Shown in pieces: positions 1 through 64,000 of a DNA stretch of 64,000 bases. The notes under the pieces were generated by a model. It did no database searches. It worked only from the letters and a program-made list of their open reading frames with translations, and was not told the DNA's origin. The number at the start of each line of letters is the position of its first letter. The first letter of the stretch is position 1. Position numbers and translations under genes: made by a program. The DNA comes from Cohnella rhizosphaerae (GTDB lineage Bacteria; Bacillota; Bacilli; Paenibacillales; Paenibacillaceae), in the NCBI RefSeq assembly GCF_029525575.1, contig NZ_JAPDIA010000008.1, positions 1,922,001 to 1,986,000 on the forward strand. Direction: 5' to 3'.

Positions 1-1053
1 TCGGCCATGGGGACCGACATATAGCCCCACTTGAAGTCCGCGGGCGTCGACTGTTTCATTTCGTTCTCGACCCACGTGCCTGTCGCCACCATCGCCGCTT
101 TGCCCTGTACGACCTGCATTTGCGACTGCGTGTGATTCAGCGCGGCAAGACCGCTCGGGAAGTAGCCCTTTTTTGCCCATGTCGTAAATCCGGTTCCAGC
201 GTTCGATGTTCTCGGGAGCGAGGTAGTAAGGCTGGTTGAACTTGTGGTAGTCCTCGTAGACCTTGTCGAGCGTGCCCTTCTCCTCTGCCAGCTCATATAC
301 CTTGGGCGTGCCGAACGCATTGGTGATGTAATCCGGATAAACGCCGGGGAACGTGATCGGGAAGAGGCCGGCCGCTTTAATATCCTCGCACAGCTTCAAA
401 AACTCGCTCCACGTTTTCGGGTTCTCATTCCAGCCATTTTTCTCAAATAAGGATTTGTTATACATCAGACCGGAGCCGCTGCCCGAGATCGGGAAAGCGT
501 ACGTATTTCCTTTTGTTCGGGGAGACGAATCGAAGCTGCCTTCGAATGCGATTTCCTTCAGCGTCTTTCCGCTGGCATCGTAAGCTTTGTGGTCCCACAG
601 ATCTTCCTGGGATTCCAGCTTGCCTGCTTCTACGTAGCTGGAGATGCCTCCCGGTATGCTGCCCGAGAACAGATCGAACATATCTTTATCGTCGTTCGCC
701 GCGATTTTCGTCTGCGTAACCTGGGAGATCGTCGGAGAATAGGTCACGTCGAAGGAAACGTTCGGGAACTTCTCTTTGAAGGACGCCATCGCCGTATCGA
801 ACCACGCGCGACCCATGCCGCCTTCGAAAAAGCCGACCTTGAGCGTGACCTTCTCGTCCTTCGGCAGACCGTTCTCTTCGTAAACCTGGCTGCCGGCGTC
901 CGAGGCGCTGGCCGAAGCGCCGGCGGATGCGCCGGCCGATGCGGACGGACTTGCTGCATTTTCGTTCGTGTTGTTGCCGCCGCAGGCTGCAAGAGAAGTA
1001 AGGACGACGACCGATGCAAGTGAAGCTGAAGCCGCTTTCAGAATCGATTTCAT
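1..1053 (-). CDS. ABC transporter sugar-binding lipoprotein (3'-partial)
   Basis: This is the extracellular solute-binding protein of a carbohydrate (CUT1-type) ABC importer. The N-terminus has a lipoprotein signal peptide with lipobox L-A-A-C at about residue 24, followed by an Asn/Ser/Ala-rich linker. The body then shows the usual binding-protein fold with the stretch SGSGSGLMYNKSLFEKNGW. The ATG at 1053 is preceded by AAGGAG at 1061-1066. The gene runs off the left edge, so the C-terminus and the permeases expected downstream are not visible. One extra base in the T6 run at 169-174 breaks the frame; removing it restores GKKGYFP and an open frame to the edge. The GntR/SBP regulator gene just upstream on the same strand is its likely regulator (inference from position). 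The substrate is unknown. Confidence 0.88.
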   Translation of the reverse strand, partial: MKSILKAASASLASVVVLTSLAACGGNNTNENAASPSASAGASAGASASASDAGSQVYEENGLPKDEKVTLKVGFFEGGMGRAWFDTAMASFKEKFPNVSFDVTYSPTISQVTQTKIAANDDKDMFDLFSGSIPGGISSYVEAGKLESQEDLWDHKAYDASGKTLKEIAFEGSFDSSPRTKGNTYAFPISGSGSGLMYNKSLFEKNGWNENPKTWSEFLKLCEDIKAAGLFPITFPGVYPDYITNAFGTPKVYELAEEKGTLDKVYEDYHKFNQPYYLAPENIERWNRIYDMGKKGLLPERSCRAESHAVANAGRTGQSGDGGDRHVGRERNETVDARGLQVGLYVGPHGR

Positions 1054-1324
1054 ATAGACCCTCCTTGGAAGTAAGTAACACGAATTTCACTGACATAGCC
1101 TTCGTACAATCGCATCGTTTTAAACGCGATCAGTCGAGCTCTCCACCTCCTGCATACGCTCCATCTGAACGGAATGGCCGAGACCCGCGCAAACTGCTGT
1201 ATATTTAATTTACTTTCTATGAACCAATTCTACCCACGCTTTGCCCGGTTGTCAAATAATATTTCTCCTTATGTACAGCAGTTTTATATAAGATACAAGT
1301 TTTATGAATAAAATGTAAAGTAAT

Positions 1325-1366
1325 AAAGACCATCAGGGGAGATCGCAGCTCTCCCTGACGGTCTTT
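1325..1366. terminator. Terminator-like hairpin
   Basis: The sequence AAAGACCATCAGGGGAGA is followed by a short loop and a near-complementary arm ending in GGTCTTT, so it could end transcription in either direction. A related hairpin stands at 23471-23504 at the start of the second copy of the same repeat, so it may belong to the repeat rather than to a gene. Confidence 0.45.
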
Positions 1367-1755
1367 ACAACAAGCGCGTGCGCGATCGGCGGACAGCCCC
1401 GCGACCGCCTGAACGCACAACCAGCCGCGCCAAAGCCTCCACGGCCGCCCGCCAGCGAGGCGCGATTGAGTGACGCTTGTGCGCGATCGGCATACGCGAC
1501 GGATTAGGATTTCTTAGCGCCCTTCTAACACCTCAGCCTCAGCAAAGTGGATGCGGAATTGCAGAAACTTTCTCTTGGGCTTGTCCAATTAACCTTGAAC
1601 AACGCCAGGCCTGCGGTCTAGACGGGCTTGACGTTCTCGCAATCGCGGCCGATACAAATAGCTGTTGAAACGCATTTATTTCCTTTGATCACGGCTTCAT
1701 TGGGCCAAATAAGTGTTGAAGCGCAATTAAATTCCCACTTTCGAGCGATTTGACC
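1330..1755. repeat. Intergenic repeat family 1, copy 1
   Basis: About 430 bp are shared with 23480-23965, with the best conservation over the last 100 bp (from TGTTGAAACGCATTTATTTC to TTTCGAGCG). Inside are two direct repeats of the type TGTTGAARCGCA. A partly inverted ACACTTA motif recurs just downstream, at about 1775-1842. Both copies lie between minus-strand transcription units in the same orientation. I do not recognise the element. Confidence 0.75.
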
Positions 1756-1962
1756 ATGTCTTGGACAAAACAACTGCGGTTGGACACTTATTTCCTCCCC
1801 GACCCCGATCAACGCGCCGATTCATTGCCTTTCAACACTTAGCGCCCCTCCGGCATCCGGCTCGCGGCTCTCAAACCGAGACTTCAACGACCGCACCATG
1901 GCGGAGGAAGGCCAGTTTGTTCCTAACCGGGACTTCGGCGGCGGGGCGACGTTCTGGCACGA

Positions 1963-1988
1963 TAAAAAAAGGAGGGATCGCTCCCTCC
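1963..1988 (-). terminator. Intrinsic terminator of the GntR/SBP regulator gene
   Basis: Read on the minus strand, a perfect GGAGGGA/TCCCTCC hairpin follows directly after the corrected stop codon (1989-1991) and is itself followed by seven T. Its position supports the frameshift-corrected end of the gene rather than the longer uncorrected frame ending at 1822. Confidence 0.9.
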
Positions 1989-3378
1989 TTACGTTTTGGA
2001 AAGCAGTTCGTCGACCTTTTCGCACAGCTCTTGCTCGGTGATCAGGTCCGACCAATATCTTTTTTAGCAGCCTGCCCAGTACGTCGAACGCCTCCGCCGA
2101 CAAGTTCAACCGGCTTCGCGTGCTGTACGTCGCCATAATCTCCCGGTAGAGCGGATAGCGGGACGGCCGATTGATCGAATCGGGCACCTCGAGGCGGGAT
2201 TCGTTCAGCGACCTGACCGCCGGAAGGCTGTTCGATCCTCTGCGAATGATGCCCTGCGCCCTGGGCGAAGCCATATATTCGACCAGCAGCCTGGCAGCGA
2301 CATGATCCGTCTTGCGCATCGATACCCCGATCGCATGGAGCATCGAAGCGGGCGACTGGACGAACGGGGCCGGCGACAGATCGAAGTCCAGCGGCGATTC
2401 CTTCAGCTCGTTCAAAGACATGTAGCTGGCCAGCATCATCGATACTTTCCCTTGGCTAAACAGATCCATGACATCTTTGTTGTCCTCGATCAAAAATCCG
2501 AGATAGTTGTCCTGCGCCTTGATGATTCGCTTGCACAAACGCATGCTCTCCAGCAGCTTGCTGCCTTCGAGACTGAACTTGCCGCTAGGGTCCGGACCGA
2601 TATCTTGTCCGCTCTGCATGAGGAACACCGGCCAGCGCAAGGCGGACACCATTATGAAGTACAGCCCGAGCCTTCCGCTTGCCGACTTGGACAGCGTCTC
2701 GGCGTGCTCGAGCGCATCTTCCCAGGTCCAGCTGCCGTCCGGCTCGGGCACTTGCGCTTCGCTGAAATGGGCCCGGTTGTATGCCAGCACGATGGGAGAA
2801 AATACGACGGGCGCGGCATATTGCAGCGGTCCGAGGCGAAAGACTTCGTTCAGAAACGGATAGATCTCCCTGTCCGTCTTCAGCGGTTCAAGCATATCGA
2901 GCGCTCCGCGCTCCGCCAGCTCCTGAAAATGAAGACTGTTCAACGTAAAGACGTCGATCAAGCCATTTTCCAGATAACTCTCGATCTGACTCGTATAATC
3001 AGTCATCGTAATCGTCAGAATCTTCACCCGAATATGCGGGTAGAGCACGTTAAAATCGTCGAGCAGTCGCGAAAGAAGCAAATCCTTCTCGATCGAAGAG
3101 CTGACCCCGAGCGTAACGACGGTCGCCTCGTGGCCCTTCTCCGTCACCTTGCTGCCCACCCGGTTCACTTTGACGATCAACCCTTCGGCGACCAGCTCGT
3201 CGAGCCCTTTCCTGACGGACTTGTTGCTAAGTCCGTACTGCTGGACGAGCTCGGACTCCGAGGGAAGAAATTCTCCGGGTTTATAAGTGCCGGCTATAAT
3301 ATGATCGCGCAGCTGCTCGATCATAAATTTCAAACGCGAACGAAATTTATTGCGACCCGATTTATTGCGATCCTCCAT
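1989..3378 (-). CDS. GntR-type regulator with solute-binding-protein-like sensor domain
   Basis: This is a transcription regulator of 462 residues. Residues 10-80 form a GntR winged helix, with PGEFLPSESELVQQYGLS and the following SNKSVRKGLDELV recognition region. The rest resembles a cytosolic version of an extracellular sugar-binding protein (VVFSPIVLAYN, RWPVFLMQSGQ). There is no signal peptide. The ATG at 3378 has GAGAGG about 10 bases upstream; the GTG at 3387 is too close to that site. An extra base in the T6 run at 2060-2065 diverts the frame; correcting it gives the ending YWSDLITEQELCEKVDELL and a stop at 1989, directly before a terminator. Two paralogues lie in this window (30696-32075 and 50903-52336). 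It probably senses a sugar taken up by the adjacent importer (inference). Confidence 0.85.
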
Positions 3379-3595
3379 AAGAGCCACTACCTCTCCAGTC
3401 GCATCGTTAATGAATAAAAAGCCAAAGCATTTTCCTTAAATTTAAACGAAAACAACATTGAAGTAAAGCATTCTGCTGTACAACTTGTTTCTTTTCACTA
3501 AATCGCTCCTATACAAACAGACAAAATGCCGCAGACGTACATTACCTCGGCGCAATGCGATCCTATATCGCCTATGACGCTTCTTCGTCGCGCAT

Positions 3596-5465
3596 CTAGC
3601 CCCGCTTAACTACGGGAATCGTAAAACGAAACCGGCAGCCTTCTCCGGGCTCGCTCTCCGCCCAGACCGCCCCGCCATGACGCTCCACGATTTCTTTGGC
3701 GATGGAAAGTCCGATGCCTTGCCCGTCCTTGCCTGCCGTTTGTTCCAACCGGGTACGCCGATGGAAAATCAACGACAAATGTCCGGCTTCGATGCCCGGT
3801 CCATCGTCCCCTACCGTCACGCGCGCTTCGCGATCGTCCGCGGACGCCTCCAGCCTGATCGTCCCGTTTGGCGGACTATATTTGCAGGCATTGTCGATCA
3901 GATTGGCCAACACGCGCTTGATCGCATGCGCCTGAACAAAAACGTCGACCGCTTCGCCGCCGGGGTCGACTCGATATTCGCATCGCAAGCCGGCCTGTTC
4001 GATGTCGGACGAAAATTCAACGAACAAGCCCTCCATCCAGTCACCGAATCGAATGCGCGCGCGCGGTTCAGCTACCGCCGAAGCTTCAAGCTGCCCGAGT
4101 CGGCTCAACTCCCGGATATACGTGTAGACGTCAAGCGTTTTTTGATGGATGCGGCCAAGCATGCTTTGCTGACGCTCCGGATCCTGCACCAATCGCTGCT
4201 GCAATGCTTCGACGCCGCCCAGTACGTATGCGAGCGGAGCCCGAATATCGTGGGATATATTCTGAAGCAGCTTCGTCCGAACTTCGAGCTCCATGCGGGC
4301 GCGATCCTTCTCCCGCTGCATGAACAGCAGCCGATGGTACAAAACGAAGCACAGCAGCAGAAAATCGACGACGGATCCGAACTGCATGCCGAAATAAGCG
4401 AACGTATTGTCGGGCATCAGGCCGTAGGACATCAAAATCTTGGGCAGCCCGAATACGATCGTCGTCAGCATGGCGATCGAAAAAAACAAGGCGACTTTGC
4501 TGCCGCGTACGGCGCACCAAATAATGACGGCCGCAGTCGCGACGACCGCCGTCAGCTCGAACAAAGATACGTAAGGACCGACGCCGTGCCGGTAAAAGAG
4601 AGCCCAAGCCGCCGCTCCCGCGGGACACAGCGCCATAAACGTCCGCAGGACGATATCGGCCGCCTTGAAACGCCGCTGCGTGTCCAATATTTTTCGAAAA
4701 AAGGGAAAGAACGTCCAGATCGTGATCGCCACGAGAAGATGATAGGCTGCGCTTTGAAGATGTTCGCTCCCGAACAGCGTTCGTTCAAGCCCGTTCCAGA
4801 TGAAATTGGAAGCGCCGAAGCTGACGACTCCGATCAGGTAGTAAAGAAAGGCGGTGTCGCGGGTGAAGTACAAAAGAATGAGGACGAATACGATCACGAT
4901 GGCGATCAAGCCATAATACAAGCCGAAAAAGAAATAATATTTCGTTTGCGTGCTTTGATACGTCCATGGATCGAACAGCTTGAAGGGGGGTCGTCATCTC
5001 TCCGTCCGTCGCCAACCGGAAATAAACGAAGGTCGTCTCTCCGGGAGGAAGCTTAAGCTCGTAAGCCGGATAGTTGCCTCGCAGCGGCGTCGCTTCGACG
5101 GAAGCATACATTTGAATACGCTCGATAAGCGGATTGTCCATCTGCACGATCCACTTGTCGTTCGGCGTATCGTTGCGCACGGCAAATCGAAACCAATAAA
5201 CCGAAGACGCATAGCCGAAAGCGATCCGGCCGCGAATCGGGCTGAATTGACGGGCAATGTCCGGAGACGACATGTCCGCGTACGACAAATGCCCGGCATC
5301 GTCCGGCAGCAGCTCCATTCGGTCGTTCAGGGATAACGCTTGCTGCGAATCGCGCAATTCAAGAAGTCCGTATGGCGCCTCGGCGGCGTCGGCTTCGGAC
5401 GGCCAGGTCGACAGCATACTGACGAACAGGTAAATCAAAGCCGCGAGTAACCTGCCCATTCTCAC
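3596..5465 (-). CDS. 7TM-type (DISM) sensor histidine kinase
   Basis: This is a 622-residue membrane sensor kinase. After a signal peptide comes a DISM-type extracellular beta domain (about 35-180, with SSVYWFRFAVRND), then seven hydrophobic segments, then the kinase. The phospho-acceptor His lies in NISHDIRAPLAYV, the N box is LANLIDNACKYS, and the G boxes are GDDGPGIE and GQGIGLSIAKEIV. An extra base in the G6 run at 4985-4990 splits the gene exactly at the start of the membrane part; removing it gives FKLFDPWTYQSTQTKYYFFF, the usual entry into the first helix. The GTG at 5465 (or ATG at 5459) is preferred because AAAGGA lies just upstream. The start is close to the stop of the response regulator, so the pair is translationally coupled. 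Confidence 0.9.
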
Positions 5466-5487
5466 CGTCGAGCCATTCCTTTCAACT

Positions 5488-6181
5488 TCAATCGGCATCG
5501 AATTTGTACCCGAAGCCTTTTACGGTATGGATGTATTTTCGTCCTTCGGAGCGGGACTCGATCGCCTTGCGAATTTGATAAATATGCGCCTTCACGATGT
5601 CAGGGGAATACTGGGCGGCGTCGCCCCAGACCTGAACGTACAGTCTCTCGGCATGAAGCACCTTCTTCAGGGCGGGAGACCAGCGCGATGAGCAGCCGCA
5701 GCTCTTTCGCGCGCAGTTCGACGGCTTGTCCGTTAACGGAAACGGCCAGACGGTCCAGGTCGATCCGCAAGCCGGGAAAGTTCAATTCGCGTCCCGGCTT
5801 CCTTGAAGCCGCGAGCCGCATGCCCCAGCTTAAGTTGGCTTTGATTCTCGCTTTTATTTCGTCCGATCGGAATGGCTTGGTAATATAATCGTTGCCGCCT
5901 GAATAAAGCGATCTCAGCATGGCATCGGTCTTCGTGTCGCCCGAGAGGAACAAGATCGGCTGGTGATAGGCGAGCCGAATTTGTCGGCATAACTCCGTGC
6001 CGTCGGTGCCGGGGATGTGCAAGTCCAGAACGATCAAATCGGGATCCACGCTGTTCACCATGGCCAGCCCCTCGCCTCCGCTGAATGCGCTATGCACGCG
6101 ATAGCCCTCCGCCTCCAGAAAAAGGCCGAGAATCTCGTGCAGCCCGGGATCGTCGTCGATCACCAATATTTTTGCCGTCAA
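5488..6181 (-). CDS. OmpR/PhoB-family response regulator
   Basis: This is a 230-residue DNA-binding response regulator, partner of the kinase gene immediately downstream. The receiver domain has the acidic pocket (VIDDD), phospho-acceptor Asp in IVLDLHIPG and conserved Lys in YITKPF. A winged-helix output domain follows, with VWGDAAQYSPDIVKAHIYQI and the ending HTVKGFGYKF. The TTG at 6181 is chosen because GGGGGGAG lies five bases upstream. The GTG at 6214 would sit at the predicted transcription start and can be excluded if the promoter call is right. An extra base in the GGG at 5670-5672 breaks the frame near residue 170; correcting it restores SRLKKVLHAERLYVQVWG. Confidence 0.9.
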
Positions 6182-6213
6182 GACGTCTCCCCCCGCTTTA
6201 TCCAAGTCTTTCA

Positions 6214-6232
6214 CATGAATTATACCAATAAT
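6214..6232 (-). promoter_or_regulatory. Extended -10 promoter of the response regulator/kinase operon
   Basis: The minus strand reads TTGGTATAAT with the TATAAT at 6219-6224, a TG-extended -10 element. No good -35 is visible at normal spacing. Transcription would begin around 6212, leaving a leader of about 30 bases before the TTG start. Confidence 0.6.
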
Positions 6233-6285
6233 TCCGCAAGGCGTTATAAAAAAAGTGAAGTGAGGACGCGGATAGCGAAAGTAAA

Positions 6286-6310
6286 GCGGCGTCCCCCCGG
6301 GGAACGCCGC
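6286..6310 (-). terminator. Terminator after the SLH helical-repeat protein gene
   Basis: GCGGCGT and ACGCCGC arms enclose a second C/G stem, and the minus strand continues with TTTACTTTC. It lies 17 bases after the stop codon at 6327. Confidence 0.7.
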
Positions 6311-6326
6311 CCTACTTCAAACCCGC

Positions 6327-12550
<6,224 letters not shown>

Positions 12551-12722
12551 GATATTCCCCTTTATTTTCCCCACGATCCTTCCACCCTTCGCTAAGCGTT
12601 CTGCCGGTTTTCACGGAACAAGGCGTCCGTCCATTTACAAAAACCGACATTCTTCTATTCATCGTACTGACGCACGGTAAAATAGGGGTGAAATATCCGT
12701 TTTTTAATTCATAAAATTAGAA

Positions 12723-12942
12723 AAACCGCTTGCGGCCTTTGTTTGCGCGGTGACGCTCAGCGGACGGACTGAGGAGCCCTTATTTTTGTTCCTATCGCGA
12801 TTTGCGGCCCGCTCGCGGACCCAGGAGCCCCTATCTCGGGTTTGGTGAGCTGTTGTAGCCTTGATCTGAGCGAATAACGCCTCTCCAGTCCGTAAGGATC
12901 GCAATTGCACCGTTTTGAACGAAATAGCGTCATCTGAGTCCG
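12723..12942. repeat. ~220 bp direct repeat, copy A
   Basis: This copy starts ACCGCTTGCGGCCT and ends CATCTGAGTCCG. It matches 13354-13574 with only scattered differences, including the shared core GATTTGCGGCCCGCTCGCGG. Its function is unknown. Confidence 0.85.
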
Positions 12943-13056
12943 GTATCTTCGTTCGGCTTGCCTTCCGTTGCTCCCGCAATTCTCATTCGCATCTCACGCG
13001 TACCTTGTCGCCTATTGTCGTCCAATCGGCTAAAAGCCTGCATGATCCAACGCGCT

Positions 13057-13092
13057 CCCCTTTCTCGCCTCGCGCGACGATACGAGAAGGGG
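13057..13092. repeat. Hairpin element, copy 1
   Basis: A CCCCTTTCTCG arm pairs with CGAGAAGGGG around the loop GCGCGACGAT. The flanking GTCCAATCGGCTAAAAGCC resembles the flank of the second copy near 23758-23790, so the element is about 80 bp with a conserved foldback. Confidence 0.65.
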
Positions 13093-13106
13093 CTTAAGGC
13101 GCTATT

Positions 13107-13310
13107 CAACGTTAACTGGTCGCAACCGCGGCGTATTCCGGGCGGAAGAAGCGTTGTACAGCGTTACTTGTCGGGACCGTGGCGCATTCCGAGCCGAAGA
13201 GGCGCTGGACAGCGTTGCCTGTCGTGACCGTGGCGTATTCCGGGCCGATAAGGCGCTATACAGTGTTTCTTGTCGAGACTGCGGCGCATTCCTGGCTAAG
13301 AGGCGCTGAA
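13107..13310. repeat. 51 bp tandem repeat block 1
   Basis: There are about four diverged units of roughly 51 bp, each carrying GACAGCGTTGCCTGTCG-like and GACCGTGGCGTATTCC-like segments. There are no spacers, so this is not a CRISPR array. Confidence 0.8.
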
Positions 13311-13353
13311 GGGCGTTACCTGACGATTTTATACTTGCTATGATTTTTAAGTT

Positions 13354-13574
13354 AAACCGCTTGCGGCCTTTTTTTTGCGCAAAGGCGCGCATCGTATGGA
13401 CTGAGAAGCCCTTATTTGTGTTCCTTTCGCGATTTGCGGCCCGCTCGCGGACCCAGGAGCCCCTATCGCGGGTTTGGAGAGCTATTGTAGCCTTGATCTG
13501 AGCGAATAACGCCTCTCCAGTCCGAAAAGATCGCAATTGCACCGTTTTGTACGAAATAGCGTCATCTGAGTCCG
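13354..13574. repeat. ~220 bp direct repeat, copy B
   Basis: This is the second copy of the sequence at 12723-12942 in the same orientation. It lies between the two tandem-repeat blocks, so the arrangement is direct repeat, tandem block, direct repeat, tandem block. Confidence 0.85.
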
Positions 13575-13605
13575 ATTTCCTCACTTACGATGCGACAGTA
13601 GGTTT

Positions 13606-13830
13606 AAAGCGCGGTTAAGCGTTGCTTGTCGGGACTGCGGCGTATTCGAGCCGAAGAGACGCGTTTAAGCGTTGCTTGTCGGGACTGCGGCGTATTCCGA
13701 GCCAAGAGGCGCGTTTAAGCGTTGCTTGTCGTGACTGCGGCGTATTCCGAGCCAAGAGGCGCTGTACAGCGTGACTATCCGAAACTGCGCATCCGGGGCG
13801 GAATGGCGCTCCACGTTGCGGCTGTCGTAA
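13606..13830. repeat. ~50 bp tandem repeat block 2
   Basis: Three close copies of a unit with TTTAAGCGTTGCTTGTCG and GACTGCGGCGTATTC are followed by one or two decayed copies. The family is the same as in block 1. Confidence 0.8.
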
Positions 13831-13900
13831 TCGCATTGGGCTCGGGCTATCGGACGTCTCCCAAAGAATCAAGCGTTAGGCGCTTGCAGGCATATTGTGG

Positions 13901-13931
13901 TTGACGCAAGGCATTTTCGTCATGCTATAAT
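13901..13931 (+). promoter_or_regulatory. Promoter of the aminotransferase gene
   Basis: TTGACG at 13901-13906 and TATAAT at 13926-13931 stand 19 bases apart. The -10 is TG-extended (TGCTATAAT), which compensates for the long spacer. Confidence 0.7.
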
Positions 13932-13932
13932 A

Positions 13933-13954
13933 ATATTGGTTCCATACCTATACC
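13933..13954 (+). promoter_or_regulatory. Putative operator shared with the beta-helix gene
   Basis: ATTGGTTCCATACCTATACC follows directly after the -10 box, where a bound repressor would block initiation. Nearly the same sequence (ATTGGTACTAAACCTATACC) lies at the same place in the promoter at 23342-23371. Confidence 0.65.
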
Positions 13955-13965
13955 ATTATATTTTT

Positions 13966-15372
13966 ATGCAAGATTGGACTTCTGGCGTCTTGCGTATGCC
14001 TCGAGACAACATCGATGAGAGGAAGTGCATTAACCTGTCCAATACAGAACATCAGCTGGCTTTGTTCGGGGGACCCAAGGCGGTAACCGAAGCGCCCGGA
14101 GACCTGTTTACATGGCCCATCGTTACGAAAGAAGACGAGGAAGCGGCGCTGGACGTGCTGCGCCGAGGCGCGATGTCCGGCACGGATGTCACGAAGCAAT
14201 TCGAGGGGGACTTCCGCGAATGGCTGGAGGTCGACTACGCGCTCGGCTTCAATAACGGGACGGCTTCGCTTCAGGCCGCCATGTTCGGCTGCGGCGTAGG
14301 CATCGGCGACGAAGTCATCTGCCCGAGCATCACGTATTGGGCGACTGGCGCTCCGGCCTATTCGCTTGGCGCGACGGTCGCGTTCGCGGACATCGATCCG
14401 GTCAACCTGTGCCTCGATCCGAACGATCTCGAACGCCTGATCGGGGAGCGGACGAAGGCGATCGTCGTCGTCCACTATTTCGGCCATCCTGCCGATATGG
14501 ACCCGATCATGGCGATCGCCGAAAAGCACAAGCTCAAGGTCATCGAAGACGTATCCCATGCCCAAGGCGGCGTATACAAGGGACGCAAGCTTGGAACGAT
14601 CGGCCACGTCGGCGCGATGTCGCTCATGGCCGGCAAGTCGCTCGCGGTCGGAGAAGCCGGCATGCTCGTCACGAACGACCGGGAGATCTACGAGCGGGCG
14701 CTCTCCTTCGGCCACTACGAGCGCTACAACCAGGAAATTCAAACCGAAGCGCTGAAGCCTTACATCGGACTTCCGCTTGGCGGAGCCAAACACCGGATGC
14801 ATCAACTGAGCTCGGCGGTCGGACGCGTGCAGCTTCGTCATTACGAAGCGAGACAGGCGGAGATTCGCCTGGCCATGAACTACTTCTGGGACCTGCTCGA
14901 GGACGTGCCCGGTCTGCGGGCGCACCGCACGGCGCCGGGATCCGACAGCCTGATGGGCGGCTGGTACGCCGCGCACGGCCACTACGTTCCCGAGGAGCTG
15001 GGCGGCCTGTCCGTCTCGCGCTTCTGCGAGGCGGTACGCGCCGAAGGCGTCGAGGATTGTGTGCCGGGCTGCAATCTGCCCCTCCACACCCACCCGCTGT
15101 TCCAAAGCGCGGACGTATACGGGCATGGCCGGCCGACGCGAATCGCGAACGCCGCGCGCGACGTCCGGACGATGGATCGGGACTTGCCGGTAAGCGCGGG
15201 CATCGCCTCCCTCGTATACGCGATTCCCTGGTTCAAGCATTACCGGCCGCAAGCGATCGAGCGGTATGCGTTGGCCTTCCGCAAGGCGGCGATGAATTAC
15301 AAAGAGCTGCTCGTTGGCGACGAGGGCAACCCCGCGACGATGGGCGGCTGGAATATGTTCAAACGCAATTAA
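13966..15372 (+). CDS. DegT/DnrJ/EryC1/StrS-family aminotransferase
   Basis: This is a PLP-dependent fold-type I enzyme of the sugar aminotransferase family, which exchanges an amino group between an amino acid and a keto sugar. The N-terminus is followed by GDLFTWPIVTKEDEEAALDV and FNNGTASLQAAMFG, the PLP-phosphate region. IVVVHYFGHPADMDPI and IEDVSHAQGG supply the PLP-ring Asp, and GKSLAVGEAGMLVTN carries the presumed Schiff-base Lys. The length (458-468 residues) is slightly above the family norm. The start is uncertain: ATG at 13966 or 13996, neither with a clear ribosome binding site. It is a single gene with its own promoter and terminator. The putative shared operator links it to the beta-helix surface protein gene that converges on it. 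Confidence 0.88.
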   Translation: MQDWTSGVLRMPRDNIDERKCINLSNTEHQLALFGGPKAVTEAPGDLFTWPIVTKEDEEAALDVLRRGAMSGTDVTKQFEGDFREWLEVDYALGFNNGTASLQAAMFGCGVGIGDEVICPSITYWATGAPAYSLGATVAFADIDPVNLCLDPNDLERLIGERTKAIVVVHYFGHPADMDPIMAIAEKHKLKVIEDVSHAQGGVYKGRKLGTIGHVGAMSLMAGKSLAVGEAGMLVTNDREIYERALSFGHYERYNQEIQTEALKPYIGLPLGGAKHRMHQLSSAVGRVQLRHYEARQAEIRLAMNYFWDLLEDVPGLRAHRTAPGSDSLMGGWYAAHGHYVPEELGGLSVSRFCEAVRAEGVEDCVPGCNLPLHTHPLFQSADVYGHGRPTRIANAARDVRTMDRDLPVSAGIASLVYAIPWFKHYRPQAIERYALAFRKAAMNYKELLVGDEGNPATMGGWNMFKRN

Positions 15373-15417
15373 GCGCAATCGATTCAATACGAATATCTTT
15401 GCCCGAAGACGAATGAA

Positions 15418-15459
15418 GGCGCCCCTGACCGATTGCTGCGGTCGGGGGCGCCTTTTTTT
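15418..15459 (+). terminator. Intrinsic terminator after the aminotransferase gene
   Basis: The arms GGCGCCCCTGACCG and CGGTCGGGGGCGCC form a strong hairpin followed by seven T. It sits between convergent genes and may also slow transcription from the minus strand. Confidence 0.95.
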
Positions 15460-15493
15460 AAAGGATCATTGCCGTTATTGAATTGGATTCAGG

Positions 15494-18400
15494 TCACGAA
15501 TTCAATCCGTTTATCCGTTGCAGAAACCGCATGAGCACGGTGGCCGCCTCTGCGCGGGTCGCCTGTTTTTGAGGCGCCAGCGTGCCGTCGGCCATACCTT
15601 TGATGAGCCCAAGGCTCACCGCCCGACGCACGGCATCCTGTGCCCATCCGCTAACGTCGGAGGCGTCCTTGTAGGAAGTCAGAGAAGCGGTCGCCGCCCC
15701 GCCGGCAGCCTGCGCGTCGGCCAGGACCAGCGCCCTGGTCAGCAGCTGGCTCATCTGCTCGCGGGTGATGGCCGCGTCCGGATGGAAGGCCGCCCCGCCA
15801 GTCCCTTGCACAAGCCCCCATTGCGATGCCAGATGAACAGCGTCTGCATACCAAGCTCCCTCGCCGACATCGCCGAACATGCCGGACGACGTCGGTCCGT
15901 CCCCGGTCAATCCGAGCGCGCGGACGAGCATGGCGGCGAAGGCCGCACGCGTCACCGGAGCATCGGGATCGAACCGGGTCGGGGCCACTCCCTGCAGCAG
16001 CAGTTTGGATGTCAGCGATTCAACGCTCGCCTGCGCCCAGTGGCCCTGTATATCCGGGAACGTCCGCTGGATTCGCAGCAAGACGTAGGTGCCGTTCGCG
16101 CCGTCTACGATCGAAGCGACAACCGTACCGTCGGCATCGTCGCGAAGCGTATGCGGCACGAAGATCAGTCTTCCCGCAGCCTCATCGTACTTTGCCAGCG
16201 TCAGACCGACAGTTGAGCCGGCTTTCGGCGCCTTCAATTCCTTGATCAGCTTGCCGGGGCCGAAGCCGTTCATCATCGTATCTCCGTCAGCCGTCGCATA
16301 CGACACCTGGAACTGGACGGCCTCGCCGGCCGCTTCGGCTCCGAGTGCCGCCGTCAGCCGCCCAATGTCCGCTTGCCGCCCGTCGTCCGCCGTGCCGATT
16401 CGAATGCGGACGTCTCCGGCAGCGAGCTCGCGCTTCGTCCGGCTCGCCCATTGGTCAAGCGTCTTCGCGGGCAATTCGACGCTGCCCGGGCCGGTTTGAA
16501 TATCAACCGCGAACGTCTTGTTCGCCGACAGCCCCTGAACGAGCCATTCACCGGGCAGTACGATGTCGGCGGGCGACCCGTCCGCATCGGCCTCCGCATG
16601 CAAGGTTACGACACCTTTCCCGTCCTGCTGCAGCGCGGACAGCACTTGCTGCCGAACCTCCGGCTTAACGGTCCAGTACGTCGTCCCGTCCGGACGAACG
16701 TTCGCTTGCATGTCGTCCTTACCGAGCTCGAGCGAACGACCGCCTCCCGTTCCGGACCCGTTCCCTTGCACGCTTCCGGGCGGATTCCCCTGTTCGTTCC
16801 CGGGATTCTCGCCAGGGTTTTCCGTCTCGGGCGATTCGCCTTCATAGGCGCCGATATCCGGCACATTCACCCGGGACGCCCCGGTCAGATCGGTCGCCGG
16901 CGCCCGATCGGCGACGCCTGCATCGATCAGAATGCTGCCTTTCTTTAATCGGAAGTCGCGATTGTCCGCATCGACAAAGCCGGCGTCCGCTTCGATGCGG
17001 ATGTCCGCATACGTATTGGCGCGATCCGCCTTCATGTAGTCGGCAGCCGCTTGCTTGACGTAGGACGCGTTCTTTATTTGCGGCGCATACGTCTTGTACA
17101 CGATTGTATTGTTGCGGAATACATTGCCTTCGATTTCCTTGTCTTCCTCCGAATGATACATTCCGAAGACGGTCGGATCGACCGTTGCTTCCTTTGTCGT
17201 CTGATTCGCCGCATCCTCTACGCGAACCTTCGTGCCTACCGGAATATCGTTGTAGAACACATTATTTTGAATGAATCCGTCGGTGAAGTTGTAGTCGAAG
17301 TAAATGTCATTGTACCAGTTGTTGTAGAACGTATTGTTCGTAATTGTATTGCGCGCACCCATCGTGGCAATGATGCCGTATTTGTTGCGGCTGAATACAT
17401 TGTTCGCGATGACTGAATCGTTGCTGCCTACCGGGAGCCCGTACATCTGGAGTCCGCCGCCAGGCGTGTTGTCGATCACATTGTTCGCGATCGTCCAGTT
17501 GTAAGCCCCGTAGCCGATATAGATGCCGTGATCCGCCTGGGACATCCGATCTTGGGCGATGTCGTGAATGTAAGAATTGCGGATGGAAGAGAAGCTGCCG
17601 TCTCCCAAGATGCCCTCGGTACCATACAGGACGAACTCCTTATTGGAAATTCCCCATATCTCGAGCTTGTTCATATCGATATGCCGGCTGTTGGCCGTTA
17701 CCCATATTGCCGCTCCGGTGTACCCGGTCATCTTCAGCCCTTCGATCCGCCAGTAAGACGATTCGACGAACTTGATCCCGACGTCCTCGCGGAATTTCGT
17801 ATCCATGATGACTTCTTCGCCGGGGTAGTTTCGAACGGTGTACCACAGCTCCGGACTGCCGCCGGCTCCTATAATATCGACCCGTTCGTTGTACGTGCCG
17901 CCGCGAATGAGCAGCGTATCGGTCGGCCGCAGCGACTTCATGCCTTTGCCGATCGTGCGCCACGGCGATTCGAGCGAGCCATCGTTGCTGTCGCTGCCAG
18001 TCGTCGCTACGTAATACGTTTTGTTGCTGTAAGGCGAGAACAGCGCGCCGATGTCGACCGGATTCAAAAACGCGACGCCGTCATAGCCCATCGTCGGCGT
18101 ATCCAGCTCCTTGATCCCCGCTCCTTGCAACGGGCTGCCGGACATCAGGCCGAACTGGTTTTGCGCCGGATCGGCGAACAGCGGGTCCCCTGCCAAGCCG
18201 TGCGCTTCTTTGCCCTGCTGCCGCAGATCGTCAAGCGTCAGGTCTGACGCGCTGCCAGCGGCGCCCTGCCGGACCACCGGCGTCGTGCCGGAGGCATAGG
18301 CATTATAATCCATGTCCAGCGCCAGCACGTCCGCCGCGCGATCCGCGACGACCGCCGTCTTGCCCGCCGAGGCGAATATATTGTTTTTAAGCTTGATGCC

Positions 18401-21400
18401 GCTCGCTGTCGAAGCGACCTGCACGTCCGTCGAAGCGTTGCCGTAAAAATCGTTGTTGTAAACGGCGACGCCGTCTGCCGACGCGCCGAGCCGCAGACCG
18501 ATGCCGCTGTGCAGCAGCAGCGAGCTTCTAACCTTCGACGTCCGGCTCCCGCCGATCGATACGGCTGCCTGCTCCGCCCCGCTGACAAGCAGGCGGTCCA
18601 GCGTCGTCTGCCTAGCGTTGTCGACCTTGACCCCGATCCCCAGCGAGCCCTCGCCAGCGATCTCCAGCCCGTTTAATATAACATCCAGCGTGCCGTCCAA
18701 CTCGACGCCGCTGTCGCCGCTGCCGCGAATCGTCAGATCGACCAGCGACACATGCTCGGCCCCCGCAGCGACGCGCACCGCCCGACCGGCGAATCCTTCA
18801 AAGGAAAAACCGGCGATCGTCCAATAGCTCGTCGAGCCGTCCACCGTCAGCCCGTCCTCGTCCCGGATGAGTACATCGGCCCCCGGCGCCGCCTTTAATT
18901 GATAAGGATCTCCCTTGCGTCCTTCCTTGTTGTGAATGACGATCGGCTCCTCATAGACGCCGCCGGCCACCTCAATCGTCTCGCCCGGCTTCACCAGCGC
19001 GATAGCCTGCCGGATCGAGCGGAAGGGCGCCTGCGCCGAACCGGGATTGGTATCGTCTCCCGACGTCGACACATAATACGTATTCACATCGCCGGTATAC
19101 GCGAACGCCCCGATATCGTAAGGCAGCGTGCGGGGCGTCCCGTTGCGATCGGCGCTCGGTGCGCCACGATCCGTCCCGGTTCCTCGTGCCGCGCTGTAGC
19201 GATACAGGCGGAAGTCGCTCCCCCGCTTCATTCAAATATCCGGGCTCGTCGAGCAAGCCGGATGCTTCCAGGCCGCTTTGCTGCAACTGCGACAGCGTCC
19301 GCGCCTGCGCGGGAGACTCGACGGCAGCGACTCCCGATGTCAGGCTGCGACTGTCGTACAGATTGAAGTCGAAGGTGTTGGCCGTCAAGCTGTCGGCCTG
19401 CTCCGCGATCCATCGTGTCGCGAATATATTGTTCTGCACGACGTTGTTCGCGGGCGACCCGCCCGCATGCCCGAAGCGCACCGACGCACGCTTCCCGCCA
19501 TAGAAGTCGTTGTTGGAGATGGTGTTCCCGTCGGCACCCGCGCCGGCAAGCGCAAGCGCCGTATCGTTGCCGAGGAACAAGTTGTTCGTCGCCTGGCCGC
19601 CCGAAGCGCCTTCGAGCGTCACGGCTGCGCCGTCTTCGTCGTAGCTGAACGTATTCGCGTCCAGCACGAAGCCGGCGCTGCCCGACAGCACGAGGCGGCC
19701 GTCGATGACCGAGCCGCGCACTGTCGCTTCGGATGTGTCCTGTATCGTCACATCCCCGAGCTGTACGTGATTCAATACGATCTGACGGCTGTCCGTCACC
19801 GTCGTCGCGCCGTTCAGGACAGCGCCTGACGAAGCCCCGCGGATCGTAAGCTTGTCCTTGCCGTCTATCGACAGCGCCTCCGGATAGACGCCGTCCGCCA
19901 GCTCGATCGTATCGCCGTCTCCCGCGTGCGAGAGCGCGGCTTCAATCGTACGGAACGGCAGCTCCCTCGTCCCCGGATTGTCGTCCGAGCCATTCGGCGA
20001 CACATACCGGACAGCGCTGCCGTCATAGGCAAACGCGCCGATGTCGCTGCTGTCCGCTCTGCTCTTTCCGTCCTTGTCCTCGGCGGGCAGCCGCTCCGGG
20101 TTCGCTTTGCCGATCAAGGTCGCGCTGGCAGCCGTCAGATGGAAGTCCAGCGCAGCCGGATCGCGGAACGCAGCCCCTCCGATCGTCCCGTGCTCCTCCA
20201 GTCCGAGTGAAAGCATGCCTTCCAGCGTCAACCGTCCGTCTCCTTCGATGATTTCCTTCGTCAGGCCGGGAGCGTCCAGATTGTAGCTGTTGTAGTCGAA
20301 CGCATTCAAGGACAGGAACGACTCGGGATTTTGCAGCACCGAGCTGAATGCGTTGTTCATGAATGAATTGTCTTGCGGAATACCGGACAGATTCCTTGCC
20401 CATACATCGAATTTATTGCCGTAGAACGTGTTGTTGTCGATTTGGTTGTTAGCCGTGGCGGAAGCCGCCATGCCGAGACCGTATACGTTGTCGTACACAA
20501 CATTGTTGAAGATGCGGTTGTCGTGAGCGCCATCGTACAAAAACAAGCCGCCGTAATAGCCGTTGTTGCCGTGAATGACATTGTTGTACGCCGTCACATT
20601 TTTGGAACCCTGACGGATCATGATGCCGCACTCCGCGTCATACATTTCGTTGTTACGCAGCGTGACGTTTTGCGAATCGTGCACGATCATGGCCGTGCCG
20701 CTCTTGCTCGTGCCGCGATAGGTGAATCCGAGCCCCCTCGATCAGCACGTTGCTGCTGAACAAGACATACCCGACATAAGCGGTTTGGGCCAGGTCGTTT
20801 TTGATGACCACCTTCTCGCCGGCATAGTTGCGCACATGGATGAGCGGGCTGTCCGGCTTGTTTTGCCCCTTCGTATTAATGAGCAAGTATCCGTTGTAGG
20901 TGCCGCCGCGGATAATAAGCGTGTCGCCCGGCTGCAGCTTGCCGCTCGCATACACGATCGTGCCCAGCGGCTTGTCGATCGTGCCGGGATTGTTGTCGTC
21001 GCCGTTCGGCGCCAAATAATAAGTGATTCCGCCAGTCGCCGATTTCACATACGCATAAGCGCCGACGTCGATCGGTTCCTGCCTCGCGACAGCGTCCAGG
21101 TCCTCTGACGGCGCGCCGTCCGGCGTCCCGCTGCCGATGGCGACGCTTCGTTCCAGCAGGTGAAAATCAGCGCTGTCCGGCGATTGCAGACGCGCGTTGC
21201 CGATGACGCCGTGCCGTTCCTGACCGGCGGCGCGCAGCGGGTCGAGGGTCAGGCCTTGCCCTTCGACGATGCTGTCCAGATTCGGCGATTGCGTATTGTA
21301 GACGTTGTAGTCCAGCACGTTCAGCGTCAGAAATGTTCCCGCCGGCTCTGCAGCCGATACATCGACACCCTTCAGCTTCGCGCCGAAAATATGGTTGACG

Positions 21401-23212
21401 AGCCGGTTGTCCTTCGGGACGCCGTTCAGGTCGCTGCGGACATACAGATCGTAGGAATTGCCGTGCATCGTGTTGTTCGCAAGCGTATTGCCCTGTGTCC
21501 GCTGATCGATGAGCTGTATTCCGTAATAGCTGTTATAGATCAGGTTGTTGAACACATGGCCGCCCGAAGCGTTGTACAGCGTCAGCGCCCCGTTGTCGGA
21601 GCTGATGTTGTACAGCCTGGACCCCGATAATTCGAAGCCGGCCGAGCCTTCGCGCACATAGACGCCGACCGTCGCATCGTGGAATTCGCTGCGCTGGACC
21701 TTGACGTTCAAGGAGTCGTGCACATACAGCCCGACGCCGCTCGTGCCGCTATTCTCGAACGTGAACGACAGTCCCTTGATCTTCACGTTGCTGCTCGACA
21801 GCACGTAGCCGGCGTAGCTGCGTTCGCCGCCCTGAATGACGGCCTTCTCGCCCATATAATTGCTGACGTAAATGGCCGGGCTTGACGGATCGCCCTTGCC
21901 TTTGCCTTCGATCAGCATGTAGCCCGGATACGTGCCGCCCCGGATGTACAGCGAATCGCCGGGCTGCAGCTTGCCGCTGGCATAGGCGATCGTCCCGAAC
22001 GGCCGGTCGAGCGTGCCGGGATTGTCATCGCTGCCGTTCGGCGCAAGGAAATATTGCTTGCCCTGCGTTCCGCCGCCCTGACCGGCATCGTACTTGTAAG
22101 CGCCGATATCGATTGGCAGCGAGCGGGTTGTCCCGTCTTTATCGGCGATGGAATAATAGGAATCGGTGCCCGCTCCGATCGCTGCGCTCCCCCTCCTGAA
22201 TGCGGAAGTCGCCCGCTCCGGGATTTGCAAGCTGCGCCTCGCCGATGATGCCGTGACGCTCCTGGTTTTTGGCCTGCAGAGGGGCCAGGCTCAGCGTCGG
22301 CGAATCCGCCAATATGCGGGTCAGCGTCGGGGATTGTGTATTGTAGAGGTTGTAATCGAGTGTATTCTGATCGAGGAAGGTGCCGGGCTCCTTGATCGCC
22401 GCGCCGAAGATGTTGTTGACGAACCGGTTCGACGTCGGCGTACCGTTAAGGTCGCCCCGCACATACATATCGTAATCGTTGTTGTAGAGTGAATTGTTGT
22501 AGAGCGTATTGCCGGCAGTCGTCTGCGCGATGAGCTGAATACCGTAGTAATTGCCCGTCATCGTATTGTTGTAGACTTGGCCGTTCTTGGCATTGTACAG
22601 CGTAATCGCGCCATTATCCGAACGGATGTTGGAGAAGCTGGAGTTCGATATCGTGAATCGGTCCGTTCCCTCCCGGACGTAGACGCCGACTGAAGCGTCG
22701 CTGAACACGCTGTCGTTCACGCCGACGTCGATCGAATCGTGCATATACAGCGCTACGCCTGTCGTGCCGCTGTTGGCATATGTAAATGTCAAATCGCTAA
22801 GATGAATGTTGCGGCTGGACAAAATGTAGGCGGCATACGAACGCTCGCCTCCCTGAATGATCGCCTCCCCGGTGCCGTCTCCGCGCACCTCGATAGCCGG
22901 GCTTGACGGATCGGCTTTGCCTTGTCCATTAATCAGCAAGTACCCCGGATACGTACCCGGTCCGACGATGAGCGTATCGCCGGGCCGAAGCTTGCCGCTG
23001 GCATACGTAATGGTGCCGAACGGCTCGCTTTGCGTACCGGCGTTTTGGTCATTGCCGTTCGCAGCTAAGTAATAAACGCTGCCTGCAACCGAAGTGCCGG
23101 TATCCCCGGTCCCGGCCGCTGCCGCTTCAAACCGCCCTGCAGGCGCGAAAAGAGAGAGCATTAAATAAAATACGAGAGCCCTACACAAGTAGTTAGCGCT
23201 TCTTTTATTCAT
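15494..23212 (-). CDS. Giant six-module parallel beta-helix protein with C-terminal SLH domains
   Basis: The protein has about 2571 residues and is exported (signal peptide ending near FAPAGRFEAAAAG). Six modules each begin with a line of the type YYLAPNGDDNNPGTIDKP followed by PGDTLIIRGGTYNGYLLI, near residues 47, 384, 729, 1067, 1374 and 1732. Each module continues as right-handed beta-helix coils rich in Asn ladders (NNTFYGNKFDV, NNVIDNTPGGG), the pectate-lyase-like fold typical of polysaccharide lyases and hydrolases. Three SLH domains close the protein from about residue 2382. Three breaks carry one extra base each (C5 runs at 22189-22193, 20733-20737 and 19220-19224); correction gives 2572 whole codons. 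The ATG at 23212 has AAGGAG 14 bases upstream. Catalysis is not proven from sequence; the protein may be a lyase or a binding scaffold. Confidence 0.86.
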
Positions 23213-23269
23213 TTTGACGTTGTCATCTCCTTCACATCAATAGTCAGATTTGATCAAGTGGCTTTTTTA

Positions 23270-23283
23270 CGAGAACGCTTTCT
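23270..23283 (-). promoter_or_regulatory. cre-like site in the beta-helix gene leader
   Basis: The minus strand reads AGAAAGCGTTCTCG, which matches 11 of 14 positions of the CcpA site TGAAAGCGTTTTCA. It lies about 55 bases into the transcript, a typical roadblock position. Support comes from resemblance only. Confidence 0.4.
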
Positions 23284-23318
23284 TAATTGCTCTTTCTTCT
23301 CTCCTCCTTTCAATTTTA

Positions 23319-23341
23319 GGTATAGGTTTAGTACCAATACC
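23319..23341 (-). promoter_or_regulatory. Putative operator of the beta-helix gene
   Basis: On the minus strand, ATTGGTACTAAACCTATACC starts right after the -10 box. It matches the operator at 13933-13954 at about four of five positions and has a TTGGT-N5-ACC inverted core. Confidence 0.6.
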
Positions 23342-23371
23342 ATTATTGAACATTTTTTGTTATTCCGTCAA
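23342..23371 (-). promoter_or_regulatory. Promoter of the beta-helix gene
   Basis: On the minus strand TTGACG (23366-23371) and AATAAT (23342-23347) are 18 bases apart. The leader to the ATG is about 120 bases. Confidence 0.6.
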
Positions 23372-23479
23372 CATCATTTGTTAACTTTGTTAACGCATTA
23401 CATGGGAAGCGGAATATCTTCTGCCGGAAAAAAACGATGTACGTACAAACCCATGCCGGGTCGTACAATAAGAAACCGT

Positions 23480-23965
23480 CAGAGAAGGTCGCCCTGACGG
23501 TCCTAGCATCAAGCGCGTGCACGATCGGCGGGCAGCCCGCAACCTCCTGAACGCACAACCAACCGCTCCAACGCCTCCACAGCCGCCGCCAGCGAGGTTC
23601 GATTGAATGGCGTCTGTGCGCGATCAGAATACGTGAAGGATTAGGATTTCTTTGAGTCATGCTAACACCTCAGCAAAATGGATGCTGATTTGCAGCAACT
23701 TCCTCTTCAGCTTGTCCAATCGACAGAAAAGCCGGTGCGAATGTGATTTTTTATCCCCCCCTCTCGCATTGCGCGACGATGCGAGAGGGGCCGTTATGCC
23801 GACATATTTAACCTTGAACAACGCAAGATCTGCGGGCTTGGCGGGCTTACGCTCACCGACTAGCAATAGCTGTTGAAACGCATTTATTTCTTTTGACCAC
23901 GATATTATTGGGGCAAATAAGTGTTGAAGCGCAATTAAATTCCCACTTTCGAGCGTTTTGACCCG
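23480..23965. repeat. Intergenic repeat family 1, copy 2
   Basis: This is collinear with 1330-1755 but carries an extra ~80-90 bp (about 23731-23809) directly after TTGTCCAAT. The extra DNA is a hairpin element related to the one at 13057-13092. Confidence 0.75.
23758..23790. repeat. Hairpin element, copy 2, inserted in the intergenic repeat
   Basis: There is a perfect 12 bp stem, CCCCTCTCGCAT with ATGCGAGAGGGG, around a short loop containing GCGCGACG. Copy 1 of the surrounding repeat lacks it, so it probably inserted after the repeat was duplicated. Confidence 0.7.
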
Positions 23966-24060
23966 GTCGCCCCCAACTCCCAGCTCCCGGCTTATCCGTG
24001 TCAAGATTAAGCCCAGTTGCGCTTGATTTCCTCCTGGCACATCATATTACAAGAAAAACA

Positions 24061-24120
24061 AAAAAGGATCGTCCTCCACCCGGCCCAGAGAGGCCTTGGG
24101 TGGGCGGCGGACGATCCTTT
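24061..24120 (-). terminator. Terminator of the importer/deacetylase operon
   Basis: The arms AAAAGGATCGTCC and GGACGATCCTTTT flank an inner CCACCC/GGGTGG stem. The site lies 27 bases beyond the stop of the cyclase-like gene and could work in both directions. Confidence 0.9.
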
Positions 24121-24147
24121 TATGGCTTGCTGCCGCAGGTTCACAGG

Positions 24148-24804
24148 TTACTCGCGCATAACAATCGCGCGACAAGGAGATGCGCAGAGCTCCGGGATAG
24201 CCAAGGGCAGCACGACAAGTTGCCAGGGAACGGCGCCTTCGGCCGCCCGCAGATTAACGAGAGGAGCGAGCAGCAGTCGGTTTTCCTTGTAATAAGCGTT
24301 CAATACGCTCAGCTCGCCCTCGGAGCGCGGGTCCTGCACCGACGGCACATCCACTCCGAGCATCGCGACGCCCCGGTCGATGATCCATTCGATCGTTCCC
24401 TCTCCGAAGTAAGGGCAGCGATCCGCATACCCTGCCCGATTCCAGTTCCGGTCCCATCCCGTCGCGATCAGCAGCGCATCGCCGGGCTGCAGACAGCCGC
24501 CGACGGCTGCCTCCAGCTCTTCCGGAAGGATCGTTTCCAGCTCCTGCTTTTCCGGCAGTTGGGCTACCCAGGCGCGCAGCACGCAGCGCTCAAGCGGCAC
24601 ATCGCCCAGAAGCTCCCGATCGGGATACAAATGACCGGCCGTCTCCAGATACGTCCCCGTCAGCGAGTGCAGGTGCATCCGATGAGCCGCGAATCCATTC
24701 TGCTCTACGGTTGCCAAAGGCTGAACAAGGGGCTCCGGGAAGGGATGGCCGTAGCCCCACATCCCATTGCTGATCGTGCCCGTCAGATCAATGAGTTGGC
24801 GCAA
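24148..24804 (-). CDS. Cyclase/kynurenine-formamidase-like protein with altered metal motif
   Basis: This 218-residue protein resembles the cyclase family (PF04199 type), metal-dependent hydrolases with the signature HxGTHxDxPxH. Here that segment reads SLTGTYLETAGH: the first and second His are Leu and Tyr, Asp is Glu, and only the last His remains. Activity may therefore be changed or lost. LQPGDALLIATGWDRNW and the later DVPSVQD match the fold. The TTG at 24804 is chosen because GGAGGAG stands eight bases upstream; the longer frame to 24879 lacks such a site. It overlaps the end of the deacetylase-like gene by 22 bases, so it is the last, coupled gene of the operon. Its substrate is unknown, probably a lactone or amide of a sugar-derived compound (inference). 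Confidence 0.75.
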   Translation of the reverse strand: MRQLIDLTGTISNGMWGYGHPFPEPLVQPLATVEQNGFAAHRMHLHSLTGTYLETAGHLYPDRELLGDVPLERCVLRAWVAQLPEKQELETILPEELEAAVGGCLQPGDALLIATGWDRNWNRAGYADRCPYFGEGTIEWIIDRGVAMLGVDVPSVQDPRSEGELSVLNAYYKENRLLLAPLVNLRAAEGAVPWQLVVLPLAIPELCASPCRAIVMRE

Positions 24805-26558
24805 TCGCTTTTCTCCTCCTCCGGATTCGGTTGAGCCGTGCCGAGCTTTTGCTCCGAATGGACGACCGTGCGTCGGCAAGGATGACCGTAGCGGTATTCA
24901 ACCGGCCCATCCGCCTGAGCCCCGTCCGGAACCGGAATGTACACCACGACGCCTGGACCGTCCGCAGCGCGCTCAACGGACAAGCGGCCGGGTCCGGGCT
25001 GCGACCACTTCAAGCTTCTTCTCGTATTCTCCCAAGCTGCCAGCTGTCCGCTTGTCCAGAACTCGAAGCCTTTTGCTTTCGCTTGCTCCACTACGTCGCG
25101 GAATCCCTCTCGAACCGCCGGGTCTGTCAGCAGATAGATTTGATGGAACAAAAAGTGAGCGACGCCCCGGACGGATTGAACGGTGTCCAGAAAAAGCCCG
25201 ATGGCGGAGCGATCTCCCCATCCGTCAAGCCCCATATCCTGGGATAGAAACCCGACCTCCAACACCTGGAACAACCGGTTCGATTCGCGAAGCGAGGCGA
25301 TAGGCCGGTAGGGCTGCGCGGTTCCGAAAAGAAACCCGACATTCCCCCGCTTGCTTGGACCGCGAGACTGATCCAGCTGAATGCCGTTTTGTTCGCACCA
25401 CAAAAACAAATCGTCCCAGCCTTCAAATCTCGTGTAATGGTTTTTGTTGAAACCGATCCGCTGCTCGCCCGCCGCGCTCTTGAACCAGCGGCATTGTTCG
25501 GCGAACGCCTCCCGGCTCCACCGGCCTCCCTGGGACTCCATCGCATTGAAGTGCAGTCCGATCTCATGCCCGTCCTTCCGCGCCGCATCGTATATGGAAG
25601 GACGATATCCCGGCTCAAGGATGCACCAGCTGGAGCGGACCTGATGCTCCGACAATATCCGCAGAGCCGTCTCCGCGCTGTCATTGTCATTCATATCGCT
25701 ATCGAAGGAAATGGCCGCGATCCCTTCCACGCCGTCCGGCAGCAAATCGGCAAAGGGAAGCGTCAGGCCGATGCCGGCGCAAACGGAAACGAGATGAGAC
25801 AGCCACCGCTCGCGCCAGTAGTCCGCGTAAGGATACGCCATGTACGGCGTTCCGTTCGGCGTCTGCAGGCGATCCTTGTCCCAGTCCATCACGCAGCCGT
25901 CGTCGGCTTTCAGCAAGCCGTCATTCACCTCGGCCGTGCCGTCCGCAGCCGGAATGCCATCCGACAAGACGGGGCCGTCCCCCTGCTGCAGCCGAACGAT
26001 CGTATTCGGGATGTCGACCGCCCAGCGTTCGAGCTTCCCTTTGCCCACCCGGATCGAGACGAGAGCCGGCAGCTCGCCGGCTCCCGAATCGGCTTCCGGC
26101 TCCAGACGCCCTGCTGCGGCATATTCGATTTGCGAACGGTATCCTTCGCCGGAAGCTTTGATCCATGCGCGCCCCTGCGTGAACCGAAGGCCGGATTGGG
26201 CCGGCTCTCCTCCATCCACGAAGGCGTATCCGGTCTGCGCATGCCGCACCGGACGGAAGCCCAGGTCGCGGGCAAGACTGTTCAAAGAACCGTAGCTGAC
26301 CACGATGCCGCCCCGGTCCATATAGTCGAGCAGCGCCTCCTGCGTGCGTCGAGGCATGTCATCGACCAGAACCGCCAGCACCAGATCATACTGGCCCGAC
26401 ACGGCCTCCTCTACACGCTCCAGCCAGCTGTAGGGGATCGAACGCTGCTCCAGCAGCTCCCTTACATAACCTTCGAACACCTGAATGCCGTTTGCCCATC
26501 TTCTTGCAGCTGTCGTTTGCTCGAAGAGCACGCCTAGCCTGGCCAATCTATACACCAT
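24783..26558 (-). CDS. NodB-like polysaccharide deacetylase with N-terminal GATase-like domain
   Basis: The protein has 591 residues and no signal peptide, so it is cytosolic. Residues 1-110 look like a class I amidotransferase/trimerisation-type alpha/beta domain (GIVVSYGSLNSLARDLGF). Then comes a beta region and, from about 275, a NodB-like domain with metal-binding Asp in AISFDSDMN and the His pair in HEIGLHFNAM. HYTRFEGWDDLFLWCEQNGI and FHQIYLL follow. It is paralogous along its whole length to 38089-39814. It lies in the importer operon, 15 bases after the second permease gene, with AAGGACG before its ATG. It may remove acetyl groups from imported oligosaccharides (inference); the exact substrate cannot be read from sequence. 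Confidence 0.78.
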   Translation of the reverse strand: MVYRLARLGVLFEQTTAARRWANGIQVFEGYVRELLEQRSIPYSWLERVEEAVSGQYDLVLAVLVDDMPRRTQEALLDYMDRGGIVVSYGSLNSLARDLGFRPVRHAQTGYAFVDGGEPAQSGLRFTQGRAWIKASGEGYRSQIEYAAAGRLEPEADSGAGELPALVSIRVGKGKLERWAVDIPNTIVRLQQGDGPVLSDGIPAADGTAEVNDGLLKADDGCVMDWDKDRLQTPNGTPYMAYPYADYWRERWLSHLVSVCAGIGLTLPFADLLPDGVEGIAAISFDSDMNDNDSAETALRILSEHQVRSSWCILEPGYRPSIYDAARKDGHEIGLHFNAMESQGGRWSREAFAEQCRWFKSAAGEQRIGFNKNHYTRFEGWDDLFLWCEQNGIQLDQSRGPSKRGNVGFLFGTAQPYRPIASLRESNRLFQVLEVGFLSQDMGLDGWGDRSAIGLFLDTVQSVRGVAHFLFHQIYLLTDPAVREGFRDVVEQAKAKGFEFWTSGQLAAWENTRRSLKWSQPGPGRLSVERAADGPGVVVYIPVPDGAQADGPVEYRYGHPCRRTVVHSEQKLGTAQPNPEEEKSDCANSLI

Positions 26559-26573
26559 TCAACACGTCCTTCA

Positions 26574-27452
26574 TTATTCTTTGAGCGCGCCGATCATGAC
26601 ACCTTTGACAAAATGCTTTTGTAAAAACGGATAAAGCAGCAAGATCGGAAGCGTGGCGATCATAATCGTGGCATAACGGATCGTTGCGCTGACCTGCGTC
26701 ACATCCTGCTGCGGAACGTTGGCCGTCAACTCGCTCGTCTGGGCATGAATCAAGATTTCTCTGAGCACCAGCTGCAGCGGGTACAAGGAACGGTCCTGCA
26801 AATATACCATCGCGGAAAACCAGGAATTCCAGTGGGCAACGGCGTAAAACAGCAGCATGACCGCCAGTCCCGGCTTGGAAAGCGGCAACACGACCGACCA
26901 AAGCACCCTTATATCTTGTGCGCCGTCTATTTTGGCCGACTCGATCAGACTCTCGGGAATCGTCTGGAAAAAGGTTCTGAGCACAATCAAATTGAATGCG
27001 CTGACGGCGGCCGGCACAATCAGAACCCATCTGGTGTTGTAAAGCCCCAGGTCCCTGATGTTGAGATACGACGGAATAAGCCCTCCGCTGAAAAACATCG
27101 TGAACACGATCATCGCCATAATCGCGCTGCCTCCGAACAATTGCCGGCGTGACAACGGATAGGCGCCCAGCGTCGTCATGATCAGATTCAATAATGTTCC
27201 CGCGCCGACATAAAACAGGGTATTGGCGTACGCCTCCCAGATTCGGCTGTCTTTCAGAACGAGTTCGTAGGCTTGCCAGGTGAACCCTTTCGGCCAGAGC
27301 GCAACGTCTCCGGAGGCTACAGCCGCAGGCGAGCTCAAGGAGGATACGGCCACAAACCAAACGGGGAACAGAAACAGAAAAGATGCTGCTGTCAAAAACA
27401 GGACATTTACGATATCGAATGCGTGATCTCCAACCGATCGTTTGCCTACCAT
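26574..27452 (-). CDS. Carbohydrate ABC transporter permease (LplC/MalG type)
   Basis: This is a 292-residue inner-membrane permease with six hydrophobic segments and the cytoplasmic EAA loop (ESAKIDGAQDIRVLWSVVLP) that contacts the ATPase. The end YPFLQKHFVKGVMIGALKE is typical of the LplC-like subfamily. It is the second permease of the operon, 16 bases after the first. No ATPase gene lies nearby, as is usual for this family, which shares a common MsmX-type ATPase. Confidence 0.93.
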   Translation of the reverse strand: MVGKRSVGDHAFDIVNVLFLTAASFLFLFPVWFVAVSSLSSPAAVASGDVALWPKGFTWQAYELVLKDSRIWEAYANTLFYVGAGTLLNLIMTTLGAYPLSRRQLFGGSAIMAMIVFTMFFSGGLIPSYLNIRDLGLYNTRWVLIVPAAVSAFNLIVLRTFFQTIPESLIESAKIDGAQDIRVLWSVVLPLSKPGLAVMLLFYAVAHWNSWFSAMVYLQDRSLYPLQLVLREILIHAQTSELTANVPQQDVTQVSATIRYATIMIATLPILLLYPFLQKHFVKGVMIGALKE

Positions 27453-27468
27453 GCTCTCGCCTTCCCTT

Positions 27469-28416
27469 CTACCACAAGCTGTTGGACGTCAAGCGCCGGC
27501 TCCAGAAATTGGCGGCCACAAGCAAGCTGAAATTGATGATCGAATTGAACAACCCGATCGCCGCCGAGAAGCTGTAGTTGGCTTCCTGAACACCGCGTCG
27601 GTAGACATAGGTCGAGATGACATCCGCGGTCTCATACGTCGACGGCGAATACAGAAGCAATATTTTTTCCCAGTTGCTGTCCATCAGCGATCCGATATTC
27701 AAAATCAAGAGAATGACAATCGTATTTTTAATACCCGGCAGCGTAATATGGATCAGTTGATGCCTGCGATTGGCGCCATCCATGACAGCCGCTTCGTAGA
27801 GCGACGGACTGATGCCGGATAGAGCGGCCAGATAGATGATCGAATTCCATCCGACGTACTGCCACAAGGAAGAACCGACATGGATCGTGCGGTACCAGCT
27901 CGACAGAGAGAGGAAATCGACAGGCGCGTCAATGATGCCCAACGATACTAACAGCTTGCTGAGAATGCCGTCGGGACCGCTGAAGTTGACGATCATTCCG
28001 CAAATAACAATCAGTGAAATAAAATACGGCAAATAGGATAACGTCTGTACGACCGACTTAAACCACTTGTTCCGAACTTCATTTAACAGAAGCGCAAGAA
28101 TAATCGAGGCCGGAAAGATGACGGCCAGGGAGTAGACGCTGAGCAAAATGGTGTTGCGCAACAGCCTTCCGAAATAAAAGCTTTCGAAAAACTGCCGGAA
28201 ATGCTTGAGCCCTACCCAATCGCTTCCGTTAATGCCCGCATACGGATTAAAATCTTTGAAGGCAATAATCGCCCCGTACATCGGCTTATAGGAAAAGATA
28301 AGAAAATAACCGACGACTGGAATGAGCATGAGATACAAATATCGATTGGCGCGAGCTTGCTTCCAAATCCGGAAAAAACTCCGGTCCGCCTGTTTTTCGC
28401 CGGCAACATTGTTCAC
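27469..28416 (-). CDS. Carbohydrate ABC transporter permease (LplB type)
   Basis: This is a 315-residue membrane permease. The first helix region reads YLYLMLIPVVGYFLIFSYKP, and the EAA loop is YEAAVMDGANRRHQLIHITL. It pairs with the LplC-type permease downstream and the binding protein upstream. Confidence 0.93.
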   Translation of the reverse strand: MNNVAGEKQADRSFFRIWKQARANRYLYLMLIPVVGYFLIFSYKPMYGAIIAFKDFNPYAGINGSDWVGLKHFRQFFESFYFGRLLRNTILLSVYSLAVIFPASIILALLLNEVRNKWFKSVVQTLSYLPYFISLIVICGMIVNFSGPDGILSKLLVSLGIIDAPVDFLSLSSWYRTIHVGSSLWQYVGWNSIIYLAALSGISPSLYEAAVMDGANRRHQLIHITLPGIKNTIVILLILNIGSLMDSNWEKILLLYSPSTYETADVISTYVYRRGVQEANYSFSAAIGLFNSIINFSLLVAANFWSRRLTSNSLW

Positions 28417-28527
28417 CGTTCCACCTTCTTGTCAGAAAAATCGCGACTCTGCGCTGTTTCTCCTGCGATTGCCGGCTGCCGCAATGCGTTGCGGCAGCTT
28501 TTTGCAATCGCTGGTCAAACCAGATGT

Positions 28528-30169
28528 TTACTGTTGAATAAAACGGTCATACGCCTTTTGGTACTGCTCCAGAACTACCGGCAACTTCATTTTTTCTACG
28601 TTTTTCAAGTATTTATCGAAGTTGTCCAGCGGGAGCTGGCCATTGACGAAGTTGGTGCTCGCTTCTTTGATAAAGGAGCTCAAATCCGCCATGATCGGCG
28701 CTATGATATCCGTTTCGTCCTTTGTAAACTGCAGAGGCGGCAGTTTTTTCTTGAGATCGATGTAAGGGGCGAACTGCGCCGTCGGACTTGTCGCCTGTCC
28801 ATTCGCCGCGTTCATTTGCAGCGCTCCGTCTACATTCGTGATGGTCGGCCACGCGCCTCCGCCGATCGTTTGGCTAAGAATCGCGACCGAAGGCGGCGTT
28901 CCGTCCGCCGGCTTGACAATTTTATCCGTGTACACCGGTTTGCCGTCCTGCATGGTGTACCCTTCCCCTTCAACGCCGAAATTGTTCAAAATAACGCCTT
29001 CTTCGGAGAACTGATAGTCCAGCCACTTGATGATCTCCTCCGGCTTATCCGTTTTGGAAGAGACCGCAATGCCGAAGGAGGACGCGGGCCAGCGATGGGA
29101 AGTATGCCGCTGATCCCCGTTCGGACCGACTGGCGGCAGCACCGGAGTGACTTCAAAAGAAGTCGCGGCGTCCTTTTCTTTCATCAACGCGGTAAAGGTG
29201 CCCATATACGAGCCGGCCCAGCCGAACCAGGCGCCGGCTTGACCGGATAGCACTTTCTCGCGCAGCGCGGCAAAATCTTTAGGTGACGTATCCAGCAGAT
29301 TTTCGGCATCCAGCTTGTGCATGAAGGCCATCAAATCCTTGAATCGCGGATCGTACGGACCGTACTTGACTTTTCCGTCTTCCACAAAAAAAGCCAAACT
29401 CGATGCCGAATGCCGGGGCGAACAGACCGGCGGCTCCGCTGGCGCCGTTCATGCCGCTGTCAAGACCGATGGAAACAAAAGGAGACTCGTCCGCTTTTCC
29501 GTTTCCGTTCGCATCCCTTTCGCGAAATGCTTTAAGCACCGTGTACCAGTCGTCTGTCGTCTTCGGGGCTTCAAGACCTAGCTTGTCCAACCAGTCCTGT
29601 CTCACTTGCGGGAACATTTGAACGAGCAGCGTGGAATCGAGAGCCATATTGGGGATGTAATAAATATGGCCTTCAGGCGATGTAATTTGACCCCGGATTT
29701 CCGGATTTTCATTTAATACCCGTTCGAGATTGGGCGCTTTCTCGCGAATGAGATCTTCTAGAGGCAGCAGTGCGCCGCTATTGCCGTATTTGGTAGCCTG
29801 CGCATCCCAATTGTAGTAGTAGATCATATCCGGCAGGTCGCCGGAGGCCATCAGCAGGTTGAACAGATTTTCAACATCCGCATCGCTTACATGTTCGAAG
29901 TTGATATGAACATTCGTTTCTTTTTCCATTTTTTGAAAGGATGGTTTTTCATTGTAGTTCTTGCCTTTAAAATCGGCGGTAAGCGGGATCCATAAAGAAA
30001 GCTCGGTTGGCTTGGAAACGCTGGCGTCTGCAGATGCTGGCGATGTCGACGATGTACCGATTGCATTGCCGGACGAGCCGGAACATGCGCTAAGCAAAAA
30101 CGCAGGTACCATTGCCGCCATTACCACTGTTGACACGCATTTGAAAGTTCTACGGATTTTCAGATTCAA
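28528..30169 (-). CDS. Extracellular solute-binding lipoprotein (LipO-like)
   Basis: This 546-residue binding protein feeds the LplB/LplC-type permeases downstream. The lipobox is L-S-A-C (FLLSACSGSSG), followed by a Ser/Ala linker. The calcium-loop-like DANGNGKADESPF and the late WLDYQFSEEG are characteristic of the family. The TTG at 30169 is the start, with GGGAGG eight bases upstream. An extra base in the A7 run at 29386-29392 breaks the frame; removing it gives GIEFGFFVEDGKVKYGP and 547 whole codons. It is the first gene of the operon and is divergent from the GntR/SBP regulator gene at 30696. Confidence 0.92.
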
Positions 30170-30528
30170 GCTGAACCCTCCCGATCTTTTCTATATGATC
30201 TTTTCTCCGTGCGGTTTCTCCCCATCCGTCACCCGAGCCCAGCCTGTGATCGGCCGAAGCTCAGTCCCGGACGAGCCTTTCGTTTTAATACGCGACTGGC
30301 TGTCGATTTGTCATCGGCACCCGCGTTCATGCCAATTACGTGTCTGCAAACGCTCTGGTTACCCGACTCATTTTGCTATTGTCGCTCGTCCCCCTTCCGA
30401 TCAACATCGTGTGCGCAGTCCGGTTTAGCCGTTTCTATTTTTTCGCTCTGCCTGAATGGAACAAGAGTCGGGCTGAACGTTGCGCAGCAATAACAGGCTT
30501 GTCAAAAAAAGCTGGTGGCCTAATGGGT
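30170..30528. other. Gene-free stretch between divergent units
   Basis: This is the region upstream of the binding-protein operon on the minus strand. I find no gene and no convincing sigma-A promoter for that operon in it. Confidence 0.55.
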
Positions 30529-30558
30529 TTGACAATCCAAACGGCCCTGTACTAGAAT
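30529..30558 (+). promoter_or_regulatory. Promoter of the GntR/SBP regulator gene
   Basis: TTGACA (30529-30534) and TAGAAT (30553-30558) are separated by 18 bases. Confidence 0.75.
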
Positions 30559-30616
30559 GATAACAAGTTAGTTACAATAATAAGTTAATGATAAGTACAA
30601 GTTGATGATAAGTATG
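30559..30616 (+). promoter_or_regulatory. AT-rich direct repeats downstream of the promoter
   Basis: AAGTTAATGATAAGTA and AAGTTGATGATAAGTA stand head to tail, with related GATAACAAGTTAG just upstream. Their place over the early transcribed region fits binding sites for autoregulation by the GntR/SBP protein (inference). Confidence 0.5.
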
Positions 30617-30695
30617 CAGGGAAAAGAAAATTCAGTCAATACCCGTATATAATGAGAGATAAAAAAAAGTTTTTGTAGAAGCGAGGGATTTCGTT

Positions 30696-32075
30696 ATGAG
30701 TAAGAGAGATTCGGAATTTATGTATATGGAATTGGCCGCTATGATTCGAACCCAGATCTTATCGGGGGTCATCAAGCCGGGCGAGTTCCTGATGTCCGAG
30801 CATGACATGTGCAACAAGTATATGATGAGCAGAACGCCCGTGCGCAACGCGTTGAAGCAGCTCGCGCTGGAAGGATTGATTACGAAAATCCAGGGCCGAG
30901 GCACGATGGTATCGACTGCGCTTGATCTGGAGGACGACTCCAGCACGTTGATCATCGCATCTCCGTACCCTTCTAGCTTTACGAGACGCAGCCTGCCTCT
31001 TCTGATCCGTTCCTTTCATGAGAGGCATCCCGATATTCGGGTCAAGGTTATTTCGATTCCAAGCGACATGAACAAAGATGTCTACAGCCGGCAGTTTGTT
31101 TCCGTCGGCGTTCATCCCGATCTGATCGTCGTCCAAGACCGCGATTTTCAGCATCTGAAGCAATTGGACGATTTTGAAAATGTGATAGACATGGGAATCG
31201 AGCTCCCCGCCATTCATCCGACGCTTCTGCGCTGCTTCCAGGTCGACGGGCGTCAATTGGGCGTGCCGCTGACCTTCTCCCCCGTGGTGATGATGCACAA
31301 TCCGGAGCTGTTCGAACGCTACGGGTTGACCCCCCCGGCACGTGACTGGTCCCGCGAGCAATTTGCCCGGTCCGCCATAGCGCTGACCCGCGATCTGGAT
31401 CAGGACGGAATCATTGATCTGTATGGCGCGGCCATCCATTCCTTGATTACGCGCTGGCCTGCGCTTGTGCTGCCGGAGTGGCGGCAGTTCCGTCAGACGC
31501 GCAGCCCCGAAGACCGCCTCAGCCTGATCCGCAGATTTGACGAAATTCGAGCCTGGATCTACCGTGATCGTCTCGCTCCGGTATTTGCTCTAAACGATGA
31601 GATGCTGGCGCTGGAGCTGTTCGTGGAAGGCAAAGTCGGGATGAACATGACGACCTTGCTTGGATTTGACGATGCCTGGGACTATCCGCTCACTTCAATA
31701 CCCGGAAGCAACTCCGGCCTTCTGATTGCCAACGGGATGCTGGTGACACGGGCCAGCCGCAAAAAGAAAGAAGCCAAGCTATTCCTGGAACTGCTGCTGG
31801 ATCGCGAGGTTCAGCTGCGAGTGTCGGAAACGTCGGGATTGCTCTCGCCGCTGTCCGGCGTCAATCAATCGATTCGGGGCGAAGAACGGATGGAAGCGAT
31901 CGGGGCCGATGACCGCACGCTCGATCAAAGCTTGTACATTCACGATCTGCTGCCCGATCCGGAAGCGGTTCATGAGCTGTACGGCCGAATGAAGCATTAC
32001 TGGTCCGGCATGGAAACGGCCGAAGCCATGCTGGAACGCATATCCGACTTGATGGAGCCGATTGCGGTCCATTGA
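30696..32075 (+). CDS. GntR-type regulator with solute-binding-protein-like sensor domain
   Basis: This is a 459-residue cytosolic regulator, intact here. The winged helix spans about residues 8-75 (MIRTQILSGVIKPGEF, then MMSRTPVRNALKQLALEGLI). The remainder resembles a family 1 solute-binding protein (GVPLTFSPVVMMHNPELFER, RWPALVLPEWRQF), ending HYWSGMETAEAMLERISDL. The ATG at 30696 follows GCGAGGG. It is divergent from the importer operon 28528-24148 and upstream of the SLH propeller gene, so both are likely targets. Binding of an imported sugar to the C-terminal domain would then alter DNA binding (inference). Confidence 0.87.
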   Translation: MSKRDSEFMYMELAAMIRTQILSGVIKPGEFLMSEHDMCNKYMMSRTPVRNALKQLALEGLITKIQGRGTMVSTALDLEDDSSTLIIASPYPSSFTRRSLPLLIRSFHERHPDIRVKVISIPSDMNKDVYSRQFVSVGVHPDLIVVQDRDFQHLKQLDDFENVIDMGIELPAIHPTLLRCFQVDGRQLGVPLTFSPVVMMHNPELFERYGLTPPARDWSREQFARSAIALTRDLDQDGIIDLYGAAIHSLITRWPALVLPEWRQFRQTRSPEDRLSLIRRFDEIRAWIYRDRLAPVFALNDEMLALELFVEGKVGMNMTTLLGFDDAWDYPLTSIPGSNSGLLIANGMLVTRASRKKKEAKLFLELLLDREVQLRVSETSGLLSPLSGVNQSIRGEERMEAIGADDRTLDQSLYIHDLLPDPEAVHELYGRMKHYWSGMETAEAMLERISDLMEPIAVH

Positions 32076-32105
32076 CTGCTGAAGATGGAGAGGGGGTGAG
32101 GCTTA

Positions 32106-32171
32106 ATGACTGTAAAGGATGTCGTTGTTGTCAGGCATCAAAGAAAGGACCGCCAAATCGCTCTTCAATAA
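32106..32171 (+). CDS. Possible 21-residue leader peptide
   Basis: An ATG follows GGAGAGGGGGTGAGG and opens a 21-codon frame (MTVKDVVVVRHQRKDRQIAL, then Gln). Its TAA-TAG end runs into the AGGAGGGG of the next gene. No family is recognised. Good start signals and coupling to the downstream gene are the only support. Confidence 0.3.
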   Translation: MTVKDVVVVRHQRKDRQIALQ

Positions 32172-32188
32172 TAGGAGGGGAATCGTCC

Positions 32189-35100
32189 GTGGGATACACA
32201 ATCCGTCTGCCGCTTTCCATCGTACTTGTAAGCGCTTTGCTGATCTCTCTGCTGGCACCGGCGGTTTACAGTGCGGACACGCCCGATACGCGAATACCGC
32301 TATCCATCGATAACCCCGGTTTCGAGACAAGCGACGCAAACGGGGTTCCGGACGGCAACTGGTGGCAATTCGAAGGAAACCCTGCAAGCGTCTCATCATC
32401 ATCGGCGCACTCGGGCGACTACAGCCTGTTGCTGAACGATTCCGGCATCAAAATGTACAGGCAGCCATTTCCCTGTGACCCCCGGAAAATCCTACACGAT
32501 TGAAGGCTACGCCTACTTGCAAGACAACGCGCAGTTTGAGTTTAACCTCCGCTTTATCGACTACAACGGCGACCCGATCGACGGACACAAGACGGTTGCC
32601 GTCTCCGGAAGCGAGGGAGCGTGGCAACACATCTCCTCGACCGATGTCGCTCCCCCCAATGCCGCTTCGGCGCTGATCTACCTCGCTGGCAGCCAGACCG
32701 GAAGCGCCTGGCTTGACGATGTATCGGCTTATGAAGAACCTGGAGAACCGCTTCCCCCCTCTCTGCTGAATCCGGGCTTCGAAGCAGCAGCCGAAGCCGG
32801 CATTCCCGGATGGACGCAAGTTTACGGTACGGAAGGCTTCAATCTATCCGCCGATGTCAAGCGCAGCGGAAGCCAGAGCCTGCATGTCATAGATACGCGA
32901 ACGGATCTGTCCTATTGGCTGTACAGCTCGAAAATAACGGCTGAACCCGGAAAAAGCTACGCGCTGTCCGGCTACGTCCACGCCTTGAGCGGTTCCGTTA
33001 CGTTAAATATCGCCTATTTCGATGCCGAAGGAGCCGTCATTTCCTATAGCGGAGAAACGATCGCGCCGGCTTCCGGTGCGGAATGGCAGCTTGTCGAGCA
33101 TGCTTCCGTGGCGCCGCAAGGATCGAGCGCTGCCGCCGTTTTTATCTACACCGGCTACGGCAGCGTCGGCGAAGCCTACTATGACGATATCGCTCTTGAA
33201 CAGGCGGCCGGCTTCGGTTCGGAATTCAAGGCACCGGAGCTTCTCGGTCCGGTCGTCCAAGCTTCGCCTACGGTAGGCGGCGAATTCAAGGCCTATGCCA
33301 GCCAAGGCGGAGAGCTGTACTTCGCCGTATCCGGCTCCACCGACAACCCGGCCTCCTTCTATGCGGTCAATGCCACGAACGGCGACATTTTGTTTACGCA
33401 AAAAGTGCCGGGAATTACGCACCTGTACGCGATCGTACAGGGCTCGGACGGTCGCATTTATTTCTCCGGCACGAACGACGGCATCCTGTACCGCTATGAC
33501 CCGCAGGAGAAAAAAATGACGAATCTGGGCGCCAATCCATCCGACAAATGGGTCTGGGATTTGGCCGCATCCGCCGATGGCAAAATATATGGCGCCACGA
33601 CCGGCAGCGCCAAAGTATTCGAATACGATATCGCAAGCGGCGCGTTCACGGACCTGGGCCCGATCCGGGTGAATGACGCGCAAACCTATGCGCGCGGCAT
33701 CGCCGTTACCGACCGCTATGTGTATGTTGCGCTGGGCCTCCCCGACGCCGTCGTCAGGGTCGACCGGGAGAGCGGCGCGCAGCAGGAAATCGTCACCCCG
33801 TACAGCGGCCAGGCGCGTATGGGCGCAGACGTCTGGGTCTACGGCGGGAAGGTGCTGATCCGCGATGAGCGCTCTTCGCTGATCGTGATCGACGAACAAA
33901 GTCTGGAAGTGGAGGCCAACCTCGTCTTCAAGCAAAAAGTATCTCCCCCTTCCCCGACGAACCCGGACTTCATCTATTACAAAAATGACGGCAGCTTGTA
34001 CCGCTACAGTCTCTCCGGCAAGCAAACGGAAAAAGTCGACGGCATTCCGACGCTGCCGATGTCCGTTCCTTCCCAGATCGGATGGGTGACGCCGGACAGC
34101 GGGCCGAAGGCCGGCAAGCCGGTACTGGCGATGCTGCTGGAATATACCGAATACATCCTGATCGATCCGGATGACGGATGGACGCAGTCGATTGCGATGG
34201 ATATCGATACGACCGGCATTGAGATCCAGTCGATTGAAATCGGCGACGACGGCCGGGTTTATACCGGCGGCTACGTGACCGCGATGAGCATTTATAACCC
34301 GGTCACGGGCGCAGTGGAGCACAATGCCGCCAACTTCCCGCAGCCGGAGGGCATCGGGTTTCTGAACGGCAAAACGTATTTCGGAACGTACGGCGGAGCC
34401 GTCATGTACCGGTACGATCCCGCGCAGCCGTTCCAGTTCGGCTATACTTCCGATTCCAACCCCGGACTTGCCTACGACATCGGCAACGCGCAGGACCGCC
34501 CTTTCGCGCTGGAGAGCGGCGGCGACAAGCTGTTTGTCGGCACGATCCCTACCTATGGCTATCTGGGCGGATCGCTGACCGTCTACGATGACACGACCGG
34601 CGAATGGAAGGAATTCAACGATGTCATCCATAATCAAAGCATCATCGGCATGGCCTACAAGGACGGAAAAATATACGGAGGCACTTCGGTCTGGGGCGGC
34701 GGAGGTTCAACCCCGACGGAGGAAAAAGCCAAAATATTCGTCTGGGATGTTCAGTCCGAGCGGGTGGTAAAGGAAGCCGCGCCCGTCATTCCGGGGATCG
34801 ATGTCGCCCCCAAAATGATCGGCGACCTGTCCTTCGGTCCCGACGGCCTGCTGTGGACGATCGCATCCGGCACCGTTTTTGCACTCGACCCGAATACGCT
34901 GGAAGTCGTCAAGAGCAAAGTGATATTCCCCAGCAACTATGTCAGCAACAGCACCTGGAGACCGTACTACATACGCTGGGGAGACGACGGCACGCTGTAT
35001 ACGACGCTGAATCGTCAGCTTGTGGCCATTCAGCCGTCAACTCTGGCGTGGAAAGTACTCGATTCAGGCACGATATCGCTGATGGACCGCGCTGATGACG

Positions 35101-36611
35101 GTACGCTTTATTACGCCAAAGGCGCCAATATGTACCGTATGGCGCTCAAAGACGTCGCGCTGCCGTCCGCGGTGGCGTCCGTCGAGCTCGTCCTCAACGG
35201 AACCTGGTCGCAGGGAGAGCAGGGCCAGGCAAAGGTCTATGCGCGGACCGACCTGGGTACCAAGGTTGATGTGACGGTTCAAGCCAAATACGCCAGCAGC
35301 TCGGAGGCTGTCGCCGCCGTCGGAGCGTCCGGTGCAGTCAGCGCCCTGGGCGCGGGCCGCAGCCTCGTCAGCGCCAGCTACGGCGGCAAGACGGCCACGG
35401 TCGAGATCGTGGTCAGTGCCGATGACGAGCCGACGCCAACGCCTGCACCTTCGACGACACCGACACCAACGCCTGTGCCGTCGACGATCCCTGCACCGCT
35501 GACGCTGACTGCCGGGACAGTCGCTTACACCATTACCGAGGAGCAGATCAAGCGCGGCAAGCTCATCCTGCCCGGGTCCGAGGCGGCGCTGCGAATCAAT
35601 GAACTGCTGAAGCTTGCGGAACGCAACGACCAGTTGATCCTCGTCCTGCAATCCGAAGAGGCATCGCTGGAAATACCGGTCGCACAGCTCGTCGAAGAAC
35701 GTGCCGACGGCCAGCGCATCACGCTTCGCCTGCAGGAAGCCCCCGCTTCCCTCGCGGATTCGGCTCGCCGGCTCGCAACGTCTGGCGGCGCGCGCTTGCT
35801 GACGACGCCCGTCGGCGTCGATATCCGCGACGATCAGGACAAGCCGCTCTCGCCCCAGCGGTTTGATCTGAAGCTGATCCTGAAGAGCGGCAATCCGGAG
35901 GCGGCACATCATGCGGTTATGCTGCCGGATGCTTCCGGCCAGCTTCGCTTTATCCCGTCTGTCGTCCGGGAGGACGGCACGACACAGATCCCGGCGCCGT
36001 TCGTTGCCGAAGGCTACTACGCGCTTGTATCTGACATCGATACACATTTTGCCGATATGAAGCAGCACTGGGCCCAATCTGCCGTAGAGCGGCTTGCGGC
36101 CAAAGGACTGGTCAACGGAAGAAGCGCCCGGACCTTCGACCCTGAAGCTTCTGTCAGTCGCGGCGAATTCGCCGCCTTGCTCGCCCGAAGCTTCCCCCTG
36201 GATTTGTTAGGTTCTGCAGCAGCGGATAAAACTTTCAGCGATGTTCCTGCCGATTCGCCGTATGCCGCGAGTGTCGCAGCCGCAGCGCGCGCCGGCGTCA
36301 TCGAAGGCGACGATGCGGGCAGCTTCCGTCCGGATGATATCGTCACCCGGCAAGAACTCGCGGCCATGCTGGTGCGAGCCTTGACGCTGACCGATTCCAA
36401 GCTGCCGGAGACGCTCGTCGACATGGGCCGCTTCACCGATTACGACGCATCGCACTGGGCATCCCCCAGCGTCGCTGCGCTCACGGCATCGGGCATCCTC
36501 AAGGGCGACGACCGCAGCCGGCTCAGACTGTCCGATTCGGCAAGCCGCGCCGAGGCGGCGGCGCTCCTCCTGCGCACCCTGGCGTATGCCCGCTATTTGG
36601 ACGAATCCTGA
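32189..36611 (+). CDS. Surface beta-propeller protein with two CenC-type CBMs and C-terminal SLH domains
   Basis: The protein has about 1473 residues. After a signal peptide (LISLLAPAVYSAD) come two CenC-type carbohydrate-binding modules (about 40-185 and 190-340, each starting NPGFE). A long beta-propeller follows (about 347-990), with blades such as SDGRIYFSGTNDGILYRYDP. A bacterial Ig-like domain (990-1080), a Pro/Thr linker and an unassigned domain lead to three SLH domains (from about 1283). The GTG at 32189 follows AGGAGGGG. A one-base excess in the TTTCCC at 32468-32473 breaks the frame; correction gives FPVTPGKSYTIEGYAYL and 1474 whole codons. It probably holds or cleaves polysaccharide at the cell surface. 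Lyases with propeller folds exist, but I cannot point to catalytic residues. Confidence 0.85.
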
Positions 36612-36674
36612 ACCGCCCGCTTAGACAAGTCGACACCCCTGCTCATTTGGACAGTCGCACTTGCTGCATCAGAT

Positions 36675-36720
36675 AAAAAAGGTACAGTCTCCTCCGTTTG
36701 CGGAGTGACTGTACCTTTTT
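36675..36720. terminator. Bidirectional terminator between convergent genes
   Basis: AAAAAAGGTACAGTC and GACTGTACCTTTTT enclose an inner CTCCG/CGGAG stem. The run of A on one side and T on the other allows use by the SLH propeller gene (plus) and the aminotransferase gene (minus). Confidence 0.93.
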
Positions 36721-36837
36721 CCGTCGGACTTATGCACCTCTCGACCAGGCGCAGGCTAAACGGCATGCCCGTCTTGATCCCTTATCTATAAAACGAACGA
36801 CCTCCGCTATGGCCGGATTGACGTCTCGCAGGTTATA

Positions 36838-38086
36838 TCACCCGATAAGGCTTGCTGCGACTTTGCGGATCGCTTTGATCATGGCTTCGATGTCATCCTC
36901 CGCGTAGAACTCGCTGATCGTCAGACGGACGGACGTCCGCAACACCTCTTCCGCCACCGGACATAGTCCTTCTCCGTAGGCGATATCAGGAGACAGCTCG
37001 AACGGGTATTGCGTTCCCGGATAAGCCTCCCGGTTGCGCAGCATCGGCTGCATATAGATCGGCTTGCGGAATGTAGCCTCGCGAGCAAGGAATCCCTTCC
37101 GCCTGGAGGGCCGCGCAGAACGCGTCGACCGTCCCGCTCAAGCGCGACGGTTCCAAGCGGAACAGGTAAAACCAATACGTGCTCGTGCCGCCTTCTGTTA
37201 CCTTCGGCGGCACAAGGCCGGGTACCCCGGCCAACGCTTCGGTCAATCGGTTGCCGTACTCGGTCCGCTTCGCGCAAATCCAGGGCAGCTTGCGCAGCTG
37301 GGCGATGCCGACCGCGCCTTGCAGCTCGGTCATTCGGTAGTTTGGCGCCAGATGGTGAATTTCGCGCCGCACCGCGTTCGTAAAACGCTGATAGTTTTTA
37401 TCCGCGAACGCATGGGTGACCGCATAGTCCTCTTCGTTGCCCGAGTTGACGGTCACGATGCCGCCGTCCCCTGTAGAGATATGCTTGAAGTCGTTCGTGC
37501 TGAAACAGCCGTAGTCGCCAATCGTTCCGATAAGCCGACCCTTGTAGGTTGTAAGATAGCTTTGCGCGCAGTCCTCGATCAGCTTCAGGTTATGCCGGCG
37601 GGCTATCGACAGCAGCGCATCCATATCGCATGGGTTGCCGGCAAGATGAACGACGACGATCGCCTTCGTGCGAGGCGTAATCTTCGCCTCGACCGATGCG
37701 GGATCGAGATTGTACGTGTCGGGCAGTACATCCGCGAACACCGGAATGGCATTCTGATAAAGGATGCCGATGACCGTGCCCTGATCGGTGATCGGACTCG
37801 TAATCACCTCGTCGCCGGCCGTCACGCCGGCAGCGCCCAGCGCCACATGGATGGCCGCCGTGCCCGACGACGTCGCGACGCTTCGTTTGACGCCGTACAT
37901 CGCGTTAAAATCGCCGAGAAATTGCCCGACCTTGCCCCCAAAATGATAAAACAACGTATTTTGGTCCAGCGCCTCGCGCAGTTGTTCCAATTCTTCTTCG
38001 CCGAACCGCTTTCCGGTTCCGAAGGGCGTCGTCTTGACTGGCGTTCCGCCGTCGATGGCCAGCTTTTCGCGTTTCGTCTCGGACAT
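36838..38086 (-). CDS. DegT/DnrJ/EryC1/StrS-family aminotransferase
   Basis: This is a 415-residue PLP enzyme of the sugar aminotransferase family. VATSSGTAAIHVALGAAGVT binds the PLP phosphate, IEDCAQSYLTTYKGRLIGT follows, and FSTNDFKHISTGDGGIVTV contains the presumed catalytic Lys. It is only distantly related to the enzyme at 13966-15372. A one-base excess at the GG of 37089-37090 shifts the frame; correction gives EGILAREATFRKPIYMQPML and an end in IEAMIKAIRKVAASL. It starts three bases after the deacetylase-like gene, whose stop lies inside its AAGGAGG site, so the two are coupled. In a catabolic cluster it may work in reverse, removing an amino group from a sugar (inference). Confidence 0.87.
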
Positions 38087-38088
38087 GC

Positions 38089-39814
38089 TCAGGCCTCCTT
38101 AGCTGCGATTACCGCTGTCGCACGATCGGCGTGCCGCGCGGTCGAGTATTTACGGCAGGGAACGCCGAATTTGAGCTCGTACGCCTGCCCGTCCGTCAAT
38201 CGATCCTTGGGTACCGGCACATACAGGTCTGCCGGCTGCGGCAGCGACGCGCCTTGCACGACCGGAACGCCCCGGTCGTCGACGTCGACGATGAACAGCG
38301 ACCGTCTTGCACGTTCCCAGTCGTTAATTTCGCCGACCGTCCACATCGCAAGTCCGTATTCCTTCACCTTTTCGACGACTTCTCTTACCGCCGTGCGCAC
38401 ATTTTCGATCTTGTGAATATGAACCTGGTGGAACAGAAAATGCGCGACGCCTTCCGCCTGCTTGGCTATTCGGAGAAACGGTTCAATGACACTGGAATCG
38501 TATAAGTAGGGATGATTCAAGTCCTGATTGAAAAATCCGATTTCCAGCACATTAAAAAAATCGATTTTGCTCCTGGAAGTCGCTGATCGGGAAGTAAGGA
38601 TGGCAAGTTCCGAACAAAACGCCGATATTGCCGTTTTTGCTCGGTCCGCGGCTCTGATCGGACTCCACCCCGTAGCGTTCGCACCAGCGGAACAGATCGT
38701 CCCAGCCCTCGAAGCGCGTATAATGATTTTTGTTCGTCGCGATCCGGTCCACGCCGGCTGCACGCTTTAACCAGGCCGCCTGATTTTTGAATCGGGTCTC
38801 GTCCCATATGCCGCCATCGAATTCGACTGCATTATAATGAAGCGCGATTTCGTGCCCGCGAGATTTCGCTTCATTATATATAGAAGAACTATAGCCCGGC
38901 TCCATCATGCACCAGGTCGTTCGAATGTCGAGCTCCTTCAGCAGCTCCAGCGTCGTCTCGGCGTGGACGTCTTCGTTCGAATCGCTGTCATGCGAGATTG
39001 CCGCTACCGAATCTACGCCGGATGGCCAATAAGATAGAAAGGGAAGCGTTTTGCCTTTGCTCACGGCTATCGCGATCAGGTGCTTGACGATCTCGTCGCG
39101 CCACATATCCGCATAAGGGTAAGCGAAGTAGTTTACGCCGGTTTCCGTCGTTTGCCGGTCAAACTCATAATCCATCGCGCAGCGGTCATCCGCCTTCAAA
39201 ATGCCTTCGCGCAGTTGGACGGTGCCATCCGCAGCTTGAACGCCGTCGTCGTAGACAGGACCGGTCCCTTGCTGCAAGTGCACGATCGTTCCCGGAATAT
39301 CGACGGACCAGCGTTCGACCGAACCGCGGCCGACCTTGACAGACAGGAGCGCCGAACCTTGCGGAGCTCCATCCGGGCTGCCTGCGAACACACTGCCAAA
39401 CTCGGTAAGCACGGGATCCTTCCCTTCCTGCGCGGCCCAGGGGCGAGCCGATATAAACCGCAGCGGAACATGGGAGCCGGACAACGAAGCATAGCCGATC
39501 TGAACAGGCCGCCGCTCGACAAATCCGAGCGCAGATGCCAGTTGCGCGGTCCCGCTGTACGATACTACCGTACCGCCGTTTTCCGCATACTCGAGCAGCA
39601 GCTTGCCGTTTGCGGCCGTTTCTTCATATACCGAGGCAATCAATATGTCGGGCGACGCAGCCAAAGCTTCTTCAAGCGTCAAATAAGTGCGGTATGGGAG
39701 ACGCAGATGGGCCAGCGCCTCTTCGATATAGCCTTCAAAAACGTTGACTCCGTACTGCCATCTCTTTTGGCTGGTTCTCTTCTCTTGAACGATGGCTACC
39801 CGTGCCAATTCCAT
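38089..39814 (-). CDS. NodB-like polysaccharide deacetylase with N-terminal GATase-like domain
   Basis: This 574-residue cytosolic protein is a full-length paralogue of 24783-26558. The N-terminal alpha/beta domain contains GGTVVSYSGTAQLASALGF. The NodB-like part has AISHDSDSNEDVHAETTLEL and HEIALHYNAVEF, with metal-binding Asp and His pair in place. An extra base in the A7 run at 38554-38560 puts a premature stop in the plain sequence; removing it gives NRFFNVLEIGFFNQDLNHPY. The ATG at 39814 follows AGGAGG. It is the first gene of a two-gene operon with the aminotransferase and has a canonical promoter plus a TACATGTA-type operator. Confidence 0.8.
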
Positions 39815-39885
39815 GCTGCATCCTCCTAATTGTGCAATACCGTTTCGAATTAGATCAAGATTTGTAAAGCAAATCCTCTTTTTAT

Positions 39886-39911
39886 ATACATGTATTTTAC
39901 TTGTACGTAAT
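39886..39911 (-). promoter_or_regulatory. Operator of the deacetylase/aminotransferase operon
   Basis: ATACATGTAT is followed on the plus strand by TTTACTTGTACGTA. Read on the minus strand it is TACGTACAAGTAAAATACAT, just behind the -10 box. It contains the core AAATACATGTA (39887-39897) found at five sites in this window. Confidence 0.65.
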
Positions 39912-39938
39912 TATACATGAACGTTTTCGATTGTTCAA
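39910..39938 (-). promoter_or_regulatory. Promoter of the deacetylase/aminotransferase operon
   Basis: On the minus strand, TTGAAC (39933-39938) and TATAAT (39910-39915) have a 17-base spacer. Confidence 0.85.
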
Positions 39939-40009
39939 CCCATTTTGTGTGCGCTGTGGAAGGTATCATCACGCTTCAGCCTGCCGCTATAAACTGCCTG
40001 CAGATCGAG

Positions 40010-40038
40010 TTGACCCCTTATTCACATCCTCCTATAAT
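40010..40038 (+). promoter_or_regulatory. Promoter of the cytosolic propeller gene
   Basis: TTGACC (40010-40015) and TATAAT (40033-40038) have a 17-base spacer. The gene is divergent from the deacetylase operon. Confidence 0.85.
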
Positions 40039-40055
40039 ACTATTATGAACATATT

Positions 40056-40070
40056 GCATACATGTATTTA
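40056..40070 (+). promoter_or_regulatory. Operator of the cytosolic propeller gene
   Basis: GCATACATGTATTTA contains the TACATGTATTT core (40059-40069). It lies about 15 bases after the expected transcription start. Confidence 0.6.
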
Positions 40071-40103
40071 AATTAATCTGAAGCAGAGAAAAGAGGAACC
40101 TAT

Positions 40104-41933
40104 TTGTTTAAGCGAGAAGCCGCGTCAAAGCGCTATGAACTCGTCGGCCAGCCCTGCAGAAATTTCAATATTCTCGGTCAAACCTCTTTGATCGACCCGT
40201 TGGACGGGAGAGAAAAGCATGTGCTGTCCAACTTTGCGTTGGGCGGTACGGGAACCGTCGTCATTATCGATACGCAAACGGGGGGAAGGCGAGCAACGCG
40301 AGCTGCCGATAGGGAACGGCGCATGGGGGGATCGTCAACTGGAACAATGAGAAGCTCGTTATCGGAACTTGCGTCGAGCAGGCTTACCTGCATGTCCTCG
40401 ATCTTCGTACGCGTACATGGGCGGAGCCGCTGAAGTCAATCGGCGAATCCTACTTCTGGAAAATGGGATTGGGCTCAGACGGCAAAGTATACGGAGGTAC
40501 GTACCCCGGCTGTTCCCTGATGCAGTACGACCCTGCCACGCATACGCTCGTCAATCTCGGCAAGGTGTCCGACAACCCCAAAAACCTGTACAGTCGGCCA
40601 GTATGGGGAGAAGCTCCCGGCTTCATATTCGTCTATTACGGCTTCGATACCAAAGGATTAAAGGTTTACGACATCGCGAAAGGCACCTTTCAAGAATTCG
40701 GCCGTCCCGAAGCGGAGATCCGGGAAATCAACGATCGCTTCATTTGTACGCAAACCGAAGGACAGCTGGATTTTTACGACCCTCGAACCCTTCAGCCGCT
40801 AGACGATGCCGGCCTTGCCGACCAGCTCAAGCCATCGAAGATCACATTGGCCAACGGCCAACAGCTCCCCTTCATCGAGTTGGAAGACGGTCGGCTGGCC
40901 AGCTTCAGGGGGCAAGACTACTTCATCGTCGATAAGCCTTCGAATCCACAAGATTACGATACGCCGCAACCGATCGCGCTTGCGCAAATTCCGGCAAAAG
41001 CCCCGGTCACGGAAATCTTCACGCTTGTCGAAGACCCGAAGGGCCGAATTTGGGGAGCGAGCGGATTCGGCCAGACGATCTTCCGGTTCGACCCCGCGAC
41101 GGGCGAATACTGGAACTCTTCCTCGGTTTGCAACGAAGGCGGGGAAGTGTACGGCATGGTCTTCGTCGGCGATAGACTGTTCACCGCCTCTTATGTCGGC
41201 GGAGATCATACGGTCTACGATCCGGACCAACCGTGGGATCAGCTGAATAACGTCAATCCCCGGACCTTGCGCTCGGTGGGTCCCCGATTGATCCGTCCCG
41301 AGGGACGGAGCGTCCGCGGACCAGACGGCGGCATCTGGACCGGCTGGTCGGCTAATTATGGCGTCTACGGCGGAGGGCTGTCGCGCGTAGATACCGAGAC
41401 GCTGGAGGTCGAGAACTGGTACGACCCGATTCCCGAGCGGGCGATCGCAAGCGTCGCGGCCGACGATCAATACGTTTATTTTACGACGCACAGCGGCACG
41501 AGCGGACTCTCCACCCGTCACGACATTCCTTGGCAGCTCGGAATATGGGAACCGGGCAAGGGCCTGATCGATCAGTACGACTATCCCGCCAGTCCGAATG
41601 ATACTTACGGCATCGCAGCCTCTCAGGGCAAAGTCGCGTTCGCGGCCGGCGTCGAAATTCATATCTTTGACGTCGCCGAGCGAAAAGTGGTCCACACCGT
41701 CGCCGTCAGTCAGCCCTGCTTGTGGCTGCTCAAGCTCGACGACGAGCATGTGGCCGCCTTCTGTGGCGACGAGTTGATTCGAATCCATCTTCATAGCGGG
41801 GGAAGCGTCCTTACTGTCTCTGCTGCCGGGAACGATTCGAGCGGCTACACTGACGGCCGCCGGAGACATTTACTTCTCCGTTACGACTTCGTTGTACGTC
41901 ATCAGGGCCCGGGACTTGAACGAGCGGAATTAA
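40104..41933 (+). CDS. Cytosolic beta-propeller protein
   Basis: This protein of about 608 residues has no signal peptide. Repeated blades (SDGKVYGGTYPGCSLMQYDP, EDPKGRIWGASGFGQTIFRF, YGVYGGGLSRVDTET) indicate a seven- or eight-bladed propeller, similar in style to the surface protein at 32189-36611. Three extra bases disrupt it: G6 runs at 40280-40285 and 40325-40330 and the G5 run at 41798-41802. Correction gives 609 whole codons ending LYVIRARDLNERN. The TTG at 40104 has AAGAGGA upstream. Propeller-type lyases that act on unsaturated oligouronides are known in such clusters, so an intracellular oligosaccharide lyase is one option, but no catalytic residues can be assigned with confidence. 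Confidence 0.75.
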
Positions 41934-41968
41934 CCCTAGCTGGGAAGGACGAAGCTATCGTGCATATC

Positions 41969-42004
41969 AAAACGCCGTCCGGTCTTGTGACCGGACGGCG
42001 TTTT
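41969..42004. terminator. Bidirectional terminator between convergent genes
   Basis: A perfect stem AAAACGCCGTCCGGT/ACCGGACGGCGTTTT has a six-base loop. It serves the propeller gene (plus) and the lyase-like gene (minus). Confidence 0.95.
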
Positions 42005-42043
42005 GTCTCGATTGCAGCTATGCCCCTCGCTCGCCGCTGTCCC

Positions 42044-45000
42044 CTATTCCGGGGCGCCTGTCGCGGGCTTCGGATCGCCGCTGTCGTCGCCGGAACCCTC
42101 CGCATAGCGCTTGCTCAGCGACAGCGGGATGCGGAACGCGTCTCCGGGCTCGAAGCTGAAGGCGTAGCCCTGCGAGAAATCTTCGCTGTCCCGCCAGGCG
42201 TCAACGACGGAGACGTCGCCGATGCATAGCCGAATACGGTCATGATGCCGGCTTGCCCCTTCGATCCGATAGACGGCGTTGACATCGGCATCGTTGTCGA
42301 TATAGATGTACTTGCCGATCAAAAAGGCCGGGTCTACCTGCTGTGCGACAGCTAGGTCGATCAAGTTGTCGACCGCAAGGGTATCCGTCCTCCCCGCCAC
42401 GAATCCTGTAATGGCCGGCGTGCCGTTCACAAGGTCGCCAAGCCGGGTGCCTTCATGCAAGTAAGCGCGGACAAGCTTGTCGTCTTGCTCCGAATACACG
42501 CCGAAAAAGCCGGAGAACGCAAACTTGCCGGCGACCGTATAAACCGTCGAAGCGTCCAGCGATTGCACGATAAAGTCCGTGCGCCCATCCTTAAACGCCA
42601 CGCGGAGCGCCTTGACTGCGGCCGGGTCTGCCGCAGCCCCGTTATCCTCGACGACAGGCAGCCGCTCGATCGAAGCGATCGTGGATGCGCCCCGATAAGG
42701 CTCGATGACGGAAGTATAAACCGTTCTTGAATCGTTGCTTTTTTACAAACATGTATTCCAGCCTTTTCGGATTCGTCAGCGAATTTTGCGGTGGAATGCC
42801 GTCGGCGATCGTAACCTCTTCATAGTCGCCCAGCATCGTCACCTTGAGATGAACGTCCGTGACGGCGCCGGCCCCGTTGCCGTAACGGTTGTACGTATCT
42901 TGAAGATTCCAGTCGACGCTGAACGAGCCGTTCGTCGCGCCGGCATGCTTGCGAAAATTTTTCACCGACAGTTCGTCCGCGCCCGAGGACTCCAGCTCCA
43001 ACCCTTCATAACGAGTATTGGCGGATTCCGATTCGCCTGAATGGAAGCTGTATTCGTAATTACGGCCGCCGTTCAAATCGAACAGATCGACAATATAGGA
43101 ATCTTCATCGCTGATCCGGATCAGCGCCGTCGTTCGCTTGTACAAGCCGCCCGGCGCATTCGATATGCCGGCCACGCCGTTTGCGTTGACGCTGGCCAGC
43201 TTGACGAATCCGCTGTCGTCGAAGTTCGTCGGCTCGCCGTACGCATCGACGGGCAATCCGTTTACCATGACCGTGTTGTGCGAGCGAGTCGTCCGCGGGA
43301 AAAACGCCAGGGCGTCGCTGGTCGTGTCGGGATAACCCAAATCGGGCATCAGATCGAGATCGTAAGCGATATACCCCAGGTTCAGCGGATCGCCGTGGGC
43401 ATGGCTGGCCGTGCCGCCGTAATACATCCAGAGCGCTCGCTGCGTCGTCCTGGCCTTCCCCCTCGTCGGCGGGTTGGAGCAGTGCATCATCCAGCTCAGG
43501 GTTCGTGAAGCCGGACAGATCGATCCCGTCCCGCAGGATGGCAAGGCCGTAACCGGATAAGTTGTCGGAGCCAAGGTTCAGTTCGCCCTTCTCTTCAATA
43601 ACCTTTCCGATTTTTTGCGATACTGCATTCGGATTGTCGGAGAAAATGTCGAGCGCGATGCCGCTGGCGGTCCTGCCGTTCAATAGATAAATCGCTTGCG
43701 CCAACTTGTCTTCTCCGTATCGGCTGTAGCCCGCAATGAGCTCGTCCAGGCGAATGATAGATACGTCCGGGCACCCCGTCTGGCCGGAATCGCCGATATT
43801 CGGCGTATAATGGCTGGTAAGCAGGAGCGGGTACATCGCCATGAACATTTTGCGAAAGCGCGGATTTTTGAACAGATCCGCATCCAATCCGCCATCCAGC
43901 GTCCCGCCTCCCGGCAGTTCGTAGCCGTCCAGCATCTTGGCGACTTCCAGCCAGTTGGACAGCCACAGGGCATTGTATAAGGGCGCGCTCTCATCGCCCT
44001 GGCCGTCGTGGCTAACGTCGTCTACGAGAATGTTCATGATATTCCCGCCGGTCTTGATATCGTCCTTCCAGTCCGAAGCGCCGGAGCGGAAGTCGAAGTT
44101 CAACATCTCGCTCGTCTCCGGATCATGGTCCAGCACGACCGCCGCCAGCGCCAGCGTCGATTGATGCATGCCCGGATTGCCCTGGAGATCGCCTTTTTTG
44201 TAAGCCTTAAAAATTTCTCGCAGCACGCCGTCTTCGAAGTTCACCTTCATCCGATCGGATTTACTCTTGTTCGCGGAATACGCTTTGCCGTTCAGCACTT
44301 CGGACGCCTTGGCCCCCAAGGTGCCGATCGCCGGGTATACGGCATCGTAGGCATACATGACCGCTTTCATCATTTCATTTTCCCAGATGCTGCCGACGAT
44401 TTTCCCTCGTCCCGGATTGAAGTGCCAGCCGTCGCTCGGCAAAAACCCGTAGTGCCGATAGCCGGAGACGGCTGAATGCGGGAATTGCGACACCTGCATA
44501 TCCGGATATAAATCCGCGATCCGGTCCAGCATGACGAGCGCCGCGTCCGCGTAGCGCTGCTCTCCGGTAAACAAGTAGGCGTCCGATAAATCCTTCAGCG
44601 CCGTCTTAATCATCCCGCCGTTGTACCAGAGCGCCCAATGCGCGTAATAGGCGACGAACGTATACGGGCGACCGTATGCCAGTGTGTCGTTCGGATCGAA
44701 TTGATACCCCATGCCGTCGTCGACGCCCCATTCGGGGTCCAAGATTTGCGCGTCGGTCACAAATTGTGCGATCGACGAGTTGGCCGCGATCTGTTCCCTG
44801 ATCCGATTGACCAGATTGCCCTGCTCTCCCTTCGCGATCAGCTCGTCATTGTGCCGCTTCGCCAGCGCCCGGTCGAACCGCCCGTATTCGTCCAGCCCGC
44901 CCTCGTAATACGCCTTGAAGTCATTGGTCGGAAACTGGACGCCGCATACAGGCGATATGAGCTTCCAATCGACTTGCGTGACGGAAAAACGGTAAGGATA

Positions 45001-45526
45001 ATTTCCGTACGGCTTGATTTCGTTGGCGCACGCCAGACCGCCGTCCAGCTGGTTGACGCCGTAGCTGCGCGGGATGTTCTGCGAGGGAATCATCTCCCAC
45101 AGCTTCTCCAGCGAAAAATCGCCCAGCCACTTGTCGGCCTTGCCGACAGCCAGCCTTTTCGTCTCGGCGGCCCCCCCGAACTGCCCGATGTTGGCGCGGG
45201 CGGCCGATACCTTTTCGTCGGTATAGTAAGACCCCCTCGCCTTAGCCGGCATCAATGGCATAACCTCCGCTTGCGCGACAGTCTGAAGCCCTTTATATGC
45301 CGCCCTCAGCTCTACCGTTCCAGCCGTTTTGGCCACAAACAGCGTTTTCCCGTTCTCGGTTGCGATCTCCCCCCTGCTCCTCCGCTGCGACGGCGATCTC
45401 CGCCTCCTGGGTAACGATCAGCCGCTCGCCGTCGGTCAGCTTGACCGTCGCTCTCAGCAAGACCCGGTCGCCGGCATAGATACGATCGAGCAGCGGTTCG
45501 ACGGTTAATTCTGCGATGTCCGCCAA
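42044..45526 (-). CDS. Cytosolic heparinase II/III-family polysaccharide lyase
   Basis: This protein of about 1159 residues has no signal peptide. A short Ig-like region (1-85) precedes an (alpha/alpha) toroid (about 95-620: SYGVNQLDG, YTFVAYYAHWALWYNGG, GNPGMHQSTLALAA). A heparinase II/III beta-sandwich follows, with YYGGTASHAHGDPLNLGY and TTRSHNTVMVNGLPVDAYG. Its core is closely related to the secreted lyase at 57103-63106 but lacks the binding modules. Three extra bases break it: C6 at 45369-45374, C5 at 43458-43462 and T6 at 42739-42744; correction gives 1160 whole codons. The TTG at 45526 follows GGAGGT. It probably cleaves imported oligosaccharides inside the cell (inference). The TACATGTAT at 42743-42753 is coding, not an operator. 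Confidence 0.85.
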
Positions 45527-45599
45527 ACTGAATACCTCCATTGCGTTTTATCTTGATTCCAAAAATGGTCCCGGCAATCGTATTCACCGTAATTAAAAA

Positions 45600-45619
45600 C
45601 AGTTTAACTACATGTATTT
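45600..45619 (-). promoter_or_regulatory. Operator of the cytosolic lyase gene
   Basis: The minus strand reads AAATACATGTAGTTAAACTG. It matches AAATACATGTAACTTAACTG upstream of the permease gene at 47123-47142 in 17 of 20 positions. Confidence 0.65.
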
Positions 45620-45675
45620 ATCTCGGGAAAAGAAAAGCGCTCCTTGTTCGCGCCGCTGTAAAAATATATATTTAA

Positions 45676-45705
45676 ATTATAGCATGCGAAAAATAAAACG
45701 GTCAA
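45676..45705 (-). promoter_or_regulatory. Promoter of the cytosolic lyase gene
   Basis: On the minus strand TTGACC (45700-45705) and TATAAT (45676-45681) are 18 bases apart, with a TG-extended -10 (TGCTATAAT). Confidence 0.8.
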
Positions 45706-45834
45706 TCCGGCGACCTTTATCGTCAGCGCTTTCAGTCAGGTAATCTAACACTATGCTTCACCAGACATCCCCGCCCTTCTCCTGTAAGCGAATACAGGTT
45801 TATTGTGCCCCGACGGCAAAGAAACGTTTTTGGA

Positions 45835-45863
45835 TTGACCGTCAAAAATAATCATGCTATATT
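45835..45863 (+). promoter_or_regulatory. Promoter of the oxidoreductase/importer operon
   Basis: TTGACC (45835-45840) and TATATT (45858-45863) have a 17-base spacer. A leader of about 135 bases precedes the ATG; I see no riboswitch fold in it. Confidence 0.75.
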
Positions 45864-46001
45864 TTACTCAAATTCGTGATGAAAGGACTTTGCTTATGCA
45901 TTTTCTTCGCTAGTTTGCCGTAATAGCCAACATGTCATTATACGTTACAATTGTTGTTACCTACACCCGAAGAATATAGGTATGCGAAAAGGGGATAACG
46001 A

Positions 46002-47084
46002 ATGAAAATTTGGAAATTGGGGTTGGTAGGGCTCGGAGGGTCCCGTCGATCCGCTGCTTATATGCACCACCCGCGTATTCGAGTTACGGCCGTCTGCGAT
46101 CAGGACGCCGACCTGCTCACGCGGACGGGAGACGAGCTCGGCATCGATCCATCCGGGCGTTTCGATCGTTTGGACAAGCTGCTCGCATCAGATGTCGATA
46201 TCGTCATGATCGGTACGCCGTTGCCGCTCCATGCCGAACAAGCCATTGCAGCTATGAAGGCCGGCAAAGACGTGCTGTGCGAAGTAACGGCGGCCTCCAC
46301 CATTGAAGATTGCGTCAGCCTGATCGATACCGTGAAGGCTACGGGGCGTACCTATATGATGGCTGAGAACACGGTATATTTTCATTTCCTGCAGAACTGG
46401 AAGCAATGGATTCGACAAGGTCTGATCGGAACCGTCTTCCATGCGGAATGCGAATACGTGCACGACATTCGCTCCAGAATTATCGATCCGGATACCGGAT
46501 TCGCCTATTGGCGCAATCAGCGTCCCCCTCTGCATTACTGCTCCCATTCGCTCGGTCCCATACTCGAGATGCTCGACGACCGCATCGTCAGAGCGATGGG
46601 GATCGGCAGTTCCAAATCGGTCGTGCCTAACGGCGGAGTCGGCTGTATCGACATGCAGGTCGCACTGTTCGAAACGTCCAAAGGCTGCACGATCAAACTT
46701 CTGCGAAGCTCGGTTGCGCCGCGTAATCCTGAAATCGGACATTATGCCCTGTACGGATCCAAGGGTCAAATCGAAAATGGCAGGCTTGGTTACGAAGGAG
46801 ACGGTTGGATCTATGTCGAAAATCACCCGGTGTTCGGCGATACCGCTCAATCGCTGAAATGCGACATCAGCAATCCCGACGCGACGGAAGACATGTCCAA
46901 AGGCGGTCACGGTACTTCGGAGTATTATTTGCTGCAAGATTTTATCGACGCGTTGGATCGCCGCAGCCAACCTCCTATCGATATCTATCGGGCGATTGAA
47001 TATACGCTGCCGGGCATCATCGCCCAGCATTCTGCCGAGCAAGGCGGGATCTGGCTGGAAGTTCCGGATCTGCGCATCAGATAA
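46002..47084 (+). CDS. Gfo/Idh/MocA-family NAD(P)-dependent oxidoreductase
   Basis: This 360-residue cytosolic enzyme oxidises or reduces a sugar or sugar acid with NAD(P). The Rossmann N-terminus has GLVGLGGSRRSAAYM for the dinucleotide, then AVCDQDADLL and the family signature region CEVTAASTIEDCVSLIDTVK (the usual EKP is altered to CEVTA). The C-terminal part has HYCSHSLGPILEML and ends in PGIIAQHSAEQGG, as in substrate-binding domains of this family. The ATG at 46002 follows AAAAGGGG. It is first in an operon with both permeases and the binding protein, which suggests it acts on the imported sugar. Confidence 0.9.
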   Translation: MKIWKLGLVGLGGSRRSAAYMHHPRIRVTAVCDQDADLLTRTGDELGIDPSGRFDRLDKLLASDVDIVMIGTPLPLHAEQAIAAMKAGKDVLCEVTAASTIEDCVSLIDTVKATGRTYMMAENTVYFHFLQNWKQWIRQGLIGTVFHAECEYVHDIRSRIIDPDTGFAYWRNQRPPLHYCSHSLGPILEMLDDRIVRAMGIGSSKSVVPNGGVGCIDMQVALFETSKGCTIKLLRSSVAPRNPEIGHYALYGSKGQIENGRLGYEGDGWIYVENHPVFGDTAQSLKCDISNPDATEDMSKGGHGTSEYYLLQDFIDALDRRSQPPIDIYRAIEYTLPGIIAQHSAEQGGIWLEVPDLRIR

Positions 47085-47122
47085 CCGAATATTAGCAATC
47101 GTACTTTTTTTTTATATCAGAT

Positions 47123-47142
47123 AAATACATGTAACTTAACTG
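47123..47142 (+). promoter_or_regulatory. Operator before the LplB-type permease gene
   Basis: AAATACATGTAACTTAACTG lies between the oxidoreductase and permease genes, about 20 bases before the GTG. No clear -35/-10 accompanies it, so it may control an internal promoter I cannot define or act as a roadblock. Confidence 0.55.
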
Positions 47143-47163
47143 TATTTTATTGGAGGGGATGCG

Positions 47164-48126
47164 GTGTCAACTCTCGTTAAGCAGCGGCAATCCGATTCGC
47201 CGGTCGTCGTCTCCACCCGACAGCGGATTCTGCGAAAGATATGGCGAGATCGTTTTATGTATTTGCTCATACTTCCGGGCGCGCTCTTTTTCTTGATTTA
47301 CCGGTACGTTCCGATGCTCGGCATCGTGATTGCTTTTCAGGATTTCAGTCCGTTTTTGGGATTCTCCGGCAGCGAATGGGTCGGGCTCCAGCATTTCCGG
47401 GATATCTTCTCTTCTGCGGAAATCGGGCGCGTCTTGTGGAACACGATCTCCCTCTCCATGCTGCAAATTTTATTTGCCTTTCCTGCGCCTATCATTTTGG
47501 CATTATTGCTGAACGAAATGCGGAGCGAGCTTTTCAAACGATTTATACAATCGATCGTTTACTTGCCGCACTTTCTTTCGTGGGTTGTCGTCGTAGGCAT
47601 TTTTACGATTTTCTTGCGGGGAGACGGCATCATCAATGACATTTTGAAGCAAGTTTTCGGAATGAATCAGTCCATCGGTTTTTTAACGAATCCCGACTTC
47701 TTCCGTCCCCTAATCGTTTTGCAGGTTATCTGGAAAGAAATCGGCTGGGGAACGATCATTTTCTTGGCCGCGCTCGCGGGTGTCAATCCCGAAATTTATG
47801 AAGCCGCCTCGGTGGATGGCGCGAACCGCTGGAGACGAATGTGGCATATTACGCTTCCAGCTTTGCGCGCGACGATCGTCATCATGCTCATCCTTCGTTT
47901 GGGCAGCGTACTGGACAGCGGCTTCGAGCAAATTTTCCTGATGCTGAATTCCTTTAACCGCGATATTGGCGATGTGCTGGATACTTATGTCTACACCAAA
48001 GGGGTCCGGCAGTCCGATTACAGCTTTGCTACGGCGGTCGGTTTATTTAAAGGTGTCGTAGGACTTGTTCTTGTACTCGGGTCGAACTACATTGCCAAGC
48101 GAATGGGAGAAGAAGGCGTTTATTAA
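47164..48126 (+). CDS. Carbohydrate ABC transporter permease (LplB type)
   Basis: This is a 320-residue membrane permease. FMYLLILPGALFFLIYRYVP is the first membrane region and YEAASVDGANRWRRMWHITL is the EAA loop. The GTG at 47164 follows TGGAGGGG. The gene is intact. It pairs with the permease immediately downstream. Confidence 0.93.
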   Translation: MSTLVKQRQSDSPVVVSTRQRILRKIWRDRFMYLLILPGALFFLIYRYVPMLGIVIAFQDFSPFLGFSGSEWVGLQHFRDIFSSAEIGRVLWNTISLSMLQILFAFPAPIILALLLNEMRSELFKRFIQSIVYLPHFLSWVVVVGIFTIFLRGDGIINDILKQVFGMNQSIGFLTNPDFFRPLIVLQVIWKEIGWGTIIFLAALAGVNPEIYEAASVDGANRWRRMWHITLPALRATIVIMLILRLGSVLDSGFEQIFLMLNSFNRDIGDVLDTYVYTKGVRQSDYSFATAVGLFKGVVGLVLVLGSNYIAKRMGEEGVY

Positions 48127-48141
48127 GGAGGTGCATGGTTC

Positions 48142-49021
48142 ATGAACATCCGTACGTTTCAGGATCGCGTGTTCGACTGGGTCAATTATGCCTTTATGTT
48201 ATTGCTCGCGATTGTAATGATTTTTCCGTTTTTTTTATCTATTTTCCGTTTCGTTCACAACCTACGAAGAATTTTTGCGAAGTCAACTGCTGCTATGGCC
48301 GCGAAAATGGTCGATTGTCGCATACGAGTACATTTTTAGTTCTCACTCCTTCATCCGCTCGCTGCGCGTCACGGTCTATATTACGGTCCTGGGCACACTC
48401 GTTAATTTATTTTTTACAACCACCATGGCCTACGGTCTGTCGCGCAAAATTTATGGTCAAAAATTCATCATGCTTGCGATTTTATTTACGATGTTGTTTT
48501 CCGCCGGGATGATTCCGACGTACTTGGTCGTCAAGGAGACCGGACTGCTTGATTCGATCTGGTCGCTCATCTTGCCAGCCGCGATCGCGCCGTTCAACCT
48601 GATTATCGTAAGACAATTTTTTATGTCGCTCCCTCAGGAACTTAGCGAATCTGCGCTGATCGACGGCGCCAGCGATCTGGTCATTTTCCAGAGAATCGTG
48701 TTGCCGTTATCCAAGCCCATACTGGCTGCATTCGGTCTGTTCTATGCGGTCGGCCATTGGAACAATTACTTTGCCGGCATCCTTTATCTCAACGATCAAA
48801 CCAAATGGCCGATTCAGGTTATTCTCCGGCAAATCGTCGTGCAATCCGATGCGATGAACGCGCTGGGCGTCATCAATCCGGAAATGCTGGCCAATCAACC
48901 GCCGCCGGAAACGGTGCAAATGGCAGCTATCCTGATTTCGACATTGCCGATTCTTATTGTTTATCCGTTCCTGCAAAAACACTTCGCGAAAGGGGTGATG
49001 ATCGGCTCGATCAAAGGTTAA
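48142..49021 (+). CDS. Carbohydrate ABC transporter permease (LplC type)
   Basis: This is a 292-residue permease. The EAA loop is SESALIDGASDLVIFQRIVL, and the end YPFLQKHFAKGVMIGSIKG is typical of LplC-like proteins. GGAGGTG, overlapping the end of the previous gene, sets the ATG at 48142. One extra base in the T8 run at 48229-48236 breaks the frame inside the first membrane segment; removing it gives IFPFFYLFSVSFTTYEEFL and 293 whole codons. Confidence 0.9.
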
Positions 49022-49117
49022 GCCTAGCCTAGCCAGCAAGCCAGCCAACCAGCAAGCATGCAGTCGGCAATGCCAGAAAAAATCAGGGAATACGAACCGA
49101 ATCTGGAGGGGAATCAA

Positions 49118-50748
49118 TTGAACAAAAAAAGTAGTTTCCATCTTATCAGCTTCAATGATTTTATCTGTACTTGCCGGATGCGCCGGCAACAATAACGAGC
49201 CGGCCGCCTCTTCATCTCCGGCCGCCTCATCCCCGGCATCTTCTTCGCCGGGCGCTTCCGCTGCGGGCTCCGGCGATGCCGACAAACCCAAAGTAACCAT
49301 TACCGCGCTTAAATATAAATATGGCGAGGTGCCGCCGACCGATAAAAACGGCGTCAAACTGATCAACGAACATTTTAACGTCGATTACCAAATCAACGTC
49401 ATTCCGCAAGGATCTTACAGCGACAAGCTGTCGGCCGTATTCGCCTCGGGAACGCTGCCGGATATTATCTCGTTCGAAGGCGACGATGCCTGGAACCGAT
49501 ATCCGAAGTTCGCCAAGCAAGGCGCTTTTGCGGATCTCGACTCGATCATCCAACAGTATCCGAGCATGTCCGGCGTTCCGGACTACATCTACGACCAATT
49601 CAAGGTTGATGGCAAAATCTACGCGATTCCTACCTTCAGCCCGGCCCGTTCCGTCTTTTCCATCATGATCCGGAAGGACTGGCTGGACAATTTAAACCTT
49701 TCCGTGCCTACGAGTTACGAGGAACTGAAAAAAGTCGCGCTCGCCTTCACCAACGACGATCCCGACAAAAACGGCAAAAAAAGATACTTACGGCTTCGCA
49801 CTGGGCAAAGACCTGAATCCGAAGCTGAATATGGGCACGTATTGGGACCCTACGGCCTGGTATCACAAAGACGAGCAAGGCCGCTTCATTCCCGGCTCCA
49901 TCGCTCCGGGATACAAGGAAGTCGTTCAAACGCTCGCCGACCTTTACAAGCAAGGCGCGGTCACGCCGGACTTTGTCACGCTTGACTGGGCTAACACCAA
50001 CAAGGAGTTCTATTCCGGCAAAGCCGGCATCTTCATCGCAGCGATCAACGGCATGTCCGAGGATTACGTCAAAGGCTTGCTCGCTATCCAGCCCGAAGCC
50101 AAGTTTGTATCGCTGGAGGCGTTCAAGGCCCCGGATGGCTCGCAAGGCTGGACGGCCGCTCGCGGGTTCGGCGGATTTAATGTCATCTCGGCGCAAGCCG
50201 CCAAAGACCCTGTAAAACTGGCGCGTATTCTGGAGATTCTGGAGTTCTCCCGCAAGTTCTATCCGGTGGAAGATCGCAAAGATACGAATCCGGACTACGA
50301 CTTCTACCTCGGCAATGTCGGCGTATCTTACGATATGGTGGACGGCAAGCCGAAGTTCAAAGAGAATGCCGTCAACCTCGGGCTGGCTCCGTCCACGTTC
50401 CTGCCTGACGGCGGATGGCCGGCGAAGGAATCGGATATGAACTATCCGGCAGGCTACTCGCTGCCGCTCATTCAAGAATTGACGGGCAGCTTGGCCAATC
50501 ATCTGAATTCGACCAACTGGTATGCCAGCCCTAACTATCCGGTCATCTCTCAAACCAATCTCGATAAAGGCGCGCAGCTTGATCAGTATTTGATCGACGA
50601 ACAAACCAAGATGATCGCCGGTCAACGCCCGGTATCCGATTGGGACAAGATGGTCGATGAATGGAAAAAAATGGGCGGCGAACAAATCATTCAAGAAGTG
50701 AATGCCGGCATCGCCATCAAAGACGCTTCCGAGGCCTGGATCAAGTAA
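49118..50748 (+). CDS. Extracellular solute-binding lipoprotein (LipO-like)
   Basis: This 542-residue binding protein belongs to the importer encoded just upstream. The signal peptide ends in the lipobox L-A-G-C (ILSVLAGCAGNNNEPAA), followed by a Ser/Ala/Pro linker. The calcium-loop-like DDPDKNGKKDTYGFALGKDL and WDPTAWYHKDEQGRFIPG are typical. The TTG at 49118 follows GGAGGGG. Two A7 runs (49124-49130 and 49776-49782) each carry one extra base. The first would leave the signal peptide out of frame with the rest; correction gives 543 whole codons. Confidence 0.92.
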
Positions 50749-50792
50749 CGGCTGCCGCGGTCCGATCTGGACAAGAACAGCAATAAAGCTTT

Positions 50793-50836
50793 AAAAAACG
50801 CCATTTGCAGCGCTTATCGCTGCGAATGGCGTTTTT
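50793..50836 (+). terminator. Terminator of the oxidoreductase/importer operon
   Basis: The stem AAAACGCCATTTGCAGCG/CGCTGCGAATGGCGTTTTT has a five-base loop and flanking A and T runs. It is probably shared with the convergent regulator gene. Confidence 0.93.
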
Positions 50837-50902
50837 CTATTCGGCAAAGGCCGAAGGGCGCTCTCTCGTTCAGAGATCGCTCGTCCGGCCTTTGATGTAC
50901 GC

Positions 50903-52336
50903 TTAAGCTTGCGAATCAAAATATTGTTCGTTAAACCTAGCCTCGATCCGTGCGCACGCTTCCTCCGCGCCTTCCAGGTTGGCCCACAGCAAATCCAGTT
51001 CACCGCAGAGTTCCAATATTTGAGACTCGCCCAATTGAAAGCCGATTAGCGGCCTGGCATATGGAAGAACCTCCTTGAAATAATTGTAGTGCTTCGGATG
51101 TATGGCAGGGTTCAACAAACGGTCATCCTCCGCCACCTCCCGCAAAGCGGGAATGGTAGAGCCGAATGTTTTGAGCATCGTCTGCGCTTCCACACCGGTC
51201 ATATAATCAACCAGCTTTTGAGCTAACCGAGTTTGTTTGCTTTGGGCGTTTATCGTGATCGCCCCCCCCCGAGAAGCAGTGTCCCCTGCTCTCGATGCTT
51301 GGGCATCGGGAGAATGTCCCACTCGATCGATTGATTTTTAAAATCGTTCATAAAATAATAGGTGGTCATGATCATCGCCACGCGCTTTCTGGAAAACAGA
51401 CTTTCCGCCAGCGCGGTGTTGGCATGTGCGTAAATCGGCGATACGTGATGCTCATACATAAGCGACGTGCAGAACTTGAGCGCTTCTACGTTCTCCTCCC
51501 GGGAGAATACGCATTTGTCGCCTTCGTCGGATACGATCTTCCCCCCCGTTCTGCAGAAGAAAAACGGGCCACCGGTTATACGAGGATGAAAAACAAAAGC
51601 CGTATTGCTCGACGATGGTGCTCTCGCTTTGCATGGGCGTACATTGTTTGGCGATCTCCAACAAGTTTTCCCAATTGGCGATCGTCGGGTGATCGGACAC
51701 GCCGTTTTCCCTGAAAATGGTCTCATTATAACAAATAATAACCGGCGAAAACAAAAACGGCGCTCCCAGCAGCTTGTCTTCCCGCTTAAACAATTCAAAC
51801 ACTTGCGGATAGCTGCTCTCTTCGTTCAGCTTGGCCGGGACGTAGCCATTCAAAGCGCTTTCCTTTCCCAGGTCCATCCATTCCCGAACATGAACGTCGG
51901 ATATAATGAACAAATCGGGGCCTTGTCCGGCCTCGATGGATTGAGCGATCGCATTCGTATATCCGATTGTCGGCAAAACTTGAAGTTCCACCTTAACGAA
52001 CGGATTGTTTTCCATAAAACGATCTATGATTTTTCGAACGATCTCAAGTTCATGCGAGGTCGAAAACCAGGCCAGCTTCAGAACGGCGGCCGAATGATCG
52101 TCGACCGGTTGCTTGATCCGGCTTCCCTTGCCCGCGATCTTCTCGATAAGTCCATCTTCGACCAATTCGGCGAGCGCCTTGCGAATCGACACTCGGCTCA
52201 GCTCGTATTGCTCTGCCAGCGTATTCTCTGGCAAAATATATTCGCCGGGCTGCAGCTCTCCCGTAATGATCTGGTCCCGCAGTTCATGAATAAAATAACT
52301 GTAACGCTCGGAATATCTGGATCTGCTTCTCCGCAT
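50903..52336 (-). CDS. GntR-type regulator with solute-binding-protein-like sensor domain
   Basis: This protein has about 476 residues. The winged helix (about 8-75) has PGEYILPENTLAEQYELS and SRVSIRKALAELVEDGLIEK. The rest is solute-binding-protein-like (GAPFLFSPVIICYNETIFRE, RWPVFLLQNGG) and ends DLLWANLEGAEEACARIEAR. Two breaks are present: the C7 run at 51541-51547 (one extra) and the C9 run at 51262-51270 (two extra, or one missing). AAGGGATGG upstream favours the ATG at 52336 over 52360. It lies in the middle of the units that carry the AAATACATGTA operator. The B. subtilis AraR protein also has a GntR head and binds a similar palindrome, so this is the best candidate regulator (inference). 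Confidence 0.82.
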
Positions 52337-52399
52337 CAAAAAATTCCATCCCTTATTCATATGTTGGGCGCAGATCTACTGTTCTGCGCAAGCGGGCGG

Positions 52400-52428
52400 A
52401 TAACATCACAATTTTTCAAAAATGTCAA
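52400..52428 (-). promoter_or_regulatory. Promoter of the GntR/SBP regulator gene
   Basis: On the minus strand TTGACA (52423-52428) and TGTTAT (52400-52405) have a 17-base spacer. Confidence 0.65.
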
Positions 52429-52602
52429 TTGCCATTGCTTATCCTCCAAGTATATCGAAGCTTCAGGCAGTTATCAATGCCTAGGCGGAGGATGTGGCGG
52501 GCTTCAGGTTCGATCGATACGAGCAGGCGCTGGCAAAATGAGCGCACATCCGCGCCGGCACTTTCACGTGCTAACGTCCGGTTGCTGCCAAGAAGAACAA
52601 AG

Positions 52603-52645
52603 TAAAATGACGTCGCAGAGGTACAATCCCTGCGACGCCATTTCA
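52603..52645 (-). terminator. Terminator of the secreted lyase operon
   Basis: On the minus strand ATGGCGTCGCAG pairs with CTGCGACGTCAT, followed by TTTACTTTGTT. It stands about 65 bases after the last stop codon. Confidence 0.8.
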
Positions 52646-52709
52646 TAGCGCCACTATTTAGCTGAAACGTACCTTATTCTATCAAGTGGGCACGACGAAC
52701 TCGAATCAC

Positions 52710-55700
52710 TCAGCGCACCGTTACCGTAATAACCTCGCTTGAGGTCGAACCGGCCGCGTTCTCCAGCACGCAGCGGTAAGAATAAACGCCGGGCGGCTTC
52801 CCCGTCAACGAAGTAACCGCAGTCTGAGCATTCGGCGTCGCGCCTGCGAGCTGCTGCGAATCGATGAGCACATCATTCTCGTACAAGCGGTAGGTTGTGC
52901 CGTTCGTACCCCACCATAGATTCATGGTGATCCGGTAACTGCCGTCGCCGTCATGATTGTCGTGCGATAGAATTGCCTTGGCCGGGGATGCGTTCGTGAC
53001 GGTTACCGTGTGCTCATTACTTAAAGCGGCGCCAAAATCGTTCGTCAACTCGGCTCGATACACATAGGTTCCATTCGCCTTTCCGGATATTGCCGTGACG
53101 GCGGACTGGGCATCAGGCGAACGTTCTTCAAGCGATTGCTCGTCAATCAATCTGCCGTTCTCATACAGCCTGTAACGGCTGCCGTTGTTCCCCCACCACA
53201 GATTCATCCGGATCTGATAATTTCCGTCCAGAAGCCCCGTATCATAACCGTTATCATCGGACAGAACAGGCTTGCCCGGAGCCTCTTCAGGGTGATCGGC
53301 AGCGATCGCGATGCGGTGTGTCCCCGCCGACAACAATAGGCTGAGCTTGCGGGCGGACTTGTCGAATATATATTCGCCGGCAGTCAGCGGCCTGCCGTTC
53401 AGCGTAACCGCCGATACGTACGGAACGTACAGACTTACGTTTTCGTCCGCCACCGTTTCGACCGTCGCCTCCCATAGCCCGTAGCTGCCCTGAACGGCGG
53501 CGTTGACTGGGCCGGATGCTTGCAGCAGCGCGACGCCGTTTGCCTGAAGCGATGTTCCTCTTGTCATTGCATAGGCTTGAATACGACCGTTTACGCTGCG
53601 TGTGACGACCGTTTGGTCGGCATCGCCGGCAATGCCGTCAACCGAATAGGGAGAGGCGCCTGTCTTGAACAGTACGGAGTCGACAGTTTCTTCCGCCTCG
53701 CCGCGCCATACCTTGGAGCCGATCACTCCATCGTTCTCCAGCAGCTCCGCATTCAACGTTTTCTGCGGCTCGCCTGGCGCTTCCGTTCCGTCCAGCTTCA
53801 ATTGAATCCCGTCTACGCCTATAAACGTATTGGCGGAAAGGGCATTTTTGCCGACCAGCTCGAACTTGACCGTATGCTTGCCAGCCGCCAGTTCGATCTG
53901 ACCGAGCGGGAATGGCGCCGCCGTTCGGACATTCGCATCATATCCGTCGAATATGCCTCCGACAGGCTGCCCGTCCAAGTAAGTTTGAATTTTGCCATAT
54001 GACGGCGATTGAATAAACTTTCCATTGATCGTATAAGTACCGGGTTTGTCAAGCTCAAACTCCAGCGTCATATAATCTCCCGCCGTCTCGGCCCGGTAAA
54101 ATACCACTGCCGCACCGTCCACGTTGACAATCTTGAACTCTTTCTCCGAACTTTCTTTGGGAGGCAGCAGGTCTTCCGCTTGAATAATATCCGGCTGCAG
54201 AAGGGGCGTCGCCTTAAGCACAGTGACATAGCGGTAGTCTTTGGAAGCCGCGCCGCTTGAGACCTTCGTGATATAGCCCATACTTTCGGCGCCCGGATAC
54301 GGACCTACCGTAATCGGAAGCTTGTCGGGGCTCAAAAATTTGGCGTTCAACGCGGCCTTGCCGTTGCGGGTATACAGATCGTTGCCCATCGTCGTCTGTC
54401 CCGCCGTGCCGTCCTGTCCGTCAATGGCAAATTCGCTGATGTTTCCATTGTTAAGAACCCAGTCGAATGTCCGATTCGCGTTGGCCGACAGGTCGTCGAA
54501 CATGACGTAGTAGTCCGGCTTGATCATGACGATATGCCGATCGAACTTCGTAAGCTTCGGGTTCTCGTAAGCCGCCGCCGCCGAGCCTTTAACGTAATCG
54601 TAACCGGGCGCATGCATCCCCTTGGTCAGCGTTCCGCCGCCTAATCTGGACTGCCCTTTGCCGTCGACCTGTATCGTGCTGTGACCGTCCCTGATCGTAA
54701 ACTCTTTCAGAGGACCGGCACTGAGATCCTGATACCCCGGATCTGCGGCGATCCACGAGTTGTTCGTTGCGATCTGGAAGCTGTTCTGGTCATAGTGATT
54801 GTGCCCGAGCGCCGATTGGTTGCTGGCAAAAGCAAGCATGGTATCTTCCTTCTCCCATCCCGTTCGGAGAAAGGACCATCCGATCGGGTCGAGCGTCGCC
54901 GAAGATGGCAGGCTGTCGTCTGGCTTCGAGATGACTGCCTGAGGGTTGAAGTACAGGAAGCTGACGACCAGGTCGCTGAGCACTCGCGATTTATCCAGAA
55001 AGTAGCCCGCATCGCCATTGCCGAGCCAGTTGTTGATGACGCTCATCGTCATCGTAGGCGCGGAATCCAACGCGGAATCGGAGAAATTGGCCAAATTGCT
55101 TCCGCCGGGAGCCATGGCATACACAACCCATCGGACGAAAAAGTCATTGATGAACGGATGGTCGATATATTCTCGAAGCCCGGTCGTCCGAGACATGATA
55201 TCGACGGCCCGCATCAAGTTGTCGAGCGAGTAACCGGTGTAGCCGAGGCCTTCCTGCTGGCCGGAGCTCATTCTGGTGTCAAGGTACCAGGAGATGAAAT
55301 TGGCCGCGCGCGTCAAATATTTGTTGGCGTCCGGGTCCGTCCCCAGTAAGACGGATGCACCGGCGGCAAGCGCGGAAGCGCGCAGCATCTGGATATTGTG
55401 ATCGACTTTGGTCCGTACATCCGCGTACAACGGACGAAGTCCTTTCCCGATCAGCGCGTTCTCGATCCGCGTTCTTTCCGATGCGCTAAGCTCGTCATAC
55501 AAGATGTCGTAAGCCATGCTCACGCCCAATGTCAAGTGAGACGTGTCCAGACATGAACTGCCGCAGCTGTAAGTCGGGTCCGTCCACGTATTCCAGTTTG
55601 TCAAAGAAAGCAGCGTCTCTTTGGCTTTGTCGGCAAAGGCCTGCTCTTGGGTGACCGCGTAAGCTAAACCGAGAACTTCCAGCCGATACTGGATCGCTCT

Positions 55701-57014
55701 TCCGATCGCCGTCCAATAAGGGTAGACGCCATCCGTAAATCCGGGGGGATTCGGCATCGGCTGTGGCTGGACGGGCGGAAGCGATAACGTTACCGTATAC
55801 CCGCCGTATGCGGTGATGGTGTAGCTGGTATCCTGCAGGTAACCTCTTGCGACACTCTCCAGCCGGCTCCACAACAGCTTGCCCGTCTGGCCGAAAGCAG
55901 AATCCGTCGCATTGGCCGCTTTGCCGCGAATGGCCGGAAGGTCCTGCTTCGTAAAATACAAACGCGGATGATCGGTGACCAGAAGCGGAAACTCCCTTAC
56001 AGGTTCAGGCGAAAGCGGGCCATACCCGGCGGCGTCGAAATAAGCCGTCCCCACATTGCCCGTGTTCAAATAAAGGAGTAAAGTGGCGTAAGCCGTCCCG
56101 GCAGGAGCGGTTTGTTCGATGACCAGCGGCGTCCACTTTCCGATGGTGGAATTGGCGTAGGTCGCGACGCCGATTCGCTGATTCGCGCTGTTCCAGAATT
56201 CAAGATAAAGCTCGGAAATGCCGGATGCATTGTAGGATTGAACGGATGCCTGATAGACCTCCCCGGGCGAAGCCGGAAGCCGAATGCTGCGCATACCGTT
56301 TCCCGTTGTTGGGGAAGAATCGTCCATACGGATGCTGTATTGGCCGCTATAGACGATGTCCGCAACGGAAATGGCGCCGCTCGTGTCGCTATACCTCGTC
56401 CAGTTGGCAGGCGCGCCGTTCGCTGCCGTCTCAAAATCCAGATTCGGATCAGATGCACCCGCTGCTTCCCCGAAAGAGGCATCGTCGTAGTAGCTGACGG
56501 CAATGCAGTCGTCGCATTGATAAAGCAGCAAGGTCGCATAAGCGGAGCCTGCCGGCGCTTTCATCGTGATGGCGACCTGATTCCAAGCCCCCGCGGATGG
56601 GTTCCACTCGGCCTGAACGCCGATCCGCTGATTCGCGCCGTTCCAGAATTCCATATACAGCTGCGACTTTCCTGTCGTATCGAATGCGTATACGCTGCCG
56701 CGATAATCCTTTCCTTCCGCAACGGGTATTTTGGCGCTTCTCAGCCCTGTCGCCCCGCCCTTGACCGGGTCTATCAACTTAACGCTGTACGTCCCGCCAA
56801 GAACATATACGCTGTCGGATACGGACGCGATGGTCGAGCTGTTAGGGAGCGGCTCCCATTGCGAAGGTCGTCCTTCCGACGTCAACTCAAATCCGGGATT
56901 CGGCAACATTTCCGTAGCGGCTTCCGCTGCGGTCGTACTCGGCCACAGCGTCACGCACATCCCCCATAGGATGACGAATGCCAAAAATCCGCTTATTCTG
57001 CTTTTTTTCATCAT
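52710..57014 (-). CDS. Secreted multidomain heparinase II/III-like lyase
   Basis: The protein has 1434 residues and is intact. After a signal peptide (FLAFVILWGMCVTLWPSTTA) come two CenC-type binding modules (about 30-185 and 190-340). An (alpha/alpha) toroid starts near DHPRLYFTKQDLPAI at 350. The heparinase II/III beta-sandwich is marked by GWSFLRTGWEKEDTMLAF and ALGHNHYDQNSFQI, with the conserved His/Tyr cluster. A CBM-like beta domain lies around 1010-1090. Two repeats resembling the N-terminal domain of chitinase A close it (1245-1335 and 1345-1434: DGNYQIRMNLWWGNNGSRYR). AGGAGGAG precedes the ATG. It follows the larger lyase gene after 88 bases and shares its ends by duplication, although its catalytic core is diverged. 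The substrate is unknown, probably a uronic-acid polymer. Confidence 0.87.
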   Translation of the reverse strand: MMKKSRISGFLAFVILWGMCVTLWPSTTAAEAATEMLPNPGFELTSEGRPSQWEPLPNSSTIASVSDSVYVLGGTYSVKLIDPVKGGATGLRSAKIPVAEGKDYRGSVYAFDTTGKSQLYMEFWNGANQRIGVQAEWNPSAGAWNQVAITMKAPAGSAYATLLLYQCDDCIAVSYYDDASFGEAAGASDPNLDFETAANGAPANWTRYSDTSGAISVADIVYSGQYSIRMDDSSPTTGNGMRSIRLPASPGEVYQASVQSYNASGISELYLEFWNSANQRIGVATYANSTIGKWTPLVIEQTAPAGTAYATLLLYLNTGNVGTAYFDAAGYGPLSPEPVREFPLLVTDHPRLYFTKQDLPAIRGKAANATDSAFGQTGKLLWSRLESVARGYLQDTSYTITAYGGYTVTLSLPPVQPQPMPNPPGFTDGVYPYWTAIGRAIQYRLEVLGLAYAVTQEQAFADKAKETLLSLTNWNTWTDPTYSCGSSCLDTSHLTLGVSMAYDILYDELSASERTRIENALIGKGLRPLYADVRTKVDHNIQMLRASALAAGASVLLGTDPDANKYLTRAANFISWYLDTRMSSGQQEGLGYTGYSLDNLMRAVDIMSRTTGLREYIDHPFINDFFVRWVVYAMAPGGSNLANFSDSALDSAPTMTMSVINNWLGNGDAGYFLDKSRVLSDLVVSFLYFNPQAVISKPDDSLPSSATLDPIGWSFLRTGWEKEDTMLAFASNQSALGHNHYDQNSFQIATNNSWIAADPGYQDLSAGPLKEFTIRDGHSTIQVDGKGQSRLGGGTLTKGMHAPGYDYVKGSAAAAYENPKLTKFDRHIVMIKPDYYVMFDDLSANANRTFDWVLNNGNISEFAIDGQDGTAGQTTMGNDLYTRNGKAALNAKFLSPDKLPITVGPYPGAESMGYITKVSSGAASKDYRYVTVLKATPLLQPDIIQAEDLLPPKESSEKEFKIVNVDGAAVVFYRAETAGDYMTLEFELDKPGTYTINGKFIQSPSYGKIQTYLDGQPVGGIFDGYDANVRTAAPFPLGQIELAAGKHTVKFELVGKNALSANTFIGVDGIQLKLDGTEAPGEPQKTLNAELLENDGVIGSKVWRGEAEETVDSVLFKTGASPYSVDGIAGDADQTVVTRSVNGRIQAYAMTRGTSLQANGVALLQASGPVNAAVQGSYGLWEATVETVADENVSLYVPYVSAVTLNGRPLTAGEYIFDKSARKLSLLLSAGTHRIAIAADHPEEAPGKPVLSDDNGYDTGLLDGNYQIRMNLWWGNNGSRYRLYENGRLIDEQSLEERSPDAQSAVTAISGKANGTYVYRAELTNDFGAALSNEHTVTVTNASPAKAILSHDNHDGDGSYRITMNLWWGTNGTTYRLYENDVLIDSQQLAGATPNAQTAVTSLTGKPPGVYSYRCVLENAAGSTSSEVITVTVR

Positions 57015-57102
57015 CGGTCGACTCCTCCTGATTAATCAAGTCTAGAGTTCCTCCGTGCTGACGAACGATGGAGCGAATCGGCTTGCCGATTTCACGCTGG
57101 CT

Positions 57103-60100
57103 TCACGATGGCTTCACGATGACTTGTATGGTGCCGCTCGACGCAACTCCTGCCCCGTTCTCCAGCTCGCACCGGTATTCATACGTGCCGGGAGGTCGGC
57201 CGGCGACTGCCGTTACGGCGGTTTGAGCTTGCGGCGTCGCTTCCGTCAAGGCTTGCGTGTCGATCAATACGCCGTTCTCGTACAGACGATACGTGCCGCC
57301 GTTCGTCCCCCACCACATGTTCATCTTGACGTTATAACTGCCGTCGCCGTCATCGTTGTCGTGGGACAACACGGGATCGCCCGGCGCGGCCTGCGCGACC
57401 TCCACGATGCGGACGTCGCTGCGCGTCGTTCCGTAAGCGTTGATGAGCTCCGCATAATAGCGGTACGTCCCGTTTTTCCGGTAGGCGACCGACGTCACGG
57501 CGGACTGTGCATTCGGAGAGTCGTCCGCCAGCTGCTGCGTGTCGATCAGAATGTCGTTTTCGTACAGCTTGTAGGTCCGGCCGTTGTCCCCCCACCACAT
57601 ATCCATTTTGATGGAATAGTTCCCGTCCCGGAGACCGGTATCGTAGCCATTGTCATCGGATAGAACAGGCTTGCCCGGTGCTCCCTTGCTGGGTGTCTCG
57701 ATGCGGATGGAGAACTGCTTCTGCGGTTCCGCATGACCGGCTCGATCCGTCGAGCGGTACATCAGCACATAGGCGCCGCTCTTGTCTAAAGCAATCGGTC
57801 CATCGTACCTCTTCCAATCGGCCGGCTCCCCTTCGGGTACAAGCGAGTACTCGGTTCTCTCTACACCCGAGAGGGGGGTCCGTTGCCTCCACGGCGAGCG
57901 ATACTTCCGATGTGTACACGCCGTCCGTCCGCTTCGTCCCCTCTGCCTTCACGCTGCTCACGGGCGCGTCCCGATCGATGCGTACCGTCAATGACCGGAT
58001 GGGCTCTTCATAGCCCGACGCATCGGTGGAACGGTACTGGATCTCATGCATGCCGCTATTGCCGATCGCTACCGGATCGGTGTACGGAATCCACGCTGTC
58101 CCTTCGTTCAGACGGTAGGCTGTGGCGACGCTTCCGCTGTCTGAGCCGTATACGGACAGCGCAACTGTCGCTTCTCCGGTGAACCAGCCGTTCTGCTGCT
58201 CTCCGCTTACTTGGGCGGTTGTCGTGATCGGCGATATTTGACGGGTCAGCGGGATGCGGAAGGACGCATTCTCCTCGATATCGTAGCGATATCCCTCCGC
58301 AAAGTTGGCTGGATTTTTGTAGCCCCTAATGAGCGTAATATCTCCGATATCCAGCTTGTAGCGGTTGTCTCCCAGATCCGTTGCGCCACGAATTCGATAT
58401 GCGCCGTTCCGGACGCCGTCGTTCGCTACGTAAATGCTGGCGCCCGCAAGCGCATCGGTCGACACGCCGTTCATGTTCATTTCCACGACAATGTCATTCT
58501 GGAAGGCCAGCGCCTTCGTAAAGCCGATTACCGTACCGGTTAACGCACCCGCGAACGGTTCAACCTCATTTCCGATAGGGGCCATATAAGACCCGTCATG
58601 CACGTACCGATATTCGGTCTTGCCGTCCTTCTCCGAGTACACGCCGATGAACCCTTTGAACTTCAGCTTGTCGTCAATGATATATTCGACGTCGGTCCGC
58701 TGCGCATAGACGATATAATCGATTCTGCCGTTCGCCAGCGTGACCTTCACCGCTTTCGCTTCATTGCCGTCTATTGCCTGACCGTCCCGCTTCACGACGG
58801 CAGGCTCGATCGACGCGATCTTACGGCTATCCTTATAAGGCTCGATCACCGAGGTGAACAAGCTGTCCAGATTCGTCCCGCTGCGGTGAGCGAGAACGTA
58901 CGAAAGGGCTTTGGGATTGCCGGGCTTGTTCTGAGGCGGCACGCCGCTTGCCAGAGCCACATCGTCGACAGCTCCGAGCATCGTCAGCCGCAGATGGATG
59001 TTCGCCGGCTGCGTCAGCACTTTCCAGGTATCCGCGATATTCCAGTCCACGCTGAACTGGCTGGCCGGGTTGCTGTCGCGCGACACGTCCTTCAGATAGT
59101 GAAAGCCGCTCCCCTTGTAGGTATAATTGCACACGCTGTCTACGCATTCGGCATAGTCCACATCCGGACCGGCGTATGTTCCGGTTGCCTGCGGTACCAT
59201 CGTCAGGCCTTCCGTAGTGACGGTGCCTTCCGCTCCGTGGAAGCTGAAGACGTGATCGCCGCCTCCCTTCACGCGGAAGAAATCAATGCCGTACGAATTC
59301 TCGTCGTCAATCTTGATCATCGCCGTCGTCCGCTTGTATTGTTGCGTTTGCGGATAAACGTTCGGCGCTTCGACATCCGTCAGCTTCACGCGGTCCGTAT
59401 CGTCAAAATGCTTGGGCTGCGCCACCCACTGCGGATTCTGCTTGCTCTTGTCGACGACAACCGTGTTATGGCTGACCGTGTTCACCACCCATTGGGCCCG
59501 GTGCATATCGACGGTATCGGCAAATTCCGGATACCCGAGATCGGGCGAGAGGTCAAGACCGAAGCTATGCACCCCGATCTCCAGCGTGTCGGCATGTCCG
59601 TGGCTGGACGTTCGGCCGTAGTGCATCCAGAAATCTCGCAGGGTGTTCTGCGGCCCTGCCTGATCCCGCTTCTCCCTCGCAGCTTCGTCAAGCAGCAGGA
59701 GCTTGCGGACACCCATCTTATAGTTGCTGGACGCTGCAGCTTTGCCGATCCCCACGAAGCTGATTTGATGCGGACCTGCGGACAGCCGCACGTTTCCGAT
59801 CGCTTCCAGCTGATTCATATTCACGCCGGAGAAGTCCATTTCCTTAATTGGGTTTCCGTCGATCGCTACGCGGTAAATGCCGTAGGAGGAAGCTCTGAAA
59901 GGAAGGAGATCGATTTCGTAGTCTTCTGAATCCGGCACCGTAAACTGATAGCTGATAGCTTCCCCTGCTTGATTCGCCTCGAGCTGCATCGTTCCCGAAT
60001 CCTCAAACAGCTTTGCGGGAACGGTTTGACTTACGATTTCCATGGAAGGAAATGCGTAGCTCACGCCAAATGCGTTTGACAGATTGATTCCGTCCCGCAG

Positions 60101-63100
60101 CACGGCGAAGCCTTGACCGGCCAGACTGTCGCTTCTCAGGTCAAGCGTTCCTTCCTTGGCTACAACGCCGCGAATCTGATTGGCGACGTCATTCGGGTTG
60201 TCCGAAAATACGTCCAGATGCAAGCCGTCCGCGCTGTTGCCGTTCAGGAAATACGCCATCTGCGCATAAAGCGGATCTCCGAATTTTTCATATGCTTTTA
60301 ACATCGTCGTCTTTGAGAATACATGAGAAGGAAGGCCGGGATCGCCGGTCTTGCCCGTATCGCCGATGTTGGCGAAATAATTGTCGCTTAGAATTAAAGG
60401 AATGTTGGCGTTGAACATTTTGCGAAACTTGGCGTTCTGGTATAAATCCGCATCCGGATACAAGTCGTAACCGTCCAAAATATCCGCGATCAGTCGATAG
60501 CTGTCCAGCCAGCCTCCGCTGTAGCCCGGAGCGCCCTCGTCGCCTTGTCCGTCACGGTCGACCGCATCCACTAACGTATTAAAGACTCCGCCTCCGTCGG
60601 ACGCCAACATATAATCGAGCCAAGTTTTCGTTTCCGGGAGCGTATCGAACACCCTTGCCGCCAAAGCCAGCGTGCTTTCGTGCGTCCCTTTATTTCCGCT
60701 GATCTGGCCCGCCTTCACTGCGGGGAAAATCTGGCGGATCAGTCCGTCTTCGATATTGCGCCGGATTTCGGCTCCCGTTTCCTTTCCGTTCGCAAGTCGA
60801 TATTCCTCTGCCTTCGCCGAAAGGAATTGGATCAACTCGGGATCGTCCATCGCCGGAAAAAAGGCATCGTAGGCCGAGATGAATTCTTTGATCAGGATGG
60901 TCTCCCAGATCGAGCCGACAATCTTGCCCAATCCGGAACCCCCATGGGAATTTAAATAGATCGTTTTGTCATGGAGCATCGTATCCATATCCGGATAAAC
61001 ATCCGCGACGCGGTCCAGCACGACCGTGCCTGCCCGGGCATACTTGGGATCGCCCGTATACAGGTATGCATCTCTCATCGACACGATCGAAGCGCCGACA
61101 ACGCCGTCCAGATACCATTGCGCCCAATGGTTGTAATAGGCGACGAACGTATAGCGATTGCCCTTCTCGTCCACCCATCCGAATCCGTCGTCCACGCCCC
61201 ATGTCGGTCCTTTCTCCGGATAAAGCGTGTTGACCAGCAGACTGCGATCGGCCAAGGACGGCTGGAATACCCCGTGCTCGTCCAATCCGCTGCGATAATA
61301 AGCGCCGAAATCGTTCGTCGGGAATTTATAGCCGCTGCTCGGATCGACGATTTTCCACGGATCGTTCAACGGGTCCAGCTTGTACGGATAATTCCCGTAT
61401 TGATCGATCTCTCTGCCGGTAATCGGACTGCCCAGCACTTGGTTGACGCCGTAGCTGCGCGGAAGTTGAGGACCCGGTATGCTCTCCCATAAGTAATCGA
61501 GTCCCTTCTCCAAATATTTGTCCGCCTTGGCAACGGCGTTATTGCGCAGATCGGCCGCCCATTTGTAAGAGATCGCGTTCTCTCGGGCTGCTGCGACTTT
61601 TTCCGGCGTGAAAAAACTCGAACGGGTTTTGAAATTCGCCGTGTCGGCCGACAGCCGGAACCTCGCGTCATCAAAGTAAACGGTTCCCGCCTGGCCTGGC
61701 ATCATGCCGATACGAAGAACCGCATATAAAGCGCCGGCAGGAGCCACGCCGCTCGCGGCAAGCTGACTCCAACTGCTTGCACCTCCTTCGCCGTCGGAAG
61801 CAACCGCAGATAACAGGACTGCGTTATCGTTATAAAATTCCAATTGAACGCTCGGCGTCCCTTGCATGACGTAGGTCTGCAGGGTGGCGGCGTAGCGCTC
61901 GCCCGGCATGACGCGAACGGGATCGCTTATTAGCGTCGGCGCCGCACCGCCTCCCGATGCGGACAGCTTCACGCTCTTTACGCCATCTTTCGCCTGCTCC
62001 GTACTGATGGATACGGTGCCTTCCTTCTCCGTCCAATTTAAAGGCTTGTTTTGAACCGCGGTTTCAAAACTGCCGTTGTTCAGGTTGGACGACGGGACCG
62101 GCAATACCTTTCTGAAAGTAACGCCGTCAAAATAGGCGGTTCCTTGGTTCCCATCGTTCTGATACAAGAGAACCGTGGCATACACCGATCCTGCGGGCGC
62201 TTTCATTTCGACTTCGAGCGGAACCCAAATATTGTTAGAATTGTTCGTTAAGTTTTTCACGCCGATCCGGGAGCCCGCGCTGTTCCAATACTCCAGGTAC
62301 AGCTCGGATCGGCCTGACCGGTTAAAGGAATAGGCCGCCGTCCGATACGTCTCCCCTGCCTGGATCGGCAAGCGGATGCTTCGGTACCCGTTGCCGCTCG
62401 TTGCCGAACTGTCCTCCAGCTTCACGCTGTAGGCGCCGCTGTAAACGACATCCGTCACGGACTGCTGGGTCCCCTTATCGGTTTTGGACCAGTTCGCCGG
62501 AGCGCCGTCCACAATATTTTCGAAATCGCCGTTCAAGTCGTTTGCCGGGGGCGCTTCCCGGACGGATGCATCGTCATAGTAACTGACGGCCACGCAGCTG
62601 TCGCATTGATACAGGAGCACGGTGGCGTACGCAGCGCCGGCCGGCGCTTCTTTCGTAATCTTCACTTGATTCCACCGCCCTGCGGTCGTGTTCCACTCCG
62701 CCTGAACGCCGATCCGTTGATTGGCGTTATTCCAAAATTCTAAATATAACTGGGAGTTGCCCGTCGTGTCATAAGCAAAAACGCTGCCAACGTAGACCGC
62801 TCCCGGCGATACCGGAACCCGCGCGCTCCTGAAGCCCGTCGACTTCGTCGTGCTGGCGTCCTCCAGCTTCACGCTGGCCAGGCCGCTTTTGACATAGGCG
62901 CTGTCCGTCACGGATGCGATCACTCCATCGGCGCCGACCTGCGCCCATTGCGAGGGCTTTCCGCCCGTAACCGATTCCATGCCGCCATTGGGCAGCAGTT
63001 CGCTGCTATAGTCGACTGCAACCGCAATCTCTTTGGACCCTATTGCTGCCAGTAGACTCCATACCATCATGCAAGCCAATAAACCGCTGATTCCGCTTTT

Positions 63101-63106
63101 TTTCAT
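57103..63106 (-). CDS. Secreted giant heparinase II/III-like lyase
   Basis: The protein has about 2000 residues. A signal peptide is followed by three CenC-type modules (35-180, 185-335, 340-495), then an (alpha/alpha) toroid (500-950: RSYGVNQVLG, YTFVAYYNHWAQWYLDGV, NKGTHESTLALAA). An inserted beta module follows (1035-1110), then the heparinase II/III beta-sandwich with HYGRTSSHGHADTLEIGVHS and NTVSHNTVVVDKSKQN. Two Ig/OmpL47-like domains (1650-1830) and two chitinase-A-N-like repeats (1835-2000) end it. The core matches the cytosolic enzyme at 42044-45526. An extra base in the G6 run at 57873-57878 separates the last 220 residues; removing it gives DPLSGVERTEYSLVPEG and 2001 whole codons. 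It has its own promoter and operator. Confidence 0.87.
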
Positions 63107-63253
63107 GCCCGGTAAACGCCTCCAAATTTAAATAATATGCGAGTGTCCCCATGCTGTTGAATTTCGGAAAGAGCTGCGTGTTTTCATACTGGCTTGCAGC
63201 CAGTCCGCTCCCTATTCACCCCCTTCTATACCGTGCTTTGTCCTCCCAATAAC
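63107..63253. other. Leader of the secreted lyase operon
   Basis: This is the 5' untranslated part between the operator and the ATG at 63106. No further element is recognised. Confidence 0.5.
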
Positions 63254-63280
63254 AAACATGTATTTTACATGTATGTAATA
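63254..63280 (-). promoter_or_regulatory. Operator of the secreted lyase operon
   Basis: The minus strand reads TACATACATGTAAAATACAT followed by GTTTG, a tandem pair of ACATGT cores. It is very similar to the operator at 39886-39911 and lies just after the -10 box. Confidence 0.65.
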
Positions 63281-63287
63281 CGCTTCA

Positions 63288-63316
63288 AGTTTAATTGTTA
63301 ACGCTTTTGCCGTCAA
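63288..63316 (-). promoter_or_regulatory. Promoter of the secreted lyase operon with internal cre-like site
   Basis: On the minus strand TTGACG (63311-63316) and TAAACT (63288-63293) have a 17-base spacer. CAAAAGCGTTAACA (63296-63309) lies between them and matches 12 of 14 positions of the CcpA consensus TGNAARCGNWWWCA. Confidence 0.6.
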
Positions 63317-63347
63317 TATTAAAATATTTTGCGTATCATCAGCGACG

Positions 63348-63384
63348 AGGTCCCTTTCGTCAACTGCGATGACGAAAGGGACCT
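63348..63384. terminator. Perfect inverted repeat after the ADP-ribosylglycohydrolase gene
   Basis: The arms GAGGTCCCTTTCGTCA and TGACGAAAGGGACCTC form a perfect 16 bp stem around ACTGCGA. There is no T run on either side, so it is a possible terminator or mRNA-end stabiliser. Confidence 0.5.
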
Positions 63385-63419
63385 CCGGTCTCGAATGATT
63401 TATTCCATTTTAAAGTTAA

Positions 63420-64000
63420 TTATTCCGCCCGCACCAAACCAGGCAGCGCAGCCATGCGCTTGGTCAGCTTCTCGATCGAGTCTTCCGTGAACGTGCCCAT
63501 GCTCGTTACGATCCGGCCGCCGAACGGCTCAAGCCAGCGCGGCTCCAGATGTCCGGGTCCGAAGTAGGCCCCCAGGATCGAGCCGGATGTCGCGCCGAAG
63601 CTGTCCGTGTCGTTGCCTTGGCTGACTTGCTTGCAAATGCCGTCGCCGATGCTCTCCGCGAACCGCAGCGTGTTGATGAGCGTCCCGACTTCCTGATAGA
63701 CGCAGCAAGCGAAGTACTCTTTGTACTTGTGGTGAATACGATAGTAGCCGTCGATCCAGTCGGTCGCCCGTCCGATCTCCTCCAGCGAATCTGCGACAAT
63801 ATGATAAAATCGGCTGCGCTGCGGCACGAACTTCAGCGCCGTCTCGAAAATGTCTAGCGGATTCCGGGCCGAAGGCGCAGCCGCGATCGCCGCCGCTACG
63901 AACATGGGGCCGTATACGCCCGTGCGTCGATGCGTCCAGCTGGCGTCCCGCCATGCCAGACCCGCAGCCAGCTCGGGCTTGCCCAGGCACGCATAGCCGT
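63420..64000 (-). CDS. ADP-ribosylglycohydrolase-family protein (5'-partial)
   Basis: This gene enters from the right edge, so only the last ~193 codons are visible. GNDTDSFGATSGSILGAYFG carries the Asp pair that binds magnesium in this family, and WTHRRTGVYGPMFVAAAIA is typical upstream sequence. Members cleave N-glycosidic bonds of ADP-ribose adducts. In polysaccharide clusters many are of unknown use and may act on other glycosides. The frame stays open to the window edge. It is upstream of and on the same strand as the lyase operon, but the operator/promoter region separates them. Confidence 0.88.
   Translation of the reverse strand, partial: GYACLGKPELAAGLAWRDASWTHRRTGVYGPMFVAAAIAAAPSARNPLDIFETALKFVPQRSRFYHIVADSLEEIGRATDWIDGYYRIHHKYKEYFACCVYQEVGTLINTLRFAESIGDGICKQVSQGNDTDSFGATSGSILGAYFGPGHLEPRWLEPFGGRIVTSMGTFTEDSIEKLTKRMAALPGLVRAE

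Follow-up and report, generated by a model that had tools for sequence, protein, structure and literature searches.

Five tandem-repeat sites as candidate operators of a local polysaccharide-breakdown regulon encoding a GntR-solute-binding-protein fusion in Cohnella rhizosphaerae

Does a short sequence that recurs in front of polysaccharide-breakdown genes in Cohnella rhizosphaerae represent one operator, and which protein might read it? In the window, the 64,000-nucleotide stretch of DNA analyzed here, an earlier note placed an exact 11-mer, AAATACATGTA, at 39887-39897(-), 40059-40069(-), 45609-45619(-) and 47123-47133(+), and all four copies are found there. The fifth site, AAATACATGTT, is present with one mismatch, although its true place is 63255-63265(-), one base off the reported position. 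Allowing at most one mismatch, the 11-mer has nine matches in the window compared to 0.30 expected, and the highest count among 100 shuffles of the window was 4. The five reported places account for eight of the nine, while the ninth (2414) lies within an ORF. TACATGTATTT is common to all five sites, far above chance, and all of them are non-coding and 5' of the genes previously described. The proposal of one operator for five transcription units is supported. The conserved element, however, is not one 11-bp core but two 11-bp repeats, and the 20-base identity claimed between 45600-45619 and 47123-47142 comes to 17 of 20 positions when counted by eye.

The two-unit consensus is WACNTGTATWT WACNTGTATNT, with a degenerate first unit in operators B, C and D. 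Operator A (39887-39908, +; units TACATGTATTT and TACTTGTACGT), which is conserved in the closest relative (G164), precedes an operon on the minus strand (36986-39814) comprising a split deacetylase-like gene and a DegT-family aminotransferase gene. The former is called deacetylase-like on the strength of a 45%-identical relative of paralogue 24783 in the window, for which Polysacc_deac_1 matches below the cut-off only. Operator B (40048-40069, +; units AACATATTGCA and TACATGTATTT; one mismatch in the G164 copy) is followed by a frame-split gene (40104-42229, +) that the earlier note labeled propeller-type and for which no Pfam family was matched. A frame-split heparinase II/III-type gene (42642-45336, -) is preceded by operator C (45598-45619, +; units AACAGTTTAAC and TACATGTATTT). 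Operator D (47123-47144, -; units TACAGTTAAGT and TACATGTATTT, read on that strand) precedes an operon of two ABC permeases and an extracellular solute-binding protein (SBP), the latter frame-split (47164-50748, +), and operator E (63255-63276, +; units AACATGTATTT and TACATGTATGT) precedes two genes for large proteins of the heparinase II/III type that also have CBM matches (52710-63106, -). No RNA families or tRNAs were found in the window.

Several of these sites lie close to predicted promoters. Two -10 boxes described before, ending at 39910 and 63288, were both recovered by a promoter scan. The first belongs to the promoter-like sequence TTGAAC-17-TATAAT (39910-39938, -), with operator A beginning 1 bp past the -10 box, and the second to TTGACG-17-TAAACT (9 of 12; 63288-63316, -), with operator E beginning 11 bp past it. 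Operator B is likewise located behind a near-consensus promoter, TTGACC-17-TATAAT (40010-40038, +), and begins 9 bp past its -10 box. TTGACC-18-TATAAT (45676-45705, -) is followed by operator C after another 56 bp, and ahead of operator D the scan predicted no promoter. Across loci, the two-unit site is frequently just behind a predicted -10 box, as judged from counts made without a control set.

A recurring 11-mer might also be an interspersed repeat or a chance occurrence rather than an operator. The genome-wide motif search suggested in the earlier note yields 17 exact copies compared to 2 for the reversed pattern, and 11 of the 13 copies outside the window sit in one unrelated interspersed repeat. 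The bare 11-mer was thus rejected both as a genome-wide marker and as the operator. The flanks of this repeat are, however, absent at the window sites, and at zero mismatches the two-unit pattern is restricted to these five sites (site A on the other strand) in the 8.5 Mb genome. Moreover, orthologous loci in Paenibacillus and in several Bacillus-like genera carry the two-unit form as well. An origin by repeat or chance, already contradicted by the family and held-out searches described below, is extremely improbable.

Among 295 genomes of the family, the strict two-unit pattern has 13 matches across seven genomes. Twelve of them belong to six genomes that encode an orthologue (at least 46% identity) of a GntR-SBP fusion protein of the window, and all twelve lie within about 16 kb of the orthologue. 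The reversed control gave eight single matches in eight genomes, none among those six. Hence, the strict form occurs in 6 of the 7 genomes with such an orthologue and in 1 of the 288 others (Fisher p ~6e-11, calculated without correction for relatedness and therefore overstated, because related genomes are not independent). It is absent from four genomes whose relatives of the fusion are 33-37% identical.

The association was also seen in a held-out set of orthologue loci. From 51 loci, two from Rhizobium and one from Caldilineaceae (22-23% identity) were dropped, leaving 48, and removal of L220, L245, L256 and L237 as already examined left 44. The sites of L237 are identical to those of an already examined locus. 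An 11-bp repeat is present in 26 of the 44 loci, compared to at most 3 for each of the other spacings between 6 and 30 and to a null mean of 0.55 (maximum 2; 40 resamplings). The strict pattern matched 17 of these loci and its reversed control none. The exact repeat is missing from 18 of the 44 (flanks of up to 10 kb; some with a degenerate first unit), and a weight matrix built from 15 sites in six of the first seven genomes beats the best reversed control in 28 loci but not in 16.

A frameshift divides the GntR-SBP fusion (50903-52360, -) into two ORFs, 51452-52360 and 50903-51322, while the G164 orthologue is 98% identical and has an open frame of 489 aa. The N-terminus of the window protein matches the winged HTH family PF00392 with 53.5 bits (gathering cut-off 27), and the second domain matches SBP_bac_1 and SBP_bac_8. 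This fusion of a GntR HTH with an SBP_bac_1/8 domain is present in three window proteins, in which Pfam detects no UTRA, FCD/FadR_C or aminotransferase domains. A confident structure model joins the winged HTH to a sugar-SBP fold, and in a modeled relative the first helix begins at residue 2. None of 43 solved-chain matches had a best stretch spanning both the HTH and the SBP domain. Judging by titles and abstract openings, no published description of GntR-SBP fusions was found. The fusion had been named earlier as the natural candidate binder, and by co-occurrence, held-out test and neighborhood it is the best candidate, whereas binding itself is something we infer. Very probably, the five sites are the operators through which this fusion controls a single local regulon that includes its own gene.

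Since the operator moves together with the entire locus, co-occurrence by itself does not pinpoint the regulator gene, and in L213 an SgrR-type regulator is also found ~7.5 kb away. Another regulator encoded elsewhere, for example of the AraC/YesN or LacI type, could bind the sites with the fusion as a mere neighbor. AraC-type proteins typically bind direct repeats, which would fit such a binder. Furthermore, the lone strict match in G120 lies between a gene that by eye appears to encode a YesN-type response regulator and an SBP gene, and no GntR-SBP protein was noticed among the ORFs listed for this 20-kb stretch. Yet the ORFs scanned in the operator-bearing part of the window and ten more in the operon of the Psychrobacillus locus L248, several of which matched no family, yielded no further transcription-factor family, and the presence of the GntR-SBP orthologue predicts the site. 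In G014 and L217 the site is directly 5' of the GntR gene, and weaker sites at the GntR gene start in L219, L221 and L258 score below the best control; the window's own copy of this regulator gene has no operator directly before it. The unit sequence also broadly shifts with the GntR clade. Taking both sides together, control by another regulator is quite unlikely.

The geometry of the site bears on how a GntR head might read it. GntR operators are usually, not universally, palindromes of the form NyGTNxACNy, according to parts of PMC4494728. One ordinary GntR dimer might bind a twofold dyad, ACATGTA-TTT-TACATGT, with the near-palindromic unit mimicking a direct repeat. Operator E is indeed a perfect 17-bp dyad, the palindrome ACATGT occurs in many sites, the unit is nearly self-palindromic, and the flanks, in particular the left one, are partly compatible with a dyad. 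A shared-hexamer scan found inverted repeats in 5 of 7, 6 of 24 and 6 of 40 loci in groups 1, 2 and 3, respectively. Pairs of two non-palindromic units at 11-bp spacing are, however, direct in 13 cases, all of one polarity, and inverted in 4. Among 57 sites assigned to one target gene, 22 are self-symmetric and match both strands, which would suit a dyad, whereas the asymmetric ones are skewed in polarity, with 29 opposite and 6 the same. Moreover, non-self-palindromic repeats occur in other clades, TGATGTACATC/TGATGTACTGA and TACCAAACCTA/TACCAA among them. The head-to-tail repeat is thus favored, and the dyad is the less likely arrangement, in our estimate an unlikely one. The AraR-like palindrome invoked in the earlier note was rejected: TTGTACGTAA of the first site reads TTGTACTTAA in G164, the sites are tandem repeats, and polarity favors the direct repeat. 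Two further counts were set aside. Period 11 ranked highest for 7-mer repeats in groups 2 and 3 and second to 9 in group 1, which proves little because 12 control loci scored similarly at period 12; the best single repeat per locus was uninformative (period 11 best in 10 of 78 rows, period 12 in 9).

With two head-to-tail units of 11 bp, the recognition sequences would lie on one side of the DNA at a distance of one helical turn. The sequence itself shows that the sites are alike, are confined to this locus within the genome, are conserved together with the regulator, have an 11-bp period and a strand polarity, often lie near a -10-like box and broadly agree in unit sequence with the regulator clade. 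From this we infer binding, repression and autoregulation, along with ligand, ligand effect and stoichiometry, and the best reading of the fusion is an autoregulated repressor and cytosolic oligosaccharide sensor that would bind head-to-tail repeats. When substrate is lacking, the protein would occupy the operator, often just past the -10 box, and block transcription of its targets, and in some relatives the site directly 5' of the GntR gene would provide autoregulation. Lyase products might enter via the permease/SBP transporter, and an oligosaccharide bound to the cytosolic SBP-type domain would make the protein leave the operator. As the same two-part switch is found at five promoters and is kept beside the regulator in relatives, the polysaccharide-breakdown cluster has the appearance of a self-sufficient regulon under a repressor of a kind that has been little described. 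A readable operator would allow the target genes of the regulator to be listed from sequence, and thus genes acting jointly on one polysaccharide to be found. It also lets one ask how a GntR head binds a tandem rather than a palindromic site.

AraR of B. subtilis joins a GntR head to a LacI/GalR-type sugar-binding domain, has a palindromic operator and controls polysaccharide genes. It resembles the fusion in pairing a GntR head with a sugar-binding-protein-like domain, but its LacI-like domain and palindrome differ from the SBP_bac_1/8-type domain and tandem operator here. In SgrR-type regulators, such as the one in L213 (SgrR_N + SBP_bac_5; 18963-20714), the second domain is also of the solute-binding-protein type, while HTH family and SBP class differ. 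E. coli NanR has a FadR-type effector domain in place of the SBP domain and shares the head-to-tail operator repeats that are favored here over a dyad. As described in parts of PMC8012715, NanR is a GntR repressor of a sugar-acid regulon on head-to-tail (GGTATA)3, its dimers assemble cooperatively along the repeat, with a 32-residue N-terminal extension underlying cooperativity, and ligand weakens binding. This repeat is shorter than the unit here, and the extension contrasts with a first helix at residue 2. FarR and NagQ are HutC-type GntR proteins with direct-repeat sites, and the TGTATWT portion of the unit is similar to the FarR repeat TGTATTAWTT (parts of PMC4494728); unlike the fusion, these HutC members carry no SBP domain. 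The MocR subfamily (GabR, TauR, PdxR) likewise fuses a GntR domain to a large protein of metabolic origin, which is aminotransferase-type rather than SBP, and its operators are often direct repeats, with motifs that often mix direct and inverted boxes (parts of PMC4494728 and PMC5320631).

GntR-SBP fusions are widespread in this family and offer a collection of repressors, presumably responsive to sugars, whose operators differ. The unit sequence broadly tracks the regulator clade, and some divergent clades have other unit sequences with the same 11-bp period. The repeat is found in group 1, in 15 of 24 group-2 loci (all unit types) and in essentially one group-3 clade. Tentatively, and with some doubt, the fusions might constitute an undescribed Bacillales GntR subfamily, of which some genomes encode several paralogues. 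Each member would sense oligosaccharides autonomously for its own locus and read head-to-tail repeats that are spaced by one helical turn and share a TGTA-like core. The unit would be tuned by residues in and around the recognition helix, with the helix-region variants SRVSIRK/SRTSVRK, SRNSLRQ, SRKSVRH and SNKSIRK, which would amount to a first outline of an operator code. Against such a code, various helix types accompany the AC-type unit (SRSSVRR in L163; SRKSVRH in L170 and L212), and the clade of window gene 1822 has the GATG-like helix SNKSVRK without a shared repeat. No shared 11-bp repeat was found in five group-3 sets, including this clade. The group-2 paralogue of the window (30696-32075, +) has related ACTTRT repeats upstream at ~30560-30620, and evidence for a shared 11-bp repeat at this gene is weak. 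The group-3 paralogue (1822-3387, -) belongs to the clade without a shared direct repeat, and the group-3 protein has matches in 60 of the 295 family genomes at E <= 1e-50.

Five sites in the window, operators A to E (39887..39908, 40048..40069, 45598..45619, 47123..47144 and 63255..63276), carry the 11-base core described in the earlier note, which we find where it had been placed except that the last site is off by one base. At up to one mismatch, the core matches nine times in the window, against 0.30 expected and a maximum of four over 100 shuffles. Eight of the nine matches make up the five reported places, each of which is non-coding and upstream of genes of the polysaccharide-degradation locus, as claimed. 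These genes encode heparinase II/III-type proteins, two ABC permeases with a solute-binding protein (SBP) and a DegT-family aminotransferase; two further operator-preceded genes, encoding a deacetylase-like protein and a "propeller" (a label from the earlier note), are without a Pfam match. Judged by comparison between genomes, the operator is a pair of tandem 11-bp units, TACATGTATTT+TACTTGTACGT in operator A and AACATGTATTT+TACATGTATGT in operator E, the first unit being degenerate in operators B, C and D. The closest relative, G164, carries counterparts of all five operators, one with a mismatch.

The genome-wide specificity expected of the operator holds for the longer motif WACANNTNNNNTACATGTATNT and not for the bare 11-mer. 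In the 8.5 Mb genome (window: contig 9, 1922001-1986000), the exact core occurs 17 times, against 2 for the reversed pattern, and the bare 11-mer fails because 11 of the 13 copies outside the window sit in one ~100-bp interspersed repeat whose core reads CCTGCA..TACATGTATTTTCTG..CGAC. This repeat has 18 genome matches at up to three mismatches (reversed control 0). Its copies lie near position 10001 of the extracted loci L001, L002, L005 and L007-L012 (only the right-hand part in L010 and L012) and at 7501 and 12502 of L004. The remaining two core copies lie in GC-rich DNA (L003) or stand alone (L006). With zero mismatches, WACANNTNNNNTACATGTATNT is found genome-wide at the five window sites only (site A via the other strand); one mismatch adds one place.

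The proposed binder is GntR-SBP (50903-52360(-)), in which Pfam places a GntR domain (PF00392) ahead of SBP_bac_1/8; the G164 protein is 98% identical. In an AlphaFold2 model of the L213 orthologue (mean pLDDT 90.8), the winged HTH ends at about residue 74 and the SBP fold begins at about residue 84. The nearest solved folds are oligosaccharide-binding SBPs, e.g., Lmo0181 with cycloalternan and AbnE, and in none of 43 matched PDB sequences does the best stretch span both domains. GntR-SBP may thus be a cytosolic oligosaccharide sensor. It is the only transcription-factor family matched among the scanned ORFs of this part of the window and among ten ORFs of L248, several ORFs being without a family match; L213 also encodes an SgrR-type regulator (SgrR_N + SBP_bac_5; 18963-20714(+)) ~7.5 kb from its GntR-SBP gene. 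The window gene and four others (38089-39814, 40104-42229, 42642-45336 and 49155-50748) are split by frame and form single open frames in G164; small indels are so numerous that assembly errors rather than decay are suggested.

Orthologues of at least 46% identity occur in 7 of 295 Paenibacillaceae genomes. A strict pattern written from their loci, ACNTGTATWTWACNTGTA, matches 13 times across 7 of the 295 genomes: twice in each of six orthologue genomes, always ~16 kb or less from the regulator gene, and once at an unrelated place in G120. The reversed control gives eight single matches in eight genomes, including G014, the seventh orthologue genome, and none of the other six. G014 has the B/C/D operator form twice, ahead of permeases and at the regulator gene start, where 19 bp separate the ORF from the start of the second unit. 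Since the pattern was derived from orthologue loci, it was tested on loci outside its making, namely 44 of 51 related loci (3 remote and 4 already seen were removed) from Paenibacillus, Bacillus, Psychrobacillus, Ornithinibacillus, Metabacillus, Cytobacillus, Neobacillus and Fredinandcohnia. Of these loci, 26/44 contain AC.TGT-N5-AC.TGT, against at most 3/44 for every other spacing from 6 to 30 and a mean of 0.55 loci (maximum 2) in resampled sequence. The strict form is found in 17/44 (its reverse in 0/44), and a weight matrix from 15 sites of six of the first seven genomes beats the best reversed control in 28/44.

Many sites can be read both ways because the unit is nearly palindromic. Inverted hexamers common to 5/7 loci of group 1 (relatives of the window regulator 50903-52360), and a left flank of the held-out sites that suits either reading, would allow the operator to be a dyad. 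This is nevertheless improbable, as held-out pairs in which both units are non-palindromic at 11-bp spacing comprise 13 direct and 4 inverted, all 13 direct pairs share one orientation relative to the regulator's strand, and asymmetric sites are oriented against transcription in 29 cases and along with it in 6. These sequence comparisons favour a direct repeat.

Promoter-like sequences place -10 boxes 1, 9 and 11 bp ahead of operators A, B and E, and 56 bp ahead of C; the promoter scan accepted none ahead of D. Related loci supplied 71 intergenic sites (57 with a single target gene, 14 ambiguous); the operator follows the -10 by 0-19 bp in 33/57 promoter-like hits around the single-target sites, a count only indicative because it lacks a control and some of the bases scored as promoter belong to the operator. 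A repressor bound just behind the -10 would block initiation. At the GntR gene start lie the top-scoring matrix site of L217, which exceeds the best reversed control, and weaker ones of L219, L221 and L258, which all fall below it; these sites suggest autoregulation.

GntR subfamilies include FadR, HutC, MocR, YtrA, AraR and PlmA, and direct-repeat exceptions named among GntR proteins are FarR, NagQ, NanR and MocR proteins (PMC4494728, PMC5320631). NanR, three dimers of which bind (GGTATA)3 cooperatively (PMC8012715), is the closest working model for GntR-SBP on a tandem operator. A literature search covering titles and abstract openings found no published description of a GntR-SBP fusion.

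With 60 additional GntR-SBP loci, we counted, for each repeat period, the loci with a gapped hexamer in common. Among direct repeats period 11 stands out, with 6/7 loci of group 1 (no other period in more than 2), 10/24 of group 2 (relatives of 30696-32075; no other in more than 4) and 10/40 of group 3 (relatives of 1822-3387; no other in more than 5); inverted repeats attain 5, 6 and 6 loci, respectively. Units vary between clades (AC.TGTAT, TACCAAACCTA, GGTACAGGTAC, TGATGTACATC, TCTGATATATA) and broadly track the regulator tree; on the reverse strand, TACCAAACCTA and GGTACAGGTAC read as TGTACC-type, near AC.TGTAT. Recognition helices SRVSIRK and SRTSVRK go with AC.TGTAT, SRNSLRQ with TACCAA, SRKSVRH with GGTACA and SNKSIRK with TGATGTA. 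This pairing has exceptions, the AC pattern also accompanying L163 (SRSSVRR), L170 and L212 (both SRKSVRH). AC-pattern regulators at 70% identity form 9 clusters from 11 entries in group 2, mostly distinct, and 3 from 11 in group 3. A search for a shared repeat in the clade of window 1822 (helix SNKSVRK) found none, and five group-3 locus sets, this one among them, gave no shared 11-bp repeat; the 11-bp rule is therefore supported for part of the family only.

Similar units with 10-bp spacing lie near a more distant GntR-SBP relative in G194 (L072/L073, joined positions 14962, 19901 and 21454). ACTTGT/ACTTAT units are repeated upstream of the second window GntR-SBP gene (30560-30620), and the G164 counterpart (joined positions 55826-55870) is arranged differently. 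Four GntR-SBP paralogues lie within ~87 kb, at 1822-3387(-), 30696-32075(+) and 50903-52360(-) of the window and, 23 kb beyond it, at contig 9 2009010; at least three adjoin transporter or polysaccharide genes. A fifth lies at contig 9:871574.
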